In this document: piece by piece, positions 1 through 50,897 of the stretch
Numbering within the stretch: position 1 is the first letter of the stretch
Layout: each line of letters begins with the position of its first letter
NCBI GenBank assembly: GCA_947586855.1
Contig: CANPXV010000010.1
Coordinates: 1 to 50,897, forward strand
DNA length: 50,897 bases
Direction: 5' to 3'
From: an uncultured Clostridia bacterium
GTDB taxonomy: Bacteria; Bacillota; Clostridia; Christensenellales; CAG-314
Position numbers and translations under genes: made by a program
Notes under the pieces: generated by a model
What the model was told of the DNA's origin: nothing
What the model saw: the letters and a program-made list of their open reading frames with translations, nothing else
Database searches by the model: none

Positions 1-88
1 GCTTTTCAGTTACGGCTTTATTTGAAAAAATATAGAATTAATATGGCTTATTTTGCATAAGCAAATATTCATAAAAGGAGAAATTAAA

Positions 89-187
89 ATGAAAACAAGG
101 GCAAAGACAACACTAATTAGTACGCTGTTTGTATTATTTTTAGTGTTATGTGTGGTAGCTGGTATCATTACAAATATAGCGAGTTGA
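89..187 (+). CDS. Small membrane peptide, 32 aa
   Basis: A 32-codon reading frame begins at an ATG eight bases after an AAAAGGAG ribosome-binding site (73-80) and ends at TGA. The product has a basic N-terminus (MKTRAKTT) followed by one hydrophobic stretch of about 18 residues rich in Leu and Val, so it would be a single-span membrane peptide or a short exported peptide. It lies in AT-rich accessory DNA upstream of a phage-type repressor. I do not recognise a family. The strong ribosome-binding site and clear hydrophobic segment support translation; function is unknown. Confidence 0.45.
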   Translation: MKTRAKTTLISTLFVLFLVLCVVAGIITNIAS

Positions 188-283
188 ATTAATTACACTG
201 CAAATGTTTTATTCAGATGAGTTCTTTTACAGCTTCGGTACGACAAAACATGTAAAAAGTTTTAATAAATATTGTTAAATCAG

Positions 284-312
284 TTGACAAACTCTGCAAA
301 AACATATATAAT
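284..312 (+). promoter_or_regulatory. Sigma-A promoter of the XRE/ImmA pair
   Basis: TTGACA (284-289) and TATAAT (307-312) are separated by exactly 17 bases, a perfect consensus promoter. The transcript would start near 319 and have an AT-rich leader of about 100 bases. A strong AAGGAGG site (326-332) in the leader is not followed by a conventional start codon. The ten bases TTGACAAACT (284-293) recur in inverted orientation at 365-374, which suggests repressor operators. Confidence 0.85.
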
Positions 313-364
313 AGAGTCACAAAGTAAGGAGGTATTAGCCTAACAAAAAAAAATTAAAAAAATT

Positions 365-374
365 AGTTTGTCAA
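365..374. promoter_or_regulatory. Candidate operator half, inverted copy of 284-293
   Basis: AGTTTGTCAA is the exact reverse complement of the ten bases overlapping the -35 box at 284-293. One copy on the promoter and one in the leader is a common arrangement for an autoregulating XRE repressor, and the next gene encodes one. No binding evidence exists; a chance match in AT-rich DNA is possible. Confidence 0.35.
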
Positions 375-418
375 TGTAAACCGAAAATATTAGAGTATAA
401 AGTAAAGGAGAGAAGAGT

Positions 419-784
419 ATGAGTATGACAAGTTTCGGTAGATTTATGAAAATACAAAGAATTAAAAAAAATGAAGTGATGGGCGATACGGCTAAATTGT
501 TAGGTGTTACAATTCCATATATATCTGCGGTGGAAAATGGGAAAAGGAACGTGCCCGAAGAATGGTTGCCAAAATTAATAAAACATTATGAATTGACAAA
601 TGATGAACAAGAAGAATTGAAAAAGGCTGTTGAAGAAATGAAAACGCAAGTGAGAATTACGTTAAACAATGCAACGAGTTATCAAAGGCAGGTCGTTTTC
701 CAACTTGAAAGATCGTTTGATAATCTTGATGAAGAAACCGCAAACGAAATAATGAAACTGTTAAATTTAAAGGAGGATAAATAG
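419..784 (+). CDS. XRE-family helix-turn-helix regulator
   Basis: This 121-residue protein has an N-terminal Cro/C1-type DNA-binding domain (about residues 7-62). The typical sequence is visible: a first helix, then GDTAKLLGVTIPYISAVENG, the helix-turn-helix with its recognition helix, then an acidic helical tail (residues 65-121) likely used for dimerisation. The start is set by AAAGGAG at 404-410. It is followed three bases later by an ImmA/IrrE-type protease gene whose ribosome-binding site lies inside the end of this gene, so the two are probably translationally coupled. In integrative elements such as ICEBs1, this pairing forms a repressor and anti-repressor protease switch. By inference this protein represses its own promoter and perhaps the neighbouring cassette genes. 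Confidence 0.85.
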   Translation: MSMTSFGRFMKIQRIKKNEVMGDTAKLLGVTIPYISAVENGKRNVPEEWLPKLIKHYELTNDEQEELKKAVEEMKTQVRITLNNATSYQRQVVFQLERSFDNLDEETANEIMKLLNLKEDK

Positions 785-787
785 CCT

Positions 788-1312
788 ATGGACTATCCTA
801 CAAAACCTCTTTCAAGAAAAGGTAGTAGATATTTAGCAAAAATCTTTTGTCGTGTATTTGGGTTGTCACCCAAGAAGGCAGTTCCCGTTATTGAACTACT
901 TGATAAATTTTGCTTAAAGATGACTAATGTTACTTATGATATTGTCGATGACGACAAACTTCCACACAACGTTCCTGCTTTAACAGAGGTGGATGATCGT
1001 GGTGTTTTTACAATTAAAATAAAAAACGAAGTGTATGAAGGCGCATCAGAACGCAGTGTAGGAGGTTATAGAAACCACATTATGCACGAAATGTGTCATG
1101 TGTTTTTGTATAGACTAGGTTATCGACCGATATTGGCAAGAAGTTTTGCAAACAACACCATACCACCTGCGTATAGTGCCGAGTGGCAAGCAAAAGCCTT
1201 GTGCGGCGAAATAATGATGCCATACGAGGAAACGAAAAATATGAATGCTGATCAAATCGTAAGAAAATACAAAGTTTCTTTGGCATCAGCGCGTATGCGA
1301 AAAAAATATTAA
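788..1312 (+). CDS. ImmA/IrrE-family metallo-endopeptidase
   Basis: The 174-residue protein carries the zinc-protease signature HEMCH (HExxH, residues 100-104) in the context IMHEMCHVFLYRLGY. Further on, SAEWQAKALCGEIMMPYEE is the usual ImmA/IrrE region carrying the third zinc ligand (the Glu in EWQAKALCGEIMMP) and the end of the fold. The family cleaves or antagonises a partner XRE repressor, often after DNA damage, and the partner is encoded immediately upstream (419-784). A ribosome-binding site (AAAGGAGG, 769-776) lies in the end of the repressor gene. The N-terminal 60 residues are less typical. The catalytic motif is intact, so it is probably active. Confidence 0.82.
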   Translation: MDYPTKPLSRKGSRYLAKIFCRVFGLSPKKAVPVIELLDKFCLKMTNVTYDIVDDDKLPHNVPALTEVDDRGVFTIKIKNEVYEGASERSVGGYRNHIMHEMCHVFLYRLGYRPILARSFANNTIPPAYSAEWQAKALCGEIMMPYEETKNMNADQIVRKYKVSLASARMRKKY

Positions 1313-1342
1313 AATTTTTATTTACATAAAAGAACAGCGCAT

Positions 1343-1365
1343 AAAAGTTGTTGCAGCAACTTTTA
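1343..1365. terminator. Hairpin after the ImmA-type gene
   Basis: AAAAGTTG (1343-1350) pairs with CAACTTTT (1357-1364) around a six-base loop, 30 bases past the protease stop codon. The stem is AT-rich and its T-rich arm stands in for a T-tract, so it is only a modest intrinsic terminator. Confidence 0.4.
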
Positions 1366-1484
1366 CACGCCATTCGGGGTGAATGCTATCGCACTCAACT
1401 CTAAATGCATTATAGCATCTCCCGTCTTTTATGTCAATATTCTGACGGCAACCAAAGGTTGACTAAATAAAAGGAGATGTTAGT

Positions 1485-2150
1485 ATGAAAACAATTACAC
1501 CTTACGGAACAATGTGTAAGGATGTTTTTCACGCATACATGGTACAACACGCCAAGTTCGATGGCGAAATGGAAATTCCGTGCGTAAAAACAACCGAAAA
1601 ATTGCCCACTCGACTTGTTCCGTTTTCCCACGCCATAGCGGAAAAAAATCATTCGGGGTTCGTCGTGTTCTATGAACATGATGAAAAGATTGAAGCGTTA
1701 TGGAATCAGCCCAATCGTTATTTGCCTATTCTCAAACGGTTTGACGGAGTAATTACTCCCGATTACAGTTTGTATTACGATATGCCCCTTGTTATGCAGG
1801 TGTGGAACACCTATCGCGGCAAGGCTGTCGGTGCTTGGCTAAACGACAACGGCATTCCGACAATTCCCAATGTTCGTTGGAGCGATGAGCGTACATACGA
1901 GTTGGCTTGTCTTGGCGTAGAGCGCAATTCTACAATTGCAGTTGGGGCGCATGGTTGTATCAAATCCAAACAATACAAACAACAATTCATTGACGGTTTT
2001 GATTATATACTTCAGCGGCTATGTCCCAAAACGGTCATTGTCTATGGTCGTGCGCCGAGCAAAATTTTCTGTTTGGCAAAACTTTACGGAGTGGAAATAA
2101 TTGCTTTTGAAAGCGACTTCGGTTTATCTCACAAAAAGGAGGTAGGCTGA
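1485..2150 (+). CDS. DUF4417 domain protein
   Basis: The 221-residue protein matches the DUF4417 family, which is common on phages, plasmids and integrative elements and has no established function. Recognisable blocks are GVITPDYSLYYDMPLVMQVW, NTYRGKAVGAWLNDNGIPTI, a PNVRWSDERTYE block, and VAVGAHGCIK. Length is normal for the family. The start follows AAAAGGAGATG with a good ribosome-binding site. It ends one base before the toxin-50-like gene at 2152, so these genes are probably co-transcribed. A truncated DUF4417 N-terminus appears again at 4085-4279, indicating that the element once held or recombined with a second copy. Confidence 0.8.
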   Translation: MKTITPYGTMCKDVFHAYMVQHAKFDGEMEIPCVKTTEKLPTRLVPFSHAIAEKNHSGFVVFYEHDEKIEALWNQPNRYLPILKRFDGVITPDYSLYYDMPLVMQVWNTYRGKAVGAWLNDNGIPTIPNVRWSDERTYELACLGVERNSTIAVGAHGCIKSKQYKQQFIDGFDYILQRLCPKTVIVYGRAPSKIFCLAKLYGVEIIAFESDFGLSHKKEVG

Positions 2151-2151
2151 T

Positions 2152-2490
2152 ATGGGCGCAGGATATAGCGGACATTTCCACAGCACGAAAGGCGGCAGAA
2201 CGACTTTGCACACCGGCAGACAGGGCAAGCATATTGTCGGGAATAAAAACTATATTCCCGGAAGAAGCATATTTTCCGGGACGATACAAGAGGCACAACA
2301 GCTTATTCGCGAGTTTTCAGGCAATGGAACGCCTACTGGAACAAACCGGGAAAGGGTTGATTTCGGTAAAATCATAGGATATTATGTTGATCCGCAAACG
2401 GGCAAAAAATATCCAACAACAATGGGAATAATTCATTATTCAAAGGATGGTGCACACATAGTACCGAGTAAACCAAAAAAGGAGAGATAA
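2152..2490 (+). CDS. Stand-alone polymorphic toxin type 50-like protein
   Basis: The 112-residue protein resembles the toxin-50 domain that usually sits at the C-terminus of phage head-morphogenesis or polymorphic toxin proteins. Visible elements are GKHIVGNKNYIPGRS, the EAQQLIREFSGNGTP helix region, IIGYYVDPQTGKKYPTTMGI, and the final IHYSKDGAHIVP. Here the domain stands alone with only a short glycine-rich leader (MGAGYSGHFHSTKGG) and no secretion or delivery module. It starts one base after the DUF4417 gene with AAAAAGGAGG just upstream. The next gene, three bases later, is small and acidic, as expected for an immunity protein. Family assignment is from remembered motif similarity; activity is not established. 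Confidence 0.6.
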   Translation: MGAGYSGHFHSTKGGRTTLHTGRQGKHIVGNKNYIPGRSIFSGTIQEAQQLIREFSGNGTPTGTNRERVDFGKIIGYYVDPQTGKKYPTTMGIIHYSKDGAHIVPSKPKKER

Positions 2491-2493
2491 TAT

Positions 2494-2775
2494 ATGTTTA
2501 GTGAAAATGAAAAGAATATAGTTTCAAACTTTTACAGCAGATTGGACGAAATTGAAGATAAGGAATTGCAATTATTTTGGGAACAAGGATATGCAATTGC
2601 ACAGTTTGACACATGTTTTGAGGACTTTGCCGACGATAACGAGGAAGACGAGTATACTTCATTTGTTTTCAAGGTTGTCAACGTAGAAGGCGATGTTCCT
2701 ATCGAAATCAGTTCTGCAGGGTACTTTATTGTTAACTATCATAATTTTCCTCAAAAGATAGAAGTTAAACATTAA
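2494..2775 (+). CDS. Small acidic protein, putative immunity partner
   Basis: This 93-residue, strongly acidic protein (FEDFADDNEEDEY is typical) follows the toxin-50-like gene by three bases with its own AAAGGAGAG ribosome-binding site. It has an N-terminal helical half and a C-terminal half rich in beta-forming residues. I do not recognise a domain. Small size, acidity and tight linkage are what is seen in toxin-immunity pairs, so immunity is the inference. An alternative is an unrelated accessory protein of the element. Confidence 0.5.
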   Translation: MFSENEKNIVSNFYSRLDEIEDKELQLFWEQGYAIAQFDTCFEDFADDNEEDEYTSFVFKVVNVEGDVPIEISSAGYFIVNYHNFPQKIEVKH

Positions 2776-2802
2776 AGTTATAAAGAATAAGTAACATTCA
2801 CA

Positions 2803-2888
2803 TCGCCCCTTGCAAGTAGTACAGCTGCGCAAGCGAATATCAAAAATCTGCGCAAATAAGGCAAAAACACGACATGGGGTGGCAAAAA
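2803..2888 (+). repeat. Direct repeat copy R1
   Basis: This 86-base stretch recurs at 4223-4308 with 78 of 86 bases identical. The first 32 bases are identical, and so are 20 bases near the right end (2861-2880). In one frame the left two-thirds reads SPLASSTAAQANIKN-L-RK followed by TAA. Four of the five codons that differ from R2 before that stop are changed synonymously (Ala, Asn, Lys, Asn), so the repeat derives from a coding sequence. In R1 a stop lies four codons upstream, so it is a disconnected gene fragment. The two copies bracket the second toxin cassette. Confidence 0.85.
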
Positions 2889-2991
2889 TCCTTCCACCCT
2901 GCGCATAAATATCGAATATTTTGTGACAAATGATTTAATCTTTTGCGTAAAATCTATTTGGTATTTGAGCTATTGAATATTTATCAACAAC

Positions 2992-3027
2992 AAAGGGCTT
3001 GTTTTCCGATATGGGAACAAGCCCTTT
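2992..3027. terminator. Strong hairpin between cassettes
   Basis: AAAGGGCTTGTT (2992-3003) and AACAAGCCCTTT (3016-3027) form a perfect 12-bp stem around a 12-base loop. The T-tract is weak on both sides. It separates the first toxin pair from the promoter of the second cassette and probably insulates them. Confidence 0.5.
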
Positions 3028-3112
3028 CCTGTTAACCATGGGTACTTGCGTATTTGTTGCAGCTTGCGCTTTCATATACAAATTTTTAGTGATAAAGTTT
3101 TGTGTAAAAATC

Positions 3113-3140
3113 TTGACAAACAGAAAAGTGGGTGTATAAT
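3113..3140 (+). promoter_or_regulatory. Promoter of the second toxin cassette
   Basis: TTGACA (3113-3118) and TATAAT (3135-3140) are 16 bases apart. Transcription would begin near 3147, just before the LexA-type box at 3156-3167. Confidence 0.8.
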
Positions 3141-3155
3141 GTTCTTAATAAAACA

Positions 3156-3167
3156 GAACAAACGTTC
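3156..3167. promoter_or_regulatory. LexA/DinR-type SOS box
   Basis: GAACAAACGTTC matches the Gram-positive LexA (DinR) core GAACN4GTTC exactly and lies at about +9 to +20 of the predicted transcript. A further GTTCT at 3141-3145 pairs with AGAAC at 3155-3159. A LexA box here would make the toxin cassette DNA-damage inducible, fitting the XRE/ImmA pair upstream. No lexA gene is in the window, so binding is inferred. Confidence 0.55.
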
Positions 3168-3204
3168 TAAACAATCAAAATCAAAGCAACAAAAGGAGAT
3201 AAGA

Positions 3205-3252
3205 ATGAAAAAAATGTTGGTGATTGACAAGACAAAAAGGAGTGCAGTATAA
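3205..3252 (+). CDS. 15-residue leader peptide
   Basis: An ATG preceded by AAAAGGAGAT (3191-3200) opens a 15-codon frame, MKKMLVIDKTKRSAV, ending in TAA. That stop overlaps the ATG of the next gene by one base (TAATG). The lysine-rich peptide lies directly behind the SOS-type promoter, so its likely role is translational coupling to the toxin-like gene. It could alternatively be a vestigial gene start. Confidence 0.5.
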   Translation: MKKMLVIDKTKRSAV

Positions 3253-3578
3253 TGGGGGCTGGAGGTTTGCCGAGTGGCGGTGTTGTAAAAATACACGGAA
3301 AAGTTGGTAGTTTGCCACGATTTGGAGCAAAACCCAATTCAAGAATTGATTTGTACAATGACAGGGGCGTGCGGGTACAAAGTCGTTGGTATGACAAAAA
3401 CGGCATAGCGTGTCGAAATCGGGATTACAGCCATACCAAATATGGTGTACACGATCATTTATGGTCGTCGTATAATCAAATTTTTATAAACAGTATGGGA
3501 ATAAAATACGCTTATATAGAGCGACAAAAAAGTCACATTGTGCCTGATTATGAAGGTTTTCCGAGTGAGGAGAAATGA
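3252..3578 (+). CDS. Second stand-alone toxin-like protein
   Basis: The 108-residue protein begins MGAGGLPSGG, echoing the MGAG start of the toxin-50-like protein at 2152, and carries a SHIVPDYEGF segment near its end that shares HIVP with it. The middle (KPNSRIDLYNDRGVRVQSRW, then YDKNGIACRNRDYSH, then HDHLW) resembles small C-terminal toxin domains in which a D-x-YxH...HxHxW pattern supplies possible catalytic or metal-binding residues. No signal peptide or delivery domain is present. Translation starts at the ATG overlapping the leader peptide stop, with AAGGAG at 3237-3242. It is followed directly by a zinc-ribbon-like protein that is the candidate immunity partner. The assignment is by motif and context only. 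Confidence 0.5.
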   Translation: MGAGGLPSGGVVKIHGKVGSLPRFGAKPNSRIDLYNDRGVRVQSRWYDKNGIACRNRDYSHTKYGVHDHLWSSYNQIFINSMGIKYAYIERQKSHIVPDYEGFPSEEK

Positions 3579-3580
3579 AA

Positions 3581-4075
3581 ATGGAAAAATACAATCCTAT
3601 GAAATACAATAATCCGATAAAGTGCGAGGTATGCGGAAGCCTTAATTTTGCCGACGACTACGGCAACAGCGACAAGTGCTCAAATTGCGGTTGGATGGCA
3701 TGCAGTCATAATGAACAAATGGAAGAATGGCATGGCATAAGTTATCCTATGCTTGTTCCTCTTTCTCGTGCACGGCAGCAATATCTGGCGGGGCAAAAAT
3801 TCAAAGCCACGTTTGATGATTTTATCAACGGACTTAAATTTTACGCCGAAATGCTGTTTTGGCATAAGGGTTTGTGGTATTCGGTGTGTTTGGTAGAGGA
3901 CGGAATAACATTAGAAAACAAATTTGGCAAGAAAAATTACAAAGATTATGACGATTTCCGCAACAACGCCGAGATTGACGGAATTTTGCTGAGCGGACTT
4001 TGGGATGAGGTGAAGCATCCCAGTTTTATGTTTTGCGGAGATGATAATGCTTTTGATTTTCCGCCCGAAGATTGA
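3581..4075 (+). CDS. Zinc-ribbon protein, putative immunity protein
   Basis: The frame is open from an ATG at 3575 that overlaps the previous stop. However, GAGGAG (3567-3572) sits only two bases from that ATG and eight bases from the ATG at 3581, so 3581 is the better start (164 residues). The N-terminus has CEVCGSLNF followed by CSNCGW: two CxxC knuckles of a cysteine-rich zinc ribbon, similar in style to the CPCC family. A mixed helical domain follows (RQQYLAGQKFKATFDDFING) and then an acidic tail. CPCC-type proteins often lie beside polymorphic toxins. Tight coupling to the toxin-like gene suggests immunity, but the family is not certain. Confidence 0.55.
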   Translation: MEKYNPMKYNNPIKCEVCGSLNFADDYGNSDKCSNCGWMACSHNEQMEEWHGISYPMLVPLSRARQQYLAGQKFKATFDDFINGLKFYAEMLFWHKGLWYSVCLVEDGITLENKFGKKNYKDYDDFRNNAEIDGILLSGLWDEVKHPSFMFCGDDNAFDFPPED

Positions 4076-4084
4076 GGTGAGCAT

Positions 4085-4279
4085 ATGAAAGAGATGACCG
4101 AATACGAAATTGAAAAGAAAAAACACAAAAGATTGCTTGTCCGCAACGAATTTCAAGTTATTGGCAAGTATGATATTCCTATTGTTCATAAACAACAAAT
4201 CGATATGAATTACACCCGTTCTTCGCCCCTTGCAAGTAGTACAGCTGCGCAAGCCAACATCAAGAACCCCCGCAAATAA
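4085..4279 (+). pseudogene. Truncated DUF4417 N-terminus fused to repeat R2
   Basis: This 64-codon frame has a good ribosome-binding site (GAGGTGAG). Residues 1 to about 44, including LLVRNEFQVIGKYDIPIVHK, look like the start of a DUF4417 protein, which normally runs past 200 residues. From residue 47 the frame enters repeat R2 and reads SPLASSTAAQANIKN-P-RK before TAA. A DUF4417 gene therefore appears to have been cut by recombination and given a foreign tail. It may still make a short peptide, but the DUF4417 core is missing. Identification of the N-terminus rests on remembered family pattern. Confidence 0.5.
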
Positions 4280-4308
4280 TGCAAAAACACGACATGGGGT
4301 AGCAAAAA
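4223..4308 (+). repeat. Direct repeat copy R2
   Basis: Second copy of the 86-base repeat at 2803-2888 (78 of 86 identical), 1,420 bases away in the same orientation. Here it supplies the last 19 codons of the truncated DUF4417 frame plus the bases after the stop. The unit between the copies carries promoter, SOS box, leader, toxin and putative immunity gene, so R1 and R2 look like the edges of an inserted or duplicated cassette. Confidence 0.85.
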
Positions 4309-4395
4309 CAGCGCTATTAAACGTCAAAAACATCAAACATTTTGCGATAAACTATTTTGTACTTTGCAAAAATCCAAGATATTGTTCCGCAAATC

Positions 4396-4424
4396 TTGAC
4401 ATTGTTTCGCAAAAACAGTATATT
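4396..4424 (+). promoter_or_regulatory. Promoter of the Fic gene
   Basis: TTGACA (4396-4401) lies 17 bases from TATATT (4419-4424). The start codon at 4471 is about 40 bases downstream of the expected transcription start. Base composition becomes GC-richer from here on. Confidence 0.75.
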
Positions 4425-4470
4425 ATACCTGCGTCCAACAAGCGCAGCAAACGTACAGCGAGGGACATCT

Positions 4471-5337
4471 ATGGCCTTGACCACCAAACAAGCCGCCGAA
4501 AAATGGCAAATCAGCGTTCGCAGAGTGCGCACCCTTTGCGCTCGGGGCAAAATTGACGGCGCAACCAAGGATGGCAAGCTGTGGCGTATCCCAAGTTGTG
4601 CCGCAAATCCCTGCGCCGCCCATTGCAAAAGCGATATTTTTGCGCAGGTGGCCGCCAAAAAGGCGCAGCTTGACCTTTGCCGTCCCTTGACAGACGCCGA
4701 ACGTCAGCAATTTTTGCACGATTTTGCGATAAGCTACACCTACAACTCCAACGCCATCGAGGGCAACACCCTTTCTCTCAGCGAGACGGCAACGGCAATG
4801 TGCGGCCGCCCCGTCGAAGGCAAGCCCCTCAAAGACTGTCTGGAAGCGGCAGGGCACAAGCAGGCGTTCGACTTTGTGCAGCAGCTTGCGCAATCGCAAG
4901 CGCCCCTCACGCAGTTTGTGATCAGGCAAATCCACTCGCTTGTTTTGGCGGATAGGCCGCAGGACAAGGGAGTGTATCGGCGTGTCCCCGTGCGTATTCT
5001 CGGCGCCAACACGCAGCCCGTTCCGCCCAACCTGATAGAGCCCAAGCTGGCCGATCTGCTTGCCCGATATGCCGATAGCACGCAGCCCATCGCCGCAAAA
5101 TTGGCAGAGTTGCACATCGGTTTCGAGGCCATCCACCCCTTTGCCGACGGCAACGGCAGGACGGGCAGGCTGATTGTCAATCTGGAATTGATGAAGGCGG
5201 GCTACCCTCCCATCGACATCGAGCTGGCCAGCCGATTGCGCTACTACGACGCCTTTGCCGACCCCAACCAAATGGCACGGCTGTTTGCCGAGTGCCTCAT
5301 CAAAAGCCTCAACACCCTTTTGCATACCCTATCCTGA
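4471..5337 (+). CDS. Fic-family AMPylase with fused DNA-binding domain
   Basis: The open frame extends upstream, but the promoter at 4396-4424 and a purine-rich site (GAGGG) point to the ATG at 4471 (288 residues). Residues 2-38 form an excisionase/MerR-like helix-turn-helix (TKQAAEKWQISVRRVRTLC, then GKLWRIP). The catalytic Fic motif HPFADGNGRTGR is at residues 222-233, matching HxFx(D/E)GNGRxxR. An inhibitory helix motif SNAIEGN starts at residue 93, matching (S/T)xxxE(G/N), so the enzyme should be auto-inhibited by its own Glu97. Fic enzymes usually transfer AMP from ATP to a hydroxyl side chain. The DNA-binding domain suggests a nucleic-acid-linked target or autoregulation. No antitoxin gene is adjacent, as expected for a self-inhibited class. 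Confidence 0.9.
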   Translation: MALTTKQAAEKWQISVRRVRTLCARGKIDGATKDGKLWRIPSCAANPCAAHCKSDIFAQVAAKKAQLDLCRPLTDAERQQFLHDFAISYTYNSNAIEGNTLSLSETATAMCGRPVEGKPLKDCLEAAGHKQAFDFVQQLAQSQAPLTQFVIRQIHSLVLADRPQDKGVYRRVPVRILGANTQPVPPNLIEPKLADLLARYADSTQPIAAKLAELHIGFEAIHPFADGNGRTGRLIVNLELMKAGYPPIDIELASRLRYYDAFADPNQMARLFAECLIKSLNTLLHTLS

Positions 5338-5554
5338 CACCCCACTGCGCATACAAACCATTTGCAGCGGTGGTGAGGTTGAGCTGCACCCAACGGACAA
5401 TTTCAAGGTGCCCTTATCGGCGCATTTCGGGTTGCTCCAAGATGTAGTGCGTTCGGGACTTTTTCCGACAACGCATATCCTTCTATCAAAGATGTAGTGC
5501 ACTTCAAACTATCCTCAATCGACGCACAAAGAAAGTCAAATAGCTCCGATCTAT
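5338..5554 (+). other. Non-coding or decayed DNA after the Fic gene
   Basis: No convincing gene is present. One frame continues to 5497, out of frame with the Fic gene and without a ribosome-binding site. A 12-base direct repeat, AAGATGTAGTGC, occurs at 5439-5450 and 5489-5500, exactly 50 bases apart. It could be a decayed gene or a small-RNA region, because a good terminator follows at 5555. Confidence 0.4.
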
Positions 5555-5578
5555 CGCCGCACTAAGCGGTGTTTTTTT
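5555..5578 (+). terminator. Intrinsic terminator
   Basis: CGCCGC (5555-5560) pairs with GCGGTG (5566-5571) around ACTAA and is followed by seven T. It ends the Fic transcript or an unannotated RNA from the preceding 200 bases. Confidence 0.75.
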
Positions 5579-5909
5579 ACGAAATTTTATGTAAATGCCT
5601 CTATTTTGCACAATTAAGAGTATTAAATGCCTCTACTTGTACATTTATTTTGCACATCAGTTGCCCGTCAACGGTCGCATGTCCGCCTTGTGTGTGCTTG
5701 TAGCTTTGCTTATTCCGCAATGCAAGTCTCTGCAAGTACGCATATGTTTTGCTCATTTTGCATGCCATCGGCACCAAACATAGCTTTTGGGAATTTTATC
5801 TCATTTTTCGCTCTGCGGCGGCAATTTTTTTGCCCAAACGCAAACCCATTGCGCTCTTTTGTTTTTCAATAAAAAAAACGCACACAGGTGACATTTTTGT
5901 CGTTTTTGT
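5579..5909. other. Gene-free AT-rich spacer with short repeats
   Basis: No coding region is supported. The string AAATGCCTCTA occurs twice (5593 and 5624), and TATTTTGCACA also occurs twice. The block 5593-5654 resembles 50553-50602 at the far end of the window in both content and order. The rest is the run-up to the promoter at 5910. Confidence 0.4.
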
Positions 5910-5939
5910 TTGACAGAGTATATTTATATATGCTAAAAT
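5910..5939 (+). promoter_or_regulatory. Promoter of the AAA+/MBG locus
   Basis: TTGACA (5910-5915) and TAAAAT (5934-5939) are 18 bases apart. The first gene's ATG is at 5947, only seven bases past the -10 box, and no Shine-Dalgarno precedes it, so the mRNA would be essentially leaderless. This is the only clear promoter seen for the roughly 20 kb that follow. Confidence 0.65.
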
Positions 5940-5946
5940 TAAATTT

Positions 5947-6639
5947 ATGGTATCTTGGATTATATTTTTTATAGCGGGTGTAGCGTTATCGCTGTGGTTT
6001 ACCGCCTGGGTCATTCCCAAAATTATGTTCAGAACAAACGCCGCCACGATGCCTGTCGGCTCCAAGGCGGTGGATAGATACAAGGACGATTTCGGCGAAA
6101 CCGTCGTTTATGTCCCTTCGTCAACGGCACGGCAGTACATCAAGCGTTACCGAATCGGTCGCGACAGCGAGGGGCTATATTTTTGCGGCGAATTGGCCAA
6201 AAATGTGGCCTTTGCAGAGTACGAGCTGACCGTCTACAACGCCGACAACGAGCTGATACAGATCCTGCGCATTCAGGAGAAGTTCAATTCGTCCAACGCA
6301 ACGGCTGTCACTCGCCTGCCCGACAAAACGGACTACGTCCAATTGCGCTTGGTGTGCCTGGACGACAACCCCATTCCCGCCGAACGCAAACGTTTCAACC
6401 TGCGCTACGGATTGTGGCTGGCGGCGTTGTGCGCCTGCATTGCATTTGTGGTGGATTTTCTCATCTGGCTGACGGTATCCTTTGTGCTGCGCTGCCTCAA
6501 CGATTTTGTCTCCGTCACATTGCAAACGGATGTGTGGGCGGCAATATTGGGCATAGCCGCACTTTTTGTGGTGATAGTGACATGCGCAGTGTCGTTGGGC
6601 GGATTCTTCCTGCGAAAGAGAGGTGATACGGATGAATAA
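5947..6639 (+). CDS. Membrane protein of unknown family, first gene of the AAA+/MBG locus
   Basis: The 230-residue protein has an N-terminal membrane helix (WIIFFIAGVALSLWFTAWVI, about residues 4-23). A central, mostly beta domain follows (residues 55-150), and the C-terminal region carries two further hydrophobic segments (about 154-183 and 197-222) before a charged end, RKRGDTDE. I recognise no family. The central part (YELTVYNADNELIQILRIQE) has the character of the C-terminal beta domain of the next protein, so they may be related accessory subunits. Translation probably starts at the very 5' end of the mRNA. The stop overlaps the next start by eight bases, indicating coupling. Confidence 0.7.
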   Translation: MVSWIIFFIAGVALSLWFTAWVIPKIMFRTNAATMPVGSKAVDRYKDDFGETVVYVPSSTARQYIKRYRIGRDSEGLYFCGELAKNVAFAEYELTVYNADNELIQILRIQEKFNSSNATAVTRLPDKTDYVQLRLVCLDDNPIPAERKRFNLRYGLWLAALCACIAFVVDFLIWLTVSFVLRCLNDFVSVTLQTDVWAAILGIAALFVVIVTCAVSLGGFFLRKRGDTDE

Positions 6640-7900
6640 AAAACGAGTTGCAGAGCCCGCCGTCGAAGAAACATCGGCAGCCGAGCTGACCCAAGCGCAA
6701 GATACGCCGCAGCCCGACCCTACCGATGCGCAACCGACCCCTGCGCCCAACCCCGAACCTGTCGAGCAACCCGCCGAGGAGCAGCCTGTCGAGCAACCTG
6801 CCGAGCAGTCAACAGAGCAGCCTGCCGAACCCGTCCAAGCGGCTGCCGAAAGCGACGCTCCTGTCGCCGATACGTCCCCCGTCGAGGCCAAGCCCCGCAA
6901 GCAGCGCAAGTCGTCAGCGGAGTTGAAGGCCGACTCAGAAGAAAAACGTCAGGCCAAGTCGCAAGCCGCCGCAGCCAAACGCAAAGCCGACCAAGCCCGC
7001 AAGGCTGCCGCCAATCGCAACAAGGGCAAATCCTCCTCCAAGAAAACGGCCAAACCCACCCTCGCACAAAAAAGGGCGGACAAAAAGGCCGCTCGCCTCG
7101 CCGCCAAAACGGAGGCCGCCAATCAAAAGGCGCAAGAGGCCGCCGACAAGCAAGCCGCCCTGCAAAGCCAAAAGGCCGCCGCCGCAGCTCAAAAGCAAGC
7201 CAAGGCGCAGCAAAAAGCCGATCGCAAGGCGCAACGCCGCACCAAAAAGAAGCCCCTGACTGCCGAGGAGCGCAAGCAACTCAAACGGGACAAGAAAGAG
7301 GCTTTGAAGCAACTTGCGCAGCAAAGAAAGCAAATTTTGCACAATCAATTGCCGCCCAAGCCGCAGCCGAAGCAGCCCCTGCCCGAGACGGAGTTTTTCG
7401 GCAAAAAGCTGCCCTATCCGGGCAATTTTCCCGTGTATTGCTGCAAATATGTGATATGCCGAGACGCCTCTCCAAGCGTTGCGCTGAGATTTTTCAACGC
7501 AAGCGACATCACTGTCACGGGGTTGCGCTTCACCATCACGCAAAAGGACGGCGACGGCAACCCAATCGAGTCCGTCACAATGGAGCGGTTGGGCCTGTTT
7601 GCGGAAAGCAGCACCGAGTTTGCCGTTGCAGATGCGCCCGTGTCCGCCTCCTGCGAGGAAATTGACGTGTGCGTCAACACCGTCCGGTCCGACGACTACG
7701 AGTACATCATCGACGACAGCGGTCAGGTAACGCTCAGCTACGGCACCAACAAGTTGGGCAAGGAATTTTTCTTTAAGGAAGCGCCAACCTATTCCGTCAA
7801 AAAGAAGCGCAAAGGCTACACATTGCTGGCTCTTGGGGCGGTGTTGGGCATGGTGACCGTCATGCTGCTGGTGCTGATGGCAATGGGAGTTTTCAGTTAG
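6632..7900 (+). CDS. Lys/Ala-rich tail-anchored membrane protein
   Basis: The frame opens at 6623, but the ribosome-binding site AGAGAGG lies seven to ten bases before the ATG at 6632 (422 residues). Residues 10-80 are a low-complexity Pro/Glu/Gln region with repeated EQPAEQPVEQ-type units. Residues 85-240 are a highly charged Ala/Lys/Arg-rich segment likely to form a long helix or bind an acidic partner. Residues 250-385 are a beta-rich domain (FPVYCCKYVICRDASPSVAL). A single C-terminal membrane helix (LALGAVLGMVTVMLLVLMAM) leaves almost nothing outside, so the bulk should face the cytosol. It may link the membrane to the AAA+ proteins or to nucleic acid, but nothing in the sequence proves this. 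Confidence 0.75.
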   Translation: MNKKRVAEPAVEETSAAELTQAQDTPQPDPTDAQPTPAPNPEPVEQPAEEQPVEQPAEQSTEQPAEPVQAAAESDAPVADTSPVEAKPRKQRKSSAELKADSEEKRQAKSQAAAAKRKADQARKAAANRNKGKSSSKKTAKPTLAQKRADKKAARLAAKTEAANQKAQEAADKQAALQSQKAAAAAQKQAKAQQKADRKAQRRTKKKPLTAEERKQLKRDKKEALKQLAQQRKQILHNQLPPKPQPKQPLPETEFFGKKLPYPGNFPVYCCKYVICRDASPSVALRFFNASDITVTGLRFTITQKDGDGNPIESVTMERLGLFAESSTEFAVADAPVSASCEEIDVCVNTVRSDDYEYIIDDSGQVTLSYGTNKLGKEFFFKEAPTYSVKKKRKGYTLLALGAVLGMVTVMLLVLMAMGVFS

Positions 7901-7950
7901 CGCACTGCCTCAAAGCGCAATCGCAACAAATCAACTTAGCGGAGAAACAA

Positions 7951-10900
7951 ATGCCAAAGCATACAGAAATATTGGAAAAACTCAACAGATTGCAAAAGGC
8001 GGCGCTTGTGGCGTCGGCCTTTGCCGCCGAGCCCTTCATTCAGGCGGATATCCCCGCAGTCAACGTCACGCCGTTGGACGGCGCCGACCCAAACGCCATT
8101 TCCTACGGCAGTGCGGTGCGCAGTTGGGATCCGCAGCTTGTGGGGCAGCTTACGCAGCTGCTGATCGCCGAAAAGGGCTGCAAAAACAATCTGTTTGTCG
8201 CACCCGACCTCAAATCGGCCGTCAATCCCTACGCAATGGACGGCACGCTATCCGAGGATTCCTTCCTCAATGGTGAGGTGGGCGCAGCGATAGTGCATGC
8301 GGCGCACAAAGTTGGGGCGTACATCGGCTTGGGTCGCTTGTCCGTATCGCAAAGCGAGCTGGACTACATCGACGAGTCGGAGGATTTTGCCGCCGTGCAC
8401 GAGCTGTTTACCCAACCCTTTGTGCACGCAGCGCAGCAATCCCCCTGTGACGCCGTGCTGTTGTGCCCCTCACGCGAGGGCGTCGGCTATCACGACACCA
8501 ACCGCACCCTGCTCAACGAGGTGCAAAACGGCCTCTTGGGCGAGGATGTGTTTGTGGTGGGCGAGGGCGAAACGTTTTCTTCGGACGCCGTGGGCATGTT
8601 GCACGGAAAGATAACGCTTGGCGGCTGCACCATTCCGCTGGAAAGGGCCGTACGCAGATACGCCCAGTTGCTGCATTACGAGCAGGAGGGCAGTATCCCC
8701 CACCGAGAAGTGGAAGATTCTCTGTTGGCAGGCAATGCCATTTCCGACGAGGCGCTGGACGAGCTTGCGGACCACATCATAGATTTTGCTTTGGCGTTGG
8801 ACGCAGCCGAATTGCGCACCTCGCCCGAGCAAACGGAGGCGCTTTCGGATAGCGAAGTCGACATTCCCGTTGTCAAACAGGCCGATACCCCCGCCGCAGA
8901 CGACGCCGAAACTACCGAGCAAGCGCAAACCGACGACGTTGCCGAGCAAACCGACTTGGACGAAACTGCGCAATCGGATACAGCCGCCGATTTGCCGCCC
9001 GAAACGGAGCTTTCCGAATCTCAACCCGACGAACAACAGCCTCAAACCGATCTGCCGCAGGATCAAGTTGACTACACAGAGCCAACGCCCGTTGTCGACG
9101 AGCCCGCCCCGCAGGAGACGGACGTATTTGCCGACCCCGACGCCGTTGCCAAACGTCTTGCGGCAGAAAGCATAGTTCTGCTCAAAAACAACAAAATTTT
9201 GCCGTTGGACGAGGGCAAAAAAATCGCTCTCGTCGGCGACGCCAACTTCAACACGGCTGCCTTTGGGCAAAGTTTCGACGTTGTGGGCAAGGCTCGCGGC
9301 TACGATCGCACCTTGCAGCGCAGCGACACTCTGATACCGGCAGCGGTGCGTTGCACCAAAAATGCCGATGCGGCGGTGGTGTTTTTGTATCCCGAACCGG
9401 GCAAGCTCACCCTGCCCGCCAACCGCATTGCGTTGCTTTCCGCACTAAAAAGGGCACACAAAAAGGTGGTGGCCGTGGTGTGCGGCGACGCCCCCGTGGA
9501 TATGAGTTTTGACGACAACGTCGACGCCTTGTTGGTGGCGCCGTCCGATTGTCCCTTTGCCGCCGAGGCTCTTGCGGATATCCTGTGCGGCAAGCAAAAT
9601 CCGTCGGGCAGGCTGACACGCACCCTCTACGACAACGCCGACGAATACTATCGCAACTACATTCAGCGCAAAAAGGACGGCGTCATGCACATCGGTTCCT
9701 TTGTGGGCTACCGTCGCATGAGCGTAGAAAAGACCGTCGTGCGCTATCCTTTTGGCTACGGCCTCAGCTACACACAATTTACCTATTCCAACCTGACCCT
9801 CGGCGAGGGCCAACTGTCCTTTACCCTCACCAACAGCGGCAAATACGACGGCGCCGAGGTGGTACAAGTGTACATCGGCGTTCCGCAAACGACTCGGGTT
9901 GCTCCTTCCAAGCAGCTGCGTGCATTTTGTCGAGTCTTTTTGCGCAAAGGCGAAAGCCGCACTGTAACTTTGCCCTTGCCCGAGCGCACGTTCGAAAGTT
10001 ACGACGCAGGCAGCTACACCGACACAATCGAGGCGGGCGACTACACAATTTACGTTGGTCCCTCTCCCGTCGATATACGCCTCACCGCCCAAAAGACGAT
10101 GGACGGCGTCACCCGCGAAAAGACGGGCTACACTTTTGCCGACTACTCGCCCGACGCCGATTTCGGCGACGTTGCGCATGTGGGGCTACACAACCGCATT
10201 TCGCAAAAAACCGACCCCATGTCGAGTGAATTGCGCCTCACGCAGAAAATCGCCCGATATGCCGTGCCCATCTGCGCCATATTGTTTTTTGTGGCCTTTT
10301 CGGTGATTTTGGCGTCGCTGTCCATCGACTACCTTTTGTTTGAGGCGGCTCAATTGGACATTGTGGAACAGGCAATGTTTTGCGCTGCGGTGATAGCCAT
10401 CGCCCTGATACCTTTGGCAGGCAGCCTCAACCGCAAACGCCTTGTGCGCATACGCAACGTTTCTATGGTGCTGACGCCGCTGCTCATACTGCTGTGTCTC
10501 GGCATATTTATCATCACCGAGTTTGGCGGGGTGGATTTGGTAGACGAACAGATGCGAGAATTGTTTGTCAACGTGCTGACGTGCATAGCCATCGGCACGC
10601 CCATCATGGCGTTGATAGCGTTGCTTGTCGAGCGGCAGTTGTGGCGCAACCAGAACGGCAAAAACCGTTGGGATCGCTACTATTTCGAAAGGGAAAAGGA
10701 GGGCAAAACCACCTCGGACGAGCAATTTGACCAAGCCATGCACGCCGCCGACGTCGCACGGGAAGCTCGTGTTGTCAAGCAAAAGCCGGAGGAGCGTGTG
10801 ATCATTGCCGAAGTGCCGCAGTTCTACGACAAGCGCCTCACCTTCGAGCAGCTGATGACGGACTGCGCACAGTTTGTTGCGGAGTACGGCCTCACCGTGT

Positions 10901-11757
10901 CGGAAGATGTTTTGCGCAATTGGATAGCGGCCATTTCCTCCAATCAGTTGGTGTTTGTGCCCCAAGGCGGCACAGAACTGTGTTCGGCCGTGGCGGAGTA
11001 TTTCGGCAGGTCGGTATATGTGGATAACGCCGAGCGGTACGTCCGCATTGAAGATATGTTTGCAGAGTGGCACGCAGGCGACCTCACCAATGTGCCCACC
11101 AATCTTGCAAGGGCCTTCGACAAGGCCTCCAAGGAGACAGCCTACCTGCACACCGTGCTCATTCGTCATGTCAACCCCGATTTTGTCGAGACGTTGTTCC
11201 GTCCGCTTGCCGATGTGGTCTTGCGGACCAAGCTCACCGTCCCCGTGGCGGGCAAAAACGTTGCCCTGCCCGACAACATTGTGATCGTGGCGGAGTTGGA
11301 AAGCGACCAAACGGTGTTGCCGCCCGATATCGGCGCCGTTGCCGCACAGCTTTGCCCGCAGGTAAGCGAGTGCGAGCCCGCCCAACACCGCACGATAGTG
11401 CAAACGGTTGGTTTCGAGCGTTTCAAGGCGCTTTGCCGCACCGTCTGCGACGATTATCCGCTGGACGAGGACGTCTGGAAGCAGGTAGACGCTCTGGACG
11501 AGCACTGCAAATCGGCGCATATCGGCAACAATATGTGGAACAGAATGGAACTGCACACTTCGGTGGCGTTGGCCTGCGGAGCCGACCCCGACGACGCAAT
11601 GGACAGCGCAATAGCCGTCGAAGTGCTGCCTTGGCTTGTCACCGTCTGGCAGGACGAGCTGTGCGAGATCACGCTACCCAACGCCCTCCTCGACAGTTTC
11701 GGCGACAAACTGACGCAAAGCATGGCATTGCTGAAAAATGCCGACCAAGAAAAATGA
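7951..11757 (+). CDS. GH3-like pseudoenzyme fused to four membrane helices
   Basis: In order, this 1,268-residue protein has: a shortened GH3 N-terminal-like region (1-285); an acidic, Thr/Gln/Pro-rich linker (286-396); a GH3 C-terminal domain (397-610), with AAESIVLLKNNKILPL and YPFGYGLSYTQFTYSNL diagnostic; a fibronectin-III-like GH3 module (about 620-715); four membrane helices (about 769-795, 808-827, 838-860, 872-893); and a 370-residue C-terminal domain of no known family. The usual GH3 nucleophile motif (SDW) is absent: the equivalent strand reads VFVVGEGET. It therefore probably binds rather than cleaves glycan. No signal peptide is present, and basic residues before helix 1, between helices 2 and 3 and after helix 4 predict that both ends lie in the cytosol. 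The stop overlaps the AAA+ start (ATGA). Confidence 0.8.
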   Translation: MPKHTEILEKLNRLQKAALVASAFAAEPFIQADIPAVNVTPLDGADPNAISYGSAVRSWDPQLVGQLTQLLIAEKGCKNNLFVAPDLKSAVNPYAMDGTLSEDSFLNGEVGAAIVHAAHKVGAYIGLGRLSVSQSELDYIDESEDFAAVHELFTQPFVHAAQQSPCDAVLLCPSREGVGYHDTNRTLLNEVQNGLLGEDVFVVGEGETFSSDAVGMLHGKITLGGCTIPLERAVRRYAQLLHYEQEGSIPHREVEDSLLAGNAISDEALDELADHIIDFALALDAAELRTSPEQTEALSDSEVDIPVVKQADTPAADDAETTEQAQTDDVAEQTDLDETAQSDTAADLPPETELSESQPDEQQPQTDLPQDQVDYTEPTPVVDEPAPQETDVFADPDAVAKRLAAESIVLLKNNKILPLDEGKKIALVGDANFNTAAFGQSFDVVGKARGYDRTLQRSDTLIPAAVRCTKNADAAVVFLYPEPGKLTLPANRIALLSALKRAHKKVVAVVCGDAPVDMSFDDNVDALLVAPSDCPFAAEALADILCGKQNPSGRLTRTLYDNADEYYRNYIQRKKDGVMHIGSFVGYRRMSVEKTVVRYPFGYGLSYTQFTYSNLTLGEGQLSFTLTNSGKYDGAEVVQVYIGVPQTTRVAPSKQLRAFCRVFLRKGESRTVTLPLPERTFESYDAGSYTDTIEAGDYTIYVGPSPVDIRLTAQKTMDGVTREKTGYTFADYSPDADFGDVAHVGLHNRISQKTDPMSSELRLTQKIARYAVPICAILFFVAFSVILASLSIDYLLFEAAQLDIVEQAMFCAAVIAIALIPLAGSLNRKRLVRIRNVSMVLTPLLILLCLGIFIITEFGGVDLVDEQMRELFVNVLTCIAIGTPIMALIALLVERQLWRNQNGKNRWDRYYFEREKEGKTTSDEQFDQAMHAADVAREARVVKQKPEERVIIAEVPQFYDKRLTFEQLMTDCAQFVAEYGLTVSEDVLRNWIAAISSNQLVFVPQGGTELCSAVAEYFGRSVYVDNAERYVRIEDMFAEWHAGDLTNVPTNLARAFDKASKETAYLHTVLIRHVNPDFVETLFRPLADVVLRTKLTVPVAGKNVALPDNIVIVAELESDQTVLPPDIGAVAAQLCPQVSECEPAQHRTIVQTVGFERFKALCRTVCDDYPLDEDVWKQVDALDEHCKSAHIGNNMWNRMELHTSVALACGADPDDAMDSAIAVEVLPWLVTVWQDELCEITLPNALLDSFGDKLTQSMALLKNADQEK

Positions 11758-13028
11758 TCAGATTGTTGGCAGATGATTTGTGGGACACGCTCACGTCCCC
11801 TACGATGATATTGGTGTATGTTGCCGCCATCGTTTTGCTGATGGTGGGCATAGTCATATCCATGATGGCAAACGAGCACCGTTTTTCCGCCTTTGTGGAC
11901 CGCATTGGCAACAGTGCCAAAAAGGCCGAGGCCTCCAAGGAGCAGCCTCACTCTCGGTTCGACATGCTAACCCACCTCGACGAGGAGTTGGCTACCCGTC
12001 CGCCCAAGGATTTCGTCAACGACATCACTCTCAAAGAGTTTTGCGACGCTTTCCGCAATTTTTCGGCGGGCAAGCTCAAGCTGTACTACGACATCGGCAC
12101 GATAAGAGAGTTTATTGCGGGGTTGGCCGTATCGCACATCATGATATTGCAAGGTATGTCGGGCACGGGCAAAACGTCTTTGGCGTTTGCCTTTGGCGAG
12201 TTTATCCAAAACCCCTCGGCGGTGGTGCCTGTGCAGCCCATGTGGAAGGATCGCTCGGACTTGCTTGGCTACTACAACGAGTTTACCAAGCGCTTCAACG
12301 AAACATTGCTGCTGCAAAAAATCTACGAGGCCAACGGCTGCGAGGATATGTTTGTGGCCATTCTGGACGAGATGAACATCGCTCGGGTAGAGTACTACTT
12401 TGCCGAGTTTTTGTCGCTGTTGGAGATCCCCAATCTGGAGTCCCGCAATCTTGAAATCGTCTCCGACCATTGGGAGGACGACCCCAAGGATATCAAAAAC
12501 GGCTGCGTGCGTTTGCCGCCCAACATGTGGTTTTTGGGCACGGCCAACAACGACGACAGCACATTTGCCATTTCCGACAAGGTCTACGACCGTGCCATGG
12601 TGCTCAACATCAACGACAAGGCCGAGCCGTTTGTGGCGGTGGCGGGCAGTCCGTTGCCCATCACGGCCAAGCGCTTTGAGGAGCTGGTAGACAAGGCGAT
12701 AAAGGAAAATGCCGTTTCGCAATCCCTTTTGGAAAAATTGGACCTCATCGACAAGTACCTGATGGACAACTACCGCATCGCATTCGGCAACCGCATAATG
12801 AAGCAGATCATGCAATATATCCCCGTGTATGTTGCCTGCGGCGGCAACGAATTGGACGCTCTTGACGAATTGCTTGCCAGCAAAGTGCTCCGCAAGCTGG
12901 AAACTCAAAATATGACCTATCGCAAATCCGACCTCGAAGCTCTCTGCGACAAATTCAACGAGTATTTCGGCACGGATCGCATGGCACACTGCCTCAGCGC
13001 AATCAGACGCTGCGCACGCAACGCATAA
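11754..13028 (+). CDS. Membrane-anchored McrB-like AAA+ ATPase, copy 1
   Basis: The start is the ATG that overlaps the previous stop (ATGA), giving 424 residues; the longer open frame upstream overlaps the GH3-like gene and is not used. Residues 15-38 form one membrane helix. The AAA+ module follows, with Walker A GMSGTGKTS (134-142), Walker B and following helix AILDEMNIARVEYYFAEFLS (Asp205, Glu206) and a sensor-1 region GTANNDDSTF (from 262). The DEMN...FAEFLSLLE pattern is that of McrB-type AAA_5 ATPases. However, the MNxxDR signature of McrB GTPases is replaced by ANNDDS, so nucleotide preference may differ. It is a close paralogue of the ATPase at 15109-16566. Likely role: ring-forming motor at the cytosolic face of the membrane. 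Confidence 0.85.
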   Translation: MIRLLADDLWDTLTSPTMILVYVAAIVLLMVGIVISMMANEHRFSAFVDRIGNSAKKAEASKEQPHSRFDMLTHLDEELATRPPKDFVNDITLKEFCDAFRNFSAGKLKLYYDIGTIREFIAGLAVSHIMILQGMSGTGKTSLAFAFGEFIQNPSAVVPVQPMWKDRSDLLGYYNEFTKRFNETLLLQKIYEANGCEDMFVAILDEMNIARVEYYFAEFLSLLEIPNLESRNLEIVSDHWEDDPKDIKNGCVRLPPNMWFLGTANNDDSTFAISDKVYDRAMVLNINDKAEPFVAVAGSPLPITAKRFEELVDKAIKENAVSQSLLEKLDLIDKYLMDNYRIAFGNRIMKQIMQYIPVYVACGGNELDALDELLASKVLRKLETQNMTYRKSDLEALCDKFNEYFGTDRMAHCLSAIRRCARNA

Positions 13029-13033
13029 CCAAC

Positions 13034-15073
13034 ATGACAGAAGCTGATACATTATTCCGAGCCTTCGGCGAACTGTTCAAGCTCGTCGGCGGCGAGCCCA
13101 ACACCACAAAACTTATGGACGCTATCGCCAAATCGCCTAACAGCGAATCCATCACCGTGACGCACAAGGTGTGCCATGTAGAGACGGATTGGCTGGACGC
13201 TATCGAGCGAGGGCTGATTTTTGTGGGCAAGGCTATCGAAGAGGATCGCCAATTTATACGCACCGATGGCGAAGTGAAGCCTATTGAAAAGGTCAAGCAC
13301 ATCTCCAAGGAGTCGGTCCAGCACTTGTCCCGCCACAGCGACCTCATCACTCGCGAGCAAAAGGCGGACGGCGACATCGTGCCCGACAAGCTCTACACCG
13401 TCGAAAAGGACAGCGACTACGCAGTGTACGAAAACCGTTTTTTGTACATGTTGCTGTGCTACATTCGCGAGTTTGTCAACGTGCGCTACCATGCCATTTC
13501 CGACGCCTACAAGCACTATCGGGGAGAGTACAAAGTCACCAAAGTAGTCAAGCTCAACAACCGCAAGCTCAACTTTACCTACGACCTCACCGAGGAGCAG
13601 GGCGATGCGTTGGTCGTCCCCACCGACGACGAATGTGCGCAGGCGCTCAGCCGCATAAACATCATTTTGCAAAGCGTCGCTTTCTATTTGCGCACGCCCA
13701 TCATGCAGGAAGTGTCCACCGTGGACAAAATCGGGCCCAAGGTCACCAAAACCAACGTGCTGCTCAAAGACAAAAACTTTTTCGGCGCATTGCAACTGTA
13801 CGAATATCTGTTGGACTACGACCGGGACGGCTACACGGTAGAGCAGTGCGTAGATGTTTTGCCCATCACCGAGCAGCTTGCCAAAGAGTTTTCCGTGCCC
13901 ACAATGCTGACGGCGTTTTTGATGTTCGAGCATGGGCTGGGTCTGGAAAAGTACTTGCAGGCCGAGTTCGACAAGGAGGAGCTGCGCCGCGCCAACGAAC
14001 GACAAAAGGAACTCAAAAACAAACTTGCCGCCCTCAAAAAGAAGCTGGAAAAAACCGGCGAAAGTCTGGAAGAATACTTTGCCATGTTAGAGGAGCGCAA
14101 TTCCATTCTGGAAAACAGCTACGACCTCTGGCAGTCCGCCTTGAAGGATATCGAGCAGCTAAAAGCGGAAATTGCCCACCTCAAAACGGAAATCGAGTTG
14201 TTGCAAGCGGAAGTGACGCAGCTCATCGAGGAAAAACGCCTCTTGCAGGAAGAAATGGAGCGCAAGGAGGAGGAGCACCGCCAACAGATTGCCGAAATGC
14301 AACGCCTGCACGAGGAGGAGATCGCCGCTCTCAAAGCCTCTCACGAGGAGGAGATTGCCGCCATCAAAGCCTCCTACGAGCAGCAGATTGCCGAGCTGCA
14401 ACAGCGTTCCCGTCAGGAGTTGGAGCAGCTGAAAATGCAGACGGCGCAACAGATAGCTAACCTCAAAAAGGCCCACGCCGACGAGCTTGCCAATCTGCGT
14501 GCCGAACATTCCTCTCGTATCGAGTCGTTGAAGGCCGAGCACAAAAGGGAAAAGGAAAAACTTGTTGCCGACTGCGAAAAGCGTGTTGCGGATAGCACTG
14601 CCAAGCTGCAAGAAAGCCAATCCAAGGTGCAAAACACGTTGGACGAGCTGTACAAACTGCGCCAACAGCTGACCTTTACCTCGCAGGAGAGGGATATCGT
14701 CAAGGCCCGCCTGTTGGCCACCCGCCGAGAGCACGGCCTGCTGACCGCAGCGGACGACTTTACCACCGAGGAGGGTTTCACCGCCCTCGAACACGAGTTC
14801 GAAGTGTTGTGCAGGATGCTTTCCGACGAGTGGAACAAGGTCAAGGCCCTGCTCCGCAAGGAGATGTTCGACCAGATCCGCACCAACATGCACAAGCGCA
14901 AGCAAAAAGAGAGCAAAGAGTACAAAGAAATTCAACAATTTGTCAACGCGCGGGATAACGCCGCCTCCGACGCACCCCAACAGGATGTCGACAAGGGCGC
15001 AACGGACGGCGAGTCAACGTCCCCGACGGAACAGACGGCCGCCCCCGACGAACCCAAGTCCGCCCGCAAGTAA
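13034..15073 (+). CDS. DUF2357-like coiled-coil protein
   Basis: This 679-residue protein begins with a domain (about 1-300) that resembles DUF2357, the McrC-like partner of McrB-type ATPases. The block KDSDYAVYENRFLYMLLCYI (about 126-145) is the characteristic part. From about residue 308 to 580 it is a long heptad-rich coiled coil (for example EIAALKASHEEEIAAIKASY). A charged helical domain and an acidic low-complexity tail follow. DUF2357 proteins usually end in a PD-(D/E)xK nuclease; I see no such motif here, so a scaffold or regulator of the ATPases is more likely than a nuclease. It lies five bases after the first ATPase, without an obvious ribosome-binding site, consistent with coupling, and before the second ATPase. 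Confidence 0.75.
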   Translation: MTEADTLFRAFGELFKLVGGEPNTTKLMDAIAKSPNSESITVTHKVCHVETDWLDAIERGLIFVGKAIEEDRQFIRTDGEVKPIEKVKHISKESVQHLSRHSDLITREQKADGDIVPDKLYTVEKDSDYAVYENRFLYMLLCYIREFVNVRYHAISDAYKHYRGEYKVTKVVKLNNRKLNFTYDLTEEQGDALVVPTDDECAQALSRINIILQSVAFYLRTPIMQEVSTVDKIGPKVTKTNVLLKDKNFFGALQLYEYLLDYDRDGYTVEQCVDVLPITEQLAKEFSVPTMLTAFLMFEHGLGLEKYLQAEFDKEELRRANERQKELKNKLAALKKKLEKTGESLEEYFAMLEERNSILENSYDLWQSALKDIEQLKAEIAHLKTEIELLQAEVTQLIEEKRLLQEEMERKEEEHRQQIAEMQRLHEEEIAALKASHEEEIAAIKASYEQQIAELQQRSRQELEQLKMQTAQQIANLKKAHADELANLRAEHSSRIESLKAEHKREKEKLVADCEKRVADSTAKLQESQSKVQNTLDELYKLRQQLTFTSQERDIVKARLLATRREHGLLTAADDFTTEEGFTALEHEFEVLCRMLSDEWNKVKALLRKEMFDQIRTNMHKRKQKESKEYKEIQQFVNARDNAASDAPQQDVDKGATDGESTSPTEQTAAPDEPKSARK

Positions 15074-15108
15074 TATAACCCTCGCCCCACAGGGCGCACA
15101 GCAAACAA

Positions 15109-16566
15109 ATGGCACAAAAAAAGGACAAGTACACAAAAAAATTTGCAAAGATACGCAGACGTCGCACCGCACGTTTTGTGTTTTCTATGATTTTGTTGGT
15201 GATCGTCACGGTCGTCGGCAGCACTTTGCTTGCCGTTTTGTGGCACTTCACCCGTATCGGCGACATCGGCAGTCTGGGCGAATTTTTGAAGGGAATTTTG
15301 GAGTCGCAAGAGCTGGACGTCACCTTTACCGTTTTCTGGATGATCCCCGTGCCCTTTGTTTTGGCGATTGTGCTGGTGATAAGTATCATTCGCCGCCGCA
15401 GGTTCAAGCATTTCCGCTACACTTGGGAGCAAACTGCCAGGATAGCGGTGGAGGAGGAGCGCAAAGCCTACGAGGCCAAGATGGAAAAACTTGCGCACAC
15501 CAGGCGTTTCAGCACCCTCAACGGCATCACTTCGCCCACCATACCCGAGACGGGCGATGTGCAATCGCTCAAACAGCTGTGCGAAAGTTTTCGCATGTTT
15601 GCAGCAAGCCAACTCAACTTGTACTATACTGACAAGCTGATACGAGAGTTTATCGCAGGTCTGGCCGTCTCGCATATACTCATTTTGCAAGGTATGTCGG
15701 GCACGGGCAAAACGTCGCTTGTGTACGCCTTTGGGCAATATCTGCAAAATCCGTCCTCCATCATACCCGTCCAGCCCACCTGGAAGGAGCGCTTTGACCT
15801 GCTGGGCTACTTCAACGAATTTACCAAAAAGTACAACGAAACGCCGCTGCTCAAAAAGATCTACGAGGCCAACGGCAGCAATCAGATCTACATCACCGTG
15901 CTGGACGAAATGAACGTGGCCCGAGTGGAGTACTACTTTGCCGAGTTTTTGTCGTTGTTGGAGATACCCAACCCCGAGCTGCGCTATCTGGAAGTGGTGC
16001 CCGACGTGTGGGAGGACGATCCGCCCCAACTCAAAAACGGCCGTATCAAGCTGCCCGAGAACATGTGGTTTGTGGGCACCGCCAACAACGACGACAGCAC
16101 GTTTGCCATCTCCGACAAGGTCTACGACCGAGCCATGATCATCGATCTGGAAAAGGGCGCCATCCCCTTTACCCCCGACGAGAACGTGTCTCGCCTGCAC
16201 ATCACCTACAACGAGTTTGTCCGCCTTGCGGACAACGCTCAGAGGGGCTATCAACTCACACGCCGCAACGAGCGTCGCCTGAGAGAGTTGGACGAACATC
16301 TCATCTCCAAATATCAGATAACCTACGGCAACCGCATCATGCGGCAGTTGCGCAGTTATGTATCGGTATATGTCAGTTGCGGCGGCGACGAATTGGACGC
16401 TCTGGACGACATCATCTGCAAAAAGGTACTGCGCAAACTTTCCTATAAAGATATGTCGCAGATCCGCAAAGACCTCAAAGCCACATCCAAGTATCTCGAA
16501 AAGCTGTTCGGCACGGACAAAATGCCCGTTTGCAGAGAATTTCTTGCGCAACTCAGCCGAAACTGA
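15109..16566 (+). CDS. Membrane-anchored McrB-like AAA+ ATPase, copy 2
   Basis: The 485-residue protein has a very basic N-terminus and then two membrane helices (FSMILLVIVTVVGSTLLAVL, about 25-50, and a second at about 79-105) followed by RRRRF, which places the ATPase in the cytosol. The AAA+ module has Walker A GMSGTGKTS (195-203), Walker B VLDEMNVARVEYYFAEFLS (Asp266, Glu267) and the same GTANNDDSTFAISDKVYDRA sensor stretch as copy 1. Long blocks, including FIAGLAVSHI-ILQGMSG, are identical between the copies, so they arose by duplication and differ mainly in the membrane part. They could form a mixed ring or two alternative rings around the coiled-coil protein encoded between them. Confidence 0.85.
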   Translation: MAQKKDKYTKKFAKIRRRRTARFVFSMILLVIVTVVGSTLLAVLWHFTRIGDIGSLGEFLKGILESQELDVTFTVFWMIPVPFVLAIVLVISIIRRRRFKHFRYTWEQTARIAVEEERKAYEAKMEKLAHTRRFSTLNGITSPTIPETGDVQSLKQLCESFRMFAASQLNLYYTDKLIREFIAGLAVSHILILQGMSGTGKTSLVYAFGQYLQNPSSIIPVQPTWKERFDLLGYFNEFTKKYNETPLLKKIYEANGSNQIYITVLDEMNVARVEYYFAEFLSLLEIPNPELRYLEVVPDVWEDDPPQLKNGRIKLPENMWFVGTANNDDSTFAISDKVYDRAMIIDLEKGAIPFTPDENVSRLHITYNEFVRLADNAQRGYQLTRRNERRLRELDEHLISKYQITYGNRIMRQLRSYVSVYVSCGGDELDALDDIICKKVLRKLSYKDMSQIRKDLKATSKYLEKLFGTDKMPVCREFLAQLSRN

Positions 16567-16605
16567 CATGCGCATTTGCGGTTTGCCGCAACAAAAGGTA
16601 GTGCA

Positions 16606-18417
16606 ATGCATTCAAGGACAATCTACATAGTGGGAATATTGCTTTTGACCGTCGTCATTGCGGCGTCGGGATGCCTTTGCTTTACCGTTTTCGGTAAGGA
16701 ACTGCGAGAGCAAATAGTTCGAGACGTGTGGGGTACCATTTTCGACCACATCGACTGGGAAAACTTTCCGTGGGACACATTTCCTTGGGACACTTTGCCG
16801 GAGGATTTTCCGTGGGATATTTTGCCGTGGGAGGACCTGCCCTGGGATCAAATCGCCGAACAATTGGATTGGGAGGATTTTCCGTGGGACGAGGTAGATT
16901 GGTCCTCTCTGGAAGATTTTCCCTTCGACGAGTTTCCTTGGGACAAACTCCCCGACGATTTTCCCTTTGAGGACATTCCTTGGGACAAGATGGATTGGTC
17001 GGATCTGCAAGGTATCCCCTTCGACGAGATACCTTTCGATCAGCTGTCCGACGAATTTTGGCAGAACCTCGATTGGTACAACCTTCCGCCCGATTTTCCG
17101 TGGCAGGACGTGCCCTGGCAGGACCTTCCGCCGGAAGTGTTGCAGGACCTTGATTGGAGCTACCTGCCCGAAGGTTTCACGCCCGATATGGTGCCTTGGG
17201 ATCAACTGCCCGATGAGTTTTGGGATAACCTCGATTGGGACGCTCTGCCCGAAGATATGCCGCTGGATCAGATCCCGTGGGAGGATTTGCCGCCCGACGT
17301 GCTGGAAAGTTTCGATTGGGGCAATCTTCCGCCCGATTTTCCCGTGGACGAAATTCCTTGGGAAGATCTTCCGCCCGAGGTGTGGCAGCAGCTGGATTGG
17401 ACCAACCTGCCCGAAGATATGCCCTACGACAGGATACCTTGGGACGATTTGCCTCCCGAAGTGTGGCAGGATATGGATTGGACCAACCTTCCGGAAGATT
17501 TTCCGTGGCAGGATGTGCCTTGGGAGGATATGCCCGATTCCTTCTGGCAGGATTTTCCCTTCAAAGATATCCCGCCGGTGGCGCTTTTGGCCATCCCGTG
17601 GTTGCTCATCAATCCCGATCTCATCCCGCCCGACGCTCTCCCCGACGACTTTTACCCGTGGGATCACGAACATCAATTTGCCACCGATTGGGTGGTTACG
17701 GAGCCAAATAACTGCGGCAAAGCGGGCAAACATGTCAATCTTTGCACACTGTGCAAGCAACTCATCGAAGAAGAACTTCCGCCAACGGGCGAGCATAACT
17801 TCGGCTCCGACGGCATTTGCACCGTGTGCGACACGCACAAATTGATACTCAAAGCCGCCAACATAACCAAGGAGTACGACGGCACGCCTCTGACGTGCAG
17901 CGACGGCGGCTACGAGCCCTTCGACTATGCCGAGGGTTCTGCCCGCCTGCTGGAAGGACATCATTTCAATCTCCAAGCCTTTACGTTCAGTTCCTGCGAC
18001 GAAATGGGCAGCGTGCCTCACCAGATCGAAAAGATCAGCGACGACATCATTCTGGACGCAAGCGGCAACGACGTCACCTCGCAATACGTGGTGGAAGAGG
18101 AAATCGGCATCGGCGTGCTCACCATCACCTTGCGCAAGATCACAATACTGACAGGCTCTGCCAGAGACGTCTACGGCCCCGATATGCCTCCTGTCCAAAA
18201 CAACAGCTACCGGATCATCGAGGGTAACTTGGTTGCGGGACATCAGATTGTGGACGTGGTGTATGTGGATCCCCTCTACGAGCAGGGCGAGTGCGACAAC
18301 CAAATTTTGTATTTCAGGATAGTGGACGAAAACGGCAACGATGTCACCGACAACTACAATGTAGAGTTCGAGTGGGGTCTGCTGGAAGTCCTCTGGAACC
18401 CCGACTACGACGAATAA
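16606..18417 (+). CDS. Exported Trp/Asp/Pro 27-residue repeat protein with YDG-type domain
   Basis: The frame opens at a TTG (16576), but AAAGG seven bases before the ATG at 16606 favours the latter (603 residues). The N-terminus is a signal anchor or poor lipobox (IVGILLLTVVIAASGC). Residues about 35-154 are irregular D-F-P-W repeats. Residues 155-316 are six 27-residue repeats of the form xDW-xNLPxDFPxxxxPWxDLPxxxxxx. A Cys/His segment follows (EHQF, CTLCK, GEHNFGSDGICTVC), like the small surface modules with CxxC pairs. Residues about 420-603 are MBG/YDG-like (ITKEYDGTPLTCSDGG). Such repeats suggest a rigid extracytoplasmic stalk. I know of no named family for the 27-residue repeat. Confidence 0.75.
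   Translation: MHSRTIYIVGILLLTVVIAASGCLCFTVFGKELREQIVRDVWGTIFDHIDWENFPWDTFPWDTLPEDFPWDILPWEDLPWDQIAEQLDWEDFPWDEVDWSSLEDFPFDEFPWDKLPDDFPFEDIPWDKMDWSDLQGIPFDEIPFDQLSDEFWQNLDWYNLPPDFPWQDVPWQDLPPEVLQDLDWSYLPEGFTPDMVPWDQLPDEFWDNLDWDALPEDMPLDQIPWEDLPPDVLESFDWGNLPPDFPVDEIPWEDLPPEVWQQLDWTNLPEDMPYDRIPWDDLPPEVWQDMDWTNLPEDFPWQDVPWEDMPDSFWQDFPFKDIPPVALLAIPWLLINPDLIPPDALPDDFYPWDHEHQFATDWVVTEPNNCGKAGKHVNLCTLCKQLIEEELPPTGEHNFGSDGICTVCDTHKLILKAANITKEYDGTPLTCSDGGYEPFDYAEGSARLLEGHHFNLQAFTFSSCDEMGSVPHQIEKISDDIILDASGNDVTSQYVVEEEIGIGVLTITLRKITILTGSARDVYGPDMPPVQNNSYRIIEGNLVAGHQIVDVVYVDPLYEQGECDNQILYFRIVDENGNDVTDNYNVEFEWGLLEVLWNPDYDE
17068..17553 (+). repeat. Six tandem 81-bp coding repeats
   Basis: Units start at 17068, 17149, 17230, 17311, 17392 and 17473. 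Each is exactly 81 bases and encodes 27 residues beginning (L/F/M)DW. Periodicity is strict at the protein level while third-codon positions have drifted, so the repeat is old and kept by selection rather than freshly amplified. Looser versions extend upstream to about 16750. Confidence 0.85.
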
Positions 18418-18463
18418 CAAACTGCAAACAACAACAATCAACCAATAGAAAGGTCAACAAGAG

Positions 18464-21400
18464 ATGCTCTATCAAGAATACAAAGCAAAGTTAGCCAAGC
18501 GTCAACGCCTCATCGAGCGCTTGTGGAAATTCCGCCTGCTGATATTGTCGGCGGCAATTTTGCTTGTTGTTTCTACGGGCACACTCATGGGTATCAAGGG
18601 CATGTCCTACGCTTTTGAAGCGCCCGCCAAGATACTTTACGGCCAAAGCTACACGCCCTCTTCAAGCTGCATTTTCGGCGAAGTCTCCTACGAGTATCGC
18701 AAAGTGGGCGATGAGCATTGGACGGACCAATGCCCCATCTATGCGGGCAGCTACCAGTGCCGCACCGTCACAACGTCGGTGTTCGGCACCAAGCGCACGG
18801 GCAGTGCGCACAACTTCGAGATAGCCCCAACCGAGCTGAACGTCGTTGTGTACGGCAGCGATTTGCAGTACGGCGCCGAGCCTGTCTTTCACGGCGACAC
18901 GTCCTATGGCGACAGGGTGATGGTCAGCAACTACACTTTGCAACACAGTGCCCAAAGCGACGAGATCCTTGTTTGTTTCGATTCGCAGGATGTCACCGTT
19001 GTCAATTCTGCCGACGAGGACGTCACCGACTCCTACATTGTCGGCACCGAGCAAAAGGCGCTTCACGCCCAATTGCGGCCCGTCACGCTCACAATGCCCA
19101 CTCTTTCGGTCGAGTACGATGGCCAAGCCCACGCTGCGGACGTTGCTGCGGTGCAGGCGGACGGTTTGCTGCCAAAGCACAGAGTGGAGGCCACTTTCCA
19201 ATCCTTCACCGAGGCGGGCACCTACCCCAACCAACGTCTGCCCCTGCAAGAGGGCGGCCCCGATTATCGCATAGTAGAGGACGAGGGCGATTCGATTGTG
19301 GACCGCACCTACATGTACAATGTGGATTGGCGCAGCGGCTCTGTGGAAATTTCCAAACGCAAGATCATTGTCGGCGCATCGTTGCAGCCGATAGTGTACG
19401 ACGGCGCCGAGCACGTCTATCGCGAGTGCAACCTGCTGGAAGGCACCACCCTTGCCGATGGACAAGATTTCCGCATAACCGACTTTTGCTCAGGCACCGA
19501 TGTGGGCAGCTACACCCCCATCACCAATGGGCGCATAGCCGTCTACGAGGGCGAAAAAAACGTCACTTCCAACTACGACATCACTCGCCGCTTCGACCCG
19601 ATGGTCATTTCCAAGCGGCCCGTTACCCTTTGCACAGCCGACGCCGAGTTCACCTACGACAGCGCCGAACATTCCTTTGCCGACGTCACAACTCTATCCA
19701 ACACTCCGCTTGCAAGCGGTCACAGCCTTGACGTTGCGCCCTTTGTCGTCACCAACGCCAACGAGCAGGGCTACGTCAACGCCCCTGCCTGCCAAATTGT
19801 GGATGCCGACGGCCGCATTGTCACATCCAACTATCAAATCACGGATAGATTTGGCACGGTGGTGGTGCACAAACGTCCGATAACGGTGGCAACGGTGTCT
19901 CACGAGTTTTGGTATAGCGGTCTGGACAACGTTCCCTCGTCGGATCTGGGCGAAATTGTCAACGGCGACGCCCTTTTGCCGCCCAACGACGCCATGCAGC
20001 TGTCCTACGACGGCCTCACTATGGTCAACGCCAACGAGCAGGGCTACACCAACAAGCCCGTCGTTACCATATTCAACGCCGACAGGCAGGATATCACCTC
20101 GCTCAACTACGTCCTCTCCTATGCGGACGAGCTGGGCAAGATAGTGGTGCACAAGCGCAATCTGTCTATCGCAACGCAAAGCGACACATTTGTTTATAAC
20201 GCCGAAGAGCAGTTTGCCGAGGGCTACGATGTGGCGCCCTACGACGAAAACGGCAATGGATTGGCGCTGGGGCACAATTTGCAGGTACAAACCCACACTG
20301 CGATCAAAAACTTTTCGGATAGCGGCAAGCCCAACGAGTTGACTTTTGTCGTGCAGGACGGCAACGGCAACGATGTGTCCGCCAACTACAATCAAAGCCT
20401 CACCTACGGCACGCTGTCCGTTGACAAAGCAACAATATCCGTGCGCACCGATGACGCCGAAAAAGTCTACGACGGCGCCCCATTCGAGCATTTTTCCGTC
20501 ACGGTAGATGGGCTTGTGCACGATGAAAGTTGGGTTTTGTCTGATATCACCCATGGCGAGCTGCCCATCGATTGCACATCTCAACCCGTTTCCAACAGTT
20601 TCAGCTTTACCCTGCATTTGTGGGACGGCGAGCAGGACGAGGACGTCACCGAAAACTACAATGTCGTTTCGGCTTTGCAAAGCGTAACCTACGGCTCGCT
20701 TACCATCACGCAACGCTCTGTCACCTTCACCATGCAGACAGGCGAGTTCACCTACGACGCCCAATCGCACACCTTTGAGGAAATTGCCGTTTCGGGCCAC
20801 AGCGACGACTTTGGCAATGGTTTGGTGCATGGACACAAGCTGCAAAGCGTAACGTTCCGCTACTTTGCGGACGTGGTGGATACCGCCCCCGACAACAACA
20901 CCCCGATATCTACGGGCATCATATTGGACGGCGAGGGGCACGACGTCACCGCCAACTACATCATAACTTGGCACTACGGCACCGTCACCGTTCTTCCCCG
21001 CCCCGTCACTTTCACAACGCAAACGGCCCAATTTACCTACAACGCCCTGCCGCACACCTACAACGAGATCGAGGTGTCAGGCCACAGCGACGACTTGGGC
21101 GATGGCTTGGTGCAGGGGCACAAGTTGCAAGGCGTGGAGTTCCGCTCTTTCACCAATGTTGCGGATACTTCCGACAGTAACAACTATCCGCTTTCTGCGG
21201 GCGACATATTGGATGGCGAGGGCAACGACGTCGCCGCCAACTACATCATAACTTGGCACTACGGCACCGTCACCGTTCTTCCCCGCCCAGTCACTTTCAC
21301 AACGCAAACGGCCCAATTCACCTACGACGCTCAACCGCACACCTTTGAGGAAATTGCCGTTTCGGGCCACAGCGACGACTTCGGCAGCGGATTGGTGCAG

Positions 21401-24400
21401 GAGCACACGCTGCAAGGCGTGGAGTTCCGCTCTTTCATCAATGTTGCGGATACTTCCGATCTCAACAACGCTCCGCTATATTCCGGCAACATATCGGACG
21501 GCGCAGGCAACTATGTGGACGCCAACTACGATATTACGTGGCGCCACGGCACCGTCACTATCGACAAGCGTCCCGTCACGCTTTCCACCGATTCCGTCAC
21601 AGTTACCTACCGTGGCAAGCAGGGTTTCGATTTCAGCAGCTTAATGCCGTCCGATGGGTCAATTGCCGATAGCGACAGTCTGGAAGTGACGCCTTTGCAC
21701 CTTTGGCAAGCGACGGAAGGGCCTGTTGTCAATGCGCCCACCTACGACATCGTGCGTAGCGGCGTTTCGCAGTTGGATAACTACAACATCAGCAAGTCTT
21801 TCGGCGAAATTGTCATCGAGCGCCTCGTAGTGGATATAGATATGAGCGTGGAAATCGGCGGTCGCCCCCTCACGTTCACCTACGACGCCCAACCGCACAC
21901 CTTTTTGCCCCTTGAGGCAAACTTTGTCAAAGGCAACTTTGCCGAGGGCGACACCCCAAACTACATCAATTTCCTTGTGGATATCGTCAACGCAGGCACC
22001 TATAATCCCGATCTGAAAGTGCAGGTCCTTTGCGACGGCGAGGATGTCACGTCCAACTACGATATTTCCATCACCAAGGCCGCCGTCACTATCGACAAGC
22101 GTCCCGTCACGCTTTCCACCGATTCCGTCACCGTTACCTACCGTGGCAAGCAGGGCTATGATTTCAACGAAATCAACGCTACCGGCGGCCTGCCCGCCGA
22201 ACCTGCTATTGCCGCTGGCGACATTTTAGATGTGACGCCTTTGCACCTCTGGCAAGCGACGGAAGAGCCTATCGCCTATGCGCCAACCTACGACATAACA
22301 AGGGACGGCGTATCGCAGTTGGGTAACTACAACATCAGCGAGTCTTTCGGCGAAATTGTTATCGAACGCCTCAAAGTGGAAATAGATATGAGCGTGCAAA
22401 TCGACGGCCGCCCCCTCACGTTCACCTACGACGCCCAACCGCACAGCTTTTTGCCCCTTGACGGCAACTTTGTTCAGGGCGACTTTGCCGAGGGCGACAC
22501 CCCAAACTACATCGATTTTCTCGTAAATATAGTGGACGCAGGCACCTATTCGCCGAATCTTGATGTCCAAGTCCATTGCGACGGCGATGACGTCACATCC
22601 AACTACAATATTTCCGTCATGTCCGCCACCGTCACCATCGAAAAGCGCCCCCTTGCGTTGCAAACCACCAACAAGGATGTCTTTTACAGCGGCCAAAGCA
22701 ACCTGCCAACCACCGTCAGCGAGGCCTTCCTGTTTGTGGACGGCGCATTGCAGGGCAGGGACGAGTTGCGCTTCGACTACGGCCGTCAAACAATGGTGGA
22801 CGCCAACGAGGATGGCTACGTCAACAATCCCAGCTTCAACATCGTCAGGGATGGCGTCAATCAGGACGACAACTACGAGGTAAACGTTCAGTCTTACGGC
22901 AATATAGTGGTGCGCAAGCGCAAGATAGATTTCCAAATTGATGACATCTCGCTAGGTTACAACGGCAAGTTGCAGGGCAAAACGGATAGCACGGAGCTTA
23001 TCAAATACAGCTGGTATGGCGAAGTGGAGCAGGGCTTTTGCGTGGCCAATGGCAGCGACCACACTTTTATTGTCAGCAACTCTGCCGAGTACAAAGATTG
23101 CGGCGACTATGATATGGTTTGCAGCTGGAAAGTGCTCGATGGCAGCGGCGCCGACGTGTCGAAAAACTACAACTTCATTCCGCACGACAAGACCACACCC
23201 CAACTGCACATAACCCAACGTTCGCTGACCTTCACTGTGCATGGCGACAGCAAAGTGTACGACGGCACGCCCCTCACCTGCAACAAAATCGATGTCGGCG
23301 GGCTTGTGGACGACCCGCAACACACAATCAAGTACAACATCACCGAGACATTGCCCTCACTTACAGATGTCAATGTCGATGGCATACTCAACAAATTTGC
23401 TTTCGAATTTACCGTCACCGACGAAGAAGGCTACGATGTAACCCGCAACTACGCCGCCGATTGGGACAGCTCAGTGTACGGCACGCTTTCCGTCACGCCC
23501 TACGGCCTCACCGTCAGCCCCGCCCCCGACTGGGGTTGGACCTACGACGCCACTTGCCACCTCGATTGGCAAAAATCCTTTGTGGTAAGCAACACCGCAG
23601 GCGGCGATCAGCCCCTGCCCAACGGCATGCGCCTGTCCATCACCTTCTCCAATATCGTCAATGCGGGCGGTTACTACGCCGTGTGGAGCGACGAAAGCGT
23701 TTCGCCAAGCACCCAAGCGGAGGATACATTCCTATATTCCTTCAAGGTGTATCTGGGCGACGAGGACGTAACCCGCAACTTTGTCTTCACCGACAACGTG
23801 CGAGATCAATATCTCAATGTTTTACATCGCAAAATCAGGATGATAACGGGCAGCGGCGAGTTCGAGTACGATGGCGATCCGCACAGCGTGGAAGAAATTG
23901 TCGGCGACAACCTTGTCAAGGGACACCATCTGGACACAAGCTCGATAGCCTTCCCCTCCTACACGGATGTCCGGCAGAGTTCCACCGAAAACAACAAGCC
24001 CACTTGGGAGACCGTCATAGTCGACTCCGACGGCAACGATGTAACCCGCAACTATTCGGTGGGCTTCAACTACGGCACCGTGACAATTTTGCCTCGACCG
24101 ATCACCGTCACCACGCGCTCGGCAGAGTTCGTCTATGATAGCACAGTCCACAAAGAGTACAACACTTGCAAGGTGACTTCGGATAAGCAGCTGGTGCAAG
24201 GCCACAAGTTGGTATCAACCTACGGCGACGGTTATTGTTTTGCCAACGATGTGCCCTACACAAACGCCTGGACATCGCTGAGAATCGAAAACGCCGACAA
24301 ACAGGACGTCACGTCCAACTACGAGATCACCCCTGTTTACGGCCAAATCAAGATAAACAAGCGCCCGATAACGGTTCGTCTCAAAGCCGACGCCTTGCTT

Positions 24401-26227
24401 TCCTGGACGTACGACAAGCAATTCCACCTTTCCGATCAAACGGATTGTGTGGAAGTGTGCGACGACACCACGCTGTGCGATCTCGAACAAATCAGTATCA
24501 GCTGGACATACTGGTCGCCCACTGCAGTTAACGCAGGACTGCACAAAATGGGTCCAATGGACAGCACGGCAGAAATCAAGTACGAAATCTCCATCATAAA
24601 AACACTGTATGGCGCCAACCGCACCTCCAACTACGAGATCACCGACAAAGTGCAGGGCAGCCAAGTCGAAGTGGTGCGCCGCAATGTCACGATAGACCCC
24701 ACAGGAGAGTGGGACCGCATCTACAACGGCAAAACCATCACCTTCGAGGAAAACTTTGCTGTTTTGCCCGCCGACGACACCCAAGGCCTGCTGGACGGGC
24801 ACTATATCACGGCGAACTTTGCGCACAACACGTCCGATGTCGGCACCTACACCCCCAAGAGGGCCATTTCTCCCACCGCAAGCGAGGGCAAAATTGTCTA
24901 TTTCTACGAGATCATCGAGTACGTCAGAGATACCGAAATCGACGTAATCGACAACTACAACATAGTGGACAACATCAGCGACAAAAAGACCTTCACCATC
25001 TCCCGCCGTCCCATCACGGTGGACAGATCTCCCTACTACGAGTGGGATTGGGAGTACAACGCCGAGTGCAACATCGATTCAGGCTACTTCTCAATTGCCG
25101 ATGGCAGCACAGGCGTCGACTATCAGTACATACAAATCGACTTCTCGCAGCGGCCCAACAAAGCAGGCACCCACTTTGCCCGCAACGCCAATTTGCAGCA
25201 GGATTTCAGCGGCGATGACTTGGTGTACACAATTGCCATCTACGACAGCTGGAACTCCCTCAACGTCACCGACAACTACGACATCACCGACAACGTGGAC
25301 GGTACCTCTTTCGAGATAGCCAAGTACCGCATCACGATTATCACCGACTCTCGCACTTGGGTGTACAACCAAGACTACACAATCTATTCCGAAGGTGGCT
25401 ATTCCATCGCCAACGGCAGAGGTTTTCTTCCCGGCCACAATCCCGAATACACCCCCACCCAGCTGTTCGACATCACCGACACGGCCGATTCGCCCGTCTA
25501 TATCGACAACGAGTTCAACAACTTCCGCATTGTCAGTGGCTGGGAGGACGACGTCACCAACAACTACGATATAACCTGGCGCAACGGCACATTGCGCATC
25601 AAAACGCCGATAGTGGTGCGTATCTACACCGTCAACAAAACCTACGACGGTCAGGGCGTAAAGCTCACTTCCGATAACTATCGTGTCGAAAAACGTCCGC
25701 CCGACATCCGCAAGCAGGATATCGAACTCAACCTTGTCTACAACGAGATGACCAGGCCGGGCACTGTCAGTCTGGAAGATTTTTCCAACGCCAACGTCGC
25801 CTACAACAGCTATCAAGGCAACACCATGTACTTCTATGGCGAACCCGACCGCCCCGACAATGCGGCGATAACAGTGCACAACTGCACCGACGGCGTGTGC
25901 GGTATCCAACTGCTTTGCGGCAGCCAGACCGTCATCAGGATCAACAAGCGCAACATCACGCTGCGGCCCGTTTCCGCCAAGGAAATCTGGGGCGAGGGCA
26001 AGTTTATACAGGGCAGCTATCAAGTTTCGGGCAAGTTGGCCCTGGGCGAGTACCTCAAAGTGGAAATGTCCGTGCTGTACTACTACATGCCGTCGATAGA
26101 AAACACTGTTGTAAGTTTCAGCGTTCTCAACAGCAATGGCGAGGACCTCACAAACGAGTGCTACAACGTAACCGTTTCCGGTGCAAAGGCCACGCTCAGC
26201 TGGATAAACTATCCCTACACCTATTGA
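18464..26227 (+). CDS. Giant MBG/YDG-repeat surface protein, 2,587 aa
   Basis: After a basic N-terminus and one membrane helix (about residues 24-46, LLILSAAILLVVSTGTLMGI), almost the whole protein is a chain of roughly 25 beta-rich MBG/YDG-type units of 85-100 residues. Each typically opens with (R/K)x(V/I)T and a (T/V)YDG or FTYDA box (SKVYDGTPL, EFTYDAQSHTF) and ends with DVTxNYxIxxxYGTVxI. Three successive units near 20715-21560 are near-copies, and a 177-residue block is duplicated at 21561 and 22092. No LPXTG sorting signal or C-terminal anchor is visible, so it probably stays tethered by its N-terminal helix, forming a long extracytoplasmic fibre. It follows the 27-residue-repeat protein by 46 bases (AAAGG ribosome-binding site) and is the last gene of the run. 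Confidence 0.85.
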   Translation: MLYQEYKAKLAKRQRLIERLWKFRLLILSAAILLVVSTGTLMGIKGMSYAFEAPAKILYGQSYTPSSSCIFGEVSYEYRKVGDEHWTDQCPIYAGSYQCRTVTTSVFGTKRTGSAHNFEIAPTELNVVVYGSDLQYGAEPVFHGDTSYGDRVMVSNYTLQHSAQSDEILVCFDSQDVTVVNSADEDVTDSYIVGTEQKALHAQLRPVTLTMPTLSVEYDGQAHAADVAAVQADGLLPKHRVEATFQSFTEAGTYPNQRLPLQEGGPDYRIVEDEGDSIVDRTYMYNVDWRSGSVEISKRKIIVGASLQPIVYDGAEHVYRECNLLEGTTLADGQDFRITDFCSGTDVGSYTPITNGRIAVYEGEKNVTSNYDITRRFDPMVISKRPVTLCTADAEFTYDSAEHSFADVTTLSNTPLASGHSLDVAPFVVTNANEQGYVNAPACQIVDADGRIVTSNYQITDRFGTVVVHKRPITVATVSHEFWYSGLDNVPSSDLGEIVNGDALLPPNDAMQLSYDGLTMVNANEQGYTNKPVVTIFNADRQDITSLNYVLSYADELGKIVVHKRNLSIATQSDTFVYNAEEQFAEGYDVAPYDENGNGLALGHNLQVQTHTAIKNFSDSGKPNELTFVVQDGNGNDVSANYNQSLTYGTLSVDKATISVRTDDAEKVYDGAPFEHFSVTVDGLVHDESWVLSDITHGELPIDCTSQPVSNSFSFTLHLWDGEQDEDVTENYNVVSALQSVTYGSLTITQRSVTFTMQTGEFTYDAQSHTFEEIAVSGHSDDFGNGLVHGHKLQSVTFRYFADVVDTAPDNNTPISTGIILDGEGHDVTANYIITWHYGTVTVLPRPVTFTTQTAQFTYNALPHTYNEIEVSGHSDDLGDGLVQGHKLQGVEFRSFTNVADTSDSNNYPLSAGDILDGEGNDVAANYIITWHYGTVTVLPRPVTFTTQTAQFTYDAQPHTFEEIAVSGHSDDFGSGLVQEHTLQGVEFRSFINVADTSDLNNAPLYSGNISDGAGNYVDANYDITWRHGTVTIDKRPVTLSTDSVTVTYRGKQGFDFSSLMPSDGSIADSDSLEVTPLHLWQATEGPVVNAPTYDIVRSGVSQLDNYNISKSFGEIVIERLVVDIDMSVEIGGRPLTFTYDAQPHTFLPLEANFVKGNFAEGDTPNYINFLVDIVNAGTYNPDLKVQVLCDGEDVTSNYDISITKAAVTIDKRPVTLSTDSVTVTYRGKQGYDFNEINATGGLPAEPAIAAGDILDVTPLHLWQATEEPIAYAPTYDITRDGVSQLGNYNISESFGEIVIERLKVEIDMSVQIDGRPLTFTYDAQPHSFLPLDGNFVQGDFAEGDTPNYIDFLVNIVDAGTYSPNLDVQVHCDGDDVTSNYNISVMSATVTIEKRPLALQTTNKDVFYSGQSNLPTTVSEAFLFVDGALQGRDELRFDYGRQTMVDANEDGYVNNPSFNIVRDGVNQDDNYEVNVQSYGNIVVRKRKIDFQIDDISLGYNGKLQGKTDSTELIKYSWYGEVEQGFCVANGSDHTFIVSNSAEYKDCGDYDMVCSWKVLDGSGADVSKNYNFIPHDKTTPQLHITQRSLTFTVHGDSKVYDGTPLTCNKIDVGGLVDDPQHTIKYNITETLPSLTDVNVDGILNKFAFEFTVTDEEGYDVTRNYAADWDSSVYGTLSVTPYGLTVSPAPDWGWTYDATCHLDWQKSFVVSNTAGGDQPLPNGMRLSITFSNIVNAGGYYAVWSDESVSPSTQAEDTFLYSFKVYLGDEDVTRNFVFTDNVRDQYLNVLHRKIRMITGSGEFEYDGDPHSVEEIVGDNLVKGHHLDTSSIAFPSYTDVRQSSTENNKPTWETVIVDSDGNDVTRNYSVGFNYGTVTILPRPITVTTRSAEFVYDSTVHKEYNTCKVTSDKQLVQGHKLVSTYGDGYCFANDVPYTNAWTSLRIENADKQDVTSNYEITPVYGQIKINKRPITVRLKADALLSWTYDKQFHLSDQTDCVEVCDDTTLCDLEQISISWTYWSPTAVNAGLHKMGPMDSTAEIKYEISIIKTLYGANRTSNYEITDKVQGSQVEVVRRNVTIDPTGEWDRIYNGKTITFEENFAVLPADDTQGLLDGHYITANFAHNTSDVGTYTPKRAISPTASEGKIVYFYEIIEYVRDTEIDVIDNYNIVDNISDKKTFTISRRPITVDRSPYYEWDWEYNAECNIDSGYFSIADGSTGVDYQYIQIDFSQRPNKAGTHFARNANLQQDFSGDDLVYTIAIYDSWNSLNVTDNYDITDNVDGTSFEIAKYRITIITDSRTWVYNQDYTIYSEGGYSIANGRGFLPGHNPEYTPTQLFDITDTADSPVYIDNEFNNFRIVSGWEDDVTNNYDITWRNGTLRIKTPIVVRIYTVNKTYDGQGVKLTSDNYRVEKRPPDIRKQDIELNLVYNEMTRPGTVSLEDFSNANVAYNSYQGNTMYFYGEPDRPDNAAITVHNCTDGVCGIQLLCGSQTVIRINKRNITLRPVSAKEIWGEGKFIQGSYQVSGKLALGEYLKVEMSVLYYYMPSIENTVVSFSVLNSNGEDLTNECYNVTVSGAKATLSWINYPYTY
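20715..21560 (+). repeat. Three near-identical MBG units (about 285 bp period)
   Basis: Bases from 20951 (encoding ANYIITWHYGTVTVLPRPVT) recur almost unchanged 285 bases later at 21236, and the preceding unit (from about 20715) shares FTYDAQSHTFEEIAVSGHSD. Conservation at the DNA level, including silent sites, indicates recent expansion or gene conversion. Confidence 0.8.
21561..22622 (+). repeat. Recent 531-bp tandem duplication within the giant gene
   Basis: The block starting at 21561 (ACAAGCGTCCCGTCACGC falls in both copies) repeats in frame 531 bases later at 22092. Each copy encodes 177 residues, comprising two MBG-like units. Both contain RPVTLSTDSVTVTYRGKQG, VTPLHLWQATE and FAEGDTPNYI. 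Confidence 0.8.
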
Positions 26228-26291
26228 TACCCGTCGCCCATCTGTTTGCCTGTTTTCCCGCAAAAAATTGCGTAATTTGCCTTGCGTACAG

Positions 26292-26320
26292 TTGCCCGCT
26301 TGGCACGGCAGTGGTATAAT
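26292..26320 (+). promoter_or_regulatory. Promoter of the small membrane protein gene
   Basis: TTGCCC (26292-26297) and TATAAT (26315-26320) are 17 bases apart, with a TGN extension upstream of the -10 box. This separates the gene at 26354 from the giant repeat protein gene. Confidence 0.75.
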
Positions 26321-26353
26321 AGGTGTACAAAAACTTGCAAGGAGAAAAGTTTT

Positions 26354-26683
26354 ATGTCAAAAAAATCAGAAACCACAACCAACTATTCTGTCGTAAAAAC
26401 CACCGCCTTTTGGGGGATAATCATTTCCGGCATTGCGGGTATCATCACCTTTGTGATACAGTGCCTCGTCAAGTGGAACGTCATCAGCGGTGCAGGCTCC
26501 GTGCTGGGCACAGTGATAGGCGTGCTCAACCTCATTGCCAATCTGGCGCTGTTTGTAAGCGTATTTTTGGCGGCGTATGCCCACTCCAAGAGCGTCGGCA
26601 AATCACTGAGAGTGCTGTTTTGGATATTCGCCGTGTTGGCATTGCTGTCCATTTTGGGCTTCAACCTGCTCAGCATGTTCTAA
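26354..26683 (+). CDS. Small three-helix membrane protein
   Basis: The start at 26354 follows AAGGAGAAAAG. The 109-residue product has a basic, polar N-terminus (MSKKSETTTNYS) and three hydrophobic spans: WGIIISGIAGIITFVIQCLV, a long one in VIGVLNLIANLALFVSVFLA, and LFWIFAVLALLSILGFNLL. No family is recognised. It has its own promoter and terminator and so is probably independent of the AAA+/MBG genes before it and the GH31 gene after it. Confidence 0.7.
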   Translation: MSKKSETTTNYSVVKTTAFWGIIISGIAGIITFVIQCLVKWNVISGAGSVLGTVIGVLNLIANLALFVSVFLAAYAHSKSVGKSLRVLFWIFAVLALLSILGFNLLSMF

Positions 26684-26710
26684 AAAGGCTTTGTGCAACA
26701 CAGTCGGATG

Positions 26711-26736
26711 CGCTCCTCCGTGCGAGGAGCGTTTTT
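26711..26736 (+). terminator. Intrinsic terminator
   Basis: CGCTCCTC (26711-26718) and GAGGAGCG (26724-26731) form an 8-bp GC-rich stem with a five-base loop and a T5 tail. It closes the 26354 transcript. Confidence 0.85.
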
Positions 26737-26769
26737 CTTTGCCCTGCGAGTTCCGTGCCTTATCTTTTT

Positions 26770-26793
26770 CCTACCCGCCTCACCGGCGAGGTG
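26770..26793 (+). repeat. REP-like element, copy 1
   Basis: The 24 bases CCTACCCGCC-T-CACCGGCGAGGTG recur with one mismatch in inverted orientation at 28877-28900, so copies flank the GH31 gene. The core contains the imperfect palindrome CACC-GGCGA-GGTG. A third site is the tandem array at 48465-48515. Confidence 0.75.
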
Positions 26794-26816
26794 GCCTATG
26801 TTTGCTCACAAAGGCA

Positions 26817-26845
26817 TTGATTTCCACATAAATTTATTGTATAAT
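26817..26845 (+). promoter_or_regulatory. Promoter of the GH31 gene
   Basis: TTGATT (26817-26822) and TATAAT (26840-26845) have a 17-base spacer. The ATG at 26877 is about 25 bases from the expected start of transcription, preceded by a GGGGG ribosome-binding site. Confidence 0.8.
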
Positions 26846-26876
26846 AAAGAAAATATCATCGCAACGGGGGCACATC

Positions 26877-28832
26877 ATGACAAAGCAGGCAATTTTCGAC
26901 GCACCGCAGCAGGTAATTTTCGGCACGCCCATGGATACGGGCGCATTGGTTCAGCAGGTGCAGCAGGCGGACAGCCTCCGCCATTGGCAGGTGGAGCAGG
27001 GCAACAAGCTCACATTTCGCTGCGATCTTTCCCCCGCCGACATCGTGTACGGCTTGGGAGAGCAGGTGCGCAGCATCAACAAGCGTGGCGGCCGATACGT
27101 CAGCTACAACACGGATAACCCCCACCACACGGACGACATGCCCTCGCTGTACGGCTCGCACAACTTGCTGATAGTGGATTGTGCCACCCCATTCGGCGCA
27201 TTTTTCGATACCCCGGGCAAGGTCATCTTCGAGGTGGATTGGCAAAACAGCGGCCAAATCGTCGTCACTTGCCCCAAAGACGTGAGCGTGGTGGAGCTGT
27301 TCGGCGACAGCCCCTACGATATCGCCAAGCAGTTTTTGCACCTTATCGGGCGCAGTTTCATACCGCCGCTGTGGGCGTTTGGATTCGGCCAGAGCCGCTG
27401 GGGCTACAAAAACCAGCGTGATCTGGACAGCGTCGCCGAGGGCTACCGAGGCAACGGCATGCCGCTGGATTGGATATGTATGGATATCGACTACATGGAC
27501 AGGTACATCGATTTCACCGTCAATGCCAAGCGCTTTCCCGATCTGGCGGCCTATGCTGCCAAGATGAAGCAAAAGGGCATACGTCTTGTACCCATCATCG
27601 ACGCAGGCGTCAAGATAGAGCCGGGCAACCCCACCTACGACGAAGGCATAGCCAAAGGCTACTTTTGCACCAACAAGGAGGGCAAGCCTTTCAAGGCGGC
27701 CGTGTGGCCGGGCATGACGCACTTTCCCGATTTCTTCCAGCCGCAGTGCCGCAGCTGGTTCGGCAACGAGTATCGCAAGCTGACGGATCTGGGCATCGAG
27801 GGCTTTTGGAACGATATGAACGAACCTGCCATCTTTTACAGCGAGTACACGGGGGTGCTCAACGCTCTCACGCCGCCCCCAAGCGACGACTCCGCCAAGG
27901 AAAGCAACGCCTACAAGGACTATCGCAATTTCTACCACAACATCAACGGCCAACGGGTGCTGCACGACGACGTGCACAATCTTTACGGTGCGCTGATGAC
28001 CCGTGCCGCAAGCGAGCAGCTGGACAAGCAGCTGGACCGCCGCTTTTTGCTGTTCAGCCGCTCGTCCTATGTGGGTGCTCACCGCTACGGCGGCATCTGG
28101 ACGGGCGACAACGCCTCCGATTGGGATCACCTTGTGCGCAACGTCAGGATGATGCCCTCCCTCAACATGGTGGGCTTTTTGTACAGCGGCGCCGACACGG
28201 GCGGCTTTGGCGGCAACTGCGGCCGAGAGCTTTTGTTGCGGTGGTTGGCTTTTTCCACCTTTACGCCCCTCATGCGCAATCACACGGCGGTGCTCACCCG
28301 TCGACAGGAGTGCTATCGCTATGCGGGCACGCAGGATTTTTGCGACATATTGTCTCTGCGCTATCGTTTGCTGCCCTATATCTATTCGGAGTTTGTCAAG
28401 GCGGCACTGCACGGCGACATGTACATCAAGCCGCTTGCCTTCGAGTACGACGACGAACGCTCAAAGCAGGTGGATGACCAGCTGCTGGTGGGCGAAAGTA
28501 TCATGATTGCACCCGTGGTGGAAAAGGGCGCTTCGGGCCGTTTTGTCTGGCTGCCCGAGGAGATGACCGAGGTGCGCTACAACGGCAAAAACTTCTCCTG
28601 CGAGCAGATCCCCAAGGGTTTGCGCCGCATAGATGTCAAACTGAATGAGGTGGTGTTCTACATCCGCCCCAACAAGTGCGTGCCCGTCACCAAGGCGGCC
28701 ATCTGCACCGATTTATCGGACCTTGCCGACGTCACATTGTTGGGCACGGGCAGTCAATATCGTCAGTACATCGACGACGGCTTCACCAAGGACGTGACCG
28801 AATCCAACATCGTCATAGTGTACAAGAAATAG
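26877..28832 (+). CDS. GH31 alpha-glucosidase
   Basis: The 651-residue enzyme has the GH31 layout: an N-terminal beta-sandwich (1 to about 155), a catalytic barrel starting at PPLWAFGFGQSRWGYKN, and C-terminal beta domains. The nucleophile Asp lies in GFWNDMNEPAIF and the acid/base Asp in WTGDNASDWDHL. Substrate-pocket motifs such as the MDIDYMD stretch are intact. There is no signal peptide, so it acts in the cytosol, probably releasing glucose from alpha-1,4 or 1,6-linked oligosaccharides produced by the glycogen genes about 1.5 kb downstream. Size is typical of the shorter bacterial alpha-glucosidases. It is a single-gene unit between its own promoter and the terminator at 28912. Exact linkage preference cannot be read from sequence. 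Confidence 0.93.
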   Translation: MTKQAIFDAPQQVIFGTPMDTGALVQQVQQADSLRHWQVEQGNKLTFRCDLSPADIVYGLGEQVRSINKRGGRYVSYNTDNPHHTDDMPSLYGSHNLLIVDCATPFGAFFDTPGKVIFEVDWQNSGQIVVTCPKDVSVVELFGDSPYDIAKQFLHLIGRSFIPPLWAFGFGQSRWGYKNQRDLDSVAEGYRGNGMPLDWICMDIDYMDRYIDFTVNAKRFPDLAAYAAKMKQKGIRLVPIIDAGVKIEPGNPTYDEGIAKGYFCTNKEGKPFKAAVWPGMTHFPDFFQPQCRSWFGNEYRKLTDLGIEGFWNDMNEPAIFYSEYTGVLNALTPPPSDDSAKESNAYKDYRNFYHNINGQRVLHDDVHNLYGALMTRAASEQLDKQLDRRFLLFSRSSYVGAHRYGGIWTGDNASDWDHLVRNVRMMPSLNMVGFLYSGADTGGFGGNCGRELLLRWLAFSTFTPLMRNHTAVLTRRQECYRYAGTQDFCDILSLRYRLLPYIYSEFVKAALHGDMYIKPLAFEYDDERSKQVDDQLLVGESIMIAPVVEKGASGRFVWLPEEMTEVRYNGKNFSCEQIPKGLRRIDVKLNEVVFYIRPNKCVPVTKAAICTDLSDLADVTLLGTGSQYRQYIDDGFTKDVTESNIVIVYKK

Positions 28833-28876
28833 CTGTTTAACAGCACAAAAAACGTCCCCTAATGCCTCAACATGCA

Positions 28877-28900
28877 CACCTCGCCGGTGGGGCGGGTAGG
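28877..28900 (-). repeat. REP-like element, copy 2 (inverted)
   Basis: Reverse-complement copy of 26770-26793 with one mismatch in 24 bases. Placed just after the GH31 stop and before its terminator. Confidence 0.75.
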
Positions 28901-28911
28901 GGAAATATTAA

Positions 28912-28942
28912 GCACTCGTCGTTGACGAGTGCATATTTTTTT
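28912..28942 (+). terminator. Intrinsic terminator of the GH31 gene
   Basis: GCACTCGTC (28912-28920) and GACGAGTGC (28924-28932) form a perfect 9-bp stem with a GTT loop, followed by ATATTTTTTT. The 150 bases beyond it are AT-rich and hold no gene. Confidence 0.88.
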
Positions 28943-29095
28943 GAGAAATTTTTTTATTGTATTTAGTATGTTTTATTAAAGTTTGTTGTTTTGAAATTTT
29001 ATTCTTTTTTGTGAAAAAATTTTTAATTGTCCACCCTGACGCCCAATTTTCACATACCAATTTTTTGTTGGTCGCAGCGCAGGAGACAGACGTTG

Positions 29096-30016
29096 TCACT
29101 GCCGTTTGTTGCGATGTTTTTCCACAAGGTGTGGCACCAGCTCCACCAGCACAACGGCGCCCACAACCAGCACGCCGCCCACGGCCGTTTGCCACAAAAA
29201 CGGCTCCATACCCACCAGCATGGATAGCACCGCCCCCACGGGCGACTCGCAGGACATGATGAGCGATGTCTCCGACGGCGACAGGTGCACCTGCGCAAAC
29301 GTCTGCGCATAGTAGGCAAACGCCGTGCCGCCCAGCACCACAATGGCCAGCCGCCAGATGTCGTAGCCTGCGTCGATGTGCAGCGAGGCGTAGTGTTTGC
29401 TTTCAAAGATGAGCGTATATGCCACAAAAAACACTGCCGCCCAGGCCACCTGCCAAAAAGTCAGCTGCACAAAATCCGTTTTGTTGCGTTTCAGGGCAAA
29501 GTCCGCCCACACGATCTGCAAGGCAAAGGTAAGCGCACTTGCCAGCGTGATGAGGTCTCCCTTCCAGGAGGCGCCCTTGTTGCTGCCCGTGGTGTTGAGC
29601 AACAACAATCCGCCGATAGCCATTGCTGCCCCCACAAACACCGACCAATGCGGTCGCCTGCGATAGACCGCCCAGGCGATAAAGGGCACCAGCACAATGT
29701 AGAATGCGGTAAAAAACCCGCTGTGCGATGGCGAAGTGTACTTCATGCCCACCAGCTGGCACAAAAATCCCACAAAAAGCAGCGCTCCGCCCACACTGCC
29801 GTACAGCAGCGTCGCTTTGGTGAACCGTATGCGTCTGTTGAACACCGCCAGCAGGCACAATGCGGATATGCCAAATCGCAGGGCATTGAGCAGCGACGGC
29901 GTATTGCCAAAGGAGCCCAGCAGTTGTGCGTTCAGCACAAAACCGGCGCCCCAAAACAACGCCACGACGCTCAACATTATCAACCCCACAAGGTGCATTT
30001 TTTTGCCAGATTGCAT
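29096..30016 (-). CDS. EamA/DMT-family transporter
   Basis: The 306-residue protein has about ten membrane helices arranged as two EamA repeats. Typical signatures include ALFWGAGFVLNAQLL near the start, AFYIVLVPFIAWAVYRRRP at the end of the first half, and QTFAQVHLSPSETSLIMSCE in the second half. Members of the drug/metabolite transporter superfamily export amino acids or other small metabolites; the substrate cannot be deduced. The start ATG is preceded only by a weak CAGGT site. A good promoter lies about 150 bases upstream on the same strand, leaving an unusually long untranslated leader. It is divergent from the glycogen operon. Confidence 0.88.
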   Translation of the reverse strand: MQSGKKMHLVGLIMLSVVALFWGAGFVLNAQLLGSFGNTPSLLNALRFGISALCLLAVFNRRIRFTKATLLYGSVGGALLFVGFLCQLVGMKYTSPSHSGFFTAFYIVLVPFIAWAVYRRRPHWSVFVGAAMAIGGLLLLNTTGSNKGASWKGDLITLASALTFALQIVWADFALKRNKTDFVQLTFWQVAWAAVFFVAYTLIFESKHYASLHIDAGYDIWRLAIVVLGGTAFAYYAQTFAQVHLSPSETSLIMSCESPVGAVLSMLVGMEPFLWQTAVGGVLVVGAVVLVELVPHLVEKHRNKRQ

Positions 30017-30158
30017 ATTTTACCTGATTTTTGCCCGATATGCCCCTAAGATAACAAAACGGCAAACTAAAATATTAGTCTGTCGTTGCTTGGCCGAGGC
30101 GAATGGACACGGGATTTCTCCCACATTGCCAACGGGTATTCTGTTTTATTACACTCAA
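30017..30158 (-). other. Long leader of the EamA transporter transcript
   Basis: About 135 bases separate the predicted transcription start (near 30152) from the start codon. The leader has GC-rich blocks that could fold, but I do not recognise a known riboswitch class in it. Confidence 0.3.
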
Positions 30159-30187
30159 ATTATATGCCAAACGTCGTCATTTGTCAA
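30159..30187 (-). promoter_or_regulatory. Promoter of the EamA transporter gene
   Basis: Read on the minus strand, TTGACA (30187-30182) and TATAAT (30164-30159) are 17 bases apart, a perfect consensus promoter. Confidence 0.85.
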
Positions 30188-30303
30188 CCGATTGCGGCCT
30201 GATTTGTCCGATTTGTCCATATTCTCAACCGTGTTTTACGGCGCTGCCGGCGGGTCAAAAGGCGTCCTTTGCCAATTATTTTCGGATAGTTTATTTCAAA
30301 TAA

Positions 30304-30332
30304 TTGCTTTTAATCAAAGATAATGCTAAAAT
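30304..30332 (+). promoter_or_regulatory. Promoter of the glycogen-degradation operon
   Basis: TTGCTT (30304-30309) and TAAAAT (30327-30332) have a 17-base spacer. The next four genes are packed with almost no gaps and no internal terminator, so this promoter probably serves them all. Confidence 0.7.
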
Positions 30333-30372
30333 GTATTCTGTGCAAGTATGCACGCATATTTCAGGAGTTTTC

Positions 30373-31845
30373 ATGAGAACAAGCGGTATTTTGTTACATA
30401 TCACCTCGCTGCCCGGCGCAAGCGGCGTCGGCACCCTTGCCGAGGCGGACAGATTTATCCAATTTTTGCAGAGAGCCAAGCAACGTTATTGGCAGATCCT
30501 GCCCATCACACCCACCGATTTTGTCAATTCTCCCTATGCCTCGCCCTCGGCGTTTGCCGGCAACACGCTGGTCATCGACGCCGAGCAGTTGTGCAGTCAG
30601 GGATTGATCGGCACGGAGACCTTGCTCGCCTCCAAGCACGCCCGAGGCAACGACTACGGTTATGCCATACAGCACAAGGAGGCCATTCTGCGAGAGGCTT
30701 TTGCCAACTTTGTCAAGCACAATCCCCCTGCCGACTACGCCGATTTTTGCGAGCGCAACAGCTATTGGCTGGGCGATTATGCACTGTTTTGCGCCCTCAA
30801 AAAGCACTTTGACGGCAAATCCTGGTTAGAGTGGCCCGACGAGGACGTCCGCATGCGCAAGCCGCAGGCGTTGGAGCGCTACTCGCAGATGCTCTCCGAC
30901 GAGGTGGACTACGTCATCTTTTGCCAATACGTTTTCGACGCCCAATGGAAGCAATTCCGCAGCAAGTTGGCCGCCGCAGGCATACGCCTCATTGGCGATA
31001 TCCCCATCTATGTGGCGTACGACTCGGCCGATGTCTGGGCCCACTCGGAGCTGTTCGACCTAACGCCCGACCGCCGTCCCAATTGGGTGGCAGGCGTCCC
31101 GCCCGATTATTTCAGCGCCGACGGCCAATTGTGGGGCAATCCCCTGTACGATTGGGAGGCCATGCGCAAGGACAAATTTAGCTGGTGGACCAAGCGTGTG
31201 GGCAAGTGCGCCGAGCTGATGGACGTGCTGCGTATCGACCATTTCAGGGCGTTTGACAGCTACTACGCCATCAAATACGGCGAGGCCACCGCACGACGGG
31301 GCCATTGGCGCAAGGGCATAGGCTACGATTTCCTCAAACACATTCAGGACAGCTTTCCTCAACTCACCATTATTGCAGAGGACTTGGGCGACATCCCCAA
31401 AAGCGTGTTGGAGCTGCGTGACAAATGTGGCTTGGCGGGTATGAAGGTGGTGCAATTTGCCTTCGACGGCAACCCGTCCAACGCCTTTTTGCCGCAAAAT
31501 TTCGAGACGCATTGCGTGGCTTACCTCGGCACGCACGACAACGACACCACGGTGGGTTGGTGGGATAGCCTCACCGAGCAGCAGCGTCAAACGGTGCTGA
31601 ATATGACGGGGCTGGACAGCGGCGAGCACATATCGCTTGAACTCATCAAAATTTTGGCACAAAGCCGTGCGGAAATGGTCATTTACAGCATGCAGGACAT
31701 CGCCGAAAACGGCACCGAGCAGCGCATGAACATTCCAGGCACGCTTGGCTGCTGGAAGTATATGGCCAAACGGGGAGATTTTTCCCTCAAAAACGCCAAA
31801 TGGCTGGCCGAGCTGACCGTCGGCGCAAACAGAATGGAGGATTGA
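30373..31845 (+). CDS. malQ: 4-alpha-glucanotransferase (amylomaltase)
   Basis: An open frame extends upstream to 30304, but that part overlaps the promoter. The ATG at 30373 follows CAGGAG and gives the canonical family start MRTSGILLHITSLPG (490 residues, normal for GH77). Catalytic blocks are visible: the nucleophile region VLRIDHFRAF, the acid/base region IIAEDLGDIP, and GTHDNDTTVGW. It disproportionates maltodextrins by transferring glucan segments, in the cytosol. It is the first gene of malQ-glgB-glgP-GH13, with three bases to glgB and GGAGG near its own end for that gene. The set handles the short chains left by phosphorylase action on glycogen. Confidence 0.96.
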   Translation: MRTSGILLHITSLPGASGVGTLAEADRFIQFLQRAKQRYWQILPITPTDFVNSPYASPSAFAGNTLVIDAEQLCSQGLIGTETLLASKHARGNDYGYAIQHKEAILREAFANFVKHNPPADYADFCERNSYWLGDYALFCALKKHFDGKSWLEWPDEDVRMRKPQALERYSQMLSDEVDYVIFCQYVFDAQWKQFRSKLAAAGIRLIGDIPIYVAYDSADVWAHSELFDLTPDRRPNWVAGVPPDYFSADGQLWGNPLYDWEAMRKDKFSWWTKRVGKCAELMDVLRIDHFRAFDSYYAIKYGEATARRGHWRKGIGYDFLKHIQDSFPQLTIIAEDLGDIPKSVLELRDKCGLAGMKVVQFAFDGNPSNAFLPQNFETHCVAYLGTHDNDTTVGWWDSLTEQQRQTVLNMTGLDSGEHISLELIKILAQSRAEMVIYSMQDIAENGTEQRMNIPGTLGCWKYMAKRGDFSLKNAKWLAELTVGANRMED

Positions 31846-31848
31846 CAA

Positions 31849-33714
31849 ATGGCAAACAGATTTACCGACTTCTACAACGGCGAAAGCACCAACGCCTACG
31901 ACCTGTTGGGTTGTCACAAAGTGGGCGAAGGCCTGTATCACTTTGCAGTGTGGGCGCCCAACGCCAAGGACGTTTGCGTGGTGGGAGATTTCAACAATTG
32001 GCTGTTCAACCACGACAAGCTTACGCTGCAAGACGGCATCTGGCAGATCACGGTGGAGGCTCGTGCAGGCGATTGCTACAAATTTGCAATCACAACGCAG
32101 TGGGGCAACATACTGTACAAGGCCGACCCCTACGCCCGCTATGCCGAGCTGCGCCCCAAAACGGCCAGCATCATCTACGACCCCGCCCAGCCCTTTCAGT
32201 GGACGGACGGCGATTGGATAGACAAGCAGCGCAAAAAGGACATCTACAAAAGCCCCGTCAACATCTACGAGGTGCATGCGGGCAGTTGGCGCCGCCACTA
32301 CGACGGCAGGCTGTACAGCTATCGGGATCTGGCCAAATATCTGGTGCCCTACGTCAAAAAGATGGGCTACACTCACGTGGAGTTTATGCCCCTTGCCGAG
32401 CACCCCTTCGACGGCAGCTGGGGCTATCAGGTGACGGGCTTCTACGCCCCCACCAGCCGCTACGGCACGCCCGACGACCTCAAATATCTCATCAACAAGT
32501 TCCACAAGGCGGGCATCGGCGTCATCATGGATTGGGTGCCTGCGCATTTTTGCAAGGACGCACACGGCCTCATCGAGTTTGACGGCACCTGCTGCTACGA
32601 AAGCGCCGACGAGTTCAAAAAGGAGCACAAAAGCTGGGGCACGCGCATTTTCGACTACTCCCGCTACGAGGTGCAAAGTTTTTTGGTGTCCAATGCGCTG
32701 TATTGGCTCAAAGAGTTTCACGCAGACGGCCTGCGGGTAGACGCCGTTGCCAGCATGCTCTACCTCGACTACGACCGCAGAGATGGCGAGTGGCGTCCCA
32801 ACAAGTGGGGCGGCAAGGAGAATCTGGAAGCCATCGACTTTTTGCGCAAGCTGAGCTGTCGGGTGTTTGAGGCCTGCCCCTATGCGCTTTTTGTGGCGGA
32901 GGAGTCTACAGCCTTCCCCAAGGTCACGCATCCCACCTATGTTGGCGGCTTGGGCTTCAACTACAAGTGGAACATGGGCTGGATGAACGACGTGCTCTCC
33001 TACATGAAGACGGATACGCTCTGGCGTGCAGAGCATCACAATCAGCTCACCTTTTCTATGTGCTATGCCTATAGCGAAAACTTCATTTTGCCCCTCTCGC
33101 ATGACGAGGTCGTGCACTTGAAGGGTAGCCTCATCAACAAGATGTTCGGCGACTACGACGGCAAATTTGCCCAACTCAAAGCACTGTTGGGCTTCCAATA
33201 CGCCCACCCCGGCAAAAAGCTCAACTTTATGGGAGTGGAGCTTGCGCAGTGGAACGAGTGGAGCGAAAACAAGGAGCTGGATTGGATGTTGCTCACCTAT
33301 CCCAAGCACGACAGTCACAAGCTGTTTGTGCAGACGCTCAACAACGTTTACAAAAAGTACAAGCCCCTCTACCAAAACGACGCCGATTGGCAAGGTTTCA
33401 GGTGGAGGCTGGCCGACGACGCAAGCAACTCGGTGTTGGCCTTTGAGCGTGTGGACAAAAAGGGCAACGTGGTGCTGGCGATAATCAATTTCAGCGTGTA
33501 CGACTACCGCAAGTACGGCTTCTTTATGGATGCGGGCAACTACCAACTGATACTCAACAGCGACGAACTGCGCTTTGGCGGCAGGGGCGTCGAGGTGGCG
33601 GACAATTTCGTCACCGACGATCAGGGCTATGCCGAGCTTACCATGCCCGCCGCAAGCGTGCAGTACTACTACAAAACGGCAACCAAACAAACCAAAAACA
33701 GGGAGAAGAAGTAA
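31849..33714 (+). CDS. glgB: 1,4-alpha-glucan branching enzyme
   Basis: The 621-residue protein has an N-terminal CBM48 module (about 15-105, with HFAVWAPNAKDVCVVGDFNN) and a GH13 barrel. The barrel shows EFMPLAEHPFDGSWGYQVTG, nucleophile Asp in DGLRVDAVASMLYLDY, acid/base Glu in FVAEESTAFP and LPLSHDEVVH. A C-terminal beta domain completes it. It lacks the extra N-terminal domain found in longer branching enzymes, as is common in Firmicutes. It cuts alpha-1,4 chains and rejoins them by alpha-1,6 links, so it builds glycogen, although glgC and glgA are not in this window. It abuts glgP directly: the glgB stop is followed at once by the glgP ATG. Confidence 0.96.
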   Translation: MANRFTDFYNGESTNAYDLLGCHKVGEGLYHFAVWAPNAKDVCVVGDFNNWLFNHDKLTLQDGIWQITVEARAGDCYKFAITTQWGNILYKADPYARYAELRPKTASIIYDPAQPFQWTDGDWIDKQRKKDIYKSPVNIYEVHAGSWRRHYDGRLYSYRDLAKYLVPYVKKMGYTHVEFMPLAEHPFDGSWGYQVTGFYAPTSRYGTPDDLKYLINKFHKAGIGVIMDWVPAHFCKDAHGLIEFDGTCCYESADEFKKEHKSWGTRIFDYSRYEVQSFLVSNALYWLKEFHADGLRVDAVASMLYLDYDRRDGEWRPNKWGGKENLEAIDFLRKLSCRVFEACPYALFVAEESTAFPKVTHPTYVGGLGFNYKWNMGWMNDVLSYMKTDTLWRAEHHNQLTFSMCYAYSENFILPLSHDEVVHLKGSLINKMFGDYDGKFAQLKALLGFQYAHPGKKLNFMGVELAQWNEWSENKELDWMLLTYPKHDSHKLFVQTLNNVYKKYKPLYQNDADWQGFRWRLADDASNSVLAFERVDKKGNVVLAIINFSVYDYRKYGFFMDAGNYQLILNSDELRFGGRGVEVADNFVTDDQGYAELTMPAASVQYYYKTATKQTKNREKK

Positions 33715-36135
33715 ATGGAAACATCCTATGGCAATATGACCAAATCCCGCATACGGGACATGATAGAAAGCGCCTCCAACAAGGCCTACGGCATCTCCGC
33801 AGGAGAGCTTACCAATCTGCAATTGTACAAATGCGTCGCCAGCGTCGTCAGGGATATGCTGTTGGAAAAGCGCACCGCCTTCAACCGCCAGCACAAAGCC
33901 CGGGACAGGAAGAGAGTCCACTACCTGTCGATGGAGTTTTTGATGGGTCGCAGCCTCAAAAACAACCTCTACAACATGGAGATGGAGCCGCTGTTTGCCG
34001 AAACTCTCAAAAAGTACTACTATGTGGATATCAACGATTTGTACGATTGCGAGCCGGACGCAGGTCTGGGCAACGGCGGTCTGGGACGTCTTGCTGCGTG
34101 CTATCTGGATTGTCTCGCCAAGGAAAACTACCCTGTCATGGGCCATTCACTGCGGTTCGAATACGGCTTCTTCCAACAAAAGATCGTGGACGGCTGGCAG
34201 ACGGAGCTGCCGGAAAATTGGCTGCCCGGCGGCGAAGTGTGGCTCAAAGAGCGTGCCGACAAGGTGCAGGTGGTGCGTTTCGGCGGAGAAGTAAAGGAGA
34301 TCTGGACGGATCAGGGGCCTGTGTACCAGCAGGTCAACTGTCAGGAAGTCAAGGCCTTCCCCTATGATATGGTGGTGGAGGGCTACGACGCCACGGCAGT
34401 GGGCGTGTTGCGTTTGTGGGCTGCCCGTCCCAACAAGCCTTTCGACTTCCGCACGTTCGGTCAGGGCGAATATCTGCGTGCGTTGGAGGAGCAATCTCAG
34501 GCGGAGATGATCACCAAGGTGCTCTATCCCAACGACGACCACGAGGAGGGCAAGACCCTCCGCCTCAAACAGGAGTATTTTTTGGTGTCGGCCGCCATGC
34601 AAAACATCGTTGCCGACCACTACAAGCGCTACGGCAACTTCGACAAGTTCACCGATCTGGTGGCGGTGCACATCAACGACACGCACCCCGCCCTTTGCGG
34701 ACCGGAGCTGATGCGCATATTCATCGACGAGTACAAGATGGATTGGGACAAGGCCTGGGGATTGGTCAAGAGCGTCACAGCCTACACCAACCACACAGTC
34801 ATGGCCGAGGCATTGGAAAGCTGGCCGGAATATATCTTCCAGCGTTTGCTGCCCCGTATCTATCAGATAATTGTGGAAATCAACGAGCGTGCCTGCAAGC
34901 AATTTTTCGATCGCACTCAGGATTTCAAAAAGGTGTCCGACCTTGCCATCATTGCCTATGGGCAGGTGCGTATGGCCAATTTGTCCATTATTTCTTCGCA
35001 CAGCGTCAACGGCGTAAGCGAGCTGCACAGCGAAATTCTCAAAAAGGACCTCTTCAAGGACTTCTACGAGTTGGAGCCGCAGCTGTTTACCAACGTCACC
35101 AACGGCATTGCCCACCGCAGATGGCTTTGTCAGGCCAATCCGGGGCTGACGGGGCTGATCAAGGACCTCATCGGCGACAAATTTGTGTCCGAGGCAAGCG
35201 AGCTCACCAAGCTGAACGCCTTTTTGGATGACAAAAACGTCCACCGCCGCATGGAGCAGATCAAGCGTGCCAACAAGGAGCGTTTTGCCCAGCGTGCCAT
35301 GCAGCGCCTCGGCGTCAGGATAGACCCCAACACCCGTTTTGACGTGCAGATCAAGCGCCTGCACGAGTACAAGCGGCAGCTGCTCAATGTGCTCAAAATC
35401 ATATCTTTGTACCACGACCTCAAAGAGGACCCCGAGCTGGACGTCACGCCGCAAACCTTCATTTTCGGTGCCAAGGCTGCCCCCAGCTACTACGCCGCCA
35501 AGGAAGTTATCAAACTTATCTGCTTCCTGCAAAAGGATCTGGAGTCTCACCCCAAGATAAGAGAAAAGCTCAACGTTGTGTTTATGGAAAATTACAGCGT
35601 CACCATGGCCGAGGATCTGATCCCGGCGTCGGAAATTTCCGAGCAAATCTCCCTTGCCGGCAAGGAGGCCAGCGGCACGTCCAACATGAAGTTTATGATA
35701 AATGGTGCCCTCACTCTCGGCACTATGGACGGCGCCAATGTGGAGATACACGACAGCGTCGGCGACGACAACATCTTCATTTTCGGCATGAACGCCCAAG
35801 AGGTGGCCGAGTTGTGGGCAACGGGCTACAACAGCACGTCCTACTACTTCAAGCTGCCCAAGCTGCGCATCATCATCGAGGAGCTCAACAAGGGCTTTGC
35901 GGGCGAGACTTTCGAAAATATCAGCAACTACCTGTTGCGTAACTATCCTGTGGCCGACCCCTATATGTGCTTTGCCGACTTTGCCGACTACATGGCCGCC
36001 TACGAAAAAATGGACGCCGCCTATCGAGACTCCGATTTGTGGAACAAGATGTCCCTCAAAAACATTGCGGAGTCGGGCCGTTTTGCCGCCGATAGAGCCG
36101 TCAGGGAATACGCCACAAGGATTTGGAGAATGTGA
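33715..36135 (+). CDS. glgP: Glycogen/alpha-glucan phosphorylase
   Basis: The 806-residue protein is a full-length GT35 phosphorylase. Signatures include YLSMEFLMGRSLKNNL near the start, DAGLGNGGLGRLAACYLDCL, VHINDTHPAL, YTNHTVMAEALESW, VQIKRLHEYKRQLLN, and the pyridoxal-phosphate site EASGTSNMKFMINGALTLG, whose Lys binds the cofactor. It releases glucose-1-phosphate from chain ends in the cytosol. The gene begins immediately after the glgB stop codon with AGGGAG-type ribosome-binding bases inside glgB. It ends with TGATG, overlapping the next start by one base. Nothing unusual is seen in length or active-site residues. Confidence 0.97.
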   Translation: METSYGNMTKSRIRDMIESASNKAYGISAGELTNLQLYKCVASVVRDMLLEKRTAFNRQHKARDRKRVHYLSMEFLMGRSLKNNLYNMEMEPLFAETLKKYYYVDINDLYDCEPDAGLGNGGLGRLAACYLDCLAKENYPVMGHSLRFEYGFFQQKIVDGWQTELPENWLPGGEVWLKERADKVQVVRFGGEVKEIWTDQGPVYQQVNCQEVKAFPYDMVVEGYDATAVGVLRLWAARPNKPFDFRTFGQGEYLRALEEQSQAEMITKVLYPNDDHEEGKTLRLKQEYFLVSAAMQNIVADHYKRYGNFDKFTDLVAVHINDTHPALCGPELMRIFIDEYKMDWDKAWGLVKSVTAYTNHTVMAEALESWPEYIFQRLLPRIYQIIVEINERACKQFFDRTQDFKKVSDLAIIAYGQVRMANLSIISSHSVNGVSELHSEILKKDLFKDFYELEPQLFTNVTNGIAHRRWLCQANPGLTGLIKDLIGDKFVSEASELTKLNAFLDDKNVHRRMEQIKRANKERFAQRAMQRLGVRIDPNTRFDVQIKRLHEYKRQLLNVLKIISLYHDLKEDPELDVTPQTFIFGAKAAPSYYAAKEVIKLICFLQKDLESHPKIREKLNVVFMENYSVTMAEDLIPASEISEQISLAGKEASGTSNMKFMINGALTLGTMDGANVEIHDSVGDDNIFIFGMNAQEVAELWATGYNSTSYYFKLPKLRIIIEELNKGFAGETFENISNYLLRNYPVADPYMCFADFADYMAAYEKMDAAYRDSDLWNKMSLKNIAESGRFAADRAVREYATRIWRM

Positions 36136-37985
36136 TGGATTACGTCAGATACAACCCCACCGACGAGTTTTACAAAAGCGTTGTCGGCGCCGTGCAGGAG
36201 GACGTGCGATTTGGCATACGTCTGCAACTGCACGAGGCCGTCAACCCCTCCAAGGTGACATTGGTGGTGTACAGCGACGACAACTCCCTGCACAAGGAGT
36301 ACGTCATGTACAAGGATTGGAGCGGCGACGGCTACGACAACTATCTTGCCGATGTCCAGCTGAAAAAGGGCCTGTATTGGTACTATTTTGTGATGGACGG
36401 CGTCACCTACGAGCGTTACGTGGGCATGGGAGAGGACAAGCGTGCGGCACTGTTCTATCAAAACGTGCGGCCGTGGCAGCTTTCCGTCTACAAAAAGCTC
36501 TACGACACCCCAACTTGGCTCAACAAGGGCGTCATGTATCAGATAATGGTAGACCGCTTTTGTGCGGATGGCACCACCCAACCCAACGAGGACAAGGTGA
36601 TGCGCAGCTGGGGAGAGCAGCCCTTCTATCGAGAGGAGGACGGCGTTGTGCGCAATCGAGACTTTTTCGGCGGCAACCTGCAAGGGATCATCTCCAAATT
36701 GGACTATCTCCGTTCTCTCAACGTCACCACGCTGTATCTCAACCCCATTTTCAAGGCCTATTCCAACCACAAGTACGACACCGAGGACTACGAGCTGATC
36801 GACCCGATGTTCGGCACGCAGCAGGATTTTGCCGAGCTGTGCCAAAAGGCCGAGGCAATGGGCATACGCATAGTGCTGGACGGCGTGTTCAACCACGTCG
36901 GCTCCACCAGCAAGTATTTCAACCGAGGGGGCAAGTACGGCGCAGGCGGCGCCTACAACGACCCTGCCTCTCCCTATCGGGATTGGTTCCACATCCACCC
37001 CGACGGCAGCTACGATTGCTGGTGGAATTTCCAAAGCCTGCCTCGTATCAACGCCCACAGCAAGGGTGCACAAAGATATTTCACCTCCAAAAACGGCATT
37101 GTGCCCCGCTGGCTGAGAGAGGGTGCGTCCGGTTGGCGTCTGGACGTGGTGGACGAGGTGGACGACTGCATGTTGGACAGGATCGTCGCCTCCGCCAAGA
37201 AGGAAAAGCCCGACGCCGTCATCATCGGCGAAGTGTGGGAGGACGCCTCCAACAAGATAGACTACGGTGTGCGCCGCCACTATCTGGACGGCAGTCAGCT
37301 GGACAGCGTGATGAACTACCCCCTCATGAACGGTATCATATCCTTTGTGCGGGACGGCAACGAGCGTCTGCTAAGCAACGTGGTGTTCGACACCATCAAC
37401 AACTACCCCCGTTATGTGCGCAACAACCTGATGAACATCCTTGGCACGCACGATACCATTCGCATACTCACCAATCTTGCGGGCAACCGTCTGGACAACG
37501 CCTCCAAGGAGGCCATGGCCCGCACCAAGCTGGACGACCACCAATACAAGGAGGGCTGCAAGCTGCTCAAAATCGCTGCCGTTTTGCAGTACACGATGTT
37601 CGGCTTCCCCTGCGTGTTCTACGGCGACGAGGTGGCAATGGAGGGCTACAAGGACCCGTTTTGCCGCGCCTGCTACCCTTGGGGAGAAGAAAACAAACTT
37701 ATGTTGGATTTCTACCGCCGTCTGGGAGAGCTGCGCAAGCTGTCCGTCTTTGCGGAGGGCGACTTCCATGAGTTGGTGGCGGAAAGGGGCGTCTACGCCT
37801 TCGAGCGTGTGGACACGCAGTCCGATTCGCAAGCCATTGTGGCGGTCAACAGGGGCAGCGAGCCTTTCAAGCTGTATCTCGGCAACATCTACGAGGACGT
37901 GCTGACGGGGCGCAAGTATTCCAACAGCTGCCACTTGCAGCACAACGGATACGTCATTCTCAAACGAGTGGGCCGCAACGCATAG
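36135..37985 (+). CDS. GH13 neopullulanase/maltogenic amylase-like enzyme
   Basis: The start is the ATG in TGATG overlapping the glgP stop, with GGAG six bases upstream; an in-frame TTG at 36123 is less likely. The 616 residues comprise an N-terminal beta domain (about 1-125, CBM34-like) and a GH13 barrel. In the barrel, TLYLNPIFKAYSNHKYDTED and GVFNHVG are region I, GWRLDVVDEVDD carries the nucleophile Asp, IIGEVWED the acid/base Glu, and ILGTHDT the transition-state Asp. A C-terminal beta domain closes it. This pattern fits the GH13_20 cyclomaltodextrinase/neopullulanase group. There is no signal peptide, so it works inside the cell on maltodextrins or glycogen, together with malQ, glgB and glgP. 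Confidence 0.9.
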   Translation: MDYVRYNPTDEFYKSVVGAVQEDVRFGIRLQLHEAVNPSKVTLVVYSDDNSLHKEYVMYKDWSGDGYDNYLADVQLKKGLYWYYFVMDGVTYERYVGMGEDKRAALFYQNVRPWQLSVYKKLYDTPTWLNKGVMYQIMVDRFCADGTTQPNEDKVMRSWGEQPFYREEDGVVRNRDFFGGNLQGIISKLDYLRSLNVTTLYLNPIFKAYSNHKYDTEDYELIDPMFGTQQDFAELCQKAEAMGIRIVLDGVFNHVGSTSKYFNRGGKYGAGGAYNDPASPYRDWFHIHPDGSYDCWWNFQSLPRINAHSKGAQRYFTSKNGIVPRWLREGASGWRLDVVDEVDDCMLDRIVASAKKEKPDAVIIGEVWEDASNKIDYGVRRHYLDGSQLDSVMNYPLMNGIISFVRDGNERLLSNVVFDTINNYPRYVRNNLMNILGTHDTIRILTNLAGNRLDNASKEAMARTKLDDHQYKEGCKLLKIAAVLQYTMFGFPCVFYGDEVAMEGYKDPFCRACYPWGEENKLMLDFYRRLGELRKLSVFAEGDFHELVAERGVYAFERVDTQSDSQAIVAVNRGSEPFKLYLGNIYEDVLTGRKYSNSCHLQHNGYVILKRVGRNA

Positions 37986-38020
37986 CGGCTGCAAATTTGC
38001 GGCAAATATTGCAAAATAAA

Positions 38021-38049
38021 TTGACTTATTTGCGTGCAAGTATTATAGT
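38021..38049 (+). promoter_or_regulatory. Promoter of the YitT pair
   Basis: TTGACT (38021-38026) and TATAGT (38044-38049) are 17 bases apart. Transcription would start near 38056, exactly at the hairpin described next. Confidence 0.7.
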
Positions 38050-38056
38050 TAGTTAG

Positions 38057-38104
38057 GAGATTTTGTATATGATTTGTATATCACAATGCAAAATCTCTTT
38101 TGTT
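38057..38104 (+). promoter_or_regulatory. Terminator-like hairpin in the 5' leader (possible attenuator)
   Basis: GAGATTTTG (38057-38065) pairs perfectly with CAAAATCTC (38089-38097) and is followed by TTTTGTTT. It lies between the promoter and the start codon, so it could stop transcription early unless something keeps it open. The 23-base loop is AU-rich. Confidence 0.5.
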
Positions 38105-38120
38105 TCCAGAGGATAGCGTT

Positions 38121-39047
38121 TTGAAGAAACTTACGACAAAAGATTTTTTCATCAAGGTCAAGGAGTATTTGTGGATGACGGTTGCGGGCATACTCAACGC
38201 CATCACGCTGTACACCTTTCTCAACCCGTCCAAGCTGATAGCCGGCGGATTCAGCGGGCTAAGCTCCGCCCTCACCTACATTTTCAAGCTGTTTGTGGAT
38301 AGCGTCAGCTACGACCAACTGATGTCGTTGGTATATTTTATCATCAACATACCTTTGTTGGTGTGTTCGGTGGTGTTTTTGCGGGGCGATTTCACCATCA
38401 AGACGGTGTACGCCACATTGGTGTGCACGGGCACGTTGGCGGTGTTTCCCTATGTGCATTTTCCGCAATTTGTGGATTCTCGCATCATCGGCGTGATATT
38501 TGCCGCAGTGCTCATCGGGTTTTCGATGTATATCGCCAGCGAGTACAACGGCAGCAACGGCGGCACGGAAATTTTGGCGAGGATAGTGTCCAAGTACCAT
38601 CCGGAAATTGACCTCAGCAAGGTGATATTGGTGGCCAATTTCGTCATAGCGGTGGCAGGCAGCGTCATTGTCATCATCATCGAAGGCGAAAACGGCGCCG
38701 TGGTGGTGTATTCGTTGGTGTACGTCGTGCTGGGCTCCACCTTTATGGGGATGTTCAAGAGGGGCTTCAACCATCCGCAAAAGTTTATGATAGTCACCAC
38801 CCAATACGAGCGCCTCACCGAGGACATCACTGCCTACTTCAAGCGGGGCTGCACCTGCGTGGACGTCAACAGTGACGATCCCGACGCCGCCCCGCGCAAA
38901 ATTGTGATGGTTGTTGTGCAATATCGCCAACGCCAGCACCTCAAACAGCTTATCAAAGCGAGGGATCCGCACGCCTTTGTGTTTGTAAAGGACGTCTATG
39001 ACGTGTTCAGCCGTCCCACCTTCAACAGGAGCTACAAAACCAAATGA
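38121..39047 (+). CDS. YitT family membrane protein, first copy
   Basis: The best start is the TTG at 38121: AGAGGA (38108-38113) lies seven bases upstream and the N-terminus becomes MKKLTTKDFF (308 residues). The protein has about five membrane helices (first YLWMTVAGILNAITLYTFLN; signatures KLIAGGFSGLSSALTYIF and SEYNGSNGGTEILARIV). A C-terminal soluble DUF2179 domain begins near QKFMIVTTQYERLTEDITAY. YitT proteins are widespread in Firmicutes; their transport or sensing role is not established. It overlaps the next gene by ATGA, so the pair is co-translated and may form a heteromer. Confidence 0.88.
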   Translation: MKKLTTKDFFIKVKEYLWMTVAGILNAITLYTFLNPSKLIAGGFSGLSSALTYIFKLFVDSVSYDQLMSLVYFIINIPLLVCSVVFLRGDFTIKTVYATLVCTGTLAVFPYVHFPQFVDSRIIGVIFAAVLIGFSMYIASEYNGSNGGTEILARIVSKYHPEIDLSKVILVANFVIAVAGSVIVIIIEGENGAVVVYSLVYVVLGSTFMGMFKRGFNHPQKFMIVTTQYERLTEDITAYFKRGCTCVDVNSDDPDAAPRKIVMVVVQYRQRQHLKQLIKARDPHAFVFVKDVYDVFSRPTFNRSYKTK

Positions 39048-40045
39048 AAAACGAACAATTGCAAGTCAAGCGCAGTTTTGCGTACAATTTGAAGCAGTAC
39101 CTCATCATCTTTGTTGCCAGCGTGGCCACGGCCATGGCGATAGAGGTGTTTTTGCTGCCCACCGATACCCTCGTTGGCGGCGTGCTGGGCATTTCCGGCA
39201 TATTGGATTTGCTGCTTACCGAGCTGTCCCCGCAAAAGTGGTACCTCTCCGCAGGGCTGTGGGTGCTTGCGCTCAACGTGCCGATAATAATTTATAGCTT
39301 TTGCACCTTCCGCCGCCGTTTCGCCGTCAAAACAACGGTGTATCTGGTGATGCTCTCCTGCGAGTTGGTGGTGCTGCGTGTGTGCAACGTCGCCGAGTTT
39401 GTCAAGGGCGTCATGGCGGGCGACGGCGACACCTATGACAAGGTTCTGTACGTGCTGTTGGGCGCTGTCCTGCACGGCTTGTCGCTGCCCATGCTGCTTT
39501 CCGTCAACGCTTCCACGGGCGGCACGGATATCGTCGGCCTGATGGTGCAAAGGCACTCCAAATCCAGCAGCAGCGACGCCATTCGCATCATATTGATGTC
39601 CAACGCACTGATAATTTTGCTTTCCGCACTTACCTACGGCCTCGTGCACAAGAGCGCTGCCGAGGGCGTCAACATGGCGGTGTACTCCATTGCGGCACTG
39701 TTTATTTGCGAGATCGTTCAGGAAGCCATCTTCAAGGGCTTCTCCTCCGCCATCGAGTTGGAAATCACCACCGACAAAACTGCCGAGATGACCGAGGCGC
39801 TCACCACCGAGCTGAAACACGGCCTCACCTCCGTCAAGGTGATGGGCGGCTACTCCCATCAGGAGCGCAACATGCTGCTGTGCGTGATCTACAAGTCGCA
39901 GCTTGTTCGGGCGCGGCGTATCATCAACCGAGTGGACCCCGCCGCCTTTGCCTATGTGGAAAACGTCAAAGAGGTGCTGGGCAAGGGCTTTGCCAACAAG
40001 GAGATCGAGCTGGAAGAGGACGAGTCCTCCACCGACCAACAGTAG
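39044..40045 (+). CDS. YitT family membrane protein, second copy
   Basis: The 333-residue protein is a diverged paralogue of the preceding one and starts inside its stop codon (ATGA). It has the same plan: N-terminal helices (YLIIFVASVATAMAIEVFLL), the LVGGVLGISGILDLLLTEL and NASTGGTDIVGLMVQRHS signatures, and a C-terminal DUF2179 domain with ITTDKTAEMTEALTTELKHG and YVENVKEVLGKGF. An acidic tail (ELEEDESSTDQQ) is extra. Two adjacent YitT genes are common in Clostridia. Function is unknown. Confidence 0.88.
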   Translation: MKNEQLQVKRSFAYNLKQYLIIFVASVATAMAIEVFLLPTDTLVGGVLGISGILDLLLTELSPQKWYLSAGLWVLALNVPIIIYSFCTFRRRFAVKTTVYLVMLSCELVVLRVCNVAEFVKGVMAGDGDTYDKVLYVLLGAVLHGLSLPMLLSVNASTGGTDIVGLMVQRHSKSSSSDAIRIILMSNALIILLSALTYGLVHKSAAEGVNMAVYSIAALFICEIVQEAIFKGFSSAIELEITTDKTAEMTEALTTELKHGLTSVKVMGGYSHQERNMLLCVIYKSQLVRARRIINRVDPAAFAYVENVKEVLGKGFANKEIELEEDESSTDQQ

Positions 40046-40119
40046 CGTTTTTGCCCCAACCTTGCGTTTTTCCCACCCCATATGCCGTTTTTTGGCGATT
40101 TTAGCTGGCACACAAGCCA

Positions 40120-40154
40120 AAAGGCTGTTCCTTTGCGGAGCAGCCTTTGTTTTT
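40120..40154 (+). terminator. Intrinsic terminator after the YitT pair
   Basis: AAAGGCTG (40120-40127) pairs with CAGCCTTT (40141-40148), the stem is extended inward by TCC/GGA, and GTTTTT follows. It lies between convergent genes. Confidence 0.8.
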
Positions 40155-40188
40155 CTTTGGTTATGTACAAGAGAGTGTGTGCCTTGCG

Positions 40189-40440
40189 CTATTTGCAGCC
40201 GTGTCCCACCGAAATCCCGCCTGTGCAAAACAGCAATGCTGTCAGCAGTATAAGGCAGCAGGGGTTCACGTTGAGGCTGAAACTTTTCAGCTTGCCGCCG
40301 CAGCAGCACAAAAACAGGATAACAAGCAGTATCCAGGTGCAGTTGCAGCCGCCCATTGTCATGCCGCCGCCGCAGCCGCCACATCCGCCGTTGCCGCCGT
40401 TGCCGTCGAAGTTGCCATCGTTAAACATTCCGTTGAACAT
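40189..40440 (-). CDS. Small Gly/Cys-rich membrane protein
   Basis: The frame is open further upstream, but GGAGGTAAAA just before the ATG at 40440 sets the start (83 residues). The N-terminal third is Gly/Asn/Cys-rich (GNGGNGGCGGCGGGMTMGG). A hydrophobic span with three cysteines (WILLVILFLCCCGG) and a second span near the C-terminus (CLILLTALLFCTGG) follow. Similar tiny Gly/Cys plus hydrophobic proteins are frequent in gut Clostridia and are often mislabelled chorion-class proteins; some relate to spore-coat peptides. The role is unknown. Confidence 0.65.
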   Translation of the reverse strand: MFNGMFNDGNFDGNGGNGGCGGCGGGMTMGGCNCTWILLVILFLCCCGGKLKSFSLNVNPCCLILLTALLFCTGGISVGHGCK

Positions 40441-40542
40441 TTTTACCTCCATTCGCCGAGAAGCTCGACTTTCGTATTTGACTGTTAAGTCTGTTGTACA
40501 ATATGGCAATTTCAAAAAAAGTGTTACCGCCCCGCCCTATGT

Positions 40543-40571
40543 TTGACAAACCGCCCAAATTGCTGTACGAT
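40543..40571 (+). promoter_or_regulatory. Promoter of the MATE gene cluster
   Basis: TTGACA (40543-40548) and TACGAT (40566-40571) are 17 bases apart. The ATG at 40595 follows after a short leader of about 17 bases without a strong Shine-Dalgarno. Confidence 0.6.
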
Positions 40572-40594
40572 ATTGGCAAACCGAAAAATAATCT

Positions 40595-41944
40595 ATGAAA
40601 ATATCCCTTTCCGACCATTTCTCATACCGCAAGCTGTTGCATTTTTGTCTCGGTCCCATTTCCATGATGATCTTCACCTCGCTCTACTCGGTGGTGGACG
40701 GCATTTTCGTATCCAATTTTGCCGGCGATGTGCCCTTCAAGGCCATCAACTACATTTTCCCCGTCATCATGATATTGGGCGCAGTTGGCTTTATGTTTGG
40801 CGCAGGGGGCACGGCGGTGGTGTCCAAAACGCTGGGCGAGGGAGATCGCCGCAGTGCCAACCGCTATTTCACGCTGATAGTGACGGCCACCTTTGTCGCA
40901 GGTGCGGTGTTGGCGGCGATATTTTTCTTTTTGATGCGCCCCATTGCCCGCCTGATAGGCGCTACGGGCGCCGTGCAGGACGACGCTGTTACCTATGCGC
41001 ACATTCTGATTGTTGCATTGCCCTTTTTTATGCTGCAAAACCTGTTTCAAAGTTTTTTCATCACGGCCGAGCGGCCCCGCTTGGGTTTTGTGTTTACGTT
41101 GTGCAGCGGTCTCACCAACATCGTGTTCGACGCAGTGTTCATCATCGGCTGCAAGCTGGGTGTTGCGGGTGCGGCGATAGGCACAGCCCTGTCTCAGGCG
41201 GTGGGCGGCATTTTGCCTCTCGTGTACTTCGGCTGCAAAAACAGCAGCGTGCTGCGATTTGTGCGATTTGGGCTCAATTGGAGGGTCATCGGCCGCTCCT
41301 GCGTCAACGGTTCCAGCGAGCTGTTGGGCAACATTGCCATGTCGCTTGTGTCGATAATCTACAATTGGCAGCTCACCCGTATAGTTGGCGACGACGGCGT
41401 GGCGGCGTTTGGCGTGATAATGTACGTCCAATTTGTGTTTGTGGCGATATTTATCGGCTACTGTTTGGGCACTGCGCCCATCGTGGGCTACAATTTCGGC
41501 GCCCAAAACCGCACCGAGCTGCAAAACGTATTCAAAAAATCCATGGTGGTGCTCACCGTCACGGGCGTGGCGATGTTTGTGCTGGCCGAGGGGCTGGCCG
41601 ACGTGGTGGCGCACATCTTTGTCAGTTACAGCGACGAGCTGCTGGCCATGACGGCACGGGGCATGCGGCTCTATTCCGTCAGCTATCTGTTTTGCGGATA
41701 TTGCATGTACTGCTCGTCCTTTTTCACTGCGCTAAGCAATGGTTTGGTGTCGGCGGCGGTGTCATTTGGCAGGACGTTGGTGTTTCAGTTGGCGTGCATA
41801 TTTTTGCTGCCGCTTTTGTTGGGTCTGGACGGAGTTTGGTTGGCCACTCCCTTGGCGGAGCTGTTGGCGCTGGCGCTGTCCGTGGCGATGTTCGCCGTCA
41901 ACAACAAACGCTACGGATATGTTGCAATCGCCGCAAAAAAGTAG
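40595..41944 (+). CDS. MATE family efflux transporter
   Basis: The 449-residue protein has about twelve membrane helices in two MatE halves. Recognisable parts are SMMIFTSLYSVVDGIFVSNF, VIMILGAVGFMFGAGGTAVV with ALGEGD-type residues (KTLGEGDRRSANRYF), and GTAPIVGYNFGAQNRTELQN in the second half. MATE proteins export cationic drugs or metabolites using sodium or proton gradients. Three genes follow closely on the same strand (DNA glycosylase, HD protein, peptidase T), so it probably heads a loose operon. Substrate is unknown. Confidence 0.92.
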   Translation: MKISLSDHFSYRKLLHFCLGPISMMIFTSLYSVVDGIFVSNFAGDVPFKAINYIFPVIMILGAVGFMFGAGGTAVVSKTLGEGDRRSANRYFTLIVTATFVAGAVLAAIFFFLMRPIARLIGATGAVQDDAVTYAHILIVALPFFMLQNLFQSFFITAERPRLGFVFTLCSGLTNIVFDAVFIIGCKLGVAGAAIGTALSQAVGGILPLVYFGCKNSSVLRFVRFGLNWRVIGRSCVNGSSELLGNIAMSLVSIIYNWQLTRIVGDDGVAAFGVIMYVQFVFVAIFIGYCLGTAPIVGYNFGAQNRTELQNVFKKSMVVLTVTGVAMFVLAEGLADVVAHIFVSYSDELLAMTARGMRLYSVSYLFCGYCMYCSSFFTALSNGLVSAAVSFGRTLVFQLACIFLLPLLLGLDGVWLATPLAELLALALSVAMFAVNNKRYGYVAIAAKK

Positions 41945-41968
41945 TAAAATAGTGTCGGAGAGGTGGAT

Positions 41969-42427
41969 ATGGGCGTACTTTTGGGTTTTCAACCGCTATT
42001 TGACGATCGCAGCCGCCTGCTTGTGCTGGGCAGTTTTCCCGGCGTGCTGTCCCGACGTCAGGCCTTCTACTACGGCAACAGCCGCAACCGATTCTGGCAG
42101 GTGCTCAGCGAGGCCTTCGGCGAGCCTCTGCCCGTCACCGTGCCGCAAAAGCAAGATTTGTGCCTGCGCCACGGCGTTGCGCTGTGGGATATCGTGGCCG
42201 ATTGCGACGTAACAGGCTCTGCCGACGCCAATTTGCGCAACATTCGCACGGTGGATTTGTCCCCTGTGCTGGGCTGCCCCCTGCAAAAGATACTTTGCAA
42301 CGGCAATCTGGCCTACAAGCTCACCAAAGGGGTGTATTGCGGCCCTTTGCCCGTCATTCAATTGCCCTCCACCAGCCCTGCCAACGTCCGATTTGACAAA
42401 AGCAAGTGGCTGCAACAACTAAACTAA
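41969..42427 (+). CDS. DNA-deoxyinosine glycosylase (uracil-DNA glycosylase superfamily)
   Basis: An in-frame GTG exists at 41963, but GGAGAGG directly before it places the start at the ATG at 41969 (152 residues). The family motif LLVLGSFPGVLSRRQAFYYG followed by NSRNRFW is typical of small deoxyinosine/uracil glycosylases. The closing region PVIQLPSTSPANVRF carries the usual LPSTSPA loop. Such enzymes remove deaminated bases in base-excision repair. It follows the MATE gene by 24 bases; a functional link to it is not apparent. Confidence 0.85.
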   Translation: MGVLLGFQPLFDDRSRLLVLGSFPGVLSRRQAFYYGNSRNRFWQVLSEAFGEPLPVTVPQKQDLCLRHGVALWDIVADCDVTGSADANLRNIRTVDLSPVLGCPLQKILCNGNLAYKLTKGVYCGPLPVIQLPSTSPANVRFDKSKWLQQLN

Positions 42428-42442
42428 ACAAAGGAGATCACC

Positions 42443-43042
42443 ATGTCAGATATCAATGCCCTCAAAGCGGAGTTTTTGCAGGAGTACAACGCCCACATCA
42501 AGCGCAGCGGCGCCGACCAGCTGTTGGAGTATCTTTCCAACAACGATTTCTTCACTGCGCCTGCGTCGGGACGCTTCCATCTGGCCGAGGCGGGCGGTTT
42601 GTGCCAGCACAGCCTCAACGTGTACAAGCGCCTCAAAGCCATTGTCCGCAGCGAATTTGGCGACGATCAGCGCCTTTACAGCGACGAAACCATCGCCGTG
42701 TGCGGTCTGTTGCACGATGTGTGCAAGGTCAACTACTATGTCACCGAGATGCGCAACGTCAAGGAGGGCGGCAATTGGGTGCAAAAGCCCTACTACAAGG
42801 TAGAGGAAAAGTTTCCCTACGGCCACGGCGAAAAATCCGTCTTTATCATCTCGCAGTACATCAAGCTGTCTGCGGAGGAGGCTATGGCCATCAATTGGCA
42901 CATGGGCGGCTTCGACGAGCGTGTCAAGGGCGGCAGCAACGCCCTCAGCGAGGCGTTGGCCAAGTTCAAGCTGGTGCTACTGTTGCACGTTGCGGATATC
43001 GAGGCCACCTATCTGGACGAAGAGCGTGCCGACATCAAATAG
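42443..43042 (+). CDS. HD-domain hydrolase
   Basis: The 199-residue protein has the metal-binding pattern of HD phosphohydrolases: the first His in GGLCQHSLNVYKRLK, the His-Asp pair in VCGLLHDVCKV, and further His residues in FPYGHGEKSVFIISQYIKL and INWHMGGFD. It resembles small HD proteins that accompany nucleic-acid enzymes such as the YhaM type, but no OB-fold is attached here. It starts after AAAGGAG, 15 bases downstream of the glycosylase gene. The substrate, possibly a nucleotide or phosphodiester, is unknown. Confidence 0.82.
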   Translation: MSDINALKAEFLQEYNAHIKRSGADQLLEYLSNNDFFTAPASGRFHLAEAGGLCQHSLNVYKRLKAIVRSEFGDDQRLYSDETIAVCGLLHDVCKVNYYVTEMRNVKEGGNWVQKPYYKVEEKFPYGHGEKSVFIISQYIKLSAEEAMAINWHMGGFDERVKGGSNALSEALAKFKLVLLLHVADIEATYLDEERADIK

Positions 43043-43054
43043 AGGTAAACGGTT

Positions 43055-44272
43055 ATGAACAAACAACTTACGCAAAGATTTTTGAGATACGTCGCCATCG
43101 ACACCGAGTCCGTGCCCGATGTGGAGCAATTTCCCAGCAGTGCCAAGCAAAAGGACCTGTTGCGCCTGCTGAAAGAGGAGCTTGCCGCAATGGGTGTTGC
43201 CGTCACAATGGACGAGTACGGCTACGTGTATGCGCAGATCCCCTCCAACACGGGCAGCAACTACGGTTTGGGCTTCATCGCCCATGTGGACACATCCTCG
43301 GCCGTCAGCGGCAAAAACGTGCGGCCAATCGTCACCGAGCGCTACGACGGCGGCGATATCCCCCTTGCCGAGGGCAGGACGCTGTCTCCAAGGCAATTTC
43401 CCGTCTTGGCAGATAAGGTCGGCAAAACCATCATCAGCTCGGACGGTACCACGCTGTTGGGCGCCGACGACAAGGCGGGCGTGGCAGCGATAATGCAGCT
43501 TGCGCAAACGCTCACAAGCGACAGCTCCATCAAGCATGGCAGGGTGCTGTTGGCCTTTACCCCCGATGAGGAAGTGGGGCGGGGCGCCGACTTTTTCGAC
43601 GTCAAGGGCTTTGGTGCGGACGGCGCCTACACTGTGGACGGCGGCGGCGTGGGCGAGTTGGAGTACGAAAACTTCAACGCAGCTTCCGCCAAGGTGCATG
43701 TCAGGGGCGTATCCGTGCACCCCGGTTCGGCCAAGGACGCCATGCTCAACGCCTCGCTGGTGCTGATGGAGCTGCAATCTATGCTGCCTGTGGAGCAGGA
43801 CCCCCGCTACACAAGCGGCTACGAGGGGTTCTTCCACCTGACGGATATGCAGGGCAGCTGCGATTGCGCCTACGCCAACTACATCATCAGGGACCACGAT
43901 TTTGCCAAATTTCAGCAAAAAAAGGCGCTTTTTGAGCAAATTGTGCAGTTTCTCAACGCCAAGTACGGCTCGGATACCGTTCAGGTACAGATTTGCGACA
44001 GCTACTTCAACATGAAGCAGCAAATTTTGCCCCATATCCACCTGGTGGATAACGCCAAGCTGGCCATGCAGCGTGTGGGCGTAACGCCCAAAGTGGTGCC
44101 TATACGGGGCGGAACGGACGGCGCACGCCTCAGCTACGAGGGGCTGCCCTGTCCCAACCTGTTTACGGGCGGCTACAACTGCCACGGCCGATACGAATTT
44201 GCCGTGGAGGAAGAAATGGAGCAGTGCCTTGCCACACTGTTGCAGCTTGTGGATATCTACAAGGACCGCTGA
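43055..44272 (+). CDS. pepT: Peptidase T (tripeptide aminopeptidase)
   Basis: The 405-residue protein is a full-length M20B di-zinc aminopeptidase. Metal ligands lie in LGFIAHVDTSSA, LLGADDKAGVAA, TPDEEVGRG, the YTVDGGGVGELEYENFN region, and NLFTGGYNCHGRYEF. It removes N-terminal residues from tripeptides in the cytosol. The start follows an AGAGGT site and lies 12 bases after the HD gene. It is the last gene of the cluster and is closed by the large hairpin at 44357. Confidence 0.96.
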   Translation: MNKQLTQRFLRYVAIDTESVPDVEQFPSSAKQKDLLRLLKEELAAMGVAVTMDEYGYVYAQIPSNTGSNYGLGFIAHVDTSSAVSGKNVRPIVTERYDGGDIPLAEGRTLSPRQFPVLADKVGKTIISSDGTTLLGADDKAGVAAIMQLAQTLTSDSSIKHGRVLLAFTPDEEVGRGADFFDVKGFGADGAYTVDGGGVGELEYENFNAASAKVHVRGVSVHPGSAKDAMLNASLVLMELQSMLPVEQDPRYTSGYEGFFHLTDMQGSCDCAYANYIIRDHDFAKFQQKKALFEQIVQFLNAKYGSDTVQVQICDSYFNMKQQILPHIHLVDNAKLAMQRVGVTPKVVPIRGGTDGARLSYEGLPCPNLFTGGYNCHGRYEFAVEEEMEQCLATLLQLVDIYKDR

Positions 44273-44356
44273 CCCCCGCCTTCCAACTCAAAAACGACAA
44301 AAAACACAAATAAAAACTCAATAAAACACATCAAAAAAACAAAAAATCACTCAAAA

Positions 44357-44387
44357 AACGCTCCGACGAGATTTTCGTCGGAGCGTT
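44357..44387. terminator. Bidirectional terminator between pepT and nifJ
   Basis: AACGCTCCGACGA (44357-44369) pairs perfectly with TCGTCGGAGCGTT (44375-44387) around GATTT. A-rich sequence on the left serves as a T-tract for the minus strand and CATTTT on the right for the plus strand. It stops both convergent transcripts. Confidence 0.9.
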
Positions 44388-44468
44388 CATTTTGTCGTTG
44401 GCCGTCTCAAAGTTGCGGCGGCGTTTTTGCATTCTCGTCAAGCGAGAGGCCAAATTTTGCAGGGAAAG

Positions 44469-48203
<3,735 letters not shown>

Positions 48204-48282
48204 TCACCTATCACTTTTTTATTTGATGTCGGACGGTTTGCCCACACGCCCCTCGCAGCAGTTTCTGCTTGTATACAAAAGC

Positions 48283-48312
48283 AAACGGCCCGACATCTCC
48301 GTCAGGCCGTTT
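48283..48312 (-). terminator. Terminator-like hairpin after the lipoprotein gene
   Basis: Read on the minus strand, AAACGGCC and GGCCGTTT form a stem followed by GCTTTTGT, about 220 bases past the lipoprotein stop. The remainder of 48071-48282 shows no gene. Confidence 0.55.
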
Positions 48313-48464
48313 TCAACAGTCTTGTAATATTGGTGCGCAGGAACAATCAGGACGCAAAACCGACTGCTTTCAACTAAACCCTGCAATCACGGACCTGCGC
48401 CGAAAGTGGTGTCCCCTGCCAGGGCGGCGCACTAAATCAGGTATAAATCTTCTCCAACTTGCCC

Positions 48465-48515
48465 CACCGGCGAGGTGGCCTCACCGGCGAGGTGGCCTCA
48501 CCGGAGAGGTGTCCA
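48465..48515 (+). repeat. Three tandem 17-bp REP-like units
   Basis: CACCGGCGAGGTGGCCT occurs at 48465-48481 and 48482-48498, with a diverged third copy at 48499-48515. The core is the same as in the elements flanking the GH31 gene. Units are back to back without spacers, so this is not a CRISPR. It sits just past the 3' end of the lipoprotein gene. Confidence 0.85.
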
Positions 48516-48532
48516 CACCGAAGAGCACTGTG

Positions 48533-49516
48533 TTAAAGTTGCGGCACCTGCCCCGATGCGTACACAAGCGTGCAGTCTATCTTGGCGTCGTTGCCGTAGC
48601 TGACTGTGATGCGGTAGTAGCCCTTTGCGCCCGTTACTCGGATGTTGCCGCCGCCGTTGCCGTCCAGATATTGCCGTGCTTCCGTCGTCAGGTTGGATGC
48701 GTTCAGCTCGCCGTTCCAATAGCCGTCTCCGCCGTCGTTTACTATCTTGAATTCCTCTCCGCCCGACATTTCTCTTTCAAACACGTACACCGTGTTGCCG
48801 TTCACAGCCTGCGCCAGACGGTGAAATTTCCACTTGTCGTTGTGCGTTTCGCCCCAGCCCTGTGTGGAGCCGTTGTCGTCGGTAAAGGTGCCCACTATCC
48901 AGAAGTTGAGGCTGCTCAAACCGTCCGCAGCAGGTGCGTCAAAAGCATATCCGCAGCTGCACAGATAGTTTTGCTGCTGTTGGTGATTTGTTTTGGTCTG
49001 TTTGTTGCCGCAAACAGAGCATTGCTGCCAATGTCCGTCGGCGTCCCGCAGCGTCACATAGTTGTGATCGCAGTCCTGTTGCTGCTGCGTGTAGCCGCAT
49101 ACCGAGCACTTGCCCTTGTTGTCAAAGTCGTGCTGTGATTTTTCCGTCGTCAACCCGCACAGACACTCCGTCCAATGCCCGTCACTATCGTAGCGCACTT
49201 CAAATTTGTGCGAGTGATCGTCATCGGAAGATCCATCGTCGGGCTCGCCGTCATCGGGTTCGCCGTCGTCGGGCGTTTTGTCATCGGGTTTTGAAGTTAT
49301 GATGTAGCCGCAGCCGTCGCACACGCCGTCACTGTTGCCGTCAGCGTGAGGTTGACGCGAAAAGGGCTTTTCTTCGCCGTCCTCCTCGCACACCTGCCAA
49401 TGCTCCTGCGCATTGCTTTTCATTGTCCAATCGTGGGTATGCGTGCCGCATGCGGATAGCAAACAGCAACCGATCCACAGCAATATTGTCAGCCAAACGA
49501 TAAATTTTTTGTTCAT
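48533..49516 (-). CDS. Surface lipoprotein with Cys/His modules and a CBM-like domain
   Basis: The 327-residue protein begins with a lipoprotein signal (lipobox LSAC, Cys23). Cys/His-rich small modules follow (DGVCDGCGY, then GHWTECLCGL, CSVCGY, CSVCGNKQT), the same style as in the 27-residue-repeat protein at 16606. An acidic EPDDGEPDDG repeat lies near residues 85-100. The C-terminal 120 residues (NFWIVGTFTDDNGSTQGWGE, then GGEEFKIVNDGGDGYWNGEL) resemble starch-binding modules of the SusE/F type. It should sit on the outer face of the membrane and may bind glycan. It lies 42 bases after the membrane protein encoded upstream on the minus strand and may share its promoter. Confidence 0.75.
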   Translation of the reverse strand: MNKKFIVWLTILLWIGCCLLSACGTHTHDWTMKSNAQEHWQVCEEDGEEKPFSRQPHADGNSDGVCDGCGYIITSKPDDKTPDDGEPDDGEPDDGSSDDDHSHKFEVRYDSDGHWTECLCGLTTEKSQHDFDNKGKCSVCGYTQQQQDCDHNYVTLRDADGHWQQCSVCGNKQTKTNHQQQQNYLCSCGYAFDAPAADGLSSLNFWIVGTFTDDNGSTQGWGETHNDKWKFHRLAQAVNGNTVYVFEREMSGGEEFKIVNDGGDGYWNGELNASNLTTEARQYLDGNGGGNIRVTGAKGYYRITVSYGNDAKIDCTLVYASGQVPQL

Positions 49517-49558
49517 ATCCCGTCCGATATCCGATATTTGAAATTTTTTGCCGCTGCG

Positions 49559-50350
49559 TTATGCCTCTTTCAGCGGCGTAGCGTTCAGCTCAGCCATGCG
49601 CTCCACAAAGCCGATTTTATCCCGTTTTTTCAGATCCTCGTTCCACCGTGCCGACACCGCCACATATATGCAGTAGATGGGCACAGCGCCCAGATTGGTC
49701 TCCACAAGGCTGTTTACCACCAGCGTGCGCAGCTTGTCCCACATGTCGGGTATGGCCGCGCTGCGGATGTTGCCCACCAGCAGCGAAAACTCCCAACCCA
49801 ATTGCACGCTTACGCCCACCGCAAACAAAAACAGCAGCGGAAACCGTCTTGCCTTGTCGCTTTGAAATAGGTTCCACACAATTGCGGCAAAGTAACCTGC
49901 AATCATTATCAGCGCCATGTATCCGTGATATGCCCCCGTGGTGCGGGCAATGGTGATGGTGGAGGCATTTGCGCCCACCGCCTCCGAAAGCATCGGCGCA
50001 CATATCCACCACACAAGTATCATCAGCGTCCAGGTGATGGCCTGCTTGTCTCTAGAAAACCACAGCCAGATCCACACAAAGTTTGTGATGCCGTAGCTCA
50101 TGCTCATCCACAACAACACCCAAAACAGATTGCCGCCCTCTATGCTGCGGGTGTGCAGCGCCAGGTGAAATATGCCGTAGTCCACAATCATATACAGCAC
50201 GCCCCCTGCCAACCCAAACAGCAACGTCAGCCACTTGCGTTTGAGCGCCAGCAGCACGCACAGCCCCACTATGAATGTCGTATCCAGCCAGATGTAGGCC
50301 GTGTTGAAAACTCTTTGCGCAACAACTTCCGCAGCGATCAATGCTTGCAT
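49559..50350 (-). CDS. Polytopic membrane protein of unknown function
   Basis: An ATG at 50374 is in frame, but GGGAGG lies just before the ATG at 50350, giving 263 residues starting MQALIAAEVVAQ. It has about seven membrane helices (for example TFIVGLCVLLALKRKWLTLL, LMILVWWICAPMLSEAVGA and LLFLFAVGVSVQLGWEFSLL) and conserved-looking aromatic and acidic positions (YMIVDYGIFHL). I do not recognise the family. It is preceded by a perfect promoter and followed by the lipoprotein gene, so the two are probably expressed together. Confidence 0.75.
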   Translation of the reverse strand: MQALIAAEVVAQRVFNTAYIWLDTTFIVGLCVLLALKRKWLTLLFGLAGGVLYMIVDYGIFHLALHTRSIEGGNLFWVLLWMSMSYGITNFVWIWLWFSRDKQAITWTLMILVWWICAPMLSEAVGANASTITIARTTGAYHGYMALIMIAGYFAAIVWNLFQSDKARRFPLLFLFAVGVSVQLGWEFSLLVGNIRSAAIPDMWDKLRTLVVNSLVETNLGAVPIYCIYVAVSARWNEDLKKRDKIGFVERMAELNATPLKEA

Positions 50351-50379
50351 ACGTTTCCTCCCAAGTGATAACATAGCTA

Positions 50380-50408
50380 ATTATATTATGTTTTGCCGCC
50401 GCTGTCAA
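50380..50408 (-). promoter_or_regulatory. Promoter of the membrane protein/lipoprotein pair
   Basis: On the minus strand, TTGACA (50408-50403) and TATAAT (50385-50380) are 17 bases apart: a perfect consensus promoter about 30 bases before the start codon. Confidence 0.88.
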
Positions 50409-50897
50409 CCCCTGCGCCCGTCGACGACAGGCGCCCGTTCTCCCCGACGGCAAGGCGGCTCCGCCCGATACACACCGCCGCCGTATATCCGCCCGCACAC
50501 ATCACACTCGCCCTTGCCGACACGCACAAAATTTATGCAAATATAAACGCTTAAATGCCCGATATTGCACAGTTAAAAGCGATATCTTGTACAAATTTTG
50601 CAGCCTGCAATCCATTGCCTTTCACGGCCTGTGTCCCCCAAGATGTGTCTTGTATGGTCGATTACAATACGTTGTCCCAAAACGCGCTCTCTTTTTATTG
50701 AGCAGCATATTGTCAAAAAAGAGAACTTTCTTTTTGTGGCTGATTGCAGTTTTTGTCCCCAAAGTGCAGCCGCCTGAGTGCGATTTCAAGGGAGAATGAA
50801 CCCATGTTATTGGGTTCTCGCCCATTGTCGTCACCAACTTGCGACAAGTCGCAAGACGCAAAAAACGCAGTTTCTTTTTAATGGTTGATTGCAATAT
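50409..50897. other. Gene-free end region with repeats and hairpins
   Basis: No gene is supported; the short frames here lack ribosome-binding sites or family resemblance. The motif TGGYYGATTRCARTW occurs three times (50655-50669, 50737-50751, 50883-50897), the last two preceded by TTTCTTTTT. Two good hairpins are present: GAACCCA/TGGGTTC (50798-50817) and CTTGCGAC/GTCGCAAG (50838-50855). The block 50553-50602 resembles 5593-5654. It may be an edge of a larger repeat or an RNA that continues past the window. Confidence 0.45.

Follow-up and report, generated by a model that had tools for sequence, protein, structure and literature searches.

The window considered here, that is, the whole analysed stretch of 50,897 nucleotides from an uncultured Clostridia bacterium (contig CANPXV010000010.1), carries a conserved operon of eight genes, A-B-C-D-E-F-G-H, all of them located on the + strand. 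The features are as follows.

5910..5939, + strand: promoter-like site TTGACA-18-TAAAAT, a consensus match only (11/12), with TG before the -10 box
5947..6639, + strand: gene A, 230 aa, three hydrophobic segments
6632..7900, + strand: gene B, 422 aa, one hydrophobic segment
7951..11757, + strand: gene C, 1268 aa, four hydrophobic segments (about four TM helices)
9172..9771, + strand: Glyco_hydro_3_C domain of C (Pfam; residues 408-607), followed by an Fn3-like domain
10270..10629, + strand: hydrophobic segments of C (residues 774-893)
10690..11754, + strand: degenerate McrB-like AAA domain of C, lacking Walker A and B
11754..13028, + strand: gene D, 424 aa, one TM, intact McrB-like AAA domain (AAA_5) with the NxD-type motif
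13034..15073, + strand: gene E, 679 aa, no hydrophobic segments, DUF2357 and a coiled coil
15109..16566, + strand: gene F, 485 aa, two TM, intact McrB-like AAA domain
16606..18417, + strand: gene G, 603 aa, an N-terminal hydrophobic segment and a weak second one
18464..26227, + strand: gene H, 2587 aa, one TM, long repeat ectodomain

The promoter-like site, whose -35 box begins at 5910, ends 7 nt ahead of the ATG of A; three such sites were found, against 1.4 in shuffles. With the starts of B, D and G shifted to ATG codons backed by relatives, the gaps from A to H amount to -8, 50, -4, 5, 35, 39 and 46 nt. A sequence-only reading of this DNA had described seven same-strand genes with short gaps or overlaps, every partner except the coiled-coil protein having membrane segments. 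All the genes that it described are indeed present on the + strand, the spacing is operon-like, and E alone is free of hydrophobic segments, the others having at least one; the number of genes should be corrected to eight, as its own list names eight.

The same arrangement recurs in dozens of genomes, and a chance neighbourhood of these genes is rejected on this ground. The comparison comprised 68 named loci, taken from the 80 best among 513 encoding stretches and hence biased to the present type. Profile matches lie on a single strand in all 68 of these loci, which had been fetched with the ATPases; the order AAA-DUF2357-AAA-surface-surface is contiguous in 48/68, and the complete set of eight is found in 32/68. 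The window itself lies outside these 32, its D, missing from the automatic layout, having been added by hand; the "AAA" labels of that layout demanded a Walker A match. Median intergenic distances across the 68 loci range from -17 to +16.5 nt. A labelled surface gene occurs in 57 of the loci, which bears out the earlier view of a membrane-anchored McrB/DUF2357 module tied to surface proteins.

Protein C had been described as a membrane-fused, dead GH3-like protein, and this description holds, Glyco_hydro_3_C and the Fn3-like domain being recognised by Pfam and the fold being retained. The residues of the GH3 active site, as known for the family and read off an alignment with 7ms2, were inspected in 43 C proteins (42 of the 52 longer than 1000 aa, plus that of the window). 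At the aligned place of the catalytic aspartate, Asp occurs in 7/43 and Glu in 23/43 of them; at the substrate-binding Lys-His positions, Lys is found in none of the 43 and His in 2/43; the window protein has Glu, Gly and Arg at these positions. The catalytic aspartate and the Lys-His pair being largely lost, C is rejected as an active glycosidase. The model of a relative (locus L063) shows four long helices at the place matching the hydrophobic segments of C. The GH3 part is probably cytosolic, as no hydrophobic segment stands at its N-terminus and the TM helices modelled after it are even in number.

What the sequence-only reading overlooked is the C-terminus of C, which profile comparison identifies as a third, degenerate McrB-like AAA domain, that is, a pseudo-ATPase. 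A profile of this part built from 29 proteins (A4) matches F of the window at 3.4e-39 and D at 9.1e-36, and Walker A is missing in all 43 C proteins. The hhalign comparison of the Cp and D alignments (E 4e-119) was discarded because both alignments had recruited the same AAA sequences, so the assignment is based on the other evidence. The pseudo-AAA label is found without GH3 in seven loci, one of which represents a cut F gene (L100) and two are cut at the start (L056, L102), while four are complete.

As for the intact ATPases, AAA_5 is recognised by Pfam in both D and F of the window. Among 123 D and F genes, the motif LDE[ML]NxARxE is present in 119 and the NxD-type motif G[TS]xNxD[DN]S in all 123; Walker A (122/123) was part of the labelling and hence gives no independent count. 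The relevant part of PMC11090510 gives NxD as the mark of the McrB-like clade, and by these Walker B and NxD-type motifs D and F are assigned to the McrB-like NxD clade of AAA+ proteins; a solved McrB is matched at E 0.0019 only. In one branch of the system (13 of the 57 listed D/F pairs; among the 57, L096 and G020 represent a single record) the cytosolic parts of D and F are 98.5-100% identical in DNA while their membrane anchors differ; left out of the 13 are two cut fragments, L100 (100% identity over 141 nt) and L088 (96.9% over 423 nt). Between related loci, D genes are 75.6-83.0% identical (seven pairs), and the far higher identity within a locus marks the cytosolic parts as products of concerted evolution. 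The window belongs to the diverged branch. The near-identical cytosolic halves with different anchors would agree with D and F being subunits of the same ring. Concerted evolution over long times is a rarity in prokaryotes, one survey (PMC6053082) reporting 26 genes. A likeness is offered by mtrA-1 and mtrA-2 of methanogens, which the pertinent section of PMC4632066 describes as two operon copies with different TM domains and soluble domains homogenised by gene conversion, although MtrA is a methyltransferase subunit and not an ATPase. In the branch with near-identical D and F, the 1.1-kb direct repeats may allow cells to lose E together with one anchor; three loci without E and F (L092, L104, L116) and one with a single D/F-chimeric ATPase (G008) look like such deletions, which misassembly can mimic.

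The gene between the two ATPases, E, contains DUF2357 (PF09823; residues 77-163) above the cut-off, at 26.9 bits against 23.3, and a coiled coil of about 220 residues. An AAA-bearing gene stands immediately before E in 57/58 cases and immediately after it in 56/56. The E model consists of helices only past residue 276 and contains no nuclease fold. As Foldseek gives it no PDB match at E<=0.001, a McrC-like docking of E would rest on the 87-residue Pfam match. Weak PADLOC matches were obtained to JetC for E of the window (9.3e-4), to DpdB for E of L114 (5.8e-5) and, in the kin locus L034 and not in the window, to REase_II (2.3e-4). Pfam recognises no nuclease family in A-G, in accord with the earlier remark that none was visible. 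With McrBC and CoCoNuTs the system shares an AAA_5/McrB-like ATPase, DUF2357 and the coiled coil in the DUF2357 partner; it differs from them in having no recognised nuclease or specificity domain and, instead, membrane anchors and surface genes. An ordinary McrBC is therefore rejected, as E, though bearing DUF2357, shows no PD-(D/E)xK nuclease in Pfam or in its model, and so is an ordinary CoCoNuT, as HEPN, CSD, YTH and other nuclease or RNA-targeting domains have no Pfam match in A-G at E<=0.1.

The last two genes encode surface proteins. H starts with a tail MLYxxYxxK, followed by one TM and the long repeat ectodomain; the tail motif, written after the tails had been seen, occurs in 58/60 H proteins and in 9/299 other ORFs with an N-terminal hydrophobic segment, a background that includes spurious ORFs. 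Conservation is not clearly higher in the tail and TM of H than in its ectodomain (mean pairwise identity 0.33 vs 0.31 in 17 loci), and the corresponding motif of G is found in just 45/60. The MBG label given to H earlier is derived from relatives: Pfam gives nothing at E<=0.01 for the window's own H, while its relatives do bear an MBG/YDG/AgI-II label, mostly weak, YDG exceeding the cut-off in L086 (45.3 bits) and L119 (28.4). G of the window consists of an N-terminal TM, PW(D/E) repeats, a Cys/His-rich stretch and an MBG-like C-terminus and has no transglutaminase match in Pfam; in many of its relatives the PW repeats are missing and a transglutaminase-like domain is present (Transglut_core in 21 of 37 scanned G, a subset of 55). 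The shared cytosolic tail motif of H and the hydrophobic segments of the AAA subunits would suit a secretion motor, with G and H exported or threaded by the ring, but G, H and B have the look of proteins that cross the membrane once with the N-terminus inside and could be inserted by Sec, and no channel protein was recognised by Pfam; we therefore consider such a motor very unlikely.

At the other end of the operon, A has a beta-type domain between its first and second hydrophobic segments, probably cytosolic and related to the domain of B (hhalign probability 89.9, E 1.7e-6). B begins with a Lys/Ala-rich stretch, followed by the conserved beta-type domain and a single TM close to the C-terminus, after which some relatives carry a long LRR_5 part (10 of 28 scanned B, a subset of 47). 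The idea that A or B is a degenerate signal peptidase was rejected (hhalign probability 0.4 and 1.0). A 7-TM gene, only the first 33 residues of which resemble A (hhalign probability 56), replaces A-B-C in G020, G024 and G008. The LRR- and adhesin-like ectodomains, as well as a GH3 fold kept after the loss of catalytic residues, could belong to an outside-in sensor, in which leucine-rich and repeat ectodomains would recognise glycans or molecules of the host, the AAA ring relays the signal inward and the pseudo-GH3 regulates it. The bifidobacterial PFNA operon (AAA, DUF58, transglutaminase, FN3 protein), one of the MoxR-DUF58-transglutaminase clusters, is proposed in the relevant part of PMC8430577 to sense host signals; as described there, it likewise combines an AAA+ ATPase with a transglutaminase-like membrane protein and a large surface protein of Ig-like type, but its ATPase is MoxR and not McrB, and DUF58 and a kinase stand in place of DUF2357 and the pseudo-GH3. 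Considering that Pfam finds neither a kinase nor a response regulator nor any further output domain in A-H, and that the GH3 part is probably on the cytosolic side, we regard a sensor as quite unlikely.

The module recurs in Clostridia and Anaeroplasmataceae, including a named strain, Anaerocaecibacter muris CLA-AA-M11 (L114), where the C-to-H part is present and A and B were not recognised; some relatives lack A-B-C (the 7-TM type) or E-F. In the genus, 5/25 genomes have the system, four with paired D/F (that of the window included) and G008 with its single ATPase. The ATPase profile matches 68 of the 248 genomes of the order, about 18 of which, in our reading of the table, resemble this system, the others having mostly single or scattered matches. 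The refuting condition set in the sequence-only reading, ATPase homologues mostly apart from the membrane and MBG-type genes, thus has a divided outcome. For the family as a whole, most matches in the order do lie elsewhere. For the paired D/F type the association stands, E lying between the ATPases and surface genes after them in 9/9 loci; these nine were chosen for paired matches, and six of them were already among the 68 (L145, L146, L147, L148, L151 and L153 being L114, L074, L058, L071, L112 and L080, respectively). The three loci without E and F count against it.

The context of single-ATPase kin (AAA-DUF2357) is also one of membrane and surface genes. A signal-peptidase-like gene is present in all 17 sampled kin loci, which leave out G017, G022, G045, G054 and G059:C28 (other layouts) and G025 and G028 (short contigs); six of the 17 gave seeds to the profile and 11 none. 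The name is based on a single Pfam match below threshold (19.6 bits against a cut-off of 22.9), together with a THR..KGDN motif present in seven loci. Exported proteins that we label "TasA-like" occur in 14/17; in one kin locus, G030, one gene bears the MBG label too. In the 74 stretches of the present system, the signal-peptidase-like profile gave one weak match (L101, 1.8e-4) and the TasA-like profile none. This context resembles that of the CoCoPALM systems, named in eLife 94800 (PMC11090510), whose short description defers details to a later publication: an NxD-kind McrB-like NTPase with an N-terminal TM, McrB being fused to an FtsB-like TM/coiled-coil segment, a DUF2357 partner with a coiled coil, and associated genes of the signal-peptidase family. 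As far as that description goes, it fits the single-ATPase kin, and the present system shares with it the NxD McrB-like NTPase with an N-terminal TM and the coiled-coil DUF2357 partner; as regards the FtsB-like fusion, the comparison covers the presence of an N-terminal hydrophobic segment, which the ATPases here have. In contrast to CoCoPALM as described, there are here two intact ATPases, along with a pseudo-GH3 to which a pseudo-ATPase is fused; a signal-peptidase-like gene is all but absent, and the surface proteins are of other kinds (MBG-like, LRR, transglutaminase). The earlier statement that the locus matches no known system was thus too strong, CoCoPALM being close kin. No description of the eight-gene system was found in the searchable open-access PubMed Central literature (bioRxiv preprints lie outside it), which is no proof of unpublished status.

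The McrB/DUF2357 ancestry also leads to a membrane-anchored, CoCoNuT-like anti-phage defence, in which B, G and H would detect phage or keep it out and the AAA ring would set off a membrane response. The AAA parts of D and F match PDC-M26A, a PADLOC candidate defence model with no mention by name in open-access PubMed Central papers, at 2.1e-43 and 9.6e-51, as do two single-ATPase kin (2.2e-34 and 2.4e-40), although for D/F the best stretch spans just about 117 of its 724 positions; the patchy presence within the genus and the variable ectodomains agree with defence as well. No nuclease or toxic effector was recognised in the operon, however, and the kin are linked to exported proteins and signal-peptidase-like genes, so that we hold defence to be unlikely.

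The reading that we prefer, at about even chances, is a membrane-bound AAA+ machine, derived from McrB/DUF2357 (McrBC) with loss of the nuclease, which assembles or controls surface proteins. By analogy with hexameric McrB, D and F, with the degenerate C as a third kind of subunit, would form one ring under the membrane; E would dock on it via DUF2357, as McrC does, offering its long coiled coil in place of a nuclease. NTP hydrolysis would work via the TM tethers and via the tails that H and G have in the cytosol, and as a result a layer of long surface proteins would be assembled, deployed or held; the transglutaminase-like domain of about half of the G relatives (not that of the window) could cross-link or trim it. 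The pseudo-GH3 of C might, speculatively, serve as a scaffold or a sugar-responsive regulator. It is in this conditional sense that we infer, like the sequence-only reading, an envelope-spanning machine. Against this reading count that no known assembly or secretion factor was recognised in the system of the window, the similarity of the ATPases to a PADLOC candidate defence model, the weak PADLOC matches of E, the even conservation of the H tail and ectodomain, and the relatives without A-B-C or E-F. A narrower version is a new class of envelope machine: a mixed AAA+ ring of two ATPases, with distinct anchors and with ring halves that repeated gene conversion keeps identical, would together with the pseudo-ATPase/pseudo-GH3 assemble or move giant surface proteins joined into a layer by transglutaminase. 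This version is tentative and seems to us rather doubtful.

New here are the degenerate AAA domain of C, the homogenisation of D and F, the transglutaminase-like and leucine-rich parts of G and B, and the context of the single-ATPase kin. Restriction or defence is the usual interpretation of McrB/DUF2357 modules, and such a module without a recognised nuclease beside surface proteins in some gut bacteria suggests a role in the cell envelope for one branch of this family of motors. Two ATPases with a common cytosolic part and separate membrane tethers provide, in addition, a testable claim on the composition of the ring.

The window is a single contig of 50,897 bases from a genome of 1.47 Mb in 36 contigs. 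Its region 5910–26227 comprises eight genes, A to H, on one strand, with intergenic gaps of −8 to +50 nt, computed after gene starts had been set by comparison with relatives:

5910–5939, + strand, promoter-like site directly 5' of A
5947–6639, + strand, A, membrane protein
6632–7900, + strand, B, surface-type protein
7951–11757, + strand, C, pseudo-GH3 part, TM segments and degenerate AAA part
11754–13028, + strand, D, membrane-anchored McrB-like ATPase
13034–15073, + strand, E, DUF2357 coiled-coil protein
15109–16566, + strand, F, membrane-anchored McrB-like ATPase
16606–18417, + strand, G, surface-type protein
18464–26227, + strand, H, surface-type protein

Pfam assigned AAA_5 to D and F, DUF2357 to E, and GH3 C-terminal and Fn3-like domains to C; no family matched A, B or G above its cut-off, and H had no Pfam match at E<=0.01. 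No promoter-like site was found within 16300–18700, which covers the F–G and G–H junctions. Seven nt separate the end of the −10-like box from A's ATG (5934–5947), and, if the promoter-like site is real, the A transcript could be leaderless. As for the surroundings, the genes 5' of the operon (788–5337), which include those for an IrrE-like M78 peptidase, DUF4417, an Ntox50-toxin-domain protein and a helix-turn-helix Fic protein, are possibly a mobile-element remnant. The carbohydrate genes on the 3' side (26877–36135) are apparently unrelated to it; they encode a GH31 glycosidase, a glycogen-branching-like member of the alpha-amylase family that carries CBM48, and a carbohydrate phosphorylase.

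With F as the query, matches were obtained in 19 of 61 relatives' genomes, the window's own included. Pattern matching gave 563 matches in named genome contigs, 513 of which encode a relative; 68 loci, drawn from the best 80 of these 513, were labelled by profiles started from the window genes. In each of these loci all profile hits lie on the same strand. E is present in 58/68, C with both GH3 and AAA parts in 53, at least two Walker A-bearing AAA genes in 52, and a labelled surface gene in 57. The consecutive order AAA-E-AAA-surface-surface occurs in 48 loci and the complete ordered A–H set in 32 (median gaps −17 to +16.5 nt), many of the others being interrupted by contig ends. Judging by record titles, the sources are gut samples, those of rabbit ('Lapin'), chicken and sheep among others; the carriers include Candidatus Gallimonas and Borkfalkia as well as Anaeroplasmataceae, and one is a named strain, Anaerocaecibacter muris CLA-AA-M11. 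A profile of the pseudo-AAA part of C, which also picks up intact AAA relatives, matches 68 of 248 genomes of the window's order; 12 of the 248, the window's included, match at <=1e-51 within an open frame of at least 1,052 aa. A class-wide spread of 391 genomes gave 8 matches at 1e-40, three of them with such a long frame and two of these three from the window's order; thus the full type is uncommon outside this order.

A match to F of the compared genome G020 was obtained with the final 375 residues of C (2e-8, small database), and a profile from 29 such C-terminal regions matches window F at 3.4e-39 and window D at 9.1e-36. All 43 C proteins lack Walker A, and the 29 regions share, in their C-terminal subdomain, an invariant pattern of Glu/Trp/Lys/Asp/Asn/Glu. 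The N-terminal part spans the GH3 fold: its profile aligned with 8j9f over positions 6–624 (E 4.7e-124), and Foldseek of the modelled C of a relative, L063 (mean pLDDT 85.8, lower across the membrane part), returned a GH3 match at 2.3e-36. At the position of the catalytic Asp, 7 of the 43 proteins have Asp, and the Lys-His pair is lost (Lys in none, His in two). What stays constant in C seems to be the pseudo-ATPase and not the GH3 fold, because six relatives (complete in L101, L110, L112 and L115) keep the pseudo-ATPase together with TM segments while no GH3 part is recognised in them. Both parts would be cytosolic, since four long helices separate them in the L063 model and there is no N-terminal hydrophobic segment. 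One or two in-frame stop codons interrupt C-type matches in three genomes (G138:C8, G147:C40, G201:C3).

The model of E (pLDDT 75.7, pTM 0.46) consists of an N-terminal region of mixed alpha/beta type up to about residue 341, then a coiled coil at 345–566 and one further helix; a nuclease fold was not found in it, and its Foldseek comparison with PDB structures gave no match at E<=0.001. As to the surface genes, a short basic tail, MLYxxYxxK, precedes the TM segment in H relatives (58/60 by a loose motif, vs 9/299 other ORFs). B has a conserved N-terminal domain and one TM segment; an LRR_5 part was detected in 10 of 28 scanned, C-terminal to the TM in the three proteins read (L083, L091, L116). 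Transglut_core matched 21 of 37 scanned G proteins. Among 59 G proteins, 26 carry Cys and His motifs together and 24 have at least six PW repeats, like the window's; the two sets never overlap.

D and F have diverged in the window (49% protein identity). In 13 of 57 listed pairs their DNA is 98.5–100% identical along 1,082 nt or more, and two further genomes have near-identical pairs (L149, 99.1%; L150, 99.0%). In 15 loci examined closely the tract starts some 10–50 residues past the last TM segment; its end falls on the stop codon or at most 13 nt beyond (58 nt in L107), and its identity is 98.3–100% in 13 loci and lower in L083 (93.9%) and L090 (92.5%). Between the D genes of nearest loci, identity is 75.6–83.0% (7 pairs). 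In one part of the AAA-domain tree, 13 loci have D and F of the same operon as each other's nearest kin; the window's part has separate supported groups of D (18 rows) and F (18 rows, joined by the ATPase of G008). The E tree (60 rows, 7 unclassed, root unknown) has a supported branch separating 13 homogenised and 2 intermediate loci from 38 diverged ones. In 13 of the 68 loci from the best 80 of 513, the contig breaks off within a gene that carries AAA, as would be expected from long repeats; three of these breaks are at C or its pseudo-AAA.

C is absent altogether from the 7-TM type of locus (G020, G024, L080, G008). The only ATPase of G008 resembles D up to about residue 240 and from there to about 400 mostly F. 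In genus relatives (L027 5119–10004, L033 1281–5294) a protein with 6-7 TM segments replaces A-B-C, and a Cthe_2159 carbohydrate-binding protein is encoded nearby. A gene with a SMODS-associating 4TM effector domain (PF18159) adjoins the 7-TM-type locus of G024 (L029 11528–12730).

All 17 sampled loci of other AAA hits have E near the AAA gene and a signal-peptidase-like gene, a weakly based name (Peptidase_S26 match sub-threshold in one seed, none in two others); a THR..KGDN motif was seen in 7 loci. Small exported 'TasA-like' proteins, so labelled here by an AWF motif or a four-seed profile, occur in 14 of the 17. Two EAL-domain genes follow one single-ATPase locus (L039 14092–17125). These kin fit the description of CoCoPALM in PMC11090510. 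The signal-peptidase-like gene is practically absent from the A–H system (one weak match in 74 stretches). The A–H system is near enough to CoCoPALM to count as a variant, and it differs in subunits and cargo. The A–H ATPases match a candidate-defence model, and the system may possibly serve defence. It is best accounted for as a McrB/DUF2357 motor that would have been turned to the cell envelope.
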